A stretch of DNA of 64,000 bases. Source: Sinohyriopsis cumingii. Taxonomy: Eukaryota > Mollusca > Bivalvia > Unionida > Unionidae. The stretch's first letter is position 1; every line of letters begins with the position of its first letter. The translations under genes were made by a program, and so were the position numbers. This document shows positions 1-64,000 of the stretch, in pieces. A model generated the notes under the pieces. The model was not told the origin of the DNA. It did no database searches and was given only the letters and a program-made list of their open reading frames with translations. The stretch spans positions 27,397,721 to 27,461,720 of the forward strand of contig CM068841.1 in NCBI GenBank assembly GCA_028554795.2. The letters run 5' to 3'.

Positions 1-275
1 GTTAACGCAGTCACTTAGCTGTGCAGCCCAACAGGAAACTAATGATTACATTTCAAATTCACATTTCAGCTTTATCGAACAATCGACCAATAAATGCCAC
101 CCACCCAAACACCAATCTGGCACAAAAGCGTAATGTTGTAATATCGTCTTCTAATAATTTAGAGCAATTTATAACATATAACGCCGAACAAGAATCGGAC
201 TTATTTTTTTTTTTTAATTGTTTGTTTTTTTTTTTTTTTTCTTTCGCATGTGTTTTGGCAAGATGCAAAAATAAC
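1..275. other. AT-rich stretch with poly-T tracts, no gene seen
   Basis: I see no coding potential here. Two long T runs lie at about 203-215 and 222-240. The last 20 bases lead into the first unit of the neighbouring minisatellite. Confidence 0.5.
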
Positions 276-309
276 TGACTCATCAAGAAATTCGTATCTC
301 GGCACTGTC

Positions 310-345
<36 letters not shown>

Positions 346-379
346 AATAACTGACTCACAAAGAAATTCATATCTCGGC

Positions 380-417
<38 letters not shown>

Positions 418-451
418 TAACTGACTCATCAAGAAATTCATATCTCGGCAC

Positions 452-491
<40 letters not shown>

Positions 492-541
492 TAACTGACT
501 CACTAAGAAATTCATATCTCGGCACTCTGTGTGTGTGTGTG
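276..541. repeat. Minisatellite whose unit contains a (TG)n block
   Basis: Four tandem units of roughly 65-70 bp are visible. Each has the core ATAACTGACTCA, then AAGAAATTCATATCTCGG, then a run of TG. The non-TG part is almost identical between units, while the TG runs differ in length. Two scales of slippage are therefore superposed: a dinucleotide block inside a longer tandem unit. It abuts the CA-type tail of the SINE that follows, so the SINE tail is a plausible source of the first TG block. Confidence 0.9.
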
Positions 542-542
542 T

Positions 543-818
543 GTGATTAGGATTTTTTAACGTAGCTTTAACAATTTTTCAGTCATATCTCTACGGTTTC
601 TGCAGTGTGGCAGTTTATAGTGGTGTCTAGCACTGGGGGATCATGCCGCAGACACCAGGCCGACCAGTCTTAAAACTAACCTCTTAATGCTGAACGCCCA
701 GCGAGGCAGCTGTTAATACCATTTTTGTAAGTCTTTGGTAGGACATGGCCTGGGTTTGAACTCACGACCTCCCATTTTCGAGACGGACACTCTAACCACT
801 AGGCCACCGGAGCGGTCC
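543..818 (-). mobile_element. tRNA-derived SINE, family A, copy 1
   Basis: Read on the minus strand, this begins with a tRNA-like head (A-box region GTGGCCTAGTGGTTAGAG, B-box-like GAGTTCAAACC). A conserved body follows (CTGCCTCGCTGGGCGTTCAG, later CTGAAAAATTGTTAAAGC), ending in an AATC(AC)n tail. Four more copies occur at 8868, 16181, 22857 and 37891. The head starts near 818 and the tail ends at the TG run near 543. It should be non-coding and mobilised by a LINE partner. It lacks part of the middle of the body relative to the copy at 37891. Confidence 0.85.
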
Positions 819-826
819 TGTCTTTA

Positions 827-2160
<1,334 letters not shown>

Positions 2161-2672
2161 TTGCATGAACTAATTTATCAACGAAAACGCTTGCGATGGC
2201 CACAGTTGCTACAGGTTGATTCTGGCAAGGAATTTCTTGGTGCAGTAACGTCGATGGTGAAACAACATAACGTCAAAATCAGACGAGGACATACTGCAAT
2301 TCATCGTGATCAGGAACTCATTGAACGATTTAATCGAACACTTGCTGAGCGACTGTTTAGATATCAGTATGCGCAGAAAATATCCCTGAACAAAGTTCTG
2401 AAAGACATGACATCTCGTGAATGGGTTGCAAGACTAAGTGTAATAGCTGCGTTAAATAATGCAGTTACTCGGTCAATTTCTATGAAACCCATTAATGCGA
2501 TCACAAAAGCACATATCAGCACAACGACATGACTCTTTTTCAAAATACCCAGTACTAGGTTATGTGACTGTAAGCTATTTATATGAACCTGGTGAACTTG
2601 AATCGGGTAAAAAAGGAGCAACTGATCATATTATGAATGTGACCACACATACAATTTTCAGCGTGGTAAATC
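2161..2672 (+). pseudogene. DDE integrase fossil (Polinton/Ginger-type rve domain)
   Basis: The reading encodes a retroviral-type integrase core. It shows the second catalytic block (VDSGKEF), the third (ERFNRTLAERLF), and, towards 2660, a C-terminal piece resembling YLYEPGELESG. Integrases with this ending occur in virus-like and cut-and-paste elements of invertebrates. The first catalytic block is not visible, so the 5' part is missing or too worn. It is old and broken. It may belong with the virus-like remnant at 4.35-13.8 kb, from which a LINE now separates it, but opposite strand orientation keeps that uncertain. Confidence 0.7.
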
Positions 2673-2689
2673 CATGGGTAGACCTGCAA

Positions 2690-4290
2690 TTTTTCTTCTT
2701 TTTCTTGGTAGCCTCTCAAGCCAAGGAAGACAAGTTGTGCGATCTCATCGACGGTGGACGCACATGTGGCTTTGGAGTCAAATTTCTGATGCAAACAGGC
2801 GGTTGCAGGTTGGGCTTGGGACACCGGTGCTTAGGGGTGGTTGGGATACAGCCATGTGACGTCTCTCACGAGCTTCAGCAAGACGCAGGCGGCGGTCAAC
2901 ATCGAAGGTGGAACAGGCTTTTCTGTTCAGGACTCGCCAGTGGCTTCTGTACGAGACAGCGAGCTCGAGCTGGTGGGGTTGAAGGTCTGTCCATTTTTTG
3001 TGCGTCTTGAGATTGTCTTTGTACCTCTTGCGAGGGCGGCCCTGGCTTCAGTTGCCTTGGGCTAGCTTGCCATAGAACAGCTGCTTTGGGATTCTGTTTT
3101 GATTCATGCGGATGACATGGTCAGCCAGTCCAATGAAGATGGGACTGTATTAGTTTGGCTTCGATGCTTGTTGTGTTGGCTCTATCAAGTTCTTCCTGGG
3201 TGGCGATTCGGTCCTGCCACTTGATCTGCATGATGGATCTCAGGGAGCGCTGGTGGAATTGTTCCAACTGACTGATATGCCTCGGTAGACAGTCCACGTT
3301 TCAGAGCCATACAAGAGAGACGTGAGGACAACTGCATTGTACACCTTCATGTTTGTCGACAGACTATGTCCTTGTGCTCGTCCGAGTGTTTGACTGGCTT
3401 TTCGGATCCTCGCAGTGATCTCTTTCTCCATGCAGCCATCACTGGATATTGTGCTGCCAGGGTATTTGAAACTGTCCACATTCTTCAGCTGCTCAGTCGC
3501 CAATGGTGATGCAGGGTTATGAAGGTACTATGTGTGGGGCGGGCTGGAAGAGGACTTTGCTAGGCTAATTTTGAGTCCAAATAGGTTGGAGACTTCAGAG
3601 AACCCGACCATGATTGCCTGTAGGTGAGTGTCTTCATGGACTATGGGGGCACAGTCATCTGCAAATAGTGCTTCAGTGATGAGTCTTTCTTGCGTCTTGG
3701 TTTTTTCACCTAGGCGACGGAGATCAAACACTGATCCATCCAGTCGATATCTGATGTATATACCAAAGTCAAGGTCACGGATGGCATGGAGCAGTACCTG
3801 TGTTAAGAAGAGGTTGAATAGTATCTAGTTCGAGTACACAACCCTGTTTGACACCGTTAGCTATGGGGAATTTCTCAGAGGGTTCACCGTCTGAGAGAAT
3901 CTCTCCATTCATGTCATCGTGGAAGAGCTGAATGAAGTTTGTAAACTTCTGAGGACAACTAAGCTTCTTGAGCACTACCCACAGTGCGTCTCCGTTGACT
4001 GTATCGAAAGCCTTTGTCAGGTCCACGAGGACGGCATACACATTCATGTTTTGCTCAATGCATTTCTTTTGAACTTGTCTCACTGCGAAGATCATGTCAA
4101 CGGTGCTGTGGTCTGGGCGAAAACCATACTGAGACTCGGGGAGTTTATCTTCTGACACTACCATAATAAGGCTGTTGAGAATAATGCGAGCAAGACTTTT
4201 GCCAGCTATGGAGAGCAAGGACAGGTCGTCTGGCACCTCCTCTTCCGTCCAGATGCTGATTAGCAATTTATAGATTCGATTCAACTGCTC
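2690..4290 (-). mobile_element. LINE (non-LTR retrotransposon) remnant with reverse transcriptase
   Basis: The minus strand carries consecutive reverse transcriptase blocks: YGFRPDHSTVDMIF, then LTKAFDTVN (catalytic motif A), then NGVKQGCVL at 3775-4284; the FADD catalytic motif at 3528-3731; and the thumb and connection (KVYNAVVLTSLLYGSETW) at 3240-3503. Downstream to about 2690 the family's usual C-terminal region follows, with a C2H2-like zinc finger ending near 2760 and an A-rich 3' tail. The endonuclease domain is missing, so the copy is 5' truncated, as LINEs often are. Several frameshifts and stops separate the blocks, for example between 3240-3503 and 3528-3731, so the copy is dead. 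Clade not assigned with confidence. Confidence 0.85.
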
Positions 4291-4355
4291 ATCAACGTGG
4301 ATTTGTACGTGAAGAATTACAAGTAATTCCCTAGGTTACATAATTTCCACCGCCT

Positions 4356-4556
4356 TCACTTTTGTGAAAGCAGTGCACCAGCGCTCCGACGTCGATTACA
4401 TTCAAGACAGGTCAGCGTCACATTTTCGCGTGTGAGACCGAGATTACTATTAATTCTATCCGCAGTAAATGGTCTTGGATTATTATTCGAAAACTGCCAC
4501 AACATTACTGTGTTACAGCTCGCACAATGATTATTTTGTTGTTGTTTCAGTGTCAT
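4356..4556 (-). pseudogene. HNH-type endonuclease fragment of the old virus-like element
   Basis: The 66-residue frame contains CASC and CLEC zinc-ribbon pairs around a DRINSNLGLTRENV stretch. This matches HNH nucleases in which two CxxC pairs hold the fold and a DRI/DRID segment precedes the metal site. It lies at the low-coordinate end of the element, downstream of the helicase on the same strand. Such nucleases are common selfish or repair-related genes in large DNA viruses. It is a fragment in a heavily decayed setting. Confidence 0.55.
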
Positions 4557-4868
4557 GATAAACTGAATATCAAGATCAAAGTCGCATTTTTTGTTTAGAT
4601 CGCTGATAACCAGCTAATTGGTTCTTAACTACATCGTCGTTGATTTCCTGAATTTGATTATTATTCACTGCACAGTCTACGATAACACTCAGAAGCTGAG
4701 ACATTTTTCGTACTAGAAAAACATTGCCAAATGAACTAAATTTGCCCATTCAATAGATCATCAACAATCCAAATATTTGTATCGATGATTGTTAATCTTA
4801 ATGTCTAGCATGCTTGTCTGGCGTTTAATACTTTTCAACAGTACCAATCTAAACTAAAACAATATCAT

Positions 4869-5640
4869 TTAATGCAAGTTTTTAGTTCTCATTAATTCCT
4901 GGAATTTCAACATCGATATTTTGTCGTCGAATATCTTTTGGGCGAAAACAGAATGGTACAGGTAGCTTGAAATGTTTTCTTTATGTAACAGAAATAATTG
5001 TTGTTGAAGTGTATCACAAACTATCTTTCTATTTGTAACTATCAAATCATCTGGTCTCCACATATTCCTAAAATCATTCATAGGAGTTTCTGGAATTACT
5101 TCACACATTATTTCACACTGTATTTTGTCTGTCTGCAGCCTGATTAATTTTTAAATTCTTTTAACGAATTATCAAGCTCTTTGTAATCATCATTTATTTC
5201 CTCATAATAATCTACGAACGTTTTTAGACATTCATGCGGAGATGATCCAACAAAAGGTGGCAGTTGACCATGATCGCCACACATAATTATAGCTGTATTT
5301 TTTGTTAATAACCAGTCAAGAAATATTGCTAACATCTCCAAGGGCAACGTGCATATTCCATCCCAAATAAAGATTTTAGGAATATATTTTTACCCATTCG
5401 TTCAGGAGTCCATGTATCACCAGAAACAATGATAAGTATGCGATTTTACTGCACGCTCGCTCATCTTTCTGGTGGGTCTATGTGTAGGTGTCAAAACAAC
5501 CATCTCAAATTTCAGAAATATTTCAATCGCACGCTTCGTTTTACCAGAACAACCACACCCATTGAGATCAACATTTTTATGTCTAGCTGTATGCCCATAT
5601 ACCGTCAGTGCTGATGATAATTGTAATATTTGATTATTTT
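4869..5640 (-). pseudogene. SF1 (Pif1/RecD-like) helicase fossil
   Basis: Reading from high to low coordinates there is a P-loop (GCGCSGKT) near 5540, a VLTPTHRP block typical of motif Ia, and then MCGDHGQLPPF, the superfamily 1 motif III. Upstream of that is an acidic Walker-B-like stretch. Order and spacing fit a Pif1/RecD2-type DNA helicase as carried by large DNA viruses and some giant transposons. The sequence is broken in several places. Confidence 0.65.
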
Positions 5641-6880
5641 TTTAATAATAAATATCCTTAGATTCAACGTCGGCGGATTCAGAATAACTGAGCATCTTTT
5701 CTTTCTTCACTCTCCATTTGCTCCATGATTCATCAGCGCCAAGTAATGGTTATATCAATTCTGCGTATTTTTTATTTATGTAAAATGAATCTGTGGCAAC
5801 TCTAACCGCGGTATCAGGAATCTGTTACCATCAATAATAAATTTATCAAAACATACGCTAATATCAAAGAACTTAAATGAGCAAACTGTGGTGAGTCACC
5901 ATCAATATAGCTCACAATTGTTCCAAGTATAGTTCCATCCGGCAAGTTAGCATTATTCCGCTTTATAAATGTGCCTTTCTCTGTTGCATCAGTTATTATA
6001 AAATCAAGTTAGACATGGTCGATGATTAGTCGACAACAATGTCGTTTATGATCACATGAACCACACTGAGTAAATTTACCAATTATTTTTCTGCCTAGAT
6101 CTTTTTCGAGTTTATTTTCATATTCAATTTTATACTCAATGATTTCGTCGAGAATAATTCCATCCCTAGTATCGATGTTAATAATTCCATTCCTGACGTC
6201 GTCAATAACTCTGTTCCTGACATCGTCATAGTCAGGGGGCTATGGCAACCAAACTTATTTCTGTGAATGATATGATATAATTACTGCACTGAGCATGAAC
6301 GATGCTAGCATCTTAGCATCAAACATGTATCGTAATAGCACTATTGCAGCTCAACCTTTTTTTCTGAGAAATGTCTTCCAAACCAGACATAAACAATCGG
6401 GTGAAGACCACTCTCAAACTCAAATGATTCAATATATGCAAATCCAGTCAAATCAAAATCTGGTAAGGGCCCATTCATCGCAACTCTGGTCATCTCGTGT
6501 GTTGGATGAACAAATCGTTTTAAGTATTTAGCACATTCCCGCATTCCAAGAAAACTTCGGGGATAACATGCAACCATATCAATTGAGATAACATCGTTGT
6601 ACTCATATTTGGTATTCCACAATCCGCCGTGTTCGTATTCGACACAGTTGTGTTGGGCATCGGCAAGAAATTCCGATCATGTCGATTTCCATGAATTTTT
6701 TTCCTGGCAGCATGGTCAGCAAATGATGAAACAGTAAAACAATTATGACATTGTCGTTGTCCGCGGTATATTTCAACGCAAGAATTTTCATTTCTGAGTG
6801 GAGAAACTCAGATCGATAAATGTCTCCTCTAGCTTGTACAAACTGATCATAATTTTCATATTCACAACTTTGAAACAACC
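5640..6880 (-). pseudogene. Probable family-B DNA polymerase fossil of the virus-like element
   Basis: Minus-strand stretches at 6341-6622 and 6603-6878 read as conserved-looking protein. DVISIDMVACYPRSFLG resembles the D-x-x-(S/A)-x-YP palm motif A of family-B polymerases. A cysteine- and histidine-bearing tail follows near 6040-6070. I recognise the general pattern from virus-derived sequences in invertebrate genomes but cannot show motifs B and C, so the polymerase assignment is tentative. The gene is broken in many places. Confidence 0.45.
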
Positions 6881-7824
6881 ATATAGATACAGGATCACTT
6901 TTATTAACCTCATTTTTAACAGTAAAAATATCACCTTTATAAAATTTTACAGTTCTATCTCGTGGTAGTGTTGTTATATCGTTCGTCCACGCGTGCGCGT
7001 TATGATCTCTATCGAAGCTCCTTTCGATTTATGCTTCGATTCGTACAAAATCTCGCCGGTTATTGTTTTGATCCTTATCGGAAATTTGAAATTTTTTTTT
7101 CAAGCTGGGTGACGTCGTTAATTATATCCCGGTGTTCCTTAATACGCTCAGCTCAATCATTTATTTTTTTACGTCGTAAATCCGTTAAACCATTTCCACG
7201 TATTGCGTTTGTAAAATGTTTTGTAACTCGCTGCACAACACAATTCAGGGTCAAAATTTTCATCGGTTTGAGATCATCAACGCTAGGTTTATCATTCAGC
7301 GGATGTGTCATATAAACTACTGCCGTCACAGGATATGCTCGTTCATAGTATGGTTTGTCAATACCGGTTAACGTTTCTGGTTTGGAATTTTTACTTAACT
7401 TTATAATAATTCCAGTGTGATGTAATCTAACAGGGTCACGTTTTTTACGAATAATCCATGTGTCGTCTACCTTGGCTTTATCTACCGCTACGATAAATTT
7501 TATCCTAAAATGTATCTTTGTTTGTCGAGATGATCAATGATTTTCTTTGCTCGTTGGTCATTCATTGTAGCATCAATACCACCTTCGGTCTCATGCATGA
7601 TTTTGAATGTTGAACACATCTGAGCCGCGCCATCGTCGTGAAATTCCTTATCATCACGGATACGATTGATTAAGTCTTATTTGTCTGCATAAGCAATATG
7701 ATGCTTGTTGACTGTTAGCTCGTTCAAATCGCCAACTTGGCGGCGCATTCTGTCAAGATCGAATCTAGCTTTAGAAGGCTTCATTGTAGATAATCTCGCA
7801 AATTCCTTCATATTATAATTAAGG
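6880..7824 (-). pseudogene. Worn coding remnant upstream of the polymerase-like region
   Basis: Minus-strand reading gives patches of protein-like sequence, including a lysine- and arginine-rich start near 7810 and an acidic helical stretch near 7640. These could be the N-terminal part of the polymerase or a separate replication gene. No domain is recognised and the frames are broken. Part of the same fossil element. Confidence 0.35.
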
Positions 7825-7825
7825 A

Positions 7826-7857
<32 letters not shown>
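7825..7857. repeat. (AC)n(AT)n microsatellite
   Basis: An AC run of about 24 bp is followed by a short TA run, the same compound type as at 827, 24580 and 25540. Confidence 0.9.
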
Positions 7858-8169
7858 GGTTAACGATTGGCTCAAAAACACCTTGTAATCGGTCTTGCGA
7901 AATTAATTATGTGGACTTCACATGGAAAGCGTGCGAAGAGGGAGTCTAGGACCAAAGCATTGTTTAAAAGGTAGTTTTGGTGTTAGAGGAGAAACGCAGT
8001 TGAGTGTGCAGTGGGATGGTAAAAAATACATAGAGTTAAAACCATATCATGATTTAAAAAATAAGCCGCAATGACAAAATCATCAGAAAAATAAACGCAG
8101 AAGACTATCTCGCCAGATTTTCACTCTAACATTAGAATAATAATTTAGACAAATAATGTTATATAACTG

Positions 8170-8696
8170 GACGAAATGAATTTGTGAAGCAAGCCATCGT
8201 TGAAAATTATGAGGTATCTCGTGATGGTATTATCAAGAACTGTTGACTGACAAAACTAGTCGGTGTTGTTGATAATGCTGGTTATCTCAGAGTTACTGTT
8301 GGAAAAATAAGATATTTATGTAATAAATTTATATATGAATGTTTTCATGGACTATTCGAAGATCTTTTTGTGATTAATCACATGAACGGAAAGAAACTTG
8401 ATAACTATTTAAATAGTTTATGAGCTATCAAACAAAGACAGAATTGCAAATTTGGTAAAACTGGTAATCACGATAAACGCGCAGAAGTTGTTAAATCCGT
8501 GAACGTGGAGACTGGCGAAGAAATACTATTTCAATCAATGAATGCAGCTGGACAATATTTTGATATTTTCACACCTTTAGTGCTACGTGTCAAGGAAAAA
8601 ATATTCAGATTGTCGTATTCAAAGAAATATAATCAGCGAATACTATTTCAATATCTCCCGACTGTGTTAGATGCAGACAAGGACAGTCTACATTAA
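8170..8696 (+). pseudogene. NUMOD4/HNH homing-endonuclease-like fossil
   Basis: Plus-strand reading shows YEVSRDGIIKN followed by GYLRVTV, then VINHMNGKKLDN, then a downstream VETGEEILFQSMNAAGQYF block. This is the domain order NUMOD4, HNH and NUMOD1 of nucleases common in phages and large DNA viruses. VINHMNGKKLDN corresponds to the catalytic HNH region. It runs opposite to the neighbouring genes of the element, consistent with a mobile gene that inserted into the virus. It is broken and old. Confidence 0.6.
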
Positions 8697-8867
8697 CTCT
8701 ATTTTGAATATTCTTCGATACAGTAAATAAGCAGTAGTCTCCCTTGTTGCTGCATAATATTATATCACTGTCGCGATTATTTATTTTTTTGTTGTGACTC
8801 ACACACTAATTTTTGTCCCGCTTGACTCATCCATTTACTACATCAGTGTGTGTCCCTCTCTCTTGTT

Positions 8868-9131
8868 CGATCTCCGGCCGAGTCATACCAAAGACTTATA
8901 AAAATGGTACTAACAGCTGCCTCGCTTGGCGCTCAGTATTAAGAGGTTAGTGTTAGGACTGGTATGCCTGGTGTCAGGATAACGTGATTGGGTGGGACAT
9001 CATGCTACATGTCTGCGGCATGATGCATCAGTGCTGGACATCACTATAAACTACAACAATGCAGACATTGTAGCGATATGGCTGAAAAATTGTTAAAGCT
9101 ACGTTAAAAATCCTAATAACACACACACACG
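8868..9131 (+). mobile_element. tRNA-derived SINE, family A, copy 2 (5' truncated)
   Basis: The body matches the copy at 37891 from the end of the B-box region (GGCCGAGTCATACCAAAG) to GAAAAATTGTTAAAGC and an AATCC tail running into CA repeats. The tRNA-like A-box half is missing. Confidence 0.9.
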
Positions 9132-10200
9132 CTCTCCCTTGCATGTTACATCTTCTGACTTCGTCCCTGATAAATTCAGAAAAACCAGAAATATATCGTG
9201 TACAAGTTTGGTGTGCATTGTACATGCCTCCTCTGCGTGCAACCCAGGTAATTTTTTTTTAGATTTCCATATACTTTAACTCCCGAACGATATCCGGCAG
9301 AAATGTATGTGCGATTATTAAATGCAGGTATTTTATACAGTGTTTGGAAATTGAAACAAATCCATGCTGCAGTTAACCCAATTGTACAACAATTGTGATC
9401 CATTCAGTATACTGATCACTTGTAGAAATTGCCAGTTAGGTAACGTTAGTACTAACGTGGTGGATTCTCATACTCGAGGTCTGGCGTTCCAATCCCGCGA
9501 ATGTCAAATTTGTCCACGGTGGACGATAATCACAATTTTCATTAGTAATAAGTGGGGATTTATCGAAGTTCAACAGAAAAATATAATGATAACTAAAAAT
9601 TCATGGACACTTTCCCACCATGTCACCACGTGGTGGATTCTATTTTGCACTCCCAGGTTGATTTTGATGGAGGTGTGCAAATGTCTTCTTCTGCAGTTAT
9701 CAGCATTAATATGTCGATTGTAGAGAAGGTCCCTGCGTGTGTGTGTTCCATTAATCGTATATAAATATAATACTGTAAATAGCTTCATGCTGTCAATAGC
9801 TTAATTGATTAATTGATGTAAGTATCTAATGATGTAAATTGCTTGATATGTATATATGTGCTGTAAATACAGTAAATATATGTGTTGTGCCGTCCTTAGA
9901 ATTAAAATTATACATACCCTCTGGACCTGCTTAAATATCGTTTGGTAACTTAATGGTTGTGTCGTCCATATATACTACTGTAAATATATGCTGTGTAAAT
10001 ATTTTTTTAAATTTTAAATTCATATTTATCATATAATGAATTCCCAAAATATTCAATTATTTGTGAGATTAAAAACTTACATGATGAAGGTGTACAAATT
10101 TCTGATAAACTTGACTCTGAAAAAATTATTTGTCATTTTGAATCAATCAGGAATAAAGATACCAGGGTAAATATACATTACCAACCGAGTAACAATTCAT
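9132..10200. other. Unassigned AT-rich sequence
   Basis: Short open frames exist on both strands (9364-9723 plus is the longest) but show no motif. TGTAAATA-type words recur near 9770-9990, suggesting simple AT-rich decay. No RNA gene was recognised. Confidence 0.35.
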
Positions 10201-10204
10201 TAGA

Positions 10205-10474
10205 TTGCCCCAGCAGTCAATGACACAAGCCTTGGCAACCGTCGAAGAAACAGAAGTTAAACAATTCGTTTCACTCGCATATGCGATTGAGAAAATTCTA
10301 TCAGAATTGTCTCGCGAGTGTGAAACAAAAAAGATTGTGAATGGGCGTGTAAGACAGTTAGGAAAGATTATTTGTGCGAGTGACATGATCCATTGTAAAA
10401 GTGAAAGTGAAAGCAGTGACACAGTCACTAGTGATTGTGAAAGTGCTGTCACCACAGACTGTGATAACAGCTAA
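10205..10474 (+). CDS. Small unknown ORF with Ser/Asp-rich tail
   Basis: An 89-residue open frame. The first 60 residues look helical (KQFVSLAYAIEKILSELSRE) and the tail is repetitive in Ser, Asp, Thr and Cys (SESESSDTVTSDCES). I do not recognise a family. It could be a remnant of the surrounding virus-like element or a chance frame. The helical half has a natural amino-acid mix, which argues mildly for a real origin. Confidence 0.3.
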   Translation: MPQQSMTQALATVEETEVKQFVSLAYAIEKILSELSRECETKKIVNGRVRQLGKIICASDMIHCKSESESSDTVTSDCESAVTTDCDNS

Positions 10475-10555
10475 ACAAAGAGAAAGTATGAACTTCGATG
10501 ACAAAGTCATTGGGAATTATTAATTTCTGGTTATAGTAAAAAAATATTTCTGTTT

Positions 10556-10752
10556 TAAATCTGAATCAAAATATTTATTCAGAATCAGATTATAATATTT
10601 GGTTTTTATTTTTGTTCTGATAATATTTATTCAGATTATATTTTTTTTTTACTTTTAGTCTGATAATATTTATTCAGATTATAATGTTTATTTTTATTCT
10701 GATAATATTCATTCTGATAATAATATTTTTATTCTGAATCTGATTATTCTTT
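10556..10752. repeat. Imperfect AT-rich tandem repeat
   Basis: About six degenerate units of a near-palindromic word (TCTGATAATATTTATTCAGA) separated by T-rich spacers. It is low complexity and non-coding, with palindromic units that could form hairpins. Confidence 0.75.
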
Positions 10753-11960
10753 TAAGCTTATCAAATTTAAGGTAAGAATGTGCATACTTAAGAATTTGGT
10801 AACTATTGCACACAATCTTAATAATATGCTATCGCAGTTCATTTAACTGTTCTTGTGTTAACAAAAATAATTTCATCATCATATTCATCAATAATTATAT
10901 TAACAAAAAATTTTTTCTGTGTGGAACTGTCAAGATTGTTTTGACGGCACATTCAAGTACCTTATTGTTGTATACAAAAACTCTCGCATGATGGTACCTT
11001 CACTACACCACATAAGTAATTGTTTGTAAAACGCCAAATTGACTCATAAACAGAATTTTTAATACTTTTCTTGGCTCTGTCATGAGATCTATGAACACGC
11101 ATATTGATTTATATTTAAGACTTCATTTCTTAAAAAAGGACAGAGTCCAGTATGGTCAGTAAATTTGAAATGCATCCATGATAATAGCGGATTATGACAT
11201 CACAGATAAACTGGATTAACAGGCTCCATCACAATAAAAAATCTCAGCGGGTGCTTGAGGTGTAAACGTATATAAAATACTGCTGGCCTGACTGGACTTT
11301 TCAATATATACTTGATAACTACCATCAATTACATCACATACAAGAATAAATGCGATTGTTGACGTGATATTAACAATACCTTGAGAGACATGCCGACCAC
11401 CACCGTATGGTTGAGGATATCATTTGTTGGTGGGATTATTTTTTTCCATGATTCTAATACCACTGGAAAATATTCATCAATCATTTCCTTGATTTTATCG
11501 TAAGCTCGTCGTCATTAAATTCAGGAAATACAAATGCTGGTAGATCTTCATTAGTAACTTTATAGTGTCTTAGAAACAATGGTTTGAATATTGTCTTGTA
11601 GGGGCGGCTGAAATCAAAGAACTAATAACCGGCATCAATCATTGTTCCAATGATAATTTTATTGACATGCTCGAGATCTGATGTAACCCGATTTAAATGT
11701 TGTATCGTTTCAATGATATGTTGCTTTATATCATCGTTGTAATATTGTGCGATACTGGAAAATAAATTTTGTAGTCTGCTGCTTATTTGTTGGTGTTCAG
11801 ACTTAATTGCATAGGAAAATTATTTGATAAGTTTTTCGTCGATGATCGGCTTTCTATTATTGTCATAATCATATAATGGTTTTTTTTATCCCAGGAAGCC
11901 TTTTACCATGAAACGTAGTGAAATAAAATAATTCAGTACCCGATAATAAACTTGTATTAT
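10753..11960 (-). other. Worn sequence of the old virus-like element, no domain named
   Basis: The minus strand has scattered protein-like patches (for example around 11400-11600, reading TNEDLPAFVFPEFNDDEL) that look like a decayed structural gene next to the capsid-like region. No family can be named. Confidence 0.35.
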
Positions 11961-12470
11961 ACGACCACGGGATAGTTTTATGGTTGCGGCATCTCTGCAA
12001 GTGCTGATGGTTGTACTTCTGGCCATCCTAACACGGCTCTGATCGATGATTGATACATATTGACGGCATAATCTAGCGAGTTTATTTCTATCGCGGCTGA
12101 TAATGTTGGTTCATGAACCGAAATAGCAATTTTGGATTATTTTTCTATTATAGATTTGATGCTACGCTTGAATTCATCGTTGATTTGTTCGATATAACTG
12201 CCCGTATGTATACTCACACCATTCCAGTCTAGTGTTCCATCGGGTTTATTTTTGTATTTAAATACCGTTGAATAATTTTTCTTTAAACCCACCGATTGGT
12301 TTTACTCTAATATTTGGTCAGCTTTGATACAGTTGCAAATGTGCTAGTGCTATTTCTTTCGATGGAATCATAGTTGGAAAGCTAATGCTCAACTCAGGAT
12401 TGGTTGAGTTTGTTGAAATCATCGTGGTTTTCAACGGTCTTGTATTAGCGACGATCTATTATAGTAATTC
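11960..12470 (-). pseudogene. Capsid-like (minor jelly-roll type) protein fossil
   Basis: Minus-strand reading gives ISFPTMIPSKEIALAHLQLY, then a GSYIEQINDEF block, then IAISVHEPTLSAAIEI, then SSIRAVLGWP. This order (aliphatic strand, GxY..xIN, N/P-TL, SI..VLG) recurs in uncharacterised proteins of virus-like elements in cnidarian and mollusc genomes, which I take to be minor capsid or penton-like proteins from their setting. That role is inference. Neighbouring fibre sequence on the same strand supports a structural cluster. Broken in several places. Confidence 0.45.
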
Positions 12471-13029
12471 TTGTGATAACAACATTATTATTTGTTAAAC
12501 CCCCGATTCTAAATTCAAAAAGAGGGTTTAATATTGTTTGTCGTAGTCGATGAAAATGATTGCATCATTGTCGTTGCCATGTGGTAAATCTTAATCATTT
12601 CTGTGAACTCTTGATCTGATATTATTCCATCGCTGAGATCTGATTATATCAACGAAGATAATATGGAGTATGCTAGCATTGCTGTATGCAACTTTAATAT
12701 ACACTCGTGTAATCTATCAACCGCAAATGTGGATATTTTATTTTGCGATGATATTAACCAGCAGCTCCTGTTTTTAAATAAAACACCAATTCCTATCACT
12801 GGTGCTATCATGTATGATGCTGACAATGCTGATGACCGTTAGTGTTCCAGCAATGACCGCAGATGCACAGTATACAATTATATCAGTAACAACAACACGT
12901 CTGCGGTATTTCTTTATTTTTCTTTTTATTTTACTGTATACCCTTCAATGTTGAACGTCGATTGGGGAGTTCATTATTCTGTGTAACAGGAACACTCTAA
13001 GTGATAGTTTAACGATTAATTTAAGACAT

Positions 13030-13764
13030 CAATTTTAAAACAAACCGAGTTTTTTTAATTCTTCAGATACCACCACGAACGTTTCCTTGTCGTTTTGATC
13101 CAGTGTTACTAACACTGATCCAGAGGATCCACTAACTGGATAACGACGCAGTGCAAATGTGGTAGGTACCTTAAATGATTAACGCTGAATACTGAGAATC
13201 TGTATATGTCGGTAACCTCAGCACGATGTTTAATGGATTTATTGAGTGGTTCCCATAATGCTGATCCAGAGGCTACTGTATATACTACACTGTCGGTAAT
13301 ATTTTTAATGCCAGACAGCCTAATGTTGATGACTGATGGATTTCATAAAATATCCATGCATGGTTCTATTTGTATTTCTACGAAAATTTTTAAACATGGT
13401 TACATGATTAGAATATTTAGTTCTAAATATGGTCATTTCATCACTGATTGTCATTAACAAATTCATGATTGGAATATTGCTATCATCGACATATTTTTTT
13501 GTTGCAGCATCATCGTTTGATTCTGGTTCTCCAAGACCAGGAATCTTATTATTAGTCATAGTGAAAGAACCAGTCATTGTATCACCAGTGGATAGTAAAC
13601 TATCATCAATCTCAGTTCTGATTATGTTGTGGTTACTGTCTACGTATCTTACTGTTGCCACATCATTATCTGATTTTGCTTCTCTCACATTAATATTTTT
13701 AATTTTACTCACGCCGAGTTCGCCATACATAATATCTCCAGATCTAGTTTTGTTGCACACTTAA
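13030..13764 (-). pseudogene. Fibre protein fossil with phage-like GDTMTG repeat
   Basis: The frame at 13320-13760 reads LSTGDTMTGSFTMTNNKI followed by a DDAATKKYVDD block. This is the tail-fibre motif known from phages and from structural proteins of some eukaryotic virus-like elements. An earlier partial copy (KSDNDVATVRYVDS) precedes it, so the protein had at least two such modules. More of the C-terminal part is readable near 13060-13180. It is the first structural gene at this edge of the element and is broken. Confidence 0.65.
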
Positions 13765-14385
13765 CAGATACAGATCATTTGCAATTATCAAAAATCAGAG
13801 ATGAAGGTATAACTTGTCACCAAAAGTCTCTGAAGCATATATTGCGGAAACAGATTACCATTTTCCATGTGTTCAATAAACATGAAGGAACTGTGCATAT
13901 TTTGTCTTTCATTTATTATTGTGTTATATATCATCTTGAGCCTGCTTTTAAACCAAATCTGATAATATAGATTGAAGCTTCCCCCACTTTTTTATTTGTA
14001 AGTCTTTTAATGGATACAATTATGGCCTAAATTAAAAATTTATTTGGATATATTTGACAGAGAAGCTTATGATGAAAATCTGAAGGGCCAACAGTGAAAT
14101 CCTTGTATAACACTATTCATAATAATTCATGTATGCTAGGGTCATACCTTTGAAATGACTATATTTAGCTAGAGAACATTCTTACACAAGATATCAACCA
14201 GTGTTAGAAAGGGGTTCCCCAGTATTATCTATCTGGCCCCATTTACATTAAAGTAAACACTAAAATTTTGCTTGCTGACCAGTTTTATTTAATGTGAAAT
14301 TTATTGCTGAAAAATCCATCAAATTAGTGTAGAATAAATCGGTTTACTTTAACTAAAGAAAACATTTTTCCTTTCAGATAATACA
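13765..14385. other. Unassigned sequence
   Basis: One short plus-strand frame (13779-13970) and AT-rich sequence, with no domain. This is the gap between the virus-like fossil and the RecQ-like remnant. Confidence 0.4.
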
Positions 14386-14387
14386 GT

Positions 14388-15440
14388 AAAATGCCATGAA
14401 GTTGCATACAGCATAAAATGGCGCTAGAATTGCTGAACAAGGAAAAAGTCACTAGAAAAACAGGATACAGTTGCTGTACTACCAACAGGATATAGGAAGT
14501 TGCTCATGTTTGAAATACTGCCCTATTACTCATAATATGTACTTGAAAAAGATGCACTGTTATTAAACCTGTACCATTAAACTCAATTCTGCAACAAGAG
14601 ATCTAGAAGTTGAAGGTTCGAATTTTGCATCTTAAAACGGGTATTGACTTTGAACAAACTAGTCATATCTCCTATTTGATTGGACATCCCTGAAGACGCC
14701 GTATATCATGCTGAAAAGCCGGGGACAATATCCCAAAAATGTGACATCACTTATCTTGTAGTTGATGAGGCCCACTGCGTTTTAGAGTGGGGGGGAGGAC
14801 TATTTTATACCAGATTTCAAGAGACTTTCCAATATAAGGCCTAGTATACAAAACTGCCTAAGAGTCCTTGCAGTTACTGCAACAGCAAGTCAGACAGCAC
14901 AGAGACATTCACAGAAGCCTAGGAATGAAAAGGTTTACTATTTTAAGCACCACACCAGTTCTGAATGAAAATATTTCCATTAATATTAGGTCTCATAAAT
15001 CATCAACTGGGGGAAGGCACACTGTAGAAGGTACTTATGATCATGTGTACAAGCCTTTATTTTTGGAGTTGCACAGAAATAAGCACGAGTTTCCATTGCC
15101 AATTGTATACTGCAAGTTGCAACAGTGCGCATATGGCATTGAACTTGCCAAGAAACTCCTAGGATCAATATTCTGGATGGATTGTGAAAGACCTGAGGAG
15201 ACTCCATGCATGGTACAGTTTCATTCCCAGCAACCTGAACATGTAATTACTTATCCCATGTTTAAAACCCACAAAATGATTTATAATTCAACTAAAGAGA
15301 TATATGCTGTATTTTGTGTGTATCACACTGGACTATCTGTGAACTCTGTGGCAATTATAGCTAAGCATATTATGGACTACTCTGTAAATTAGGCATTATG
15401 ATAGTAGTTATAAAAAAGTTGATCCTGATGTGGCAACAAA
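14388..15440 (+). pseudogene. RecQ-like DNA helicase remnant
   Basis: Plus-strand reading gives a Walker-A-like stretch near 14455-14510 (VAVLPTGYRK where RecQ has LPTGxGKS), then VDEAHCVLEWG near 14760, the RecQ-type DEAH box. In the long frame 14868-15392 the second RecA-like domain follows (LPIVYCKLQQCAYGIELAKKLLG, then VQFHSQQPE). RecQ-like genes are heavily multiplied in several marine invertebrate genomes, often near mobile DNA. Stops and frameshifts separate the blocks between 14390 and 14870, the final G-K-S of the P-loop is altered, and the zinc and HRDC parts are absent. It is a dead copy. Confidence 0.7.
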
Positions 15441-16180
15441 ACGGGATCTAAACTGGTTTCAGATGGCTCCATGTTAGACACAGAAATGATGCATTAAAGC
15501 GTATATTTTTATATCAGTTTCTTCTTCATGACACCATGGCAAATTCTTTTTAAAATAATGGTAAAGACAGGAAGAATTAAGACTATTACCTGCTAAAATA
15601 CCCAAAATTAATAATACAAGATATTTTTCTAAATCCCATGTATTATTTAACAATTTTTGAAATCTTTAGTGGAATCAGCAAGCTTTTACTTTTACAATAT
15701 CGTCAAAGGTAGAGTTCTTTTTAAAAAAATTATACCCAGGAGTGGATATACATTTTGAAAATGGAAGTAGTTTTAAAAAAATTGGAATTAGAGATAAAAT
15801 AGATTCCGTTTCAGATAGAAAAGATACGAATGGAAAGAGAGAGGGAAGTAAGACAAATGCAGTTTCAGAAAGAGTAAATACAAATGCAAATACAATTTGA
15901 GAAAAGATGAAGATGCAAAAAGAGAGCAAATGCAAAGAAAAGATGAATGGGAATTTCAGATTAGCTTAAAAGAACTAGAACTGACAACGGGAAAACACTC
16001 CCCTACTTTTGAGGTTTCAAGAAATATCAAGTTAGTACCTCCTTCTCTGGAAAAAGAAGCAGACAGCTATTTTCCATATTTAAAAAAAAATGCTGAAGGT
16101 TTGAAGTGGCCAAGAGAGTACTGGAACCTATAATTGCAAATGTGTACTCACTGGTAAAGCTCATGATATTTACAAGGAAG

Positions 16181-16262
16181 GCAGCTGTTAGTACCATTTT
16201 TGTAAGTCTTTGGTATGACTCGGCTCGGAATCGAACCCACAACCTCCCGCATCCAGATGTTC
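16181..16262 (-). mobile_element. tRNA-derived SINE, family A, copy 3 (fragment)
   Basis: On the minus strand this matches the B-box to early-body part of family A (GGTTCGATTCCGAGC, then CATACCAAAGACTTAC). Both ends are cut off sharply by gypsy sequence, so it inserted into or recombined with the retrotransposon. Confidence 0.75.
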
Positions 16263-16379
16263 ATACAAGAACAAACAAAATTTTCCACGACGTTGAAATT
16301 GTAAAATTCCAAACATGTGAAACAACACCCGTACAGAATGAACCTTCTCAAACCGGAATGCTTGAAAAACAAATCAGTA

Positions 16380-17536
16380 TTTGCTGGAGAATGATTTGAT
16401 AAAGCCCAGTAAAAGTGACTGGAGTTCACTATGTATACTTGTTCCGAAACCATATAAAACTTTCCGTATGTGCACTGATTCTATGAAGGTGAACAGTGCG
16501 GCTAAACAGATTAACTTCCATTACCAAGAACTGATGAATGCTTTGATAAAATCGGAAATGCCAAGTAAGTCACCAAATTTGACCTTCTGAAAGGATTTTG
16601 GCAAATTCCACTGACAGCAAGAGCAAAGGAAATTTTGGCACTCGTGACTCTAGACAGGCTTCATCAATATAAAGTGATATCATTTGGGATTAAGGCTTCG
16701 CCAAGTACTTTTCAACGTCTAATGAATATGATTACCTCTGGTCTAGATAATTGTGATGCTTACATCAATGATGTTTATCATTTACATCGACACCTGGAAA
16801 GAACATTTAGCAACAATACGGAAATTCTTTGACAGACTCACTGATGCAAGTTTGACAATTAATTTATCCAAAAGTGAGTTCTGCCACGCTAGTGTAACAT
16901 TTCTAGGACATATCTTGGGACATGGACAAGTTAAACTTATAGATGCTATGGTCAAGGCTATCTCTACATTCCCTGTGCCTGTTAGTAAAAAGTAACTGAT
17001 GAGATTTTTAGGTATGGCTGGATACTATCAGAAATTTTGTTCCAATTTTTCCAAAATTGCCAAACCCTGACAATTTATTGAGCAAGAAAAACAAGCTTCT
17101 TTGGACTGAAAAATCTCAGGAGGCTTTTGATAAGTTAAAAGATATACTTAAAAGTGTGCCAGTTCTTACAGCTCCAAATTTCAGCCAATCATTTAAATTG
17201 TCTGTTGATGCAAGTGATGTTGGGGTGGGAGCCGTCGAAAATGGTGCTCATCATCCAGTGTGCTATTTTTCGATGAAATTCAATAAGTACGAAAGAAATT
17301 ATTCAACAATCGAGAAGGAATGTTTGTCTTTGATACTGGCATTACAACATTTTGAAGTTTACATAGTTCATTTCCTTCTTTGATTGTTATGTTTAGTGAC
17401 CATAACCCCCTTACTGTCATCGGCAAGATGAAAAATAAAAATAAAAGATTACTAAGGTGGAGATTGTTACAGCAATATAATACTGACATCAGGTACATCA
17501 AGGGAAAAGATAATTTAATAGCAGATGCACTTTCCT
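16380..17536 (+). pseudogene. Gypsy pol fossil: reverse transcriptase and RNase H
   Basis: The reading shows the gypsy RT entry (SDWSSLCILVPKP), the SFGIKASPSTFQRLMN block, the FLGHILG thumb start, and then RNase H (LSVDASDVGVGAV, STIEKECLSL, SDHNPLTVI) ending with DNLIADALS. This is the normal order of Ty3/gypsy pol. No integrase follows before the LTR, so the element lost it or belongs to a shortened lineage. Broken fossil. Confidence 0.85.
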
Positions 17537-17663
17537 GAGTACAGAGATGTATTATTTCACGTACACTTTGTATAATTCATCTTGGTTTTTTTAAACCTTG
17601 TATATAATTAATCTATGGTAAAAAAAAGCTTTTTCGTATAAATCTTTTTCTTTATGGGGGATG

Positions 17664-18576
17664 TGTTATGTATATTTGATTTAATTTATACTTGATTTAA
17701 TTTAATTGTTTGTTGGTTTTTAAACAATTCTTTTTTAAAAATTCATATACATGCGACTGTAGTTTTATTAACTGGTTTAGATATTTTCCAGAAATGAAGC
17801 TCAGTTTTTTGTAAACAATAATATGGAAACTCTGTATCTAAAGCTGGCCTATTTCCTAACCTTAATTCATGATAAGTAAACAACTTATTTTTATTCTTTC
17901 TTAGTGTGGGATTTATAGAGTGAAATCGAGTCTGTACCGGGAGTACATGATATCAGATGTAAAAAGCTTCTATGTTGTTCTAGAAACAAGTAGCAATTAT
18001 TTTGAAATTCTGGTTTTTCTAGTGGACTGACCCTCATCATTTCATCTGTTTTTTGCAGTAGCCAGATTTAATAGTGATGTACTGACAAATAATTTCAGTC
18101 TTGCATTTACTCTGGAGATGTTCAGGTGTTTTTTGTTGTGACCAGTTTGTTTAATTTTTCTTCAAATCATTTGGATTCTAAGATATTATTTTTTACTGGA
18201 AATACTAATGCTCAAAATTAATTCTTGGACCAAGAAAGTTATCAAAATGTACAGAATTGAAACACTGGAATATTATTTTCTAAATTTCAACATAGAACTG
18301 TTGACACATCCATACTACACTGACTACAGCACACATCATCACTTTCCATTTTGGATTTCATTGGGACTCGAACTCAGATTCCTTACAACATTTTATTACT
18401 AGGACTTTTATGTTTTAATTCTTGGATTACTATTGGATTATTTATGGATTTGATTCTTCAAACCATAAGTTCTTGTTCTCATTTTTACCTTGTTTTTCTA
18501 GGGATTGTTTAATTTTACAAAGCTTGTTGTCTTCACTTTTTCTTGTTACTGTTTAAAAGAGCCTAAACACGTAACA
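17664..18576 (+). repeat. Gypsy 3' long terminal repeat
   Basis: Bounded by TGTTATG at 17664 and CGTAACA ending at 18576, so the ends form the usual short inverted TGTTA/TAACA. A purine tract (ATGGGGGA) sits immediately before it. Length 913 bp. No second copy is present in the window. Confidence 0.7.
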
Positions 18577-18613
18577 CAATGTTATGCAAAGCAGTTTTAT
18601 CCATGTGACTCAC

Positions 18614-18733
18614 ATACATGTACTTCATCATTGTGTGAAGAATAATAACTATTTATTTTCCTGTCACATAAATCAAACATAAATTTATGGTGCTGAATCC
18701 ATGCTTCATAATCTTGTTGGGATAAAGATCCAT
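18614..18733 (-). CDS. Candidate internal exon of an unknown gene
   Basis: On the minus strand a good acceptor (TTGTTCCTACAG) is followed by 120 nt of open frame reading GSLSQQDYEAWIQHHKFMFD and a donor (GTGAGT). Both ends are phase 1. The peptide looks natural (Trp, Tyr, His, Cys mix), but I recognise no family. It could equally be a gag-like fragment of a retroelement beside the gypsy LTR. Confidence 0.25.
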
Positions 18734-20633
18734 CTGTAGGAACAAGTTTCTTTTCAAATTTATAAAAGACTCTCTATATTTGTATCTTAAATAGATGAAT
18801 ATCTCTCAGGTCTTTGATAATCATCAGCTCTTCTTCAAAGGCCTTCTTTTTCTAATGCAGCTGAGCTTGAACAAGAACACCAGTGTGATGTTTGCACGCA
18901 TTGGGGTGGGGTTCTTCCAATATATTTTAATTAAATTATGATGGAAGTTCCACCCTGGCTCATGAGGTTAGAAAGTTAAATTAGTGACGAGGTAGATTTA
19001 CAGCTCTGAGCCCCCAGTCAGCTATGCTGACGGTTAAATTATAGAGAACACGAAGATGAAATTCAATCAATAACAATTTAATAAATTTGATAATTTAAAA
19101 CGATAACTTCCAATCACTCGTCTTTCCCTCGACCAAGTGACAGCCTAATTCATCCCGTGATTTACAGTGTGAGTTCGATTTTCCCCATGTCTTTGCATCT
19201 ACTCATCTATTTCTTTCCCGGTAATTCCTTCCTTCTTTCCGTTCTCTAACTCCACTTCGACTCCGTTTCCCTCTCTATCTCCTCCTCCAATTTCGCTCCC
19301 AGACTTCAACTTCTCCTGACTTCTCTCCTTCCTTCTCCTTTTCTCCGTCTCTCTATCTGAGACTATGGGACCAAACTGTAACTGGTCTGTCCCTCAAAGC
19401 TTCCTGTGAAAAACCACAAGGTGTTAACATATGTTTTATTGAATCTCACCTCACACTAGATCATCAATTAATCATCAGATAAGGCCATCACGGTTTCTGA
19501 CACGCATGCGTACACATAAAAATTCCCACACACTTCTTGCAGGGTAAACAATGGAGTAATAACACAGTATCAGCAAACTGTCATACAGACATCAATACAT
19601 TGCGTCAGACAGTATATACACATATATATTTAATCTCATCGTACTACAATCTGACAACAATCAGACACATGTCTGTACATTACAAATATTCAACAATGGC
19701 AAAATCTATAATCATATGAACACATGTGTTAGTCTACTATAAAATACCCACATAGCAACGAATTACAATATTAACTCTACGACGGCTAGCAAGCTATATA
19801 ATTCTTTACAAATATCAACTCATTTCTTCAAAATATGCAAACATATTAACAAAACAAAGTAATTCTTCGTACTATGATTCTAGTAATAATAAAGTATACA
19901 TACGACCTACAATTAAAATGCAGTCGCATTCCACAAAGACCAAACAAATAGCCCACTGACCTTATTTGAAGCTCTCTGTACTTAGAATTTCCTGCTCTAA
20001 GATTTTCCCACCAATAACGAATGGCTATTCGGAGTTATGCTAACCTCTCCTCTGGGTAATTTCTCTCAGCGAACTAATTCTTGCCGGCAGACGCGGAGAT
20101 ATCATTCTACCCAAATCAAGGTCTCTCCCCTATCTCGATTCTGATTGGGTGGCTCTGTGACCCTGTCCAATCGTCTTAGCGGCCAGTTCAACCTGTCTGT
20201 CTGTCTGCAGGGAAAAGAAGTTAAGACACTCCCACTTCTACCGGCAACTTCTTTTGATTTGGGATAAACATTTCCACACCTAGGTGACAATTGGCTATCT
20301 GTAGCTTCGCAACTCCGAGGTTTGGCTCTCCACTTCTAGCTACGGCAATCTTACGTAATGGACTAGTGGTAGCCTGCGGCAATGTTTAACATCAAACAAT
20401 GGCTTGTCAGAATTACTTTGATTATACATGTTTCAACTGGGGCTACTCTGGGTCAGGGTAAACATGACAACCAGCAGCATGGTCATACTGTTCTGCAACA
20501 TGGGACCTACCAGCTAGAGCTCATGATTTTCTTGAAATCAATCCCATGAAGCTGTTAGACCCAACATTTTTAACTAGTTTCTAAATTTTCCTGACAATAT
20601 GTTCCATCTGAAGGTCCTCAGGAATATGTGAAT
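18734..20633. other. Long stretch without a recognised gene
   Basis: A pyrimidine-rich tract covers about 19190-19340 (CTCC, TTCC and CTTCT words). The block 18980-20470 has sharper base composition than its flanks and could be part of an old retroelement or MITE, but I find no matching ends. Nothing else could be supported. Confidence 0.35.
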
Positions 20634-21960
20634 CTATTTTGCCTCAGTGGTCACAAATAAACCATACCAAGACTTGTTGGCAGCATGCAAGCTATGTGAT
20701 GCTTGCTGGTGGGCAAGAAAACGCAAAATTTCAAGTGCATATTTACTGTGTGAATCAACTGCCATCATGTACTCGAAGGCAGTTAGTAACCTTGTCCTGT
20801 CAGGTACTTGGCAAACATCAAGGAACTGCATATACAGGAGTCCCAGCTGTAGTACTATGAACATACTGCTTAACTCTTTTCTTGCTGAGCCTCAGACAAC
20901 CTGTTATCCTTTGCTTTTTTGGGATGAAGACTGTTGAGATTGATCCTTTGGTGTGCAGGCCAAAAGAATCAGAGAGAACCTCAACCATATAGCCTTTAAT
21001 AAAAGACACAGTGAAGTCTTTGTCATGATCATAATGATTTTTAACATCTGCATTAACTGTTGTTCTACGTACTAAATGAATTCTTTCTGCATTCACTGTG
21101 CCTTTGTCAAAGGACTCCTCCTTGTACAAGCACTTAAACATTACAGTCAACAAATTCATGGCAGTATGCCACATTTCTCATGTGATAGGGTAAAGGTGAT
21201 TCAGTTTCTCTATTTCGGTGAAGCATCCAGATTTAAGTCCTTTGCCACCAGTAAACCGCTCTCTGGTAAGCTGATCACCCCCATTGTGCACTGGCAATTT
21301 CTCTTTACCAGCAAACATATATATTTCTTCCACTGCCGATTCATATTTGTTTAAAACAGAAACAACATCTGCTCATTCAATGAACCTGTAAAGGCACCAC
21401 TCTATTCTTCTTTGTCAGCTCCTCACTGTATGTACCCGATATATGAGTGGGCTGGGTCTTGTAGAGAAAGTCCAACTGGGGAAGGAACTCCTTAGCTACC
21501 CTTGATATGAGAACCCTGTAAGCAATCTTTATTCTTTCATCCTGGTCAGAAGGAATAAAGTGATAAAACTAAATCTTTAGTCTGTTCATGACTTTCCTAT
21601 GGCATTTCATCAAAAGACTTTTTAACATGACAGCTGACCCAAGCCAGTGCAACATTCCATCATGGTGATCAGTTCTTTCTTGTTTGACCCCTACAGAAAC
21701 GTTAACATTATCCCCAATAATCCTGAAAGGCTTGCCATTTCTGACTCCTTCTATAACATCATTGTAACAATTCTTCCCAATATCCTCTATGTTGTTGGCA
21801 GTTTTGTAGGAAGTAGCGAGACATGCTAGATGAAGAAGGTCAAAGACCTGGGTTAAAAAAATATCACAGTAATTATTGCACTGACCATCATATGCAAGTC
21901 CAACTGCAAACTGCACAGACATAGATCTGCTGTTGCAAAATGAGTTATCTGTAGAAAAAT
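20634..21960 (-). pseudogene. DUF6589-type coding remnant
   Basis: Minus-strand frames at 21569-21922, 20818-21174 and 20634-20864 contain, in order, FRIIGDNVNVSVGVKQ with HDGMLHWLGSAVM, then MWHTAMNLLTVMFKCLYKEE with KGTVNAERIHLVRR, then a MMAVDSHSKYALEILRFLAH block. These match in order the pattern I know as DUF6589, a large family found in multicopy form in cnidarians and molluscs, probably carried by mobile DNA; its biochemical role is unknown. The frames are interrupted by at least two frameshifts or stops (between 21569 and 21174, and near 20830). No transposon ends were found around it. Confidence 0.65.
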
Positions 21961-22856
21961 AGACCTTGATCTACAAGTTCATTTTGCAATGGCAAATTGG
22001 GTTCTGCATTGTTTGCTGATGGAATAGGCTTCCACATGAGTATACATGGTACAAGATCAATGTGTCAATATGGGTTTATTCCTTGTCAATAAATTTGCCT
22101 GTCATATAGGTTCCTGGAAGACAAAACATGACTTCCAATGAACTCTTACAATGTTAAGTTATAATGAATGTTGATAGTACAAGGAATAAATCTATAATAT
22201 TTTTTCAAACAATAGGTAAAACGACATTTTATCGCTGAAAAAGGAGTAAAATATGTTAGCATGTCCAATATAAAGTTTGTAATCTTTTGATCTGTAATAA
22301 GAAACAAAAAATATTCAATGTCAAAAACAATACTTGCATCACATTATGTTAATGTTATCAGAAGAAATAGCTGACATGTTGCTAGTTTGGCCACTAATTT
22401 GTGAAAATCACATTTTGAATTTGGGTAGTCCTTTTGAAATAGATAACGGTTGTCAGATCTAACACACTTTTGTGATGCACTTTTTGTGATATCCATTCAA
22501 ATGGAATTCTTTACTGCCATTTTGATACTTTTGATTTGCAGCAATGTTTCAGCAATTGTGGCTGCATCAGTCTATAGCACACAGTGCAATAATTCTGCTG
22601 TCTTGGTTTGAAATATACCCAGCAACAAACCTTTGTCTTAAAGCATCATCAATCTATTTTTCTGCACCAGACTGTTGTTCCATGGTACTGTGTGGGATAT
22701 TAATAAAACTCCGATAATGAGAAGACCTAAAAAAAATTTGGATTATAGTACCAAAAATGAATTGGGTTTATTTCACAAAAGTTTTTAAGGAATTGTATAT
22801 TACCTGCCATATATTTATCAGAAATATCCATTTTCAAAGTGTATGTGTTTGTGTGT
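21961..22856. other. Unassigned AT-rich sequence
   Basis: No gene or repeat recognised. It may contain worn 5' sequence of the DUF6589 remnant. Confidence 0.35.
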
Positions 22857-23152
22857 TTGGATTTTTAATGCAAGCTTTAACAATTTTTGTCATATTGCTA
22901 CGATGTCTGCAGTGTGGCAGTTTAGAGTGATGTCTAGTACTGGGGCACAATGCTGCAAGCATACAGCATCATGTCCCACCCTGTCACATTATCCTGACAC
23001 CAGGCTAACACTAACAACTTAATACTGGGCACCAAGTGAGGCAGCTGTTAGTACCATTGTTATAAGTCTTTGGTATGACTCAGCCAGGGTTCGAACGGCA
23101 ACCTCCTGCATCCAAGGTGGATACTTTAACCTCTAAGCCACTGGAACGGTCC
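22857..23152 (-). mobile_element. tRNA-derived SINE, family A, copy 4 (near full length)
   Basis: On the minus strand it runs from GGACCGTTCCAGTGGCTTAG to the TTGTTAAAGC body end and an AATCC tail. It keeps the A-box, a B-box-like GTTCGAACCC, the CTGCCTCACTTGG body and the segment containing GGTGGGACATGATGC. It is more diverged than the copy at 37891. Confidence 0.9.
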
Positions 23153-24575
23153 CATTATTAAAAGTGACTGTGTCTTTGACCACGGGTGGTAGGTGACTGG
23201 ATTAGGCTATGGAAATGACACTTAATAATGATGTTACTGACCAAATATTGTAAGTATCCCTCAATGTTTTCTGAACTGAAGATCATGCAGTAAAACTGAA
23301 ACTAAAACCTTCGGCAAAATGCTGACAGTGGTGCAATCACTGACAGACAAAACAAGTAACATATCTCTACCCTGCTAATGGAGGTGAGGCAATAAAATAT
23401 GAAAATATTGACCAAATTATGTTCATTATGCTAAGGAGTTGTTTGAAAGCTTTGTTTTTAAAAACAACAGCCATTTGTGAGGGCTGATAGCAGTCATTTG
23501 GGTAAACTGTGAAGTGCTTGTAGTCATAATGCTACCGAGTCTGTTCATATTTTGTTCCTTATTTTGAGTACAATAAGTATAATAAAGATATCTGCATTTA
23601 CATTTTGGTAACAGGAACCATGTAATTTGAATCATAATGGTCACTTACACAAATCTGAGAGAACTTCATGCCATCCTGCTATTTATAAAGATTGATTACA
23701 ATTTGCCAAATACATTTTGAACAGTGGATATTCGCAATTTTTCATGGGCTGACAAGAAATCATACACGACATATGCAGTGCCAAACCATAATTTTACAAG
23801 TCGTGTGATCTGAGAGGAAAATAGCTTGAGACACATTAGCAATGAAATTTAGTATGGATGAAACCCATCATGATGTTTACCTGTGTATAGCAAACCTTGT
23901 ACAGAGCAATATGTTTGTCAATAGCTCTTTGAGGATGCTATATGCAGGTTCAAATAGTAAACACATGCAGAAATTAACACATGCATTGAAATTTTTTTAC
24001 TAAGTAACAAAGGAGCAAACTATTATATAATTGCATCTTTTTTCCTAAAAAAATAAATTATGTCATTTTCCACAAAATTAGAGCAAAAATAGTTAATATT
24101 TTGGTAAAGTGCTTTGAGTGAAAACGTACTGCTTTTCAATAACTGGGAGAGCAGGAGCAGTTTGTATATCATTTTGTCAAGGAAAAAGTCTCTGTATTCC
24201 TTTTGTGGATCCAACTGGTAAAAGATTCTTTACCTTTTGGTACCTGCTGCGACACATCACACCTGAATTATGGTAATAAATTTGAATAATAAATTACTAC
24301 TGTTCAATAATTTGCATTTAGTCTGTACAAGCTGTAATAATGTTTTCACTCAAACCTGTTATTAAAAGTAACAAACTTTAGGCAATCACTGATTTCCAAT
24401 ATTCTTTCATCAACACAAATACCAAACTATGGAAAAATGAACCATTAATAAGACACCTGTATTTTATGATGAGGTCTGAATATTATAATACAATAAATCT
24501 CCATGTTCTACCATTAGAACCATAATCATACTCCACTCACAACTATTTAAAATTATTTCATATGTATGTTAGAAT
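23153..24575. other. Unassigned AT-rich sequence, probable 3' flank or intergenic
   Basis: No recognised gene. It lies downstream of the minus-strand host exon ending at 24861 and could hold its 3' UTR at the right side. No strong polyadenylation cluster stands out. Confidence 0.35.
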
Positions 24576-24579
24576 ACTA

Positions 24580-24597
24580 CACACACACACACACACA

Positions 24598-24664
<67 letters not shown>
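24580..24664. repeat. Compound (CA)n(TA)n microsatellite
   Basis: CA run 24580-24598 followed by about 65 bp of TA. Confidence 0.95.
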
Positions 24665-24667
<3 letters not shown>

Positions 24668-24860
24668 TATTTTCATCATGACACAAGTACAAAAGGAAAA
24701 TAATGAGGATTTTCAGCATAGTCGAACCTAAATAGATATCTGCATAAGCAAAGAAGCCATGAACATACAAACCAATAAATGTATCAATAAGATGGCAGTT
24801 AAATTAAACCATTGATAATTTAAAAGTAAGCAGTCATCTCAGAATATGTATTCAGAATAC

Positions 24861-25039
24861 TCAATAGTTATCTGACAACAAAGAAACAACATCAATACTC
24901 TGCCAGTCTTTGTTTAGCTCATTAGCACAGTCATTCCAAAATGGATTCAGTCTAGTGGTTGGTACTCCTCCTGCTTCTAAAACATATTCAGAAAATCTTT
25001 TTCTTCCTCTGACCACTAAATTCTCGACAAGGTAGGATC
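24861..25039 (-). CDS. Terminal exon of an unknown host gene
   Basis: On the minus strand the acceptor ATTTTATCCAG is followed by an open frame of 59 codons ending in TGA at 24861. The peptide includes LVENLVVRGRKRFSEYVLE and TTRLNPFWNDCANELNKDW, a natural mix rich in aromatic and charged residues. It joins in exact phase to the exon at 25384-25523: that exon ends in CAAG and this one begins GATCC, so the split codon is GGA (Gly). The intron between them is 344 bp with GT and AG ends. I do not recognise the protein. Matching phase, clean splice sites and an uninterrupted frame support a real host gene. Confidence 0.6.
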
Positions 25040-25383
25040 CTGGATAAAATCAAATACCAGCATGTGTGCATAATAATATTAATATCATTAATATCAGATG
25101 GAAAAGTACAAAATAAAGTGTAACTGATTTTCAAAATGTTACCATCTTATTTTTTTGTACAACAATTAACAGATCTATTACACCATTCAAGAGTCATCCT
25201 CCAAAACCAAAACCAAATTTTTTAAACAAATGCTATTAGTAATTAAGAAAATTAAATCTTTATTCTAATTTCATCTTCTTATTCATGTTAGGAATGTCTT
25301 TAAATCAAGTTTAAGATTATAAACATTTTATGTATATACTGATTTCAAATGATACTTATTTCATGATCTTAAGAACTGGGTAC

Positions 25384-25523
25384 CTTGAGCAATTGTTTCT
25401 TTGACACTTGTTGAGTGGTTTTTCCAGTTGGCCATGAGGAATCTCTTCCTCTTTTTCCCTTTCGAACATGAGATGTCTTTGAACAAGTGTGGAAGAATGT
25501 TGGAATTCTCTATCTTCAGGCCA
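25384..25523 (-). CDS. Penultimate exon of the same unknown host gene
   Basis: A 140-nt minus-strand exon with acceptor TATAAATGCCAG and donor G|GTACCC. Its frame reads GLKIENSNILPHLFKDISC then KGKKRKRFLMANWKNHSTS, a basic stretch that could serve as a nuclear-localisation-like patch (inference). Upstream exons were not found. The intron directly upstream carries the long TA/CA microsatellite at 25540-25651, so the repeat ends about 15 nt from this exon's 3' splice site. Confidence 0.5.
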
Positions 25524-25539
25524 CTGGCATTTATACACG

Positions 25540-25651
<112 letters not shown>

Positions 25652-25729
25652 AAATAATCAAAATAAATATAATGTTTGTCAAGAAACTTAAGTGGGTGGG
25701 TAGCTTGGGGGGGGAAGACGGTGCACATA

Positions 25730-25909
25730 AATGTTGTTGTGGTTGTAGGGTTTAATGCCATTTTTCAGCACATGATAGGCTATACATGGCGGCCAGTATT
25801 AATGGTGGAGAAAGAACCACTGACCCATGAGAAGCTACTGGCAAGCTTTCTCACATACCCATATTAGCCGAATCCGAGACTCGAACCCACTCAGACAGAG
25901 GTGAGATGG
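25730..25909 (-). mobile_element. tRNA-Leu-like SINE, family B, 3' part
   Basis: On the minus strand: T-arm GGGTTCGAGTCTCGG, then a body (GTATGTGAGAAAGCTTGCC, TGGTTCTTTCTCCACC) and a tail of AAACCCTACAACCACAACAA. The first half of the tRNA-like head lies at 27905-27954, beyond an inserted hAT element. It is unrelated to family A. Confidence 0.8.
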
Positions 25910-26061
25910 CAGTGTCAACATACATGCCAACCCCTGAGAAGGAAAAAGTGTAATCCAAGTGGACAAAAAGAGGAATTCAAGCAGAAAAAGAGGAATCCAC
26001 ATATAACATGCTAAAAATTCAATAAACTGATTTATTTGCCCCTCTCATATTTTAACATCCT

Positions 26062-26460
26062 TTACTGCTTCAAGTTTTCATATGTAGCACTTTTAGTTTT
26101 AGAAAGCAACAGATTTTCATGTTGCATTTTAAAACACTTCGTACCAGCTGAGACCATGAATGTTTTGCACACCAGTAGAGTACAAAATACTGGGTTACTG
26201 AGCCTGGATCGGAATTCACTTTTATTTTTGTTAAATATACCGAACAATCTCTCACAGTCAGCATTAGAATGGTAAAGAACCAATATTCCTTTCATAACCT
26301 GACAAAGAAGAGGAAATTTATATCTTCCAGTGATTGTGTCTTTTAGCTGGGAAATAAGGTGCCACTGCACATCAACTCTATCTGCATTAAGTATATTGTC
26401 AGGTAGAATCCCAACTTGATACTTCAGGAATTCTCCTTCCAGATGATCCAAAGTAGGCAA
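26062..26460 (-). pseudogene. hAT transposase C-terminal fragment
   Basis: 132-residue frame. It contains LLCQVMKGILVLYHSNADCERLFG..NKNKSEFRSRLS, where the SNADCERLFS-like block plus (K/R)xxRxxLS is the hallmark of the hAT dimerisation domain near the C-terminus. The N-terminal zinc finger and RNase-H-like core are not readable as long frames upstream (26460-26800), though patches such as HC- and KxCxxCxxAHH-like words appear near 26880-26930. Dead copy. Confidence 0.8.
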
Positions 26461-26939
26461 GGATGATAAAAGAAAGGGATATCTCTTGACAAAGAATCTA
26501 ACACTTTTGAAGCGGTTTCACTGTCTCTCGGTTACATCAGCAACTGAAGCATTTAAAAGCACTTCATCTCCATAGGGGAATTTCTGGAGCATGTAATCAC
26601 AGGCTGTAGCATAATAATCTCTAACATTATCATAAAACATCTTCACAGCTAGAGTAAAATTGTGTTTTATGAATTCTCTTGCTTCTGTACTAATAGCAAG
26701 ATCTTCATTATCTTTCTATTAAGAACTCGGTAAATAACACCTCTGCATTTATAACTTTCATGTCCGCAATTTAGTTCTGCTGTAGATAAGAAGTTACCTT
26801 AGTATTGGAGTTCGTAAGATGAGCTAATTCAGTGTGTTTCATTGTTTTCAAGTGTTTCTCCACATCAAATGTACCACTATGCCCAATATTAAAATCTTTT
26901 CTGCACAGACTGCAATGAGCATGATGCTGTCCTAGAACA

Positions 26940-27106
26940 CAGGGATTCGTATCATTGCTTAAAACTGATTGTCATACATGTACTATATAGTATAGTGCAC
27001 AAAGTACTGGGTTAATCAACATATCAATCATGCATTTGTCAAAAATATAATATAGTATATAGTACATGTATGACAGGTCAATTTTAAGCAATGATATGAA
27101 CCCCTG
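26940..27106. mobile_element. Foldback/MITE-like element nested in the hAT element
   Basis: A 167-bp unit with arms of about 60 bp. Left arm starts CAGGGATTCGTATCATTGC; the right arm, reverse complemented, starts CAGGGGTTCATATCATTGC, and both continue through TCATACATGTACTATATA. CAGGG ends suggest a hAT-type MITE. No clear target duplication was seen. Confidence 0.75.
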
Positions 27107-27904
27107 TGCCCGAGAATGGAACGCTGTATTATGCCATTCATATGTTCATCTTTGAATGGTTCGTTTTTTTTGTCTTTTTCTGATCCACCTGTGAAATTCT
27201 TTGAAAAAAATATATGTGCTCTAACACAAACATCAACTAGAAAATAGAATACATCTGAAGACTTTTAGTGCCAAATAGTAAAATTCTTTCCACACTGCCT
27301 GCAATAGACGTCACGTGATGCTGCCCTCGTGTCCTCATCTTTGGAGGATTCTGTTATTTTTTGTTTCGTTTATTTTTTGCCTTTTTCTTATCCATCTGTG
27401 AAATTATTTGAAACGATATATTTGTGCTCTCATACACGCATCGACTAAAATAAATTATACTTTTTAGCACCAAATATCTGTAGACTGGTTCTGTACTAAA
27501 TATAAATTAGAAAAAAGAATCTTCAAATAAAGATTAAAAATTAGAAAACCAGTCTGTTCTCTCCTTACTAAGCCATTCAGCTGCTATAAATAAAATATGA
27601 AGTTGAAAGTAGAACCAGCATGTTTCTTGTAATAGGATAGTTGCTATAAATAGAACATAATACTGTTAGGAAAGTGCATGGACAAGCGTACTCATATACT
27701 GTAGTTACGTAGAAGCCGTCTTTTCTAAAATACAGTCTGTGGGATTAATGGGATGTTAATAAAAACAAGAAAACAAACAATTGGGGTTTTTTTGGAAGGT
27801 GGATATACCGAAAAAGCGTAATCCATATATGTTTATGAGTAAGGCGTAATTTAGTGACAAAGGCATAATGATTTATGCCAAAAGCGTAATGGTTGGCATC
27901 ACTG

Positions 27905-27954
27905 AGTGATCCGTAACGGAGAGTGCTTTAGACCACTTGGCCGCTCGGGGCCCC
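27905..27954 (-). mobile_element. tRNA-Leu-like SINE, family B, 5' part of head
   Basis: On the minus strand: GGGGCCCCGAGCGGCCAAG then TGGTCTAAAGCACTCTCCG, which fits a tRNA-Leu-type acceptor, D arm (A box) and anticodon stem. The rest of the head and the body are at 25730-25909. Confidence 0.75.
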
Positions 27955-29270
27955 GCACAGAAATGTAGTTTGCAGGAAATATGCTGTAAATATTAAAGAA
28001 GAGGTCAAAAATACACTTTAACACATATTCTACTTACATAACTTAAAAGCTCAACCTCATTCTACATAACAACACAACATATTAGGTAGTGCTCTACAGT
28101 TTCAAATTTTGCATAAGGTTAGAATTTTAAAGAAAAAGAATTTCCCCGGCTTTCCTCACTGGTTATACTGGCTATTTAAAAATGACCTTGTATATCTTAG
28201 GTATAATTCAAAGAACCTTTCATTCCCTTTATTTTGATGTATGATTGATGGGTGTAATATGGGTTATAGAGTATACAGCTTGGCCTTACTCCAGATGTGC
28301 ATTTTTCAAAAAAGTGCTAGCTCCACTTGATCATCTTCACTTCCTGAACTTCAGAAGTAAACTACAAAAACAGAGTCGATAACGTTTTTTACATTTTATA
28401 TATTTGGTAATTCATTCATTGCACTTTCAGAAGCTGGTATTGTCTAGTCTGGCAAAATTCATTTTCCCTACTTTAATAGCTGCTATGGATAGTGTACTTT
28501 AGACTAATTCAGGCCGATTTTTTAGCACAAGGGAGCAGTCATTTTAGTTAGTAGTGTGCTTAAATCATGTACAATTTCCAAATGTACAATATCCAAAGAA
28601 ATATCATACATTAATACAGCATAGAGGTATGCCAACATTCTCTCCATTGTGTATGTTTTAAATGTGAACAACTTCACGTTACATACATCACTCTCTCAAA
28701 AGTAAATAATAACTGGTGAGCGCCCCCTTAATCATGCATTTGTCAAAAATTGTCCTGGACGTGTTAATGTTGTTCATCAAAACCTCAGTAATAATTTAAG
28801 AATCACGGATGTCTTAAGGCCTGGATCTATTTCAAACTATCTAACTTTACCGTTGCAAAAACAAAATCAGTATAAAAAGACTAAGCCACTCCTAGCTATG
28901 TACAGGGTCAAGTAAAATGATATTTACACCCCACTCCACTTACGCGTGCTTTGTAAATTAAAATGCTGTACAAAGTTCTACGAGGACTTAACACAGATTT
29001 TAAAGAATACTAACAAATAGAACTCGTCGTAGTGCACCATTTCCCGATATAGGACACTTTTTAACACTTCTATGCGAGAATATTTTATGTTTTGAGCCAT
29101 ACTGATCAAAATGCGTGATTACCTTTCCATGTCCATTGCACAATTTCAACATGGCAGAAGCAGTAACCTGACCCTCATAGTTTATGAGTAACGGAGTGGA
29201 GAAAGGTCAGGGGAACCAGACTACAAGTTGTAAAGTTCTTCAGTTTTGGAGGTAAGTACATCTTGCATGT
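27955..29270. other. Unassigned AT-rich sequence
   Basis: No gene recognised. A plus-strand GAG|GTAAGTAC donor-like site occurs near 29250, with a short frame (ATGGCAGAAGCAGTAACC then stop) upstream near 29151. This is too little to call an exon. Confidence 0.3.
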
Positions 29271-29722
29271 GGACATAGAACACAATTAATTTTACTATAT
29301 GTTCTCTAGATTTGTTTCTCAGTACTGACCTTTCCACTGTGTGACAATCAATACAAATCATATATTAATCTAAAATACCTTCAAAGATGACTTCACAGTG
29401 AAGTTATCGTCAAAGATTGACCTGCTCTTTTTTTTAGATGCTGGACTGTCAACATAGCAGCATGGAAACAGAACACAGATTTCACTTCCAGATCATCACC
29501 AAGGTCTTATTACTCACTGTGCACAGTCGCTGAAATACACACAGACAACAACACCCTGAGCTCATATTCTCAAGAACCAACAATTACCTTTAAATCCCTA
29601 CCAAAAAAGCATAAATAAAACTCTTCTATCACCACCAAAATGAGATGGGAAAAATGTTCTGAAAATAGACTAGAACTACATTCGTGGGTACTGAACTGGA
29701 AGTATTAATTGTGACCCGATTC
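29271..29722 (+). repeat. Long direct repeat, copy 1
   Basis: About 452 bp starting GGACATAGAACACAATT and ending GTGACCCGATTCC. A second copy at 33426-33880 differs at about fifteen scattered positions. The two bracket a Mutator-like transposase. The outer flanks share CATGT (just before copy 1, and overlapping the last base of copy 2), which could be a short target duplication or chance. Confidence 0.85.
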
Positions 29723-30555
29723 CTGACAGGGTTAGACAATTTTACCTCCATGGACAAAACTTCCATCCATGGTCAAATCAATGTCTCTTAAATACTGCTG
29801 CAAAGTTTTAAGGAATTTCATCCATGAATAGGACAGTTACAGGCTTTTAGCTGACACCACTGTAACACATGTACAAGCCAATTCCAAATGGCCGAATTTC
29901 AAAAATGCACAAAACTTAAAGTTTAATTGTGATTTTGCTAATCAAGATAAACACTTCAAATAAACTGTAATTATTTTTTAGTTCTAACACCAATCTGGAA
30001 ATTACAGAAATTAAATTTGGCTGTTTAACTTTCTCAGAAAATTCAATTTTAAAAAATGATACATATTTTGATATGAAAATGTAAATTTAACTTAAATTTT
30101 AATGAAAATTTAAAACCTGAAGTTGACAAAATTTGTTCTATGGCAAAGTCTCTCCATTCTTTTGTCATAAACATCAATGGTTTTCCTTATCAGGTGTGAA
30201 GCAATTAAACCAGAGCTTGTCAATGAAAGGTAACACCTGAAATCTGGTAGCATCTAAATACACAAGCTAGGTCTAACCAAGTACATGACATCATTTCCAC
30301 CAAGTTAGGCTTCCAGTAGTATTGAAGAGTTGGTGAAGTTCTCTGAAACCAAGCTAGCATGTCTTCTCCTAGTTATATAAGTGAGAGCGAGAGGATAATT
30401 CTTGTATTTTACATGCAGTTATTGTAACTGAAACCATCAAAGGGTACAAGATGAGAAAGACAACTTATTTTTAAACCTGGATATTTCCACATAACAAAGG
30501 AGTCACATATCTGACTGATGATACTCTACCAAGTTCCAGTGCTGCATCTGTTCCA

Positions 30556-32100
30556 GTGACCAGAAGAATTGATGCAGACAAGTTCTCTCTCATAGCAGTG
30601 ACAAAGCCAACAAATGGGGGTCTCAAGTCAGTTCAGGGACCAGACTGTAATGGCACACCTGGGTCTGCAAAAATTCTACGACCATCATCCAAAGCAAAAC
30701 TGGACCTGAAAGAGACAAATTTGAATGAGCACGATGGGACACGTATGATCTGAATGAATAAAAATGTTGAAATGTGGAATGATATCATTCATCGCCATGG
30801 TAACCAAGTCAACATATATGGCAGACCAGAGTTCTAAATTGCTAATGAAATAAAATGGGGACTTGCTTGGAAGCATACTATGATGTGCAAAAACTGCAGC
30901 TTTAAGTCACCAGAGTATAAGCTGTTTGAGGAGATAAAAACAAGCTGAAACTAGTCAGACAAGTTAATTTTATGCATGGTGTTCAGCATCATGAGCAAAT
31001 AAATGTTGCTTTTGATGCAAGATACAATGCCATTAGCTTTGGACATGAAAAGAAACATGGTCAAAGTGCATCACAAGCTGTTGGAATTGCCTGCGAAACT
31101 GTTACAGAGAAACAATACACTGTGGGGACTACAGTAGAAAACAAGCTGAAGGGGAAAGGTTTTGATGTGCAATGTCCAGGAGGCCAAGTTGACTGCACAG
31201 TAAATCTGTCACCAGTTGCACCACATTCAGAGTATGAAATGGAAAGTGAAATGGAAAACAAGTTTGTGCTGCAAGAGATTCTCATTAGACATGCAACAAC
31301 AGATGGAGATGCACAGGCTGCTGCTGGCTTCCAAAATGCTTACACCATTCTGCATCCAATGTGGAAAGTAAAAAGACTGTCGGATCCCATCCATTTGGGT
31401 CGTTTACAGTTCAAACAGTGTAATTCTGCAATATTTAGTGAAAACATGTTTCCAGGAATAAGAACAAGAGAAGGAAAAAGGCTCAAACAGAAAATTTTCA
31501 GCCAAGACATTAAAGCACGTTGCGGTTTAATCTTCAAGCAAATGATGGAGGACAATAGTGGTGATGTTACAAAAATTAAACGTCAACTTCCCCAAATACT
31601 GGATGCCACTCTGCGCTGTTATTCAGGGGACTGCTCAAAATGCTGGCATTATTCAAAGGTCGGTGGGGAAGGAAGTACTAACAGCTGGTGGATGCGATCA
31701 GCATACCTGGGCCCTCATCAAGTGACTCATCTCAACATCACAGAAAATGATAAGAATATCCTGCTAGAAGTTCTGAAAATGAAACTCTCCTGTGATGCTG
31801 TAGAAAGACTGTGACTGAATACAAACACACAGAAATGTGAGGCGGTGAACAGATCAATCAGTGTTTCATTACCTAAAAATGTGAACTATTCCAGAAACTT
31901 TGAGGCAAGAGTGCATTCAACAATACATAGACTCAATAACAGCCTGGGATCATCACTGAAAATAAAAGTGACACACTTGGGAGGTAAACTTTCAACAAGG
32001 ACTCTGAGATCACTGGAGACAATGGATAAAGACTGCACTTACCATCACTTGTATCAAAAGCATCCACAAACCAGGAAACATATTCTAGCAAGATGAGGAA
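30556..32100 (+). pseudogene. Mutator-like (Kolobok-type) transposase remnant
   Basis: The 280-residue frame at 30972-31814 reads FDARYNAISFGHEKKHGQSA, later TTDGDAQAAAGFQ and DPIHLGRLQFKQ. This is the pattern of the invertebrate 'Mutator-like transposable element domain', with acidic residues at the expected spots. Upstream (30760-30960) a WGLAWKHTMMCKNCSFKS patch is the cysteine-bearing N-terminal part. Downstream (31845-32090) comes NRSISVSLPKNVNYSRNFEAR, the family's C-terminal signature. Stops separate the middle frame from both flanking parts (near 30950 and at 31812-31814), so it is inactive. The frame at 30556-30753 may be further N-terminal sequence. Confidence 0.7.
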
Positions 32101-32516
32101 ATATGATACAGGCCCATCTGAGGTACAGGACACAGCAAGGCAATAGGAAGTCTGACTACTGCAAAGGACTGCTAGACACCAAGGGTGATCACTCCTATGC
32201 AAAGGTTTAGCAGGAGCCAATGGATACTGCAGACAGAAAAAGTTATCTTAATTCATGTGCAAAATGAAAGTGCTCAAAGACACCATGAAGAACACATTGT
32301 ACAGAAGAGAAAACTGTAGTGGGGAAATCTGTAGGTAACACAACACATGTTATGTGCAGTTGTGTTACTTACTACCACCTGATGAGAACTATGGAGAGGT
32401 CGAAACAATTTTCTCTCAATATGAAGACACAAATAAAGAAATTAAAAAGCAAAATAAATAAAGATTAAAATATTCAAAATTAAAATAACATGACAAGACA
32501 TGACTTACTAGACTAG

Positions 32517-32585
32517 CTGAATGAATGAATGAATGAATGAATGAATGAGTGAATGAAATGGAAGGAAGGAAGGGAGGGAGGAATG
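32517..32585. repeat. (GAAT)n and (GAAG)n tetranucleotide repeats
   Basis: About ten GAAT units pass into GGAA/GGGA words. A complementary CATC/TTCC-rich run follows at 32667-32695. Confidence 0.9.
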
Positions 32586-32759
32586 TATTTAAGAAAGCAC
32601 TGTCATACCAGCATGTTCTACTAAAATAAAGACCACACTCTTTCCTTTCTCCTTGTTACTCAACACATCCATCATCCATCCATCCTTCCTTCCATGGCAG
32701 ACATAAATTGATATGGATGTGGGTGGGTGTAAAGGATATATCATGATACCTGAATTTAT

Positions 32760-32960
32760 TCCATATTACAATTTCAACTTTAACATGCAGTCTGGATAGT
32801 CACCATGGCCAATGCAATGACCATAACCTTTGCAATACTGCCTATTATTGTTAACGGAATGATGCTCTAGAATCAGATGATCCACATTCACACACAAACT
32901 ATTATGGCATAAATGGGATGCATCTAGCTCCTTTGGTATAGTCAGACTTCTCAATTACAC
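32760..32960 (-). pseudogene. His-Me finger endonuclease fragment (I-PpoI-like zinc-binding loop)
   Basis: The 62-residue minus-strand frame reads ASHLCHNSLCVNVDHLILE, then HSVNNNRQYC, then CIGHGDYPDC. The SHLCxNxxCxxxxHL block followed by C...C.GH..YPDC is the zinc-binding and active-site signature of His-Me finger homing nucleases of the I-PpoI type, which occur in many invertebrate genomes as unclassified ORFs. The N-terminal half is missing or worn. It runs opposite to the Mutator-like transposase and lies inside the same pair of direct repeats. Confidence 0.65.
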
Positions 32961-33425
32961 CATCAGTGCCAGTCTGTGAACAAATTTCTTCTTTCATGTC
33001 TTTGTCACAGGATCCTTATATGACAATAGGCCATATAATCCATTGGCTGTTACATTTCCTGTCCATATTTTATGAACACTATTATGTGCTATTACAGAAT
33101 TTAATGAGATTTTTGCTGACAGGCTTTGAAAAAATCCTCCGTTGCAACTTCTATATGGTGTATGAATACACTGCAGCTAATAATAATGAGTGTCTGAGTG
33201 TCATCTCCAATAGATACCATTTCTGTGAATTTATAGGGAAAAATTTAGCTTTAAACTTTTAAATTTTTAAAATTAATTTAAAAACAAATTTAATTAAATT
33301 TTTTAATTTTAATTACATTTTCTGATTGCTACAGTCAATATACACAAGGTGTGAAAATCTCATGTGTCTATCTTTAATAATAAAATTTTTATAGTGATTT
33401 AAAGTTGAATCAATGCTGCCCTGAT

Positions 33426-33880
33426 AGGACATAGAACACAATTAATTTTACTATATGTTCTCTACATTTATTTCTCAGTACTGACCTTTCCACTGTGTGA
33501 CAATCAATACAAATCATATGTTAATCTAAAGTACCTTCAAAGATGACTTCACTGTGAAGTTCTCGTCAAAGGTTGACCTGCTCGTTTTTGAGATGCTGGA
33601 CTGTCAACATAGCAGCATGTAAACAGAACACAGATTTCACTTCCAGATCATCACCAAGGCCTTATTACTCACTGTGCACTGTCGCCGAAAATACACACAG
33701 ACAACAACACCCTGAGCTCATATTCTCAAGAACCAACAATTACCTTTAAATCCCTACCAAAAAAGCATAAATAAAACTCTTCTATCACCACCAAAATGAG
33801 AGAGGGAAAAATGTTCTTAAAATAGACTAGAACTACATTCGTGGGTACTGAACTGGAAGTATTAATTGTGACCCGATTCC
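33426..33880 (+). repeat. Long direct repeat, copy 2
   Basis: Second copy of the 29271-29722 repeat in the same orientation. The outer right flank is ATGTAGTC. Confidence 0.85.
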
Positions 33881-35036
33881 ATGTAGTCTGTAATCCCATA
33901 ATGCCTAAATAAAAGTGATCGGTTTTTTATATAAAAAATGGAACTTAGGAAGTTTGGGGTTGCATGTCTTGGTTTTAAAAACAAGCCCGACACAATTTGT
34001 AATATCATGTATTATCTTTTCTTTAAATGTTGGTACTCCAAAAGTAGTATTTTTGTTTACTTGGTTCTTCCTAACTGAGGACAAATCCATCGAGAGGAAT
34101 CATTTAAATATAAAGCTACAGGGGGAATGGGGATAAGATATAAATGCCACATTGTAATTCAATTCTGTCTGTTTCATCTCAGTATTTGCAGTGGATCATT
34201 AGAATAGGGATTATACTTACCGTCTGGATACAAAGGTTAGTCTGAATAAATTTATTAATTAATAGCGCGCAGTCCGATCATCCGCTGATAAACCGGCGGA
34301 CGCTTCAGCACAATTAGTGCATAACATCGTAAATTGGTCCCTGGCAAATTTCTTAACTTAAGGCTATGGTGTGACTTTTTCAGCTATTATTGTTTACTGT
34401 TGATAAATATGGATATATTTGTGAACTTGGTGTTTCGGGCTTGTGTTGTTCTTGAAACTGATGTCAGGCATTACACCTTCCATAGTTGCTCTGCAGTATG
34501 TTGATAGTGAAATACCAATAGTCGGCTAGGAAGAAGAAATAGCCTCCCATAGCAGTATACACGTGGGTTCAAGGCAAGTAGAGTATCTCAAAAACGGCTT
34601 GGATGACAACTATTCTGAATTGCATCAAACTATTTAGTACTAGTAGACAATGTTTTTCAAAATTTTCATCCAGGGAAAGAGTTTTCGTTTGCACTGTGAG
34701 CACCACATGCTGTCAAAAATGGCCTTTGGATGTGAAAAATGCATGTATAAAATAGGGGTTGGGGTGGATACAATTCTTCTGCTATGAACTGCCATTGACT
34801 TCTCTGGTCAAGTGAATACTATTCTTATGCTTTGTTTTAATATAGGTATCTAAAAATATGGACCTTTTTGACCTCACTTGTGTATTTGATTTTAATGATT
34901 TTTTTTATACTAGGTCGCTGATTGCGGTATTAAATTTGTACAAAAAAACAGGTTCCTGCCACCCCCACCCCACCCCCCAAAAAAAGAGGAAAAAAAGGTG
35001 GAGAACAACTTGCTTGTCTACCCCATGTCCTACATG

Positions 35037-35078
35037 TAAGACCTGACGCTGATATTTATGTTTTGGGCGTCAGGGTCT
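35037..35078. repeat. Short hairpin
   Basis: TAAGACCTGACGC pairs with GCGTCAGGGTCTTA across a 17-base loop, with one bulged G. Confidence 0.8.
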
Positions 35079-35793
35079 TACAGCCTAACTAACGGCGCCG
35101 TGTAGTGTGTTTTGATGTCAACTAACATCGTTAAGAAAGTGAAATTTTCAGGAATATTTCACACAACTGACAACTAAAATAACGACGCTTTTCTGCAAAG
35201 TAAAGTGATAATGTTTTAGTCAGACTTTACTTACTCGGATGCTTTTTCTCTAATAAATTCAAATTCTCAGAAAAGAAATGGACCCGTTTTCAAGTTTCTT
35301 TGGCCTACATTTCAGTTGGCTGGAAAGCGATGAAAGCCGAGAATGCCGAAATCAAGTTAAGTTGAAATATTATTTGTTAACGAAACGAATAAAAAAATAT
35401 ATTATGCCTGTTGGAACTGTTAGCAACGGTTCGTTTCGTTCAAGAAACAGATCCCCAACATGAACCTACTTGAACTTACTTCGGCATACCTCTACTACAA
35501 ATTCAAATGTATGTCAACGGAACGTGAAAATGCATCCATTTGCTAGTGTCATAGTTTCATTCCACCAGGAATAAAGACAGCACAGTAAGTATATTAATTA
35601 CATAAAAATTGGTGAAAAAATTTCGATATAGGCTGCCAAGTGTGTGAGATGTTCCTGAAACTTTGATTACTCATTCCGATGTCAACTTCATCGGAACACA
35701 CTATACAATGGCGTTATTTGGATAGTAAGACATAGCATCTAAACAAAATCAACATGTGCTATGTCTTACATGTAGGACTAGTCTTCCCCATGA

Positions 35794-35863
35794 CCCGTTC
35801 TGACATAGGACCCTCTCTATCATAATATATATTATGATAGAGAGGGTCCTATGTCAGAACGGG
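35794..35863. repeat. Perfect 70-bp palindrome
   Basis: Two 35-base arms without spacer or mismatch. The left arm starts CCCGTTCTGACATAGGACC and the centre is ATAT|ATAT. I checked pairing base by base to 35794/35863. Outside that, one mismatch is followed by four more pairs. Confidence 0.95.
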
Positions 35864-36414
35864 ACATGTGGGTAATCTAATGTATTTTTGCCACTCTGTA
35901 TTATTTTTTCCATTAGATTATTGTTGTTGTTTTTTCTCAGTATCAAGCTCGCGTCGAGCACGTGTGCCTTTACGTTGTTAACTATCTCGTTAGTCTGCCA
36001 TGTTTTGTTTATAGTATATATTTAAATTAGAACCACCTGACTCATTACCGCTTACTGGCTCAAGATGACGTACCCGTTTTTGTGGTCACGTGGGATTTCC
36101 GTTATTAATAGTGACCTACAAGTTTCAATTAAAGTGGGTCCCCATAAAAATTCATTTTCTCTTGTTTAATTTTTAATTATCTAATTGAATCTTCACACAC
36201 TCTTGGTTTTTGTGAATTATTTCTGCTTATAAGCTGACACAATTACTTTCATGATCTTTAAAATTCATAAAAACAACAGACACTCTGCCCTATTGTGCCT
36301 TTAAATGTGTATGCGTGTAATAGTGAGAGGTTACTTCCTGCTGTCATTTCGGCCATATGGAAATAAGCTCTAAACAAGATAAAATGTTTAACTCATTAAC
36401 ATGAACACCACGCA

Positions 36415-36424
36415 TATAAAAAGG
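36415..36424 (+). promoter_or_regulatory. TATA box of the CARD-NACHT-LRR gene
   Basis: TATAAAAAGG, with GC-containing sequence about 30 nt downstream (GGCTTAAACGGCGACTATC) as a likely start region. A GAAAGAAGAAAC stretch (IRF/ISRE-like, loose match) lies in the presumed 5' UTR, and an ACTTCCTG (ETS-type) word lies near 36331. Confidence 0.65.
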
Positions 36425-36508
36425 AGTGGGTTATATATTATTGGCTTAAACGGCGACTATCAACGAGAAAGAAGAAACTTATATCGGTAAAATCAACCGT
36501 GTTACTGG

Positions 36509-39500
36509 ATGTTGTTTGATCACAAAGGTAAGTCGAATGTTTCAGTGGGTATATATATATTAGAACTTCAGGTCATTTTATGAAACACTTTTGTCTTGAT
36601 CAACAGCAACGCGAGACCTGAAGTTAAGAGCTAAGCCTGAAATCAGACATAGTTCTTCAAAACATTACTTACACCTTTCAAGTATCAAATAAATCTTCAG
36701 CTTTTTTTTTAGTGTTGTTAGAGAAGCTCTCTCTCTCTGTCTCTCTCTCTCTCTCTCCAGTAACGATCTTTGATTGACACTCGGATGTGTACAGATTCAT
36801 GTACTGAACAGTACATAAGAAATATAACTCTGTCAGGACTAGTCTGGGCTTAGAGTTCTTGTTGATGTATCACATTTTTTAAAATCATGAAAAATATAAA
36901 TAATGATCCAAATATAAATTAACATAATCTCGCATGTAACCAAATGACTCGACCTTTTTTAAGGCCGGATTGAAACTATAACTCTCACATAATTAGTCCA
37001 GGAATAATCTTCTTCAACGTCCAAAAAACTTATAATAATGATTTTTGCACAATGCTTTTGGTAAGGTCCCCAAATTAACATGTATGAGAAAAGTGAACGT
37101 ATACGAAATTTCGGGAGCCACGTCGAAATAGTGTTATATCGGAATTCGTGTTATAACGGAGCGTGATATAGCAGATCACTAATATGTATACCCTTATGAA
37201 GATCGCGTGTTTATCATTCTTCCGTCAAAAGTGGTAAACTTTGAACGTTGAGTATAAAGCGAAGCATTTGATCTATGAATGATAAACAAATTTCATGTGT
37301 TACAATAACTAGTGCTTACGTGGCTTTAACGTTTCGAAATTGCCGATCTCATCTTCCCAAAATAAAAGCAGAAATGACATTCTTTTTCATAAAGTATCAA
37401 TCTGAACTTTTGCTGGGTTCTTCCTCCACCAGTTATAATGTCCACCTTGTACAGTCCATGATTTGCTGAAAAATGGCTTTAAACCCACAACAAAACCATT
37501 TTGAAAGAAGATATTACATTAATTTATCGACTTACATTTCAGTAACATCATTTCTAAATCATTTGATTTGAGAATCGGGATAATTTCCAGTTTCTTAATG
37601 TCAGTCTTGTATTTCAGTTACAATATCTCCATGAACAAGCACTTCTAGTCTGATGTATTCAACAATGCAAATCGGTACGTTTCAGTTCACATAGTTAAGA
37701 AAATATAATTCTCTTGATCGCAAACTTATATAAATACGTAAGAAACAATAGGAAGACCAGGAAAAAAAAATGTATTTCACAAGTTAGCATCTAGAACTTA
37801 TAAGGTCAAAAGTCCATGTAAACACGTTTACAAATATTTTCTCAAAATATAATCTACAATCGTTGGCAAAAGTTAACTTCACCTCTGAAGGGCTCCGGTG
37901 GCCTAGGGGTTAGAGCTTCCGCCTCGGATGCGGGAGGTCGTGGGTTCGATCCCCGGCCGAGTCATACCAGAGGCTTAAAAAATGGTACTTACAGCTGCCT
38001 CGCTTGTCGTTCAGCATTACGAGGGTAGTGTTAGGACTGGTTGGCCTGGTGTCAGGATAATGTGACTGGGTGGGACATCGCGCTACATGTCTGCGGCATT
38101 ATGCCCCAGTGCTAGACATCACTATAAACTGCCACAATGCAGACATCGTAGCGATATGACTGAAAAATTGTTAAAGCTACGTTAAAAATCCAAATCACAT
38201 CACATCACACGTCTGAAGCTCCACTTACGCTTTCGGTGGTGATTAATCGAACTCTAATATGCATCATGCACATTGTACTATTTTTGTTTAAAGGATTGTA
38301 TGTTACAACGCTTCAAACATTTTGTATCCAGGATGAGCTTTCCTGCGTTTGAAATACGCAACCTTAAAAAGTCTGGAAATCTTTGATTACTGATTGTGAA
38401 TAGCAATGCAAATTCTGAATTAGTCACTAGGATTGACTAAGGTCCAGGATATGAAGCCGTTACAATTTAAAGTTTAGAATCAATCTTGAGGAACAAGAGA
38501 ACACAGTTCAAAGAAATTGTGGATGCAGGGCTACTTTGTTTGTGATTCTGTTTGCTCAAACTGAAATATTGGTACTTCCAATACTTGTCCTTGACCCCAG
38601 AAATCATACGGATATTCGATCTGTGGATACACGTTCTACCCTATAGCTCGTCAAACGTCAGTTTTATTCGGCAATACATGGCATCGATTAACTGAAATAA
38701 ATTATTTAGTTAAATATTGAATAGTAAATGAGAGCCAATATTTTGTTAGAAACTAAATGAAAAATTGCGTTGCTTCTGAAATAAGGTATTTATCTCAATT
38801 AGTTGGACTCGACTAATGTTTTCCTTTTTATTTGCTTCGATGTATTTACAGGTCGCAATATGCCTTTAGAACACGGGCAGATGAAGGATGACGAAGTACG
38901 AAGGATAAAGAAGATCTACTTGAGATTAAAACGTGAAGTGGATCCTACAGACTTGATTGACTTCTTCATTCAAGAAAACCTCATAGACATCTCTGAAAAG
39001 GAAGATGTGATGTGTTACAACCCAAACACAAAAGAAAATAGATGGCTAGGTTTCGAAAAGCTCCTGTTTACAAGCGGACCTAGAGCTTATGGCGTTCTTC
39101 TGCTCGCTCTAAAGGAAACTGGATATAAGGCACTTGCAGATGAAATAGACCAAGATACAACTGAAGGACTATTGGAAAATATCAGCGCATTTAATCAGCC
39201 AGCAAATATAACTGGTAAATTTGTAACACGCCTTTGATTTGTTGCACATAATTTCAAATATGAATATTCACGAGTAAAGGCAGGACTAATTAAATTTTAA
39301 ACAGGCCTATCTAAATTAGAAAAGTTATAACACTGCATAGAACATTCGCATAATTTGACAGAATATGCCCAATCTTCAGTAAACCGATAAGTGAAGAAGA
39401 AGAAAAAACCCAATTCATCTGATACCGATGACTGATGCAATCCTCTACTCTACATTTGTCAGCCCTAAGTAAACTGGACTGCAGCGCTTCGGCTTTTATA

Positions 39501-42500
39501 AACATTCATAAGATGACATAAAAATCGATTAGACCTACAGAAAATGTTTTTAGAGAAAGCATGCGTTTTTGAGTAAAATAAGAAAATGAGTTTGCTTCTG
39601 GTTGCACAACATGATAATCTAATCTTTTCCCTAATCTCACTGTAGCCCCCAAAGTGGTCAACGGGACAGTTATAATTGCCAGAATAGTTTGTACTGCATC
39701 AAATCAATCACTCGATTTGATTCGTTAATTTTTCTAGAGTTTACAGTTTAAATTGGAATGTTCCACTGGGTGATGAATGCAAAGAAGCGGATTTTCCCAG
39801 GAAAGCAAACGGAGGAACATCATTACTAATATCGGTATTACTGTCATTGAATAAAATGGATATTTGATTAATCTTGTCATTTAAGTGGTCTGCTTTTCAA
39901 CAAAATATTTGTACACCCTAAGAGTTACTGTTCATTACATGACTGTAATTATCTGGGATGATATTGATTTTGAATGTTTCCAGTGTCTGAAATCTTAAGA
40001 AACCGTTTCTTGTGTTGAAATTATGTTTTGAACAACTTAAAGTACTTTTATATGCGTTGTTGATATAGATGTCCATTGAATAACGAGCGCACAGGATCTG
40101 ATGTTTATGAAAGAATGCGGGAGCCCTCACTTAGACCTTCGGGCTAAAACCCGTCCCTGTGTTCTTGAAAACGTCTGCACACAGCAAATCGTGTATGAAA
40201 TAATGTTTGATGTATCATTGTTGTTTTCTTACCGTAATAGTACATGTTTAAACTTTATTTCTTTAGTAAAAGAAAATGTTAATTATTTTAATAAAATATT
40301 GTAAATTGTTTGACACACAAAGGTAGATTTCGGGAGAATTATCTGTCAAATCTAATTTAGAATAAATATACATCAGAATTCAAAATCAAGTATCAAAGGT
40401 CCAGCTCTTACTTGCCTTCTACATTTTCGAAGACTGATTTTTTCCCTAATGAATGGCGTTCCGACAACTTTTACTTTTCTACGGTGATATTTGTTTGGCT
40501 AGAGTGCAAAAGAAATTGATGTTAATTCCGCTTGTGGTTTCTTCCAGATTCACCATTCAGAAGAATCAAAGAAAATTTATTGGGAGGCTACAGATCGATA
40601 ACATCAGTACAGTTATCTCCATTTGATGAGAATGAAACTGGTCCATTGGAAGATTTTTACGTGGAGGTGAGCATTGATAAAGACAAAAGTAGGAGCGAAG
40701 AGTCGCATACAGATTTGATACTGCGTCAAGATGAAGTGGACGAGAATCACAGGAAGGTCGCTTTCAAGGAGAAAGTTCGGTCCTATCATCAAATATTTTC
40801 CCTGTTAAACAAGAGACTGTACTTAAGAGGTGTTAGCGGAACAGGAAAAACAACATACTTGAGAAAGATTGTTAGTGACTGGTGTAATATTCACAATTCT
40901 GGAAACTGCACAAACAGGCTCTATGAATCAGCCATCCATGATCAGCTACCACTTGCTCAATACGAGTTCTTGTTTTATGTTAACTTTGCCAAATATAATG
41001 GAGAAACGTGCATAATTGATATGGTGTACAGTCAATGTCCGATCACAGAAGAGGAATGTCCAAAAGCAGTCGTCACCAGATTGTTCGTTGAATATCCTGA
41101 TAGAGTCTTAATTATTCTGGATGCCTTGGATGAGTCTTGCTTCTCACCATCCTTTCTATCTGATATTCTTTGGCGGAGGCTTTACCCCAGAGTCACATTT
41201 TTTACATCTCTCAGACCTTGGAAACTATTAGAAATGAATCTTAGACAGGAAACACATATAGATGTTCTATTGGATATCGAGGGATTTGATGAAGAGAATG
41301 CAATAAAATTTGCTGGTTTCATTTTGCATAGGTATTATGGGGACAAGGAATCTATTGGGGACTTTAAAAAGTCCCTTCAAGAAAGAGAAATCATTTCCTC
41401 CTTCAAGAGAAATCCTCTACTCCTCCTTTTTCTCGTGCATGTTTGGTACCGAAATAAATCACTGCCCAAACAATATCATGAACTCTACATTCAAATTCTT
41501 GATTGCCTCGTTGAAAGGTTTATCAGAAAAGCAAAGAGTAAACAAGCTTCATCAGTCGTACAGTTTCCTACCTTGTTTGGAAGGTCAGATTCCAAAATTC
41601 TGAGTCTGCAATCTACCTTACTTGTTCGAACATTTGGAAACTCGTTCTTGAAATCGTTATGTCGTACAGCGCACCATTTCCTGCTCAATGCGGAGCAAAC
41701 TGCTACACTGGTTATTTCTAAAGAAGAAATACTTAAAGAATTAGGAACAACGGATGAAAACGTTTTTAATTTACTGCTCGAAATTGGTATTTTGTCCAAA
41801 TCAGATTCATTGTCTCCGCTTAACAAACTGATATCCGTTTCTTTCTTGCACACAACAATACAGGAATTTCTGGCATCTGTATTTCTCATTTTTGAGAAAC
41901 GTAATCTTGATCGGTTTTTAGCCGCCTTGAATTCCTTGGATGACATCCTCAGAAATGAAAACATTATAGTTTATGTGTGTGGTCTTCATCCAAAGAGCGG
42001 TTGGAAAATGTTCAACCGTATATGCAAAGTCTGCGACACTGATCCAGATGTTCGTGGATATAGGGACAACAATGACGAAATCGTCAAGAAAAAGATCGAG
42101 AACCTCAACAGAATTCATCGTACTTGCCTAAAAACGGCTCAGGAGCGTTTTCCTTTAAAGATGACCGATCTTCGAGTCAAGTCATTTGAAAATGTTGAAG
42201 CTCTATCGTATTTCCCAAAATGCTTAGAAAACGTAAAGTCTGTTTGCATTGTTGGTGGGAGAAAAATTTATTCTCTGATGGACATACTGAATATGAAAGG
42301 AATTGAACATCTTTCTCTAAATTATGTACAACTTTTGAGCGGGAATTTGAATCTTTCAACATCCAAGGATCTCCATTATTTAAAACTTCAGTCAGTCACT
42401 TCGAATACAAGAATGGAATCGCTTTTGAAAGGTATCTCCAAGTGTAAAAACCTAATGGAGCTTTGCCTGAAAGACATGCCAATGAATGACCAGATCCTGG

Positions 42501-43267
42501 ATTTGACGAAACTCAGAAACTTAACTACACTCAGGCTGGAGGGACTCAAACCTATAAGTATTGAATGTAGCGAATCTATATGCAGGAGCATCTCCAACTG
42601 CTTGCAGCTAAGGAAGCTACGCTTGCTGAATAGCACACTCAGAAGTTTTTTCCCAGATTTATCAAATCTGTCACAGCTGACCGACTTGGCCATAGGACCA
42701 GCTTCTAGCATCGACGGCAGTGGGCAAGCAATGTGCAGACAGCTCACAAACTGCCGACAGATGCGATTTCTTCTAATGAAGGACATTTCATTCCAGGACT
42801 GTTTGCTAAATTTTGGCACATTATGCCACATCACTGACATTAATCTCATGTCATTAAGAATGAATGATGATTGCTGTAAAGCTCTGTGCTCTAGCTTGTC
42901 AGAATGTACTCAGCTGAAATCATTTCATCTTAAAGACACTGCTCTTAAAAACGGCGTGCTTGATTTTTCACGACTAACTGAATTGACTTGCTTAATTTTG
43001 TGGTCAGTGTCGATATCTACTGAATGTAGTGCTAACCTTTGTCGTACTCTCTCATCATGTACACGCTTGGAGATACTGGACTTTCACTTTTTAAATTTGC
43101 ATAAAGCTTTACTTGATCTGAGCAGTTTGACAAAACTGAAGAAGCTGAATCTCTCTAAATTAACAATGACAAGCGAGTGTCAACAAAACATTCTTAGCTC
43201 TCTCAATAAATGCACTCAGCTTAGGATTCCGTACATCTCTCTGACGAAAATACGCGATGAAAATTGA
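36509..43267 (+). CDS. NOD-like receptor: CARD-NACHT-LRR, three coding exons
   Basis: Proposed join: 36509-36527, 38852-39214, 40548-43267, giving 1,033 residues. Donors are AAAG|GTAAGT and ACTG|GTAAAT; acceptors are TTTACAG and TTCCAG. Both split codons restore an uninterrupted frame (GGT, GAT). Residues about 18-105 form a CARD-type death fold (helical, ending GPRAYGVLLLALKETGYKALAD). A NACHT ATPase follows with Walker A GVSGTGKTT (222-230) and Walker B RVLIILDALDE (313-323). From about 690 on there are leucine-rich repeats in five or so tandem 52-53-residue double units. NLRs of this layout sense intracellular danger signals and recruit CARD adaptors or caspases; the ligand here is unknown. 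There is no signal peptide or membrane segment, so it is cytosolic. The upstream TATA box supports the short first exon. Intron 1 contains a SINE. Confidence 0.85.
37891..38210 (+). mobile_element. tRNA-derived SINE, family A, copy 5 (full length, youngest)
   Basis: Begins GGCTCCGGTGGCCTAGGGGT, has a good A box and a B box GGTTCGATCCC, the whole family body, and an (ATCAC)n tail. It is flanked by a 7-bp target duplication TCTGAAG at 37884-37890 and 38212-38218. It lies in intron 1 of the NLR gene, same strand. It is the best reference for the other four copies. Confidence 0.95.
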
Positions 43268-43673
43268 GCTGAATGATACAGTTTTCCTCCACTCATAGAC
43301 TGTTGGCCCTTTGCATATTGGAAGTTTGTAGTTGTTTTGATGATTGGAACTGGATTCGTTAAAAGTGAATCTGTCAATTATTTTGAACTTGAGTACATAC
43401 ACTTTGGTAAGTCACACTTTGTACATAGTTTTCAAGATACCTTCTTTTTGTTCATAATAGATACTGATCTACTGGAATCTCTTCACTAGTACCTGATATC
43501 AGGAATTTTTGGTCCTGTACATATATACATGTGATGGTTAAATTCCAAAAAACATTCTTTTGCCACAATGTATCAGAACGACATTTGTTCTTTTTTGTAA
43601 GTCGTCGGGTCAACAATACCCTCGAATCGTGTTCGATAATTTACTGCCTATCCCGCATCCAGAAAATAAATTC

Positions 43674-44030
43674 TTACTGAACTCGAAGTGGTTTATATGG
43701 ATCCTTAGTCCACTTTTCTTTGATGTTCTTTACCTCTTCCGTCATCACTTTCCTCATTACGTCTTCCGTTTTTGTTAGCTGGTCCAACCCCCATTTTACG
43801 TATCGCCACTCCGTCCAATTCAATATCTTTTCTAAGAAGCACCTGACTTCGATGACATTTTCAAGTGCTTACTTTAAACTTCCCACTCTTACATAAGGCG
43901 GGTCAATCAATCCTCTCAATCTCTTTTCCTCTTCTTCCATCATTCCTTTTACTATCTCCTTTGCTTCCTTCAGAGCATTAAAACAGTCAAGACACTTTTC
44001 TAACTTGAATTCTTTCTCTATCTTTTCCAT
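43674..44030 (-). pseudogene. Small accessory gene remnant of the element (copy 3 of a tandem set)
   Basis: The minus strand reads as Glu/Lys-rich helical protein (FKLEKCLDCFNALKEAKEIV and, further on, a second similar helical block). The pattern L-x-K-L...L-x-x-A-R/K-x-I followed by an acidic helix is shared loosely with the neighbours at 44474 and 45307, so the three look like diverged tandem copies. Promoter-like repeat words lie upstream at 44161 and 44228. Function unknown. Broken. Confidence 0.45.
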
Positions 44031-44160
44031 GACAAACGTAACATCTACTATCCAATAATAATACCTATCAAATGATTCAGTAACGCTGTTGCTACCACCA
44101 TTTTCTTTGTCTTTATTCCGTGGAATGGGTTCTAATGGCTAACACTGTTAGCTTTATAGT

Positions 44161-44258
44161 TAAAGCGCGGACGTGATGGAAAACATCCCCCTAAAACATA
44201 AAATTGATATTACCTCGATTATCACTTAAAACGCGCAGACGTGAAGGAAAACATCCCC
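44161..44258 (-). promoter_or_regulatory. Duplicated upstream element of the accessory genes (pair 1)
   Basis: On the minus strand, two copies of a roughly 28-bp element (core GATGTTTTCC, then TCACGTC, then GCGCTTT or GCGTTTT) at 44161-44190 and 44228-44258, followed by ACTATAAAGC as TATA. Other copies are at 44899 and 45727, with a worn one at 44962. Confidence 0.75.
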
Positions 44259-44473
44259 CTACTTTTCTCATTTCATATTATCTACTATCCACATACGTGA
44301 AGCAGCAATAAACAAACCCCAAATCTACTCTCCCCACACGCCAAACAGCAAAAAACATGATCTTAATCTACTATCCACACAATCATATACACAAACACAT
44401 ACACTCACACTATTAAAAAGAGTCAGTGTTTATATTCATACTACTCTACATACACACATTGGCAAATCAATTA

Positions 44474-44851
44474 CTATTTCTTTTCTAGAGATTTGGGTAG
44501 CCCTGAAAAGGGCTGTTTGTTTTTGAACTCCAGTGACACCTGGTTAATGATGGCACCTTCCAGCCTGGCACCACACACACATCTTCTTCCCCAGTCTCCT
44601 TTCACTCTTTTTTGGGGGAGAGCAGAGGCGGGATAACTGGCTTCAGAATCCCAATCTTCTGTCTCTGGGATTCTGAAATTTCCTCTCTCCTTTTCCTTCT
44701 CTTCTTTTTTTCTTCTTCCCTCCTCTTTCATCCATCCCTCTTCGACGATGGCCTCCGCGGCCAGTTCATTTAGTATGCGCCTGGCATATTCCAGGTGCAT
44801 CTGGAGTTCTAGAAGTTTAGCTAGTCTGGTGTTCATTCTGGTGTTGATCAA
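44474..44851 (-). CDS. Small accessory protein of the element (copy 1), unknown function
   Basis: 125-residue open frame. An N-terminal helical part (RLAKLLELQMHLEYARRILN) is followed by a Lys/Glu-rich segment (KEEGRRKKEEKEKERG) and a Cys-containing tail. The last residues are encoded by the histone-type stem-loop at 44499-44514, so either the true stop lies upstream in the transcript or this copy has drifted. Promoter words at 44899 and a TATA at 44885-44900 precede it. The gene and its flanks are a tandem copy of the unit at 45307. No known domain. Confidence 0.5.
   Translation of the reverse strand: MINTRMNTRLAKLLELQMHLEYARRILNELAAEAIVEEGWMKEEGRRKKEEKEKERGNFRIPETEDWDSEASYPASALPQKRVKGDWGRRCVCGARLEGAIINQVSLEFKNKQPFSGLPKSLEKK
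44499..44514 (-). terminator. Histone-type 3' stem-loop 1
   Basis: Minus strand: ACAAAC, then AGCCCTTTTCAGGGCT (6-bp stem, TTTC loop), then ACCCA. About 12-14 nt later comes CTCTAGAAAAGAAAT, resembling the histone downstream element that pairs with U7 snRNA. The flanks match animal replication-dependent histone mRNAs closely. Confidence 0.75.
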
Positions 44852-44884
44852 TCAACAAGGGTAGCTAGACTGCCAGGCTAGTTT

Positions 44885-44925
44885 CAATTTATACTAAAAG
44901 CGCGGACGTGAAGGAAAACATCCCC
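44885..44925 (-). promoter_or_regulatory. Promoter of accessory gene copy 1
   Basis: Minus strand: the shared upstream element (GATGTTTTCCTTCACGTCC, then GCGCTTT) at 44899-44925 followed at once by AGTATAAATTG (TATA). A worn second copy of the element lies at 44961-44984, about the same spacing as in pair 1. Confidence 0.75.
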
Positions 44926-45263
44926 CGAAACAAAAGTGATCTTACCTAGATCATAACCAAACAACGCGAAGACCTAAAAGAAACACTCACTCACTTTTTT
45001 TTATACTACCCATTATTATCCTAAAAAATGTTATTAAACAAATAATATACTATCCACATACGCAAAGCAATCAAATCAAACCCCAGATATAACTCTCCCC
45101 ACACGCCAAACAGCAAAAAACATGATCTTAATCTACTATCCACACAATCATATACACAAACACATACACTCACACTATTAAAAAGAGTCAGTGTTTATAT
45201 TCACACTACTCTTCATACACACATTGGCAAATCAATTGTTATTTCTTTTCTAGAGTATTGGGT

Positions 45264-45279
45264 AGCCCTGAAAAGGGCT
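45264..45279 (-). terminator. Histone-type 3' stem-loop 2
   Basis: Minus strand AGCCCTTTTCAGGGCT followed by ACCCA and then TCTAGAAAAGAAAT. It lies 28 nt after the stop codon of the gene at 45307-45687, the usual histone-gene distance. The stem-loop and about 180 bp downstream are nearly identical to the copy at 44318-44514. Confidence 0.8.
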
Positions 45280-45306
45280 GTTTTTTTTGTTTGCTATGGC
45301 AATCTT

Positions 45307-45687
45307 TTAGTTTCTAAGAATGCGACGTCCTCTGAGGATAGACTTTCTGACGATAGGTCTGCTTCTTCGGAAAGAGAAGAAGAACTCTTTGGTGTCGATA
45401 CGACAATCGACAAAGCCTCTGTCAGGTTCAGGTTGCTGCTGCTGTTGCTGTTGCTGCTCCCTCTGCTGTTTCTGAAGTCTGTACTTCTCTGTCCATTCTT
45501 CTTTCTCCCTGTTCACTTCTTCTCTGAAGAGCTCTTCTATCAGGTCTTCAGTGACTTTTAAGATTCTCACATTCTCTATCTCTTCTGGCTTCGGTATCAG
45601 ACTGTGTCTGACCCTATGCAAATTCACGTAGGCTTCGTTTAGCTTAGCTAGTTTGGAGCACATCTTCGTAGGAGGATGAGTCGGCAA
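45307..45687 (-). CDS. Small accessory protein of the element (copy 2), unknown function
   Basis: 126 residues. An N-terminal helix (KLAKLNEAYVNLHRVRHSL) is followed by an acidic helix (EDLIEELFREEVNREKEEW), a glutamine run (eight Q) and an Arg-rich C-terminus (SRPIVRKSILRGRRILRN), suggesting a nucleic-acid-binding or nuclear protein (inference). It is preceded by the shared promoter element at 45727-45754 and a TTTAAAG box, and followed by a histone-type stem-loop. It is the best-preserved of the tandem set. Confidence 0.6.
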   Translation of the reverse strand: MPTHPPTKMCSKLAKLNEAYVNLHRVRHSLIPKPEEIENVRILKVTEDLIEELFREEVNREKEEWTEKYRLQKQQREQQQQQQQQPEPDRGFVDCRIDTKEFFFSFRRSRPIVRKSILRGRRILRN

Positions 45688-45726
45688 TGGATGGTTAGAC
45701 TGGAGGCTACCCCCGGCTTTAAAGTC

Positions 45727-45754
45727 AAAGCGCGGACGTGAAGGAAAACATCCC
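45727..45754 (-). promoter_or_regulatory. Upstream element of accessory gene copy 2
   Basis: Minus strand GGGATGTTTTCCTTCACG then TCCGCGCTTT, identical over about 25 bp to the copy at 44899. The TATA-like word ACTTTAAAGC follows. Confidence 0.75.
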
Positions 45755-45985
45755 TACACGGTTTTCGAGCCGGAACGTTCGATGGGTGCTATGAGAGGTC
45801 AAAGAGCATGAATCAAGATTCCTATACTCAAACAAACCACAAAGGCATTTTTTTCTTCAAAACACAACATATTTTATTCAAAATCACTTAACACTAACAA
45901 ACAACTCTAACATTTTTAACAATAATACAACAATATAACATCAAACATTTTTTAAATACCAAACATTTTTTTTCCAACTCACATA

Positions 45986-46546
45986 TTATTTTGGACAAGG
46001 CTGACAACGTTGTGAATGAAATTGTGATTTCCACTGTTGGAAGTCATTAGGCCATTGAAGGACACTACATTTTCTAGCTTGAGACAAAAGATAAGCATAA
46101 TGGTCACAAAACCATCGATCTACTTTCATATCGTTTCTAGAAGAAGAACGAGGATCAAAATGAGTCACTAAATGTTCTAAGGAATAGCCCAGGCTGCGAT
46201 GATGCAGAAAATACACACAATATTGTCCACACACCAAGGAATCTGTGCCTTGTAATTTCACATTATTGAATCGGGTGGTCTGAGCATTTCTTCTCATAAA
46301 GCCAATGATATCGTCTTCCAAAGAAGGCAATCCATACAAATCGAAATATTCCACACATCCTTCTTGAGGAAAGTAGACGGCTACCCATTGGGTTCCTGGG
46401 AGATGACTGTCGTCCGTGTTGATCACATAAGCTAGATGGTCTTGAGGTTTACGATGAGGGAGTTCATCTTTAGTACAGACGACAGGATTCCAAGGAGCCG
46501 TGTATGAACTGTGGTTCAAAAGGTAAAAAAGCTCCCAGGTATCCAT
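45986..46546 (-). CDS. Adenain-like maturation protease
   Basis: 186 residues, close to adenovirus protease length (about 200). Catalytic-type residues are in place: His48 in DDSHLPGTQWVAVYF, the acidic position in YFDLYGLP (Asp69), the oxyanion Gln99, and Cys106 in VCGQYC. This cysteine protease family (Ulp1/adenain fold) cleaves capsid and core precursor proteins during virion maturation. It lies next to the capsid genes, as in other Polintons and adintoviruses. The frame is open throughout. Confidence 0.85.
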   Translation of the reverse strand: MDTWELFYLLNHSSYTAPWNPVVCTKDELPHRKPQDHLAYVINTDDSHLPGTQWVAVYFPQEGCVEYFDLYGLPSLEDDIIGFMRRNAQTTRFNNVKLQGTDSLVCGQYCVYFLHHRSLGYSLEHLVTHFDPRSSSRNDMKVDRWFCDHYAYLLSQARKCSVLQWPNDFQQWKSQFHSQRCQPCPK

Positions 46547-46567
46547 TGATTTGTGTGGTTTTCTTCT

Positions 46568-47071
46568 TCACAGGTAATAATAAGTCGTCAATTCGATCCT
46601 GACTTTTTGCTTGAAAATGTCTGACAAATAACCGTTTCTTCGCTTCGTCTCCTCACTCTGATTCAGGAGAGCTTCGATACGATGAATCTCTTGAGTGGCT
46701 AATGGTGGACAAGAGTGTTCACGCAAGTCTTTATACCACTGATGCAACACGACTTCGTCCGAGATGAGACTCCAAGCTTCGTCCAGATGCTCGTTCAATA
46801 TTTCTTCTTGACTCAGCATCAGGCATTTATCGTGTTGAATTTGACTGGGATGATCATTTTGACATCCATAGCACTCTTTTTTGATCAATTCCATCATTTT
46901 TTCGACGATGTGTTTGGCAAAACAGGAGACTAAATGGGCTTCTTGTTCTGGCCATCTTGACTTCATCATGACAACTTTTTCGTCTTTGTCTTGAGATTCA
47001 TCTTCCACAGTCTCCTCACATTCCATCTTCAAGGTTTCTCCACTAGGTAAAGAGGGATAACAGTCTTCCAT
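46568..47071 (-). CDS. Conserved element protein of unknown function with C/H motif
   Basis: 167 residues with an acidic N-terminus. The central ECYGCQNDHPSQIQHDKCLM block (C-x2-C-x3-HPSQ-x2-H-x2-C) looks like a small metal-binding site. I have seen the CYGCxxDHPSQxxH pattern in uncharacterised ORFs of invertebrate virus-like elements; the role is not known to me. It sits between protease and major capsid gene on the same strand with tight spacing, implying a late or assembly role (inference). Confidence 0.6.
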   Translation of the reverse strand: MEDCYPSLPSGETLKMECEETVEDESQDKDEKVVMMKSRWPEQEAHLVSCFAKHIVEKMMELIKKECYGCQNDHPSQIQHDKCLMLSQEEILNEHLDEAWSLISDEVVLHQWYKDLREHSCPPLATQEIHRIEALLNQSEETKRRNGYLSDIFKQKVRIELTTYYYL

Positions 47072-47076
47072 GGCTT

Positions 47077-48453
47077 CTAATAATCTAGAATGTCTTCTCT
47101 CAAACTGTTGATTTCTATCGTATTGTCGAATTCTGCATACAGGATGACGTTCACCGTTACATCAGGGACTCGGTCTGCAAACTGAATTTCCACACGAATC
47201 TGACCGGATTTTATAGGGTGGAAATGACCCTCGTCGCTGCCTTGGTCTGGAATGAAATCAAAAGCCCACAAAGCATAGCCTCCTGCATAATCGTCGTACG
47301 TTATGCCATGACTGGTGTTGGTTCCTAACTGTCCCGTGGCTTCGTACAGGGAGGTTCCTAACTGTCCCGTGGCTTCGTACAGGGACAAGTACGATCTCAA
47401 GTAATTGTTCACGGTAAAGTTAGGCTCAAAGGGTCTGGTACACAAGGCCTTGCCATCGCGACTGACTTCAATCTTGGACACGCCAAAGTGTCGAAACTCA
47501 AAAGGACTTTCGTTGTGAAGTCCATTGAAAGCTGAATTCCTGACGATAGCAACGATCAAACGTTTGGGTAACTGTCCTTGGAACAGATGATCTTCGATCA
47601 CGGATCGCTGTCCAGCAGGAATGGTGAACGTTTTCACTTCCACTCGTCGGATCGGATACTTGGCGGTGGTTCTGCTGAACGTCTGACTGACGTCGTTTCC
47701 CACTTTGGGTAACACTTCCACACGTCGTACGTAGAGCCTGGCTTCTTGGATGACAGTTTTGTATTCGTTGTTATGGGCCATCAAATGGAAAGCAGCAGTG
47801 CTACGATTTAGTTTCAGGCGGATATCCACCCCGTTCAGTAAATACTTTTCTTGTAACCACATGTCCAAATGCAAACGATCCATCAGTTCTAAACTACGTC
47901 CTTGCAGAATTTTATTTCTACGTGTGTTAAACCCCACATTGTGAGGATTGTCATCTTCTGTCAGGGCTGTATCGTTAAACGGGGTATCACCCGCTGTGTC
48001 AGGTTTCCATACTACACAAGCATCCAGATGAGTATTCTTGGCGTCTTTTCCGTACGTCAAGAGATTTTCCGGGTAGGCACGATACGGGTAAGTATCCATG
48101 CTGCTGCTGACAAGTTTGTTATTCAGGTACAAGTCCACTTCACTGAACAAGGAATGCATGATATTGTTGACAGGAGCTACTCTATCATTGGCTCCAGCAT
48201 TGGTGTTGTCCGCCGCTTTGATCACTTTGACTTTCAAGTACAGGTAACTGCTATTCAGATCGATGTAATCTTCGGGCTGACCTTTGATATCAAACTCGAT
48301 GGGAACTGAATCCGTCAAAGAGGAGACGGGATGAAATTCCACCCATTGGGATTCTTCCATGGTCATCATGGTGGGTGGCATGGCAAACAGATCCAGTTCC
48401 GACTTGGAACAAGCGCAAGACTCTTGGTGCATCATTCTTTCTCTGTGTCTCAA
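47077..48453 (-). CDS. Major capsid protein (double jelly-roll, hexon-like)
   Basis: 458 residues. The N-terminal WVEFHPVSSLTDSVPIEFD and DYIDLNSSYLYLKVKV, then MHSLFSEVDLYLNNKLVS, are the usual opening of Polinton/adintovirus major capsid proteins, where the first jelly roll starts. The second half has FRHFGVSKIEVSRDGKAL, and the end shows IQFADRVPDVTVNVILYAEF. It would form trimeric capsomers of an icosahedral shell in the nucleus. A 33-bp in-frame tandem repeat (47321-47386, SLYEATGQLGT twice) lies in the C-terminal third. The frame is open from end to end. Confidence 0.9.
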   Translation of the reverse strand: MRHRERMMHQESCACSKSELDLFAMPPTMMTMEESQWVEFHPVSSLTDSVPIEFDIKGQPEDYIDLNSSYLYLKVKVIKAADNTNAGANDRVAPVNNIMHSLFSEVDLYLNNKLVSSSMDTYPYRAYPENLLTYGKDAKNTHLDACVVWKPDTAGDTPFNDTALTEDDNPHNVGFNTRRNKILQGRSLELMDRLHLDMWLQEKYLLNGVDIRLKLNRSTAAFHLMAHNNEYKTVIQEARLYVRRVEVLPKVGNDVSQTFSRTTAKYPIRRVEVKTFTIPAGQRSVIEDHLFQGQLPKRLIVAIVRNSAFNGLHNESPFEFRHFGVSKIEVSRDGKALCTRPFEPNFTVNNYLRSYLSLYEATGQLGTSLYEATGQLGTNTSHGITYDDYAGGYALWAFDFIPDQGSDEGHFHPIKSGQIRVEIQFADRVPDVTVNVILYAEFDNTIEINSLREDILDY

Positions 48454-48743
48454 TAATCGAAAACGTCTAAGTCTCGAACAGTTCTTCTTTTCTTTGTCTT
48501 TCTAGCTTTAGACGTGTGAAGTCTGGTGAAAGGGTGTTTTCTTCGTCGTCTCTTTCTGCCTTGTCCTTGCTGAATGCCTGACTCGGTAGCGTGCAGGGCA
48601 TTTATAGGTGTTTCTCGTCGGCCTAAAAGGTCTTTACCCGTTTGCAGCAAGACATTTTTGCCTGCCCTCAAGAAAGCTTCTTTGGGGTTTTGTTTGTCGA
48701 TGATGACATTTTGGAGAAATTCTTTGCTTTGCGTCAGTGCCAA
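48450..48743 (-). CDS. Basic core/minor capsid protein
   Basis: 97 residues; the start overlaps nothing and the end touches the start of the capsid gene (4-bp overlap). The first half is helical; the second half is strongly basic (GRKRRRRKHPFTRLHTSKA, KTKKRR), like DNA-binding core or pVI/pVII-type proteins of adenovirus relatives. Exact counterpart not assigned. Position between penton and hexon genes matches minor capsid or core genes in adintoviruses. Confidence 0.6.
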   Translation of the reverse strand: MALTQSKEFLQNVIIDKQNPKEAFLRAGKNVLLQTGKDLLGRRETPINALHATESGIQQGQGRKRRRRKHPFTRLHTSKARKTKKRRTVRDLDVFDY

Positions 48744-48746
48744 ATC

Positions 48747-48875
48747 TTACAAGGCGTGCAATCCACGTGTCACCACCGGTTTCAACATCGGGGCCACCGA
48801 ACGAAAAGCCGATTTTAACATATCTCTTAAACCGTGTCCTCGCTGTCGACCAACCCCTCTGTACACTGGATACAT
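48747..48875 (-). CDS. Mu/pX-like short core peptide
   Basis: A 42-residue frame starting MYPVYRGVGRQRGHGL and ending in a hydrophobic-basic tail (MLKPVVTRGLHAL). The YRGxGRQRGxGL opening is a motif I associate with the small basic or membrane-active peptides of Polinton and adintovirus capsids (pX or pVI-like). It is cleaved or packaged in relatives; here the role is inferred. It starts 3 bases upstream of the next gene's start region and lies just after the penton gene. Confidence 0.6.
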   Translation of the reverse strand: MYPVYRGVGRQRGHGLRDMLKSAFRSVAPMLKPVVTRGLHAL

Positions 48876-48889
48876 GACTTACGAGTCGT

Positions 48890-49811
48890 GAGAGAACCGT
48901 TTTCGAAAATGGAGTTTCACCGTGACTTTTCCTTTGGTGAATGGAATATTTTGTCCCAGATCTCCTTTTATAGCAATGTTGACCGTGTCCAAATACGACT
49001 TACTGACAGGCAAATAGTGAGGATGTACAAATTAGCGGTGAACGTGGTAAGTGTTTCCACCTTCCTCGTCAGCGATCGTGGCAGAATCCACTTTGAAAGG
49101 AATGACACGCAGTAACGGCACAGAGTTGTGTCCCACCACGTTGTACTTCACCACATCGGAGTATACAAACATCAAATTCAGTCCTTGGTTCAGTTCTACC
49201 GGGGTACGAAATAACTTGCTAAAAGACTCGTTGTCGTAAATGACTGCTGATTGGTCTTTTTGTTGTTCTACGTGCTTCCTCAGCTCTATGTCCCCGCCCA
49301 ACATGTTAAACAATTCAGGACAAAATAAGAAAGACATGATTTTACTGTCAGAAAATTTCATCAAGAAGCGACGAGCTGTTTTGTGGTACTCCAGGGTGAC
49401 ACTTTTTTTGACACTTTCCAAAGCTTTCAGAAACACGACATTAAGTCTGGAGGTAATGGTGCTGACCAAATGTTGACCACTAAAATAATAGCCTGGGGGA
49501 ATAAACAAGTGGTAGGACCACTTTTGAGTTTTGTCATCATAGGTTTTGTGATCATATTTGACATAGGTATTCAAGTACTTTTGCAATGGCTCGTCCTGAA
49601 CTTCCACCGTAAAAAAATTTTGATTAGGAAGAACATTGAGGACTTGGGTTGGGTGAATGATTTCTACCACAGCCACTTCCCAATGGGCTTCGTGATCGAA
49701 TGGGATGGCCTGAGGAAATTTGGCCATGTAACAGCACAACATGTTGTTGGGAAACACCTCCATGGAACTGTCACTGGGTAAGGTTAAGTAAAATTGGTTT
49801 TGGTGACTCAT
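48890..49811 (-). pseudogene. Penton-base-like (single jelly-roll) protein, broken
   Basis: Begins MSHQNQFYLTLPSDSSMEVFPNN, with an HWEVAVVEIIHPTQVLNV block, then FIPPGYYFSGQHLVSTIT, typical of Polinton/adintovirus penton proteins that occupy capsid vertices. Similar sequence continues to the low-coordinate edge given. It is upstream of the core and hexon genes, the usual place. About one break. Confidence 0.75.
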
Positions 49812-50224
49812 AATTCCAGAGTTCTGTGGCTGTCCGAGGGGTTACTGGACGTCAGAGGCGTGTCTCCGCCCAAAATAGGGTTGTGGTTGTTGTTGTTGGA
49901 TTGGTGACTGGCACTGGACACAAGGTTCCCGTGGTTCCCGTTCGAGGTGAATTTCAGGGAGGGATTAGGAAGCAGGTAACCGATGCAACTGCTCAATAAA
50001 ATGGTCCACAATTGTTTGTCTTCTTGTTGCAAACTCAAATTGGCAATGGCTGCCCCGATGACACAATACACCACGAAGATTTGGCAGAAAAAGACGATTT
50101 GAGTTTTAGGCACACGTTCTCCACACCACACCCACAAGGGTTGTTTCTGTAAATCTTGCAGAGAAGAACTCGGTGAAGGAGTGGTCGACGTAGCTGCGTC
50201 TGTGTGAAAGGGCATGATGGTCAC
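49808..50224 (-). CDS. Two-transmembrane-segment protein
   Basis: 138 residues with two hydrophobic stretches, about residues 43-63 and 71-88, separated by a short charged loop (SLQQEDKQ). The N-terminus is Ser/Thr/Pro-rich and the C-terminus Asn/Ser-rich. Small two-TM proteins recur between integrase and penton genes in adintovirus-like elements; the role is unknown, perhaps an internal membrane or host-entry function (inference). It overlaps the neighbouring genes by four bases at each end. Confidence 0.6.
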   Translation of the reverse strand: MTIMPFHTDAATSTTPSPSSSLQDLQKQPLWVWCGERVPKTQIVFFCQIFVVYCVIGAAIANLSLQQEDKQLWTILLSSCIGYLLPNPSLKFTSNGNHGNLVSSASHQSNNNNHNPILGGDTPLTSSNPSDSHRTLEL

Positions 50225-51341
50225 TTCTTTCTATAGTCGATGACTTGCGAAGCGTCGATCCAAGAATCAAAACTGGGTGGATATCCTTTCCAACGTACTT
50301 TGACTTCTTTGACACGTTGTTTTCCCACTTTACGGGCTCTGCGTTCGAGAATGCTTTCGATGTCGTACACGTCGTCTTCTTTTTTGGTGACACGTTGTAA
50401 CTCGGGAAAATAGAACGTTCCTTTGAGCACTTCTCCGTTCATGTCTTCTAATTTATAGATGACAGGATCACGGCCATGCACTCGTCCAGTGACACGAAAC
50501 AATTCGGTCGTCCAGTTAGGTAAGTAACCTTTGTCGAAAGTGCGTTTGGTTTTGTCAATGCGTACCCAATCTCCCACGGTCAACACTCCACTTTTCTTGG
50601 GGACAGCCCTCGTCGGGGACGTACCAAACAGGCGCTCAAACACCAGCACTTCGTTGTCGGGAGTCACTTCTTGCGGAGCACGTCCAATGCTTCGATGGTA
50701 AGATTGGTTGTACGCTTGCACCAGGTGTGGTAAGATGTCGATGTACTTCAGAGTGTGGTGATGCGTAAAATATTTCCACATGCGTTCTTTCAAAGTACGT
50801 TGAAAACGTTCCACGATGCTGGCTTTGGTTTCGGGATTCTCGGTGGTAAAAAAATGAATGTCACGTTTCTTTAATTCTTTTTGGAAAGCTTGGTTCAGAA
50901 ATTCGGTGCCTTTGTCCGTTTGCCATCGAAGAGGGTGACGACCTTTGTTTCAACACTCGTTGCAGAGCTCGCACTAATTCACTGCTCGATTTGGACTCAG
51001 GCAAATTTGGAAAAGACGTCGATGACACAAAACAAATATTTGTATCCGCGATTGTAGCTAGCCAAATGAGAGACATCGGCTAAATCGGCTTGCCATTGAT
51101 GATCGATGCCTTCCACTAGGGTGCGACTTCTGGAAAACTTGCGTCGAATGGGTTTGTGTAAAGTGTAAGTAGCTTGTTCTTGCAACCATCGTTGCACTTG
51201 AGGTAAACGGAGACTTTTCAGTCGAGTTCTGGCAGCACGATACAATTTTTGAACTCCTGCGTAACCTGCAGGATGGGAGGGATCGTAGTAAATGCTGGCT
51301 AACACCTTGTCCGTTTTTTTGTGTGTTAATAAGTCACCCAC
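50221..51341 (-). pseudogene. Retroviral-type integrase with chromodomain, broken
   Basis: Order along the minus strand: zinc-binding-like N-terminal helices, the rve core starting at DHQWQADLADVSHL (first catalytic Asp), a KxxERFQRTLKERMWKYF block (catalytic Glu), and a C-terminal chromodomain (VKVRWKGYPPSFDSWI). Polinton integrases have this architecture; they insert the element, usually with 6-bp target duplications. About two breaks. Confidence 0.85.
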
Positions 51342-51392
51342 TCTTCGGTGATGCTACTTTGGGTGGGTCGAAAGGGTGGTTTGGAAACGGAT

Positions 51393-51989
51393 TTACGTGT
51401 CCGATGGGATACGGGAGTAGAAGTCAAAGGTAGTGGTGGTGGTGGAGGTGGCAATGGAATGGCTTTGGTCTTCTTGTCTTTTTTTCACTTCTGGTTTCCC
51501 TTCTTTCTTTTTCACTTCTGTCGAAGGAGGAGTGGACATCATCTTTTTAACCCAAGCTTTCATTTCTTCTCGTTGGGGTGTGGGGGACGGGGTCAACAAG
51601 GATACTGCAATCTTACTAGACATGGGAGCTGCTGACGGTGTTTGAAACACTTCTCGTATCTCTTCTTCCTCAGGTCTTCGTGGGGTAGCATCTCTGGGGG
51701 TCCTTGGGGATGGTAGTAGTGGTGGTGGTGGTAGTGATGATGGTGCTGAACTTTTCATCAAGGTCTTAAAATCTTTCAGAGTGGGTAGAGCTGTTTCGTC
51801 TAAAGCTGTCTGGTGAAAGAGTTGCAGTCGTTGCAAGAGTTGACCGTACTTTTGGGATTTTTCTGTTTCGGACAAATCTTGGCGATCCATCAAGGACTGT
51901 AATTCGTGTTGTAACTGGGACATCTCACTCAGATGGGGATTGGGAGGTAAATGCGGCGTGCGTTGTTCTTGCCAACGATGGTATTCCAT
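51393..51989 (-). CDS. Proline-rich protein of unknown function
   Basis: 198 residues. An N-terminal helical part (SEMSQLQHELQSLMDRQDLS) is followed by long Pro/Ser/Lys-rich low-complexity sequence. No domain recognised. A TATA-like AAGATAAAAAGG at 52076-52087 lies about 90 bases upstream. It sits where minor structural proteins lie in relatives. Possibly a scaffold or core protein, but that is a guess. Confidence 0.45.
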   Translation of the reverse strand: MEYHRWQEQRTPHLPPNPHLSEMSQLQHELQSLMDRQDLSETEKSQKYGQLLQRLQLFHQTALDETALPTLKDFKTLMKSSAPSSLPPPPLLPSPRTPRDATPRRPEEEEIREVFQTPSAAPMSSKIAVSLLTPSPTPQREEMKAWVKKMMSTPPSTEVKKKEGKPEVKKRQEDQSHSIATSTTTTTFDFYSRIPSDT

Positions 51990-52039
51990 CCATCGTTAGT
52001 AAGGCACTAAAGCTAGTTTTCGTCCTTCCATGGGATGTC

Positions 52040-52531
52040 AAGGGTCGATTCTGAGATCTTGGGACGTCAGAGGGCCTTTTTATCTTGCTCCCACCAGTCC
52101 TCCCAACATGGTTCCCAAGACTCCTTTCAGTAAGGGGCCTAACAAGAGTGGTAAAATTCCTCCACGTTGGACCAACATCTTCTTTTTTTGTCCAAGAGGA
52201 TTTTCTTTTGAACCATTTGGCGAAGAACGTGACGATGTTTGCCTAAGCATTGTTTCTGGTGTTTGGACAAAGGGATCGTGCCTTTCAAGACGTTCAAACA
52301 ACATTCGTACACGGTATCGATGACCTCTTTGGAAGCTGTTTGAATGAGTTTTTTTCGTAGGGGTTTCGAAGCTTTGGACAGGACAGATAACATGTCCCCA
52401 TATTTGACTAAACGTGGTGGCAGTCCTTTCCTTTTCTTTCCTTGGGGTTGTTTAGAAGAGGGATGTTTTCTGGAAGGTAACATCTTTGAATCTTCAGGAG
52501 CACCAAAACACTGATACCCCGACTTGGTCAC
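52040..52531 (-). pseudogene. Conserved minor-capsid-like module, copy 1, broken
   Basis: The reading contains LPPRLVKYGDMLSVLSKAS, a CCLNVLKGTIPLSKHQKQ block, and a C-terminal hydrophobic glycine-rich piece (RGGILPLLLGPLLKGVLGTM). This order (basic N-terminus, cysteine helix, K-rich hinge, QxGG-type hydrophobic tail) is common in Polinton-type elements. Its role there is unproven; a membrane-active or minor capsid function is an inference. About one break. A TATA-like AGTATAAAAAAAGG is at 52535-52549. Confidence 0.55.
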
Positions 52532-52541
52532 ACACCTTTTT

Positions 52542-53066
52542 TTATACTGGAACGCGTCGCCACTGATTGTCTTTACGTCGTATTAACTTCATGACAGGCA
52601 TGACACGTCGTGCAGGTGTACGCAACGGACTAAATCGAGCCAGTTCTTGCTTGGACAAATCCAGTAAACTTTGTAACATGCCCGATCTTTCTTGAACTTT
52701 GATTTTGGGAGCAGGTACTTTGCGAGCAGCAGCCACTGCCACTAAATTAGAGGGTCCTGCCACTGGAGAAGTTGTTGGGGTTATCAACGGAGAAGTTCTT
52801 GGTGTGATCCACGTCTCCAAGTACTCTTCAGTTCTTGGTGACATCAACGGAGAAGTTAATGAACCTGAGGCTACCGGAGACGCGGTCACCGCCGTGGCAG
52901 ATCGTAGTTTGCGAGTGTAAGGTTGCGTCCTGGCCGAAGTGCCTCTCTTGCGACTAGTTTTCTTCTGTGGACTTTTCTTTTTCTGGGGACTTTTTCTCTG
53001 TTTCTTTTTCTGGGGGCTTCTTTTCTTTTTCCGGCGTGGTCTCTGGTAAGAGGAGGGTCCCGCCAC
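52542..53066 (-). CDS. Lys/Ser/Pro-rich basic protein
   Basis: 174-residue frame. The first 50 residues are repeats of SPQKKK; then a Ser/Thr/Pro-rich middle (TASPVASGSLTSPLMSPRT) follows. The C-terminus (SMLDLSKQELARFSPLRTP-like, MPVMKLIRRKDNQWRRVPV) looks structured. It resembles DNA-condensing core proteins of adenovirus relatives. Overlapping frames on the same strand make the exact boundaries unsure. Confidence 0.45.
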   Translation of the reverse strand: MAGPSSYQRPRRKKKRSPQKKKQRKSPQKKKSPQKKTSRKRGTSARTQPYTRKLRSATAVTASPVASGSLTSPLMSPRTEEYLETWITPRTSPLITPTTSPVAGPSNLVAVAAARKVPAPKIKVQERSGMLQSLLDLSKQELARFSPLRTPARRVMPVMKLIRRKDNQWRRVPV

Positions 53067-53099
53067 TGGAGAAGTTCTTGCAGATACAGGTCTCCTTGT

Positions 53100-53499
53100 G
53101 GACCTGGTCTTTTTCTTCTTCTTGGAACTTCGTTTGCTTTTTTCTTGGGGAGAACTTTGGGCGCATTAGGATCCCATCTTAAGAGAGAGCGAATGATGAC
53201 CCCTCCTAGAGTACCGCTCCCTCCAGGTTTCAAAATGATTTGCTTTTTGGTTTGAGTGTCGATGCGAGGATCGGCCAGTTGGGTCAAAGCGACTTTGTTT
53301 CGATCAAAAAAGCGTTTGGTTTGATGAGGAATCTGAATGATCCCTTGTAGTAATTGACGTGCTGTCACCGTGAACCATCGTAAGACTTCTTTGAGACTAG
53401 CTTCTAAGACACGAGCCTGTATTTGTGGATTTTTTCTCGACTGATACCATACAAGGCACGAATCAATTTGACGGGAAGATGCGACTGAAGGGATGTCAT
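53100..53499 (-). pseudogene. Conserved minor-capsid-like module, copy 2, broken
   Basis: Starts at the ATG at 53499 (MTSLQSHLPVKLIRALYGIS), 40 bases downstream of a TATA box. Further on are VLRWFTVTARQLLQGIIQIP, DPRIDTQTKKQIILKPGGSG and TLGGVIIRSLL. It parallels the module at 52040-52531 in order (amphipathic helix, ...LL.G.I..., basic hinge, GG hydrophobic tail), suggesting an old duplication (inference). About one or two breaks. Confidence 0.5.
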
Positions 53500-53535
53500 G
53501 TTCAAAACTGTGTGAGACAGACGAAAAGTGTCTGA

Positions 53536-53550
53536 GGTTTTTATAGATTT
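53536..53550 (-). promoter_or_regulatory. TATA box before minor-capsid-like module 2
   Basis: Minus strand ATCTATAAAAACC, with the first ATG at 53499. Similar GTATAAA boxes precede several genes of the element. Confidence 0.6.
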
Positions 53551-53564
53551 TTTTGTGAGTGAAG

Positions 53565-54293
53565 TTAAGTCGAGGACGGAGACGTGTACAGGACAGGCCC
53601 TCCGTCTTGGCCCCAGTGGTGAAACAAGTGGGTACGAAATCGCAAATCATCGGGGGTCGTAGGTTTCAAATCGACGAGTAAATAGGCGTGCGGAGCTTGA
53701 GTGGCATCGTCGTACGCCTGAGTCAGCCAAGGCGTTCCTAACTGTTTGGCTAAGACTTGCACTTGCGATTTATCTCGAGGGCTTTTAAACAAGACCACGT
53801 AATGCGCATTGAGACTGATGGTGCGATGGGCTTTACTTTGTTGAAACAAATTTTGGGTGATGTAAACGACACTGGCATTACGATGATGCCATTTGCGCGT
53901 GAACCACAGTTTAATTTCTTCTTCGTCTTCTCCTAACATGTCGTCGAAAATGACCAAATGGGTTTGACGGGAGACAGAGACGATGCCGTTGTGTTCTTTA
54001 GGAATGCCTTCCACAAACACGATGGAATCGCCTTGACTTTCTCGTAAGAGGCTGTACGCCGATTGTCACTCTTTGTAACACCACACGATGCGGTGAGGTG
54101 GTCGATCGATCAAATGATGTTTATGTTCGATCAAACGTTTGACGAATTCGGTTTTGCCTGAACCGCTAGGTCTAACAATGAGCATGTTAAAGGGATGGCG
54201 AAGATACAAAGCCTCCCAACTGGCACGATCTAAGTGTTCGTCGATGACTTTGACAGTGGAGGAAGAGGGAACAGAGACAGCAGAGGTAGCCAT
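53565..54293 (-). pseudogene. Packaging ATPase (FtsK/HerA, A32-like), broken
   Basis: The start chosen is the ATG at 54293, which lies 44 bases downstream of a TATA box. Walker A is PSGSGKTEFV near 54150. Walker B is HLVIFDDML near 53950, followed by the sensor-like YITQNLF. This is the pattern of the A32-type genome-packaging ATPase found in Polintons, adintoviruses and NCLDVs, which pumps DNA into the capsid. About one break. Confidence 0.85.
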
Positions 54294-54336
54294 AGTGTTA
54301 GGAATGTCACTTGTGACACGAAAACAAACAAGACAA

Positions 54337-54350
54337 GAGTTTATATACTT
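54337..54350 (-). promoter_or_regulatory. TATA box of the packaging ATPase gene
   Basis: Minus strand AAGTATATAAACTC, followed by a probable start region and the ATG at 54293. It decides between that ATG and the longer frame that begins at 54398. Confidence 0.65.
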
Positions 54351-54556
54351 TTTCAGGACACGTTTATTGAATGTTTTAAACATGAATACGAAAGACAAAA
54401 ATACATAAAAGCCAAAGGCTTAAGTACAAGGATAAAAGGCACATCAAAATCATCAAGGTGGAATAAACACAAGTGTCTGTACAACATGTTTTGGTTAAGG
54501 TTCTGACCAGTTCTATAGGGGGTGAGGTCAGACAAGTGTCCTCCCGAAAGGGTCTT

Positions 54557-54979
54557 TCAGGCATGTCCACGACAGTCCTGTCCTGGGTGACGGGTTCTTT
54601 TGGCACCGTCACTAACACGGGTTGAAAAGTAACTTTTTTCCTTGAACAACTCTCGTGCATACTGGGCCACTTCTTGGGTCCAAGCCTCAAAACCCCCATT
54701 TTTCCAGTCACGGACATCTGTCCAGTGGGAGAGTAAGTCACAAGCTACACACACATCGTCATACACGTCTTGGGTAGCTAAAAGTTGACGAATCTTTTTT
54801 TCCTGTTGAGGCCGAGAAGTATCCAGATGAAAACGTAAGGCTTTGAGCAAAAGAAGTCTTTCATGAACATTTAAAGGCACCACTTTCATGTTGAATGGGG
54901 TCGTAAATTCTATTCGTAAAGAGTCCACAAGGAATCGGCTGGTAAACGAAATCCCAGAAAACAAGTCACTAAGACACAC
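54557..54979 (-). CDS. Element protein of unknown function
   Basis: 140-residue frame, partly overlapping others. The middle (VPLNVHERLLLLKALRFHLD, TQDVYDDVCVACDLLSHWTD) is helical with a Cys pair; no family recognised. It lies between ATPase and IAP genes. Another same-strand frame at 54376-54741 overlaps it; which is real is not certain, and the region is probably broken. Confidence 0.4.
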   Translation of the reverse strand: MCLSDLFSGISFTSRFLVDSLRIEFTTPFNMKVVPLNVHERLLLLKALRFHLDTSRPQQEKKIRQLLATQDVYDDVCVACDLLSHWTDVRDWKNGGFEAWTQEVAQYARELFKEKSYFSTRVSDGAKRTRHPGQDCRGHA

Positions 54980-55335
54980 ACTATGCGTCGTCCCAAATTG
55001 ATTGGATACAGTTCTTGTATTAATTGATGGTAATGATCCACGGTTTGAATATGGTCATTGAGTTCCTTCCACGGAATCTGTTCAATCACATGTGATAAAA
55101 ACCTCGGCATGACAGCCTGTTTTTGTACTCTCTTTTTTTTCGGATGCAATACAAGTACTTTCTAGCCAGAGTTCGTTTAGGAGTTTCCTCTTCCGCTAAG
55201 TAGATTCCACGTAAAATATGTTGGTAATCCTTTAACTTGTCTCCCTCAATGCGTTGCTCTAGGTGAATCTCGAAGTAACCAAAATTATGAACATGTCGAT
55301 CATTGGCGACCTCAAAGTTTTGAAAAATGTCTGAC
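54910..55335 (-). pseudogene. Unknown coding remnant
   Basis: Protein-like patches on the minus strand: one with FGYFEIHLEQRIEGDKLKD (55200-55335) and one with HVIEQIPWKELNDHIQTVDH (54960-55149). A TATA-like GGTATAAAAGAAC at 55361-55373 lies just upstream. No family recognised; broken. Confidence 0.4.
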
Positions 55336-55517
55336 TACTGAAACAATTTCTGACGAATTAGTTCTTTTATACCATTCAGGTACCAGTGGTTCAAACACCG
55401 GTGACGTAACGGATGCAACTGTTCTTTACGCTTGACTTGTATTTTGACCAGCTCTCGGTAAATGCGTTCTCTCAACTCCACAGGCAAGCCCAAACTGTTC
55501 TCTTGTAAAGTATCCAT
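55335..55517 (-). CDS. Small protein, tandem copy A (60 aa)
   Basis: Starts MDTLQENSLGLPVELRERIY, then RELVKIQVKRKEQLHPLRHR, with an Arg/Lys/His-rich end. The first 30 residues are almost identical to the gene starting at 55752, so the two are a recent tandem duplication of about 235 bp. Function unknown. Helical and basic. Confidence 0.55.
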   Translation of the reverse strand: MDTLQENSLGLPVELRERIYRELVKIQVKRKEQLHPLRHRCLNHWYLNGIKELIRQKLFQ

Positions 55518-55583
55518 AAGTATATGCACCGTTTTCGGAATCCTTGGGTGGTGGCCAATAGCCTCGTTTACCTTTGTGCCTGA

Positions 55584-55752
55584 TGTAATATCCACTCATA
55601 ATCAGTCTTCTTATACTTTGGAACAGAGCATAATTTAAAAACGGATGAATAACTTTGCGTTTGCGTTTCACTTGTATTTTGATCAGTTCTCGGTAAATGC
55701 GTTCTCTCAACTCCACAGGCAAAGCACGAATGTTCTCTTGTAAAGTATCCAT
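55584..55752 (-). CDS. Small protein, tandem copy B
   Basis: Starts MDTLQENIRALPVELRERIY, then RELIKIQVKRKRKVIHPFLN. The open frame runs on to 55426, through copy A in another frame, so the original C-terminus is unclear; the low-coordinate limit given is where similarity to a copy-A-like tail fades. It begins directly after the BIR gene at 55753. Confidence 0.5.
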
Positions 55753-56004
55753 TTAAATATATTGTCCTACTAAGGGTAAGTAATGACAACTGGGAGACCA
55801 TCGAGCATGTTCCAGGTAGGCCGAATCTTGCGGTTCCCAGTGGTGAAGTGACACACCGCAACTGAAGCACTTGACTTTATCTCCTTCGCCCAAGTAGAAA
55901 AATCCGGCTCTGGCTAATTCTTCGGGGGTCGGTCCTCCCAGATACTTAGGCCATTTTCCTTTGAACGATCGAACACGATTTTCAAAGTTGCAGTATTCCG
56001 ACAA
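55753..56004 (-). CDS. BIR-domain (IAP-like) protein 1
   Basis: The 83-residue frame is essentially one BIR domain: RVRSFKGKWPKYLGGPTPEE, LARAGFFYLGEGDKVKCFSC, and an H-x6-C after CxxC (CFSCG...EHARWSPSC), the zinc-binding C2HC set. BIR proteins bind caspases or IAP antagonists and block apoptosis. A virus-like element gains time for replication from this (inference). Upstream frames to 56389 on the same strand probably belong to the same gene, which is then broken. Confidence 0.8.
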   Translation of the reverse strand: MSEYCNFENRVRSFKGKWPKYLGGPTPEELARAGFFYLGEGDKVKCFSCGVSLHHWEPQDSAYLEHARWSPSCHYLPLVGQYI

Positions 56005-56389
56005 ACGTACAGGGAACGAATATTTCGTCTTTCACAGGTTCGTTTCGATGAGGGGTGGGTGACATGGACAGGGGTTTGCTCAGGGCTGGATGACATCCGT
56101 AGGGAGGTAGACGTGAAGGTGGACATCCACACTGACCATGAAACCCAGTAAAGTGTCCAAGAGGACGAGCGACATCGCTTTCGCATCCCTCAGGTTTGAC
56201 ACGCACAGCATCACTTTCCATGATAGGGGTAGTGACACTAAAGTTCCCATGATGCTTTACGGCATCGCTGAGGTCACAACGTACAGCATCGTTCCCATCG
56301 CAAGGCTTACAATCGTATTCCACTTCAGAAGCCCCAAACTTGAATTGTGCCTTTCTGAACTTGTTTTGTGTTTCTCTGAAAGTATTCAT
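55982..56389 (-). pseudogene. Probable upstream part of BIR gene 1
   Basis: Open frame beginning MNTFRETQNKFRKAQFKFGA, 50 bases downstream of a TATA box (56441-56455). The later part is Pro/Cys/His-rich low-complexity. No domain. Its promoter spacing suggests this is where transcription of the BIR 1 gene starts. Confidence 0.4.
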
Positions 56390-56440
56390 CTTGTTCGCTT
56401 GGTTTTGGTAGTCACAATGAACTATCGATCTTGACCATTG

Positions 56441-56455
56441 CCCCTTTTTATACTA
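56441..56455 (-). promoter_or_regulatory. TATA box of BIR gene 1
   Basis: Minus strand TAGTATAAAAAGGGG; the ATG at 56389 follows after about 50 bases. Confidence 0.65.
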
Positions 56456-56897
56456 GTCGCAATGCAGTCTCAAGCTTGTACATCGTTCCTTTTATATGTC
56501 TTGTTTTGGAAGGTACCTTCTCTAAGGTGCCGTCATCATTGTACCGTAATGTCATGGGTGGAAAGGCCATAGAAAGGTAAGGGCAGTGCGGAGACCATCG
56601 AGTATGTTCCAGAATAGCTGAATCTTTATAGATGCATAGATCCATTCGTAACTTCAGTCCGCAAGCGAAACACTGTACTTCGTATCCCAATCCTGACTCA
56701 GGTCCCAAGTAGACAAATCCTGTTCTAGCTAAAACATGCGAAGAAGGTAATCCTTTCCTATCCGTAGGCCATTTTTGAAACGTGTCCAACCGACGGATAC
56801 AATCACAATAGTCAGGTAAGAAGACCGGAAAATGGTAGGGTTTGAACTTGGAGTTCTCATTGGATTTCTCACTCGATTCTTGCTGTGGCGAAGTCAT
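56448..56897 (-). CDS. BIR-domain (IAP-like) protein 2
   Basis: 149 residues. After an acidic/Ser-rich start comes a BIR domain: IRRLDTFQKWPTDRKGLPSS, LARTGFVYLGPESGLGYEVQ, CFACG...EHTRWSPHC, with the zinc ligands present. The tail (TLRYNDDGTLEKVPSKTRHI) is outside the domain. No RING is visible. It differs clearly from BIR 1, so the two are not a recent duplicate. A TATA box at 56931 precedes it. Confidence 0.8.
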   Translation of the reverse strand: MTSPQQESSEKSNENSKFKPYHFPVFLPDYCDCIRRLDTFQKWPTDRKGLPSSHVLARTGFVYLGPESGLGYEVQCFACGLKLRMDLCIYKDSAILEHTRWSPHCPYLSMAFPPMTLRYNDDGTLEKVPSKTRHIKGTMYKLETALRLV

Positions 56898-56919
56898 CCT
56901 TCTGGTGGTGGCTATCCTC

Positions 56920-59900
56920 TTACAACCAATGTTTTATACCGACGTGTCCATACGGTAAGGTGAAATGATTGGGAAGTCGCACTCGCTTCTGGTACACGAT
57001 TTGATAGACTTTTTCCAAGGGTCGACTGACAGTGTGATGAGTGGGTAAACGTACAATCTTGTTGGGTTGATAGGTGGTCACTTTAAAGTGTTCATCTTCT
57101 CCAGACTGCAAGGCTTCTTTCAATACGCCAAAGTTGACCACTTGACTGGTACGATAATTCAGAGTCAATCCTTTCACTTTGCACTCCCTGTGTACTTCTC
57201 TTTGTGGGTCCCGGTGTTGGTAGCCGTAATGTTTAGGACCGCCACTCGCGAAACTTAGAATCTTGTCGTCGGGGTGCTCGTCTGTCCAGGCTCCTAAACG
57301 GTCTCCTTCGATGTCAGGGTGCTGTTGACTCAGATGATGGATGTAAATGCAACTGTCCGTGTCAAAGTACAGGACACGTTCCCCTAACAGTTCTAAAGCT
57401 TCGTACAATTCTAAGCGAGCATGGGCTGTCACGTAAGCCGCAATGATGACATTTCCAAAGGGGTCGTCTTGTACAAAGTCCAGATCTTCTTCGTAATTGA
57501 CCAAGATCAAATTCTCGCGAACGACGTCCACGTGTTTCATGAATTTGGTTTTGTCATGAATCATCCGGAAGTAGCGGGAAGGTTCGGTCAAATATTTCGT
57601 CTTGGGTAAACACGGTCGTTGTGCCATTTTGCCCCACAAGCAATTTAACATCACTTTGGCAAACGATCGCCTGCCTTCGTTTTTCTCGATGTGATCTAAA
57701 GTGATGCCTTCTTGTGACCAGTATTTCTCTTTGAATTTAATTTGGTCTTCGGCAGTGTGACACCAGGACGGATAGCCACTGGCTTCTTGCTTTAGTTTCA
57801 GAAAGGCATCCACGTAGTCAGTGAAAATGCCTTTCTGCGTGGGGTCACCCTTGTGGTATTGTTGTGTCTTGGGAAAGTGGCAAATTTCGTACACTTCTAA
57901 CAGTTGGTATCCCATGTCCAAAGCTTTGAACAATTCTACGCTGACCCAGGTTCCCGTCAAGGTCCGTTCTTCCTGGGTGTGCTGACAAGATTGGTATTGG
58001 TTGCACGTTTCTGCACAAGTACGGCACAAAGGAAACATCAGTTTGCCTTGGCAATAGTGAGGTAAGACGGGATGGTACAAGTCCGTGGGAGGCAAAACAT
58101 TACACTTGATCAGACCTTCGTATTGTCGAATGTTTTTCAGGTCGATGTGTTTCGTCAACAATTGCGGGTGCCCTGCAGGAAAGCGACAATATTTGCACAC
58201 GTAGGGATACAGCGAACATACTTCCAAGTATTTCATTTCTTCTCCTTTCTCTTCGTCGGCTTGGTACAGCAAACATGTGGCATTGGTCCTTCCTCCGTAC
58301 AAACTATCCCTCGGGTTCAGCGGGTCCATAAACTGGTAACTTTCCACGACACGTTTAAACTCGGGATCGGTTTTCAAACGGTGATCGTATTCGTGTTCCC
58401 AAGGTTCCACCACTTGGTATCCTTGCTGTTCTAACTTTAGGCGTCGCTGACAAGTGGCCTGGTACAAATCTTCCATGGTTCGTTGTAAAAAGTGATTTTT
58501 AGTGTCACGGTCAGGGTAACAGACGGGACATCCGTGAAATAAGCAACCGTTAAATTCGTACACGATCTTGGGGTTTTCTAAGTCCCAGCCATCGACTGAA
58601 TGCGTTCCGATGGCCTTCTCGCCCCCTCCGTTGCGGGCATGCTGAATCCACTTGTCTTCTTTGTCACACAAGTAATGTAACCAGCGTCGGGCTTTGACCG
58701 AGTATTGACGTTTGACATAGTTGGTCGTTTGAGGACTGATGACAGCCACGGTGTTTTCAGGCATGAATCGTTGCCGGTACACTAAGGAACACGCTTTGGC
58801 AATGGTGCAAGCTTCTTTCAAAGGATCGACCCCTCCGTGTTCCATGAACAGTTCTCGAAATTTTCCACAGCAACGCCGTAAAATGTCCACGTCGGAACGA
58901 CAATACTTTAGCATTTCTTCCTGGAAGTCGAAAGGGTCTGAGGCGTGAGCTTGGTACCAAGCGTAGAAAGCTTCTCGTTGTTCGGTACGCATGTTGTCGG
59001 GGTCGTAGTCTTTAGCCTCAGGCAAATGGGGTAGAACGACGTGTTCATTGGCTTCCGTATTGAAAAAGTGTGGAAAGTACCCTTTAGCCATTTCTGTCAT
59101 TCCAAACGTTTTACGCATTCGACTCAAAGGCATGGCCAAGTAACTCATGGAATCTTTAAACTGTACTTGTCCCACTTGCATGAAAATGATTTTGGCTCCG
59201 TTCAAAGTGACTTTAGGACGTTCGGTGCCATGTTCCGTATAGTACCTCAAAAGAAACTGTCCATCGTATCCGGAGAAATTGTGAGCCATCACCGTGGCAT
59301 GGCGATGACAATCTCCGTAACGTTCGATGTCCTCTTGGCTCCACGTCTTGTCGATGGGGTCTAAGACCCATCGGGCGAAATCGGCTAGCGTGTTCGGTCC
59401 TCGAAAGATTTTTTCACGCCCTCCGGGAAGTTTGCTGCAGTGAGGGCAATTACTGTAAATAGGTTCTTGAATGCACTTTTCTCACGCTCGATGAGCTACG
59501 CAGAAATTAGGAGTGTGAATGCCGGTCTCTTGCATGCATTCGAAATCGAACAAGATGAAATTGCCTTTTTTATTCTTGTGACCGTCCTCTTTCTCTTTTG
59601 GGGGTTGGTATTTTTGCATGTAGCATTGGTGTTCCAAGTCCACGATGTGGTGACAAATGTGACATTTTTTCTTTCCTGAACATACGTGTGCCTTGGCATT
59701 ATTGGTACGTATGCCTTGGCCACACGTAGGGCACAATCTCAGGAGTGGACAAGCACATTTCTTCTGTGAACCTTGCGTCTTCAAATCTTGTTGGTAACAG
59801 GCAGGGGTGACAAACGTGCGCAGACAAGTTGAAAAATGCACTGCTTCTTGTCCTTCGCTCAGACAGGGTGAAGAGGCCAAACATCCTGAGCATTTCGATC

Positions 59901-60591
59901 CACAATGCTTGTGTTGCTCTCGATTGTTATAGCCATAGTCACATTTCTCAGAGTAATAGCTGTATCCCAGGAATGCAGTGATACTGGTAATGGTATCGAA
60001 ATGGTGATCGTGATAATAGACGTGAATGTATTTTCCATCGTCAAAGTCTTTCCCTCGAAACAACAGAGGCCCACGCATTTCTTGAGGGTGCACTTTCAAG
60101 GTGTAGCGTGGAGCTAAAATATCTTGCAATGTTTGCATTTCAGGAATGCCGCAGGGTGTGTCTGTGGACAGGCCAGCTTGTTGTAAGAGGAGTTCTGCTT
60201 CACTTCGTTGTTTGGTTCGGTCCGATTTTTGAATAGTTTTCCAGGCTCTTTTCCATTCTGCCGTGTCGTTTTTGTTGGCATAGGTTCTGCCCACCACGAT
60301 AGCCCTGGCTAAACACATCTGGTCTTGAGGGTTGTGAATTTGGGCGAGGCTCTTTTTGGTGATGCGAAGCTCGTTCACCAATAACACCTTATTGCGTTGT
60401 CCGGTCCCTTGAGGAGGTGAAACGTGGGTCATGTCCAGTGTGGCTTTTCCATCGGTGATGTTAAACTGGTCATTGGCTTGTTGTACGTGTTGAATCTTGT
60501 CCATTACTTTAGAAGCAGTCAATTCTGTAGGGGTGCTAAACTCGATCCAAACAGGGGATTTCAAGCCGTCGTGTTGTATGGAAAGTCTCAA
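56920..60591 (-). pseudogene. Protein-primed family-B DNA polymerase, broken
   Basis: Order along the minus strand: an N-terminal region with zinc-binding clusters (CGSKCSGC, CPTCGQG, CHICHH), then exonuclease motif I (FILFDFECM), motif II (HNFSGYDGQF), motif III (YCRSDVDIL), a TPR-type insertion region, and the palm with SLYPYVCKY, KVMLNCLWGK and YFDTDS. This matches Polinton/adintovirus PolB, which replicates the linear element from a protein primer. Total length about 1,200 codons is normal. About one or two breaks. Confidence 0.9.
56931..56940 (-). promoter_or_regulatory. TATA box of BIR gene 2
   Basis: Minus strand GGTATAAAAC, 34 bases upstream of the ATG at 56897. It lies inside the 3' end of the polymerase gene. 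Confidence 0.65.
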
Positions 60592-60615
60592 GCGATCGTC
60601 TTCTTTGGGTTGACA

Positions 60616-60882
60616 TTATCGCTTGAGTGTGGTAAGCAAAGAATCCCACACCCCGGTGATGAACCCTTCTGCTTTCTCTAAGGGTACGTCGGCCTTGAAA
60701 TCTTTAAACTTCACCGTGTATTTGTAAGCTGTCGTTCTAAATTTTCTAGAGGAGCGCTTTTCCGTCTCTTGAATGGAACAGTATTTTTCAGATTTAACTA
60801 AGGGTAGTGAACGTTGTTTAGAGGGTTTGGATTCTGGTTCACTCATGTCCTCTTCAAAATCACTGGCATGAATTTGTGCCAA
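60616..60882 (-). CDS. Small protein or leader of the polymerase gene
   Basis: An 88-residue frame (MAQIHASDFEEDMSEPESKP start) with an acidic/Ser head and a folded-looking tail (YTVKFKDFKADVPLEKAEGF). It directly precedes the polymerase frame by 25 bases. Homologous PolB genes often have an N-terminal extension, so it may be that part rather than a separate gene. Confidence 0.45.
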   Translation of the reverse strand: MAQIHASDFEEDMSEPESKPSKQRSLPLVKSEKYCSIQETEKRSSRKFRTTAYKYTVKFKDFKADVPLEKAEGFITGVWDSLLTTLKR

Positions 60883-61040
60883 GACTTCAGCCCTGGTACG
60901 AGGCGATAGATCACGTTTCTAACTCTTACTTTCTTCTTCTTTCTTCTCATATGAATTGGATCGTTTCATCTTGAGTGTAAAATGTCAAATGACTGAAGTT
61001 TAAACACCATGGGTTACTTTATAGTCATGGCAGACCAGCG

Positions 61041-61050
61041 TATATAAAGG
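61041..61050 (+). promoter_or_regulatory. TATA box of the zinc-knuckle gene
   Basis: TATATAAAGG on the plus strand, about 62 bases before the ATG at 61103. The 150-bp gap between the polymerase gene (minus) and this gene (plus) is probably a divergent promoter. Confidence 0.65.
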
Positions 61051-61102
61051 GTATGTGTCTTGTCCTTTCACTATTCATTTCACTCTCTAACCGAGCACAA
61101 CG

Positions 61103-61513
61103 ATGGAAGAGACTACCGAAATCGAACGTTTCATCAGAGCTTTGCGAGGGGTCATTAGAAAATTTTCTTCAGACCAGCCGACGGACTACTCTCCTTCCTT
61201 GCGAGATAAAAGTGAAGATACTTGCTATATCTGTCAAAAGAAAGGGCATTGGTCTTTAGAGTGTCCAGACCGTCAAAAAAGAAAAAAAGGGGCTAGAAAA
61301 GACAAAAGTCAAGATACCTGTTATCACTGTCAAGAAAATGGACATTGGTCTCCAGATTGCCCAAAAAAGAAACAAGAGGAGCCAGAAGAAACGAGGGATT
61401 CTTCAGAGGAAGAAGAAGAGGAGGAAGAAAACAGCCAGGTGAAGAAAAAGAAACAGGAGAAAAAAAAAGAAGAAGGGAAGATAGTGAAGAGGAAGAGGAG
61501 GAAAAGACTGTGA
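61103..61513 (+). CDS. Double CCHC zinc-knuckle protein
   Basis: 136 residues. Two retroviral-type knuckles, CYICQKKGHWSLEC and CYHCQENGHWSPDC (C-x2-C-x4-H-x4-C), are joined by a basic linker. A long Glu run and a Lys/Arg-rich end follow (IVKRKRRKRL, nuclear-localisation-like). Single-stranded nucleic-acid binding is the family property; a role in replication or packaging is inferred. An AATAAA at 61634-61639 gives it a normal polyadenylation signal, unlike the neighbouring units that end in stem-loops. Confidence 0.75.
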   Translation: MEETTEIERFIRALRGVIRKFSSDQPTDYSPSLRDKSEDTCYICQKKGHWSLECPDRQKRKKGARKDKSQDTCYHCQENGHWSPDCPKKKQEEPEETRDSSEEEEEEEENSQVKKKKQEKKKEEGKIVKRKRRKRL

Positions 61514-61787
61514 CGGTGAAGAAATTGAAAAAACAGAGAGACTAATCAATGAGACAGAAGAAGTGTATAAACTTTTTAAAGTGTTCTGTTGCGAATTGTG
61601 AATTGTGAATTGGATTGTAAATATTTATAAAAGAATAAATTAGGTATAAAAAGGTAAGTGTCTTTTGGGTTTGATTTTAAAATAAGAACGTACACTCACA
61701 CATTCATACACACGTACTATAGGGGTAAAATGTTTTTTTTTTTTTTAGTTATTGGCTATTGAAAGACTCTTTTCGAGAGACGTGGGT

Positions 61788-61803
61788 GGCCCTGAAAAGG
61801 GCC
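61788..61803 (-). terminator. Histone-type 3' stem-loop 3
   Basis: Minus strand AAAA then GGCCCTTTTCAGGGCC then ACCCA: 6-bp stem, TTTC loop, histone-like flanks. About 14 nt downstream is CTCTCGAAAAGAG, whose AAAAGAG can pair with the CUCUUUU core of U7 snRNA. It ends the minus-strand unit that starts near 62430. Confidence 0.85.
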
Positions 61804-61919
61804 TTTTTTTGGTGTAAGGGTGAGTTTAAGCAATCAACTTTAACTGCCTTAAGCCTTTGCCACGGCCAAGGCCTACTTATGGACTGCGTACTGTTGATGA
61901 TGATGATTTGGTTGAAATC

Positions 61920-62401
61920 ACTAAGGGAGGCACGGTAGGCTTAGTCACAGGGTTGGAGTGTTTAGCTCGGGAAGGTCGTATTCTCTTCGGTCGTGATAAA
62001 GAAGTCTGATACATTTGTTTCAGACTTCTTAACTCCACTAAAATGTCTAACAGTACCGTGAGCGTTTGATTTTCACACCCTTATTTCTTTGCTACTGCTA
62101 CTTCTTCTTCTTGTTTTTTTTTCTTACCTCTTCTTCTTGCTGCTGTTGCTGTAGGAGAAAAGCTTGTTCCGCTTCCTTTTGCTGTTGTATAAATTTCTCC
62201 AATTCTTCTTTCTGCCTCTGTCTAAAATTCTCCACGTGCGGTAATGAAGGAGAAGGTGGCGATAGTTCCAAGAACAAATTCTTGCGAGGTAAGAAAATCC
62301 AGAAAATCCCAATTCACCTCTTCTGAAAGTAAGTCCGAGTTCCCTTGGGTGGTCTCCACTGCTGGTGCACCCCAATTGATCGTTTTCTGAGTTTCCGTCA
62401 T
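61920..62401 (-). pseudogene. Right-end minus-strand gene of the element, unknown function, broken
   Basis: Starts at the ATG at 62401 (MTETQKTINWGAPAVETTQG), then DLLSEEVNWDFLDFLTSQEF. Further on is a Gln/Glu-rich helical stretch (ENFRQRQKEELEKFIQQQKE) and Lys-rich sequence. Its TATA-like CTATATAGA is at 62449-62457, and its 3' end is the histone-type stem-loop at 61788. No known domain; the acidic aromatic start resembles transactivation-type peptides (weak inference). Broken. Confidence 0.45.
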
Positions 62402-62439
62402 GTTGAATAACTGTCGCATAGATTGACTGCACACAGGCG

Positions 62440-62610
62440 CTAGCGAATCTATATAGACCACGTGACGTCACAGACCGCTCTCTTCCGATTGGATGCGGGC
62501 TGACTGAATTTTGTAACGCGTGTTTGGATTGGTCAATGAACTCAATCCTTCCTCTACCTATAAATAAGCGCAGTTCACTGCATTGATTCACCTGTTCTCG
62601 GCGCCTCAAG
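62440..62610. promoter_or_regulatory. Divergent promoter with CRE, CCAAT and TATA motifs
   Basis: From left: TATA-like for the minus unit (62449-62457), overlapping E-box CACGTG and perfect CRE TGACGTCA (62459-62470), two inverted CCAAT boxes (CGATTGG 62486-62492, GGATTGGTCAAT 62525-62536), and TATAAATA for the plus unit (62559-62566). This motif set and spacing is typical of divergent histone gene pairs in animals. Confidence 0.75.
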
Positions 62611-62841
62611 ATGTGGACCACAGTCGAATCATCAACCCTTGTTTCTTCGATGATGTTCAGGACGGACATACTAATGTATGTCCGATCCAAGTGGACAGTT
62701 GTCGACAGGTCAGACAGCAGTCTGTGGATACGTAGAATCTATGTAGAACGTCAAGGATGCCTCCAGAGGACTCTGATTTATGGCCGTGCAGTAAGACGCA
62801 GCTTGAGGACAAGAAGATGCCACAGATGCCCTTTATGTTAA
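62611..62841 (+). CDS. Right-end plus-strand small basic protein
   Basis: 76 residues (MWTTVESSTLVSSMMFRTDI start; Arg/Cys-rich end RTRRCHRCPLC). It is 45 bases downstream of the TATA box and is followed after 24 bases by a histone-type stem-loop. It is not a histone. No family recognised; the C-terminal CxxC plus Arg suggests nucleic-acid contact (weak). The DNA contains two hairpins (62667-62686 and 62826-62847), so part of the region may act as RNA rather than protein. Confidence 0.4.
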   Translation: MWTTVESSTLVSSMMFRTDILMYVRSKWTVVDRSDSSLWIRRIYVERQGCLQRTLIYGRAVRRSLRTRRCHRCPLC

Positions 62842-62864
62842 GGGCATATTAACATAAATCCAAA

Positions 62865-62879
62865 GGCCCTTTTCAGGCC
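62865..62879 (+). terminator. Histone-type 3' stem-loop 4 (slightly worn)
   Basis: Plus strand CAAA then GGCCCTTTTCAGGCC then ACTCC; the stem has one unpaired C. The downstream element CTCTCGAAAAGAG is present and identical to that of stem-loop 3, which lies in the opposite orientation. Confidence 0.75.
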
Positions 62880-62964
62880 ACTCCAATCTCTCGAAAAGAG
62901 ATATACTTTCAATTGCCTACCCTATTTTTTATTTTTATTTTTTTTATTTTTTTTTAAAAAAAAA

Positions 62965-63245
62965 TCCCTTGTTAATTTCCCCTTGTCCCTATACAGGCCC
63001 ACGATTTATTCCCATTGTCCCTATACAGGCCCACAATTTATTCCCATGTTAATTCCCCTTGTCGCTATACAGGCCCACAATTTATCCCCATGTTAATTCC
63101 CCTTGTAGCTATACAGGCCCACAATTTATTCCCATGTTAATTCCCCTTGTCGCTATACAGCCCACGATTTTTCTCCATGTTAATTTTCCATTGTCGCTAT
63201 ACAGGCCCAAGGGGTATTTTAATGCTAATTCCCATTGTCGCCAAA
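62965..63245. repeat. Minisatellite at the right end of the element
   Basis: About six units of 30-48 bp with the core CTATACAGGCCCACAATTTA and CCCATGTTAATTCCCCTTG. Units diverge increasingly to the right. It probably marks or lies just inside the element terminus; no matching copy was found at the left end. Confidence 0.85.
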
Positions 63246-64000
63246 TCGCCCCACTTAACTACTGTTGTGTATTTAAGTCGTGATGCTATGTTCCTACGGC
63301 AAGGTCGTTTGGTATTCCCCGAACCATTGGAATGCCCACCAATCCATGCTTTGTTTACCATGTTATGTATATTTAATTTATATTATATGTTGGGTTTTGT
63401 CCATGGTTATATGCTATGTATATTTGATTTGTTTTGTGTAAGTGACCTTTGTCCATGAGGGTAGCAGTTGTGCCTACCTGGCTATAGTCTTTTTATATAA
63501 ACAAATTATTACATAGCTAATTCTTGTATATAATCATTATTATTTGGAGGGAAACACGTTGACATATGTTGGGTTCAAAGTCTAGTTTTATTCTTCATAA
63601 ATTAAGAATGTTCTAAAAGCAAGTTGTCTGCGAATCTAAGGAGAAAATGACTCTCATCCTGGTTCTGTAAATGTGCATTAAATTTTTGTATAAATGTTGT
63701 TTACTTCAGTATTACTCGGTCCATATCTTAACATCAGTCTTAGATTAATCAATTTAAATTGTGTTTTTGTTATATGTGAAAGGATTTTTTAAATTATTTG
63801 TTATAATTACAAAGTATTCAGTAATAAGTTTGGACTAAATCATTGTTTTGGCATTATTGTTAATTATATTTAAGGACATTTGGGATTATAAGTAGTGTAG
63901 TGGGATACTTTACAGACAATTGGTAAATACATTACCGACCCCCCCCCCCCTTGGGAAAGTTTAGGGACACGACTTTTTAGATCACCCTGGGAACATTTAC
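63246..64000. other. AT-rich flank, no gene seen
   Basis: Presumed host sequence beyond the element. Short frames only, and a C10 run near 63940. Confidence 0.4.

Follow-up and report, generated by a model that had tools for sequence, protein, structure and literature searches.

What are stem-loops of the kind that ends histone messages doing at the ends of a virus-like mobile element? A 3' end formed by stem-loop and U7 is known as a mark of animal replication-dependent histone genes, and histone pre-mRNA is cleaved 4-5 nt after the stem. In the stretch analysed here (64,000 nt of the Sinohyriopsis cumingii genome, hereafter the window), the first-pass annotation described four such stem-loops next to accessory genes of a Polinton/adintovirus-type element, and proposed that the host histone machinery processes the transcripts. 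We have examined this proposal in the window, in other copies of the element and in more distant relatives.

The histone-type stem-loops of the window are real. A pattern search allowing up to two mismatches finds GCCCTTTTCAGGGC without mismatch at 44500-44513, 45265-45278 and 61789-61802 on the minus strand, and with one mismatch at 62866-62879 on the plus strand; the shuffled window yields a mean of 0.16 matches, and four were reached in none of 100 shuffles. With the Rfam model RF00032 (cut-off 34 bits), the stem-loop at 61789 scores 36.9 bits (E = 4e-7) and is the one of the four above the cut-off, followed by those at 44500 (32.1 bits, E = 2.5e-5), 45265 (31.0 bits, E = 6.4e-5) and 62866 (23.3 bits, E = 0.048). 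At E-values up to 5 the model finds exactly these four in the window, so that a motif scattered at random, which the annotation had named as a danger to its reading, is not what is seen. A further model, R1, gives 69.4 bits to the 44500 stem-loop and 61.6 bits to the 62866 one, both of which went into building it. All four were therefore rightly placed, by pattern and by RF00032 alike; the shared motif is perfect in three, and the stem-loop at 62866 has an imperfect stem and the 3' flank ACTCC instead of ACCCA. The purine block announced after each stem-loop is present 3' of all four, as CTCTMGAAAAGA. The features of the window copy are as follows.

43700..44030, minus strand: remnant of the DVEY-type gene (outermost left); this copy lacks the stem-loop of that gene as well as the left terminal repeat
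44153..44195, minus strand: promoter-like repeated motif 5' of the left genes, with more copies at 44221-44263, 44888-44930 and 45718-45760
44474..44836, minus strand: LAKL-type accessory gene, whose frame here diverges from its relatives and passes through the stem-loop
44479..44490, minus strand: purine block CTCTAGAAAAGA of the LAKL-type gene, resembling a histone downstream element (HDE)
44500..44513, minus strand: histone-type stem-loop of the LAKL-type gene, with an outer A-U pair at 44499/44514
45244..45255, minus strand: HDE-like purine block CTCTAGAAAAGA of the CSK-type gene
45265..45278, minus strand: histone-type stem-loop of the CSK-type gene
45307..45663, minus strand: CSK-type accessory gene, 118 aa from ATG, beginning MCSKLAKLNEAY
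45986..60591, minus strand: core gene array (protease-like, major capsid protein (MCP), second capsid candidate, and split integrase, ATPase and family B DNA polymerase (PolB))
61103..61513, plus strand: zinc-knuckle gene with AATAAA at 61634 and no stem-loop, an internal contrast
61768..61779, minus strand: HDE-like purine block CTCTCGAAAAGA of the TET-type gene
61789..61802, minus strand: histone-type stem-loop of the TET-type gene
61826..62401, minus strand: TET-type accessory gene (MTETQKT...), with its frame disrupted here
62402..62610, no strand: divergent TET/W76 promoter region, containing TATAAATA towards W76, a pair of ATTGG (CCAAT) boxes and TGACGTCA
62611..62841, plus strand: W76 accessory gene, 76 aa (MWTTVESS...), divergent from the TET-type gene
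62860..63263, plus strand: right terminal repeat, made of stem-loop, HDE and 44-nt tandem repeats up to the terminus ...CCCACTTAACTACT
62866..62879, plus strand: imperfect histone-type stem-loop of W76, at the inner end of the right terminal repeat
62888..62899, plus strand: HDE-like purine block CTCTCGAAAAGA of W76

The window copy is left-truncated and partly broken, and this bears on the claim that the genes end in the stem-loops. The claim holds for the other copies, whose open frames stop before the stem-loop (the TET-type ones measuring 183-196 aa); in the window, the CSK-type gene has its stop codon 27 nt upstream of the outermost base of the stem-loop, but the frame at 44500 runs through and the gene at 61789 is split. 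The layout of the TET/W76 promoter is the same in all eight copies matched by strict start patterns. As the annotation had stated, the adjacent frames do not read as histones: core-histone motif words for the four histones are absent upstream of every one of 130 stem-loops in related loci, and Pfam named no histone among the eight accessory proteins scanned; for those of the present Polinton, no Pfam family reached its cut-off. For the TET-type protein, 19 homologues were found, all on short contigs without context; an AlphaFold model of W76, with a mean pLDDT of 50, was set aside.

The core array bears on the identity of the element. PolB is present (PF03175, E = 4.7e-38 on 56920-59292), in two ORFs in the window copy, as is a retrovirus-like integrase with a chromodomain (Chromo, E = 1e-7), in whose split window ORF the rve domain is weak (E = 0.048; E = 4e-10 in the relative L041). 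The capsid protein has 788 homologues, and PF21738, used as a test for a double jelly-roll MCP, matches one of the 22 aligned and not the window protein itself, for which no PDB chain was found by sequence. The split ATPase gene matches Pox_A32 at E = 5e-4, below the cut-off of that family. The ORF at 45986-46546, without a matching Pfam family, is one that we take to be protease-like (adenain-type) from its CGQYC motif alone. Terminal inverted repeats occur in all six other copies that we read, with matching 6-bp target duplications in three, those in which the terminus pattern was found; the left end of the window copy is gone, so neither a repeat pair nor a target duplication is seen there.

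These six copies were chosen by the rank of their capsid gene and read at their end regions; five share the same capsid score and are therefore close relatives. Each carries five stem-loop-terminated genes, three at the left and two at the right (30 stem-loops in total), with the stops 16-44 nt before the stem and AAAAG 13-15 nt past it in all 30; the CSK-type gene has its stem-loop in every copy. The terminal inverted repeat starts at the outermost stem-loop in all six. Related elements devoid of stem-loops, which would have told against the annotation, are thus not what the copies present, and one of six more distant contigs also has a stem-loop.

A wider view comes from a genome search with RF00032, in which scoring covered 75 of 589,472 first-look candidates, the 36.9-bit site of the window not being among them; the matches obtained are not exhaustive, and histone genes of the host may simply lie outside the scored 75. 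The same model gave a match, below its cut-off, in one of 14 control genomes (Lactococcus lactis). Sixty-eight of the 75 matches were read as loci, seven being left out, and all 68 were assigned to the Polinton family of the window by gene label, ORF or tblastn. They hold 130 stem-loops after removal of two spurious pattern rows, and among these, which had been pre-filtered for AARA nearby, the loop is UUUC in 127, the ACCCA flank is present in 104 and AAAAG lies exactly 14 nt past the stem in 126; dropping the filter adds one sense-strand stem-loop, with a changed block. In the companion genes, which are not themselves search matches, the pattern recovers the stem-loop in 57 of 62, and the remaining five show a degenerate stem-loop in the corresponding position; of the 57, 53 have AAAAG at 14 nt and two have it at 15 nt. 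In full, the signal is a 16-nt stem-loop (6-bp stem, loop UUUC) with an ACCCA-type flank, followed at a nearly constant 14 nt by a purine-rich HDE. Its parts, their order, their place just past the stops, their conservation and the coincidence of the outermost stem-loops with the inner edges of the terminal repeats are matters of observation.

As for polyadenylation, A[AT]TAAA occurs within 45 nt in 12 of the 130 stem-loop regions and AATAAA in the next 200 nt in 13, a scarcity that mostly argues against polyadenylation beyond the stem. An AATAAA does follow the core array, at 45878. We infer from the stem-loops of the related copies and the rarity of AATAAA, in support of the original proposal, that host SLBP and U7 probably process the accessory transcripts, and this part of the reading is well supported. 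On the side of the host, RF00066 found no U7 gene, nor did it match in any control genome. A U7-like pattern was also tried in the host and rejected, giving 201 matches against 283 for a reversed control, and no snRNA-like hairpin at the 12 places inspected.

Together, these findings make it likely, in our judgement, that the window holds one copy of a multicopy Polinton in which five accessory genes carry the full histone 3'-processing signal, are cleaved by host SLBP/U7 and are limited to S phase. Under this model, host SLBP and the U7 snRNP would cut the transcripts 4-5 nt past the stem, host U7 would pair with GAAAAGAGA, and the products would be mRNAs without poly(A). This would confine the accessory proteins to S phase, a time at which host replication is available to the element, and the core capsid and polymerase array would use ordinary polyadenylation. 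The coupling to S phase is a further step, which would follow only from the known biology of the pathway.

The signal could instead provide poly(A)-independent 3' ends and termination before the host flank, with S-phase control incidental, a possibility to which we give limited credence. Each terminal repeat has an outermost stem-loop as its inner edge, so that the outward-facing genes at the two ends would stop inside the repeat and their transcripts would end within the element, just before host DNA. Three of the five stem-loop genes, however, are not outermost and yet end in the same way. In addition, activity of the histone mRNA pathway falls mainly within S phase (PMC9756948), so timing would tend to follow anyway.

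We consider it very improbable that the signal is a functionless passenger, descended from one histone 3' end that the element picked up along with part of a gene and multiplied by internal duplication. Duplication did occur, since two left 3' modules of the window show 90% similarity across 250 nt and the outermost two modules of each copy are nearly identical, and the close kinship of five of the six copies fits passive spread as well. However, in the companion genes conservation is higher in the stem-loop (identity 0.94-0.99) and the HDE (0.95-0.98) than in the intervening spacer (0.76-0.88), and the outermost base pair of the stem is replaced at both positions, G-C becoming A-U, a covariation limited to one stem pair of six. 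Conservation is uneven: the ACCCA flank of W76 is poorly conserved (0.79), and in TET the stem-loop (0.949) and the sequence immediately preceding it (0.946) are about equally conserved. Among 34 distinct open W76 frames of other copies, dN/dS is 0.12 at a mean dS of 0.80. Also against a mere passenger, the relative L041, a Polinton whose capsid protein and PolB are 30% and 40% identical to those of the window element, has a stem-loop at the end of its outermost ORF, which encodes a zinc-finger protein for which no homologue was found. Scarcely credible, finally, is a DNA or general RNA structure (terminal repeat, packaging or replication signal) with convergent likeness to histone ends, for although two of the five stem-loops lie in terminal repeats, all 30 in the six copies are in sense orientation and lie shortly after the stop codon of a gene belonging to one of six families, the loop, both flanks and the HDE at a near-fixed distance fit the histone signal as a mere hairpin need not, and RF00032 reaches E = 4e-7.

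How far a putative cleaved class of accessory messages would extend is a separate question. Five of the six more distant contigs show no stem-loop. In IMG/VR, three stem-loop patterns returned 38, 7 and 0 stretches, with pairing satisfied in three of the 38 and none with the purine block; the stem-loop model reached at best 29.1 bits on 45 IMG/VR loci (E = 0.0019, L116), again without the block; and scans with the PolB and MCP alignments confirmed no relative there. The phage collection gave no relative either. On balance, we lean towards the view that some Polintons combine polyadenylated core mRNAs with an end-proximal class processed by SLBP/U7, and that the latter class is an old trait common to elements whose capsids are about 30% identical.

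If this holds, histones would not be the only users of the histone mRNA pathway, and the pathway could be hijacked, offering a virus-like element a ready S-phase switch and a self-synthesising transposon a way to time its accessory genes to host DNA replication; the accessory transcripts would not be lost in RNA data made without poly(A) selection. The annotation knew of no earlier description in Polintons, and likewise no paper linking histone stem-loops to Polintons, Mavericks or adintoviruses was found in the literature covered, which took in few subscription journals.

Compared with animal replication-dependent histone mRNAs (RF00032), the Polinton genes carry a 3'-end signal of the same kind, comprising the stem with its UUUC loop, an A-rich flank on the 5' side, an ACCCA-type flank on the 3' side and the HDE, and they resemble histone genes in the stem-loop close to the stop, the continuous ORFs and the general lack of AATAAA. 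They differ in that they do not read as histones, belong to a mobile, virus-like element and, in one gene pair, have the signal built into terminal inverted repeats. Adintoviruses have broadly similar PolB, chromodomain integrase and capsid genes, and some are reported to carry zinc-finger ('Ziftr') genes; they are defined by a PolB with an N-terminal OTU-like domain and a hexon recognisable by BLASTp, and the text of the preprint that gives this definition (PMC11071296) has no 'stem-loop' and uses 'histone' only twice, for a 'Histoid' protein. With Polintons/Mavericks the element shares PolB, an rve integrase with chromodomain, terminal inverted repeats, 6-bp target duplications and a capsid protein with a distant double-jelly-roll relative. 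Unlike the members described in the literature covered, it carries five accessory genes with histone-type 3' ends, and its terminal repeats start with a 3'-processing signal.

The copy in the window is a Polinton; the first-pass annotation had proposed a Polinton/adintovirus-type element. It encodes a family B polymerase (PolB; PF03175, E = 4.7e-38), an integrase with a chromodomain and a capsid protein; the match of its A32-like ATPase lies below the cut-off. The copy is damaged: the genes for PolB, the integrase and the ATPase are each split, and two of the accessory genes are out of frame.

About 43.7 kb (left end, truncated) to 63263 (terminus): Polinton copy

Next to the truncated left end, at 40532-43267 (+), lies an open frame of 911 aa that encodes a NACHT domain (E = 1.6e-16). 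The capsid protein has 788 homologues and, among the best 120, those named by organism are all from bivalves except for one bacterial MAG, which suggests that the host, too, is a bivalve. Many copies of the element are present in the 2.9-Gb host genome. Most of the best 92 of 29,523 candidate capsid genes score alike at 910.3 bits (91% identity to the window capsid protein) and keep frames free of stops, which suggests a recent burst of copies from one element lineage.

The four histone-type stem-loops previously reported in this copy were recovered in place by a pattern search of the window. The common stem claimed for them holds for three, which are perfect; that at 62866 (+) is imperfect. 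Scored with RF00032, the Rfam histone 3'-UTR stem-loop model, they reach 36.9, 32.1, 31.0 and 23.3 bits, and nothing else in the window (64 kb) matches at E up to 5, which argues against random scatter of the motif there; the same scan finds no stem-loop in the middle of the copy. A second model gives them 61.6-69.4 bits versus 20.7 for the next-best window site, a comparison that is partly circular because this model was built partly from them, while that with RF00032 is not.

At least 75 RF00032 matches occur in the host genome, and all 68 loci fetched among the matches listed were placed in this element family on the strength of a gene label, an ORF or a tblastn match. They yielded 130 stem-loops for analysis (132 pattern hits with AARA nearby, minus two spurious ones), with the loop UUUC in 127 and the 3' flank ACCCA in 104. 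The purine block noted earlier is a near-constant part of the signal: AAAAG starts 14 nt 3' of the stem in 126 cases and 15 nt in two, and is absent from two. Lifting the AARA filter added one sense-strand stem-loop with a changed block; almost all other hits lacking AAAAG were palindromes already counted, now read from the other strand. The main stem types, GGCCCU/AGGGCC (99) and AGCCCU/AGGGCU (15), differ at both bases of the outer pair. When 14 sequences were aligned, each of the 81 countable cells was paired; one pair of six shows a double change and five are invariant, so that covariation supports one pair only. At L076:1575-2570 (-), a 332-aa open frame whose end lies 23 nt 5' of a stem-loop fuses the protease-like gene to the accessory gene of DVEY type, apparently in a copy with an internal deletion.

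Six other copies, rows 10, 20, 30, 40, 50 and 60 of the capsid match list, were chosen blind to stem-loops and read at both ends; five share an identical capsid score, and the six are therefore not independent witnesses. Each carries five stem-loops, 30 in total (50.5-69.4 bits; two further matches are weak, 18.3 and 14.9 bits), so that the signal is found in related copies too. Three lie at the left end, 3' of small accessory genes of the CSK, LAKL and MASN or DVEY types, and two at the right end, 3' of the divergent TET and W76 genes. Stop codons lie 16-44 nt 5' of the stem (leaving out six spurious pattern hits, one per left region), and AAAAG follows it at 14 nt in 25, 15 nt in three and 13 nt in two.

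In each of these copies the left and right ends are alike outwards from 6 nt before the outermost stem-loop (50-52 of 52 positions, then 102-104 of 104), versus 3-17 of 34 just inside that point. The terminal inverted repeat thus has the outermost stem-loop as its inner edge. The three of six copies in which the terminus pattern was found are flanked by a matching 6-bp duplication, which is what a Polinton should show. In the window this pattern occurs once, at the right end, which fits the finding of no terminal inverted repeat in that copy.

Because the 68 loci had been found by their own stem-loop, conservation was examined in companion genes, the other genes of these loci, counting those whose C-terminus was reached by tblastn. 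The pattern detects a stem-loop in 16/16 W76, 24/26 TET and 17/20 LAKL companions, and the five remaining have a degenerate one at the same position; of the 57 detected, 53 have AAAAG at 14 nt and two have it at 15 nt. Identity is 94-99% in the stem-loop and 95-98% in the histone downstream element (HDE) versus 76-88% in the intervening spacer. Against selection on the signal count the W76 ACCCA flank, only 79% identical, the stretch directly 5' of the TET stem-loop, conserved as well as the stem-loop, and the sequence 60-100 nt from the stem, which is 68% identical for W76 but 84% for TET and 91% for LAKL. The accessory genes look coding, given dN/dS among open frames of 0.12 for W76 (34 distinct copies), 0.42 for TET (24) and 0.34 for MASN (only four).

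Six contigs from prokaryote assemblies encoding a capsid relative were also scanned. One of them, L041, is binned as a Bacteroidia bacterium yet contains a Polinton with genes for a chromodomain integrase, PolB and a capsid protein; the capsid protein shows 30% and the PolB 40% identity. The L041 stem-loop (35.8 bits, E = 8e-7) lies 28 nt 3' of an 89-aa C2H2 zinc-finger ORF, the outermost gene on that side, with imperfect short repeats further outward. This zinc finger suggests a regulatory role for the accessory proteins, which by eye are small and often basic or coiled-coil-like. No stem-loop was found at E up to 2 in the other five contigs; judged by their ORFs, L039 (21 kb) and L040 (8 kb) appear to be fragments, and the rest measure 3.6-4.0 kb. 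Directly 3' of the capsid gene of L039, a Polinton fragment from a mussel-symbiont assembly, lies a weak type-P1 twister ribozyme match (11749-11813 (+); 28.9 bits, cut-off 67.2, E = 0.034).

A hexamer scan of the window located AATAAA at two gene ends.

45878 (-): AATAAA after the core array (protease-like, capsid, integrase, ATPase and PolB genes)
61634 (+): AATAAA after the zinc-knuckle gene

The remaining coding-strand hexamers of this kind lie either to the left of the stem-loop at 44500 or within the core array. On the sense strand no A[AT]TAAA was found in the 350 nt 3' of the frames of CSK, LAKL and TET, or between W76 and position 63000, where the scan ended. Across the 130 stem-loop regions, A[AT]TAAA is present within 45 nt in 12 and AATAAA in the following 200 nt in 13.

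A signal of these parts, in these places, conserved and tied to the terminal repeat, most likely works through cleavage by the host histone mRNA machinery, which would yield S-phase mRNAs without poly(A). We propose that SLBP and the U7 snRNP would bind and cut accessory transcripts 3' of ACCCA, leaving tailless mRNAs that would be produced and retained in S phase, and that the core array would be expressed through polyadenylated mRNA. The accessory proteins might then act early and prepare replication. An RF00066 search of the host genome found no U7 snRNA, nor did it match any control genome.

Regarding promoters, ATGTTTTCCWTCACGTYYGCGC, a promoter-like motif, occurs in four copies upstream of the left stem-loop genes (window 44153-45760) and in 23 of the 68 fetched loci. 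In the eight copies matched by strict start patterns, the TET/W76 intergenic region always carries a W76-side TATA box, two CCAAT-type boxes (two such boxes arise in 6% of shuffles) and a TGACGT site, with a TET-side TATA box in five. Histone gene pairs, too, typically have divergent promoters of this CCAAT/TATA kind.
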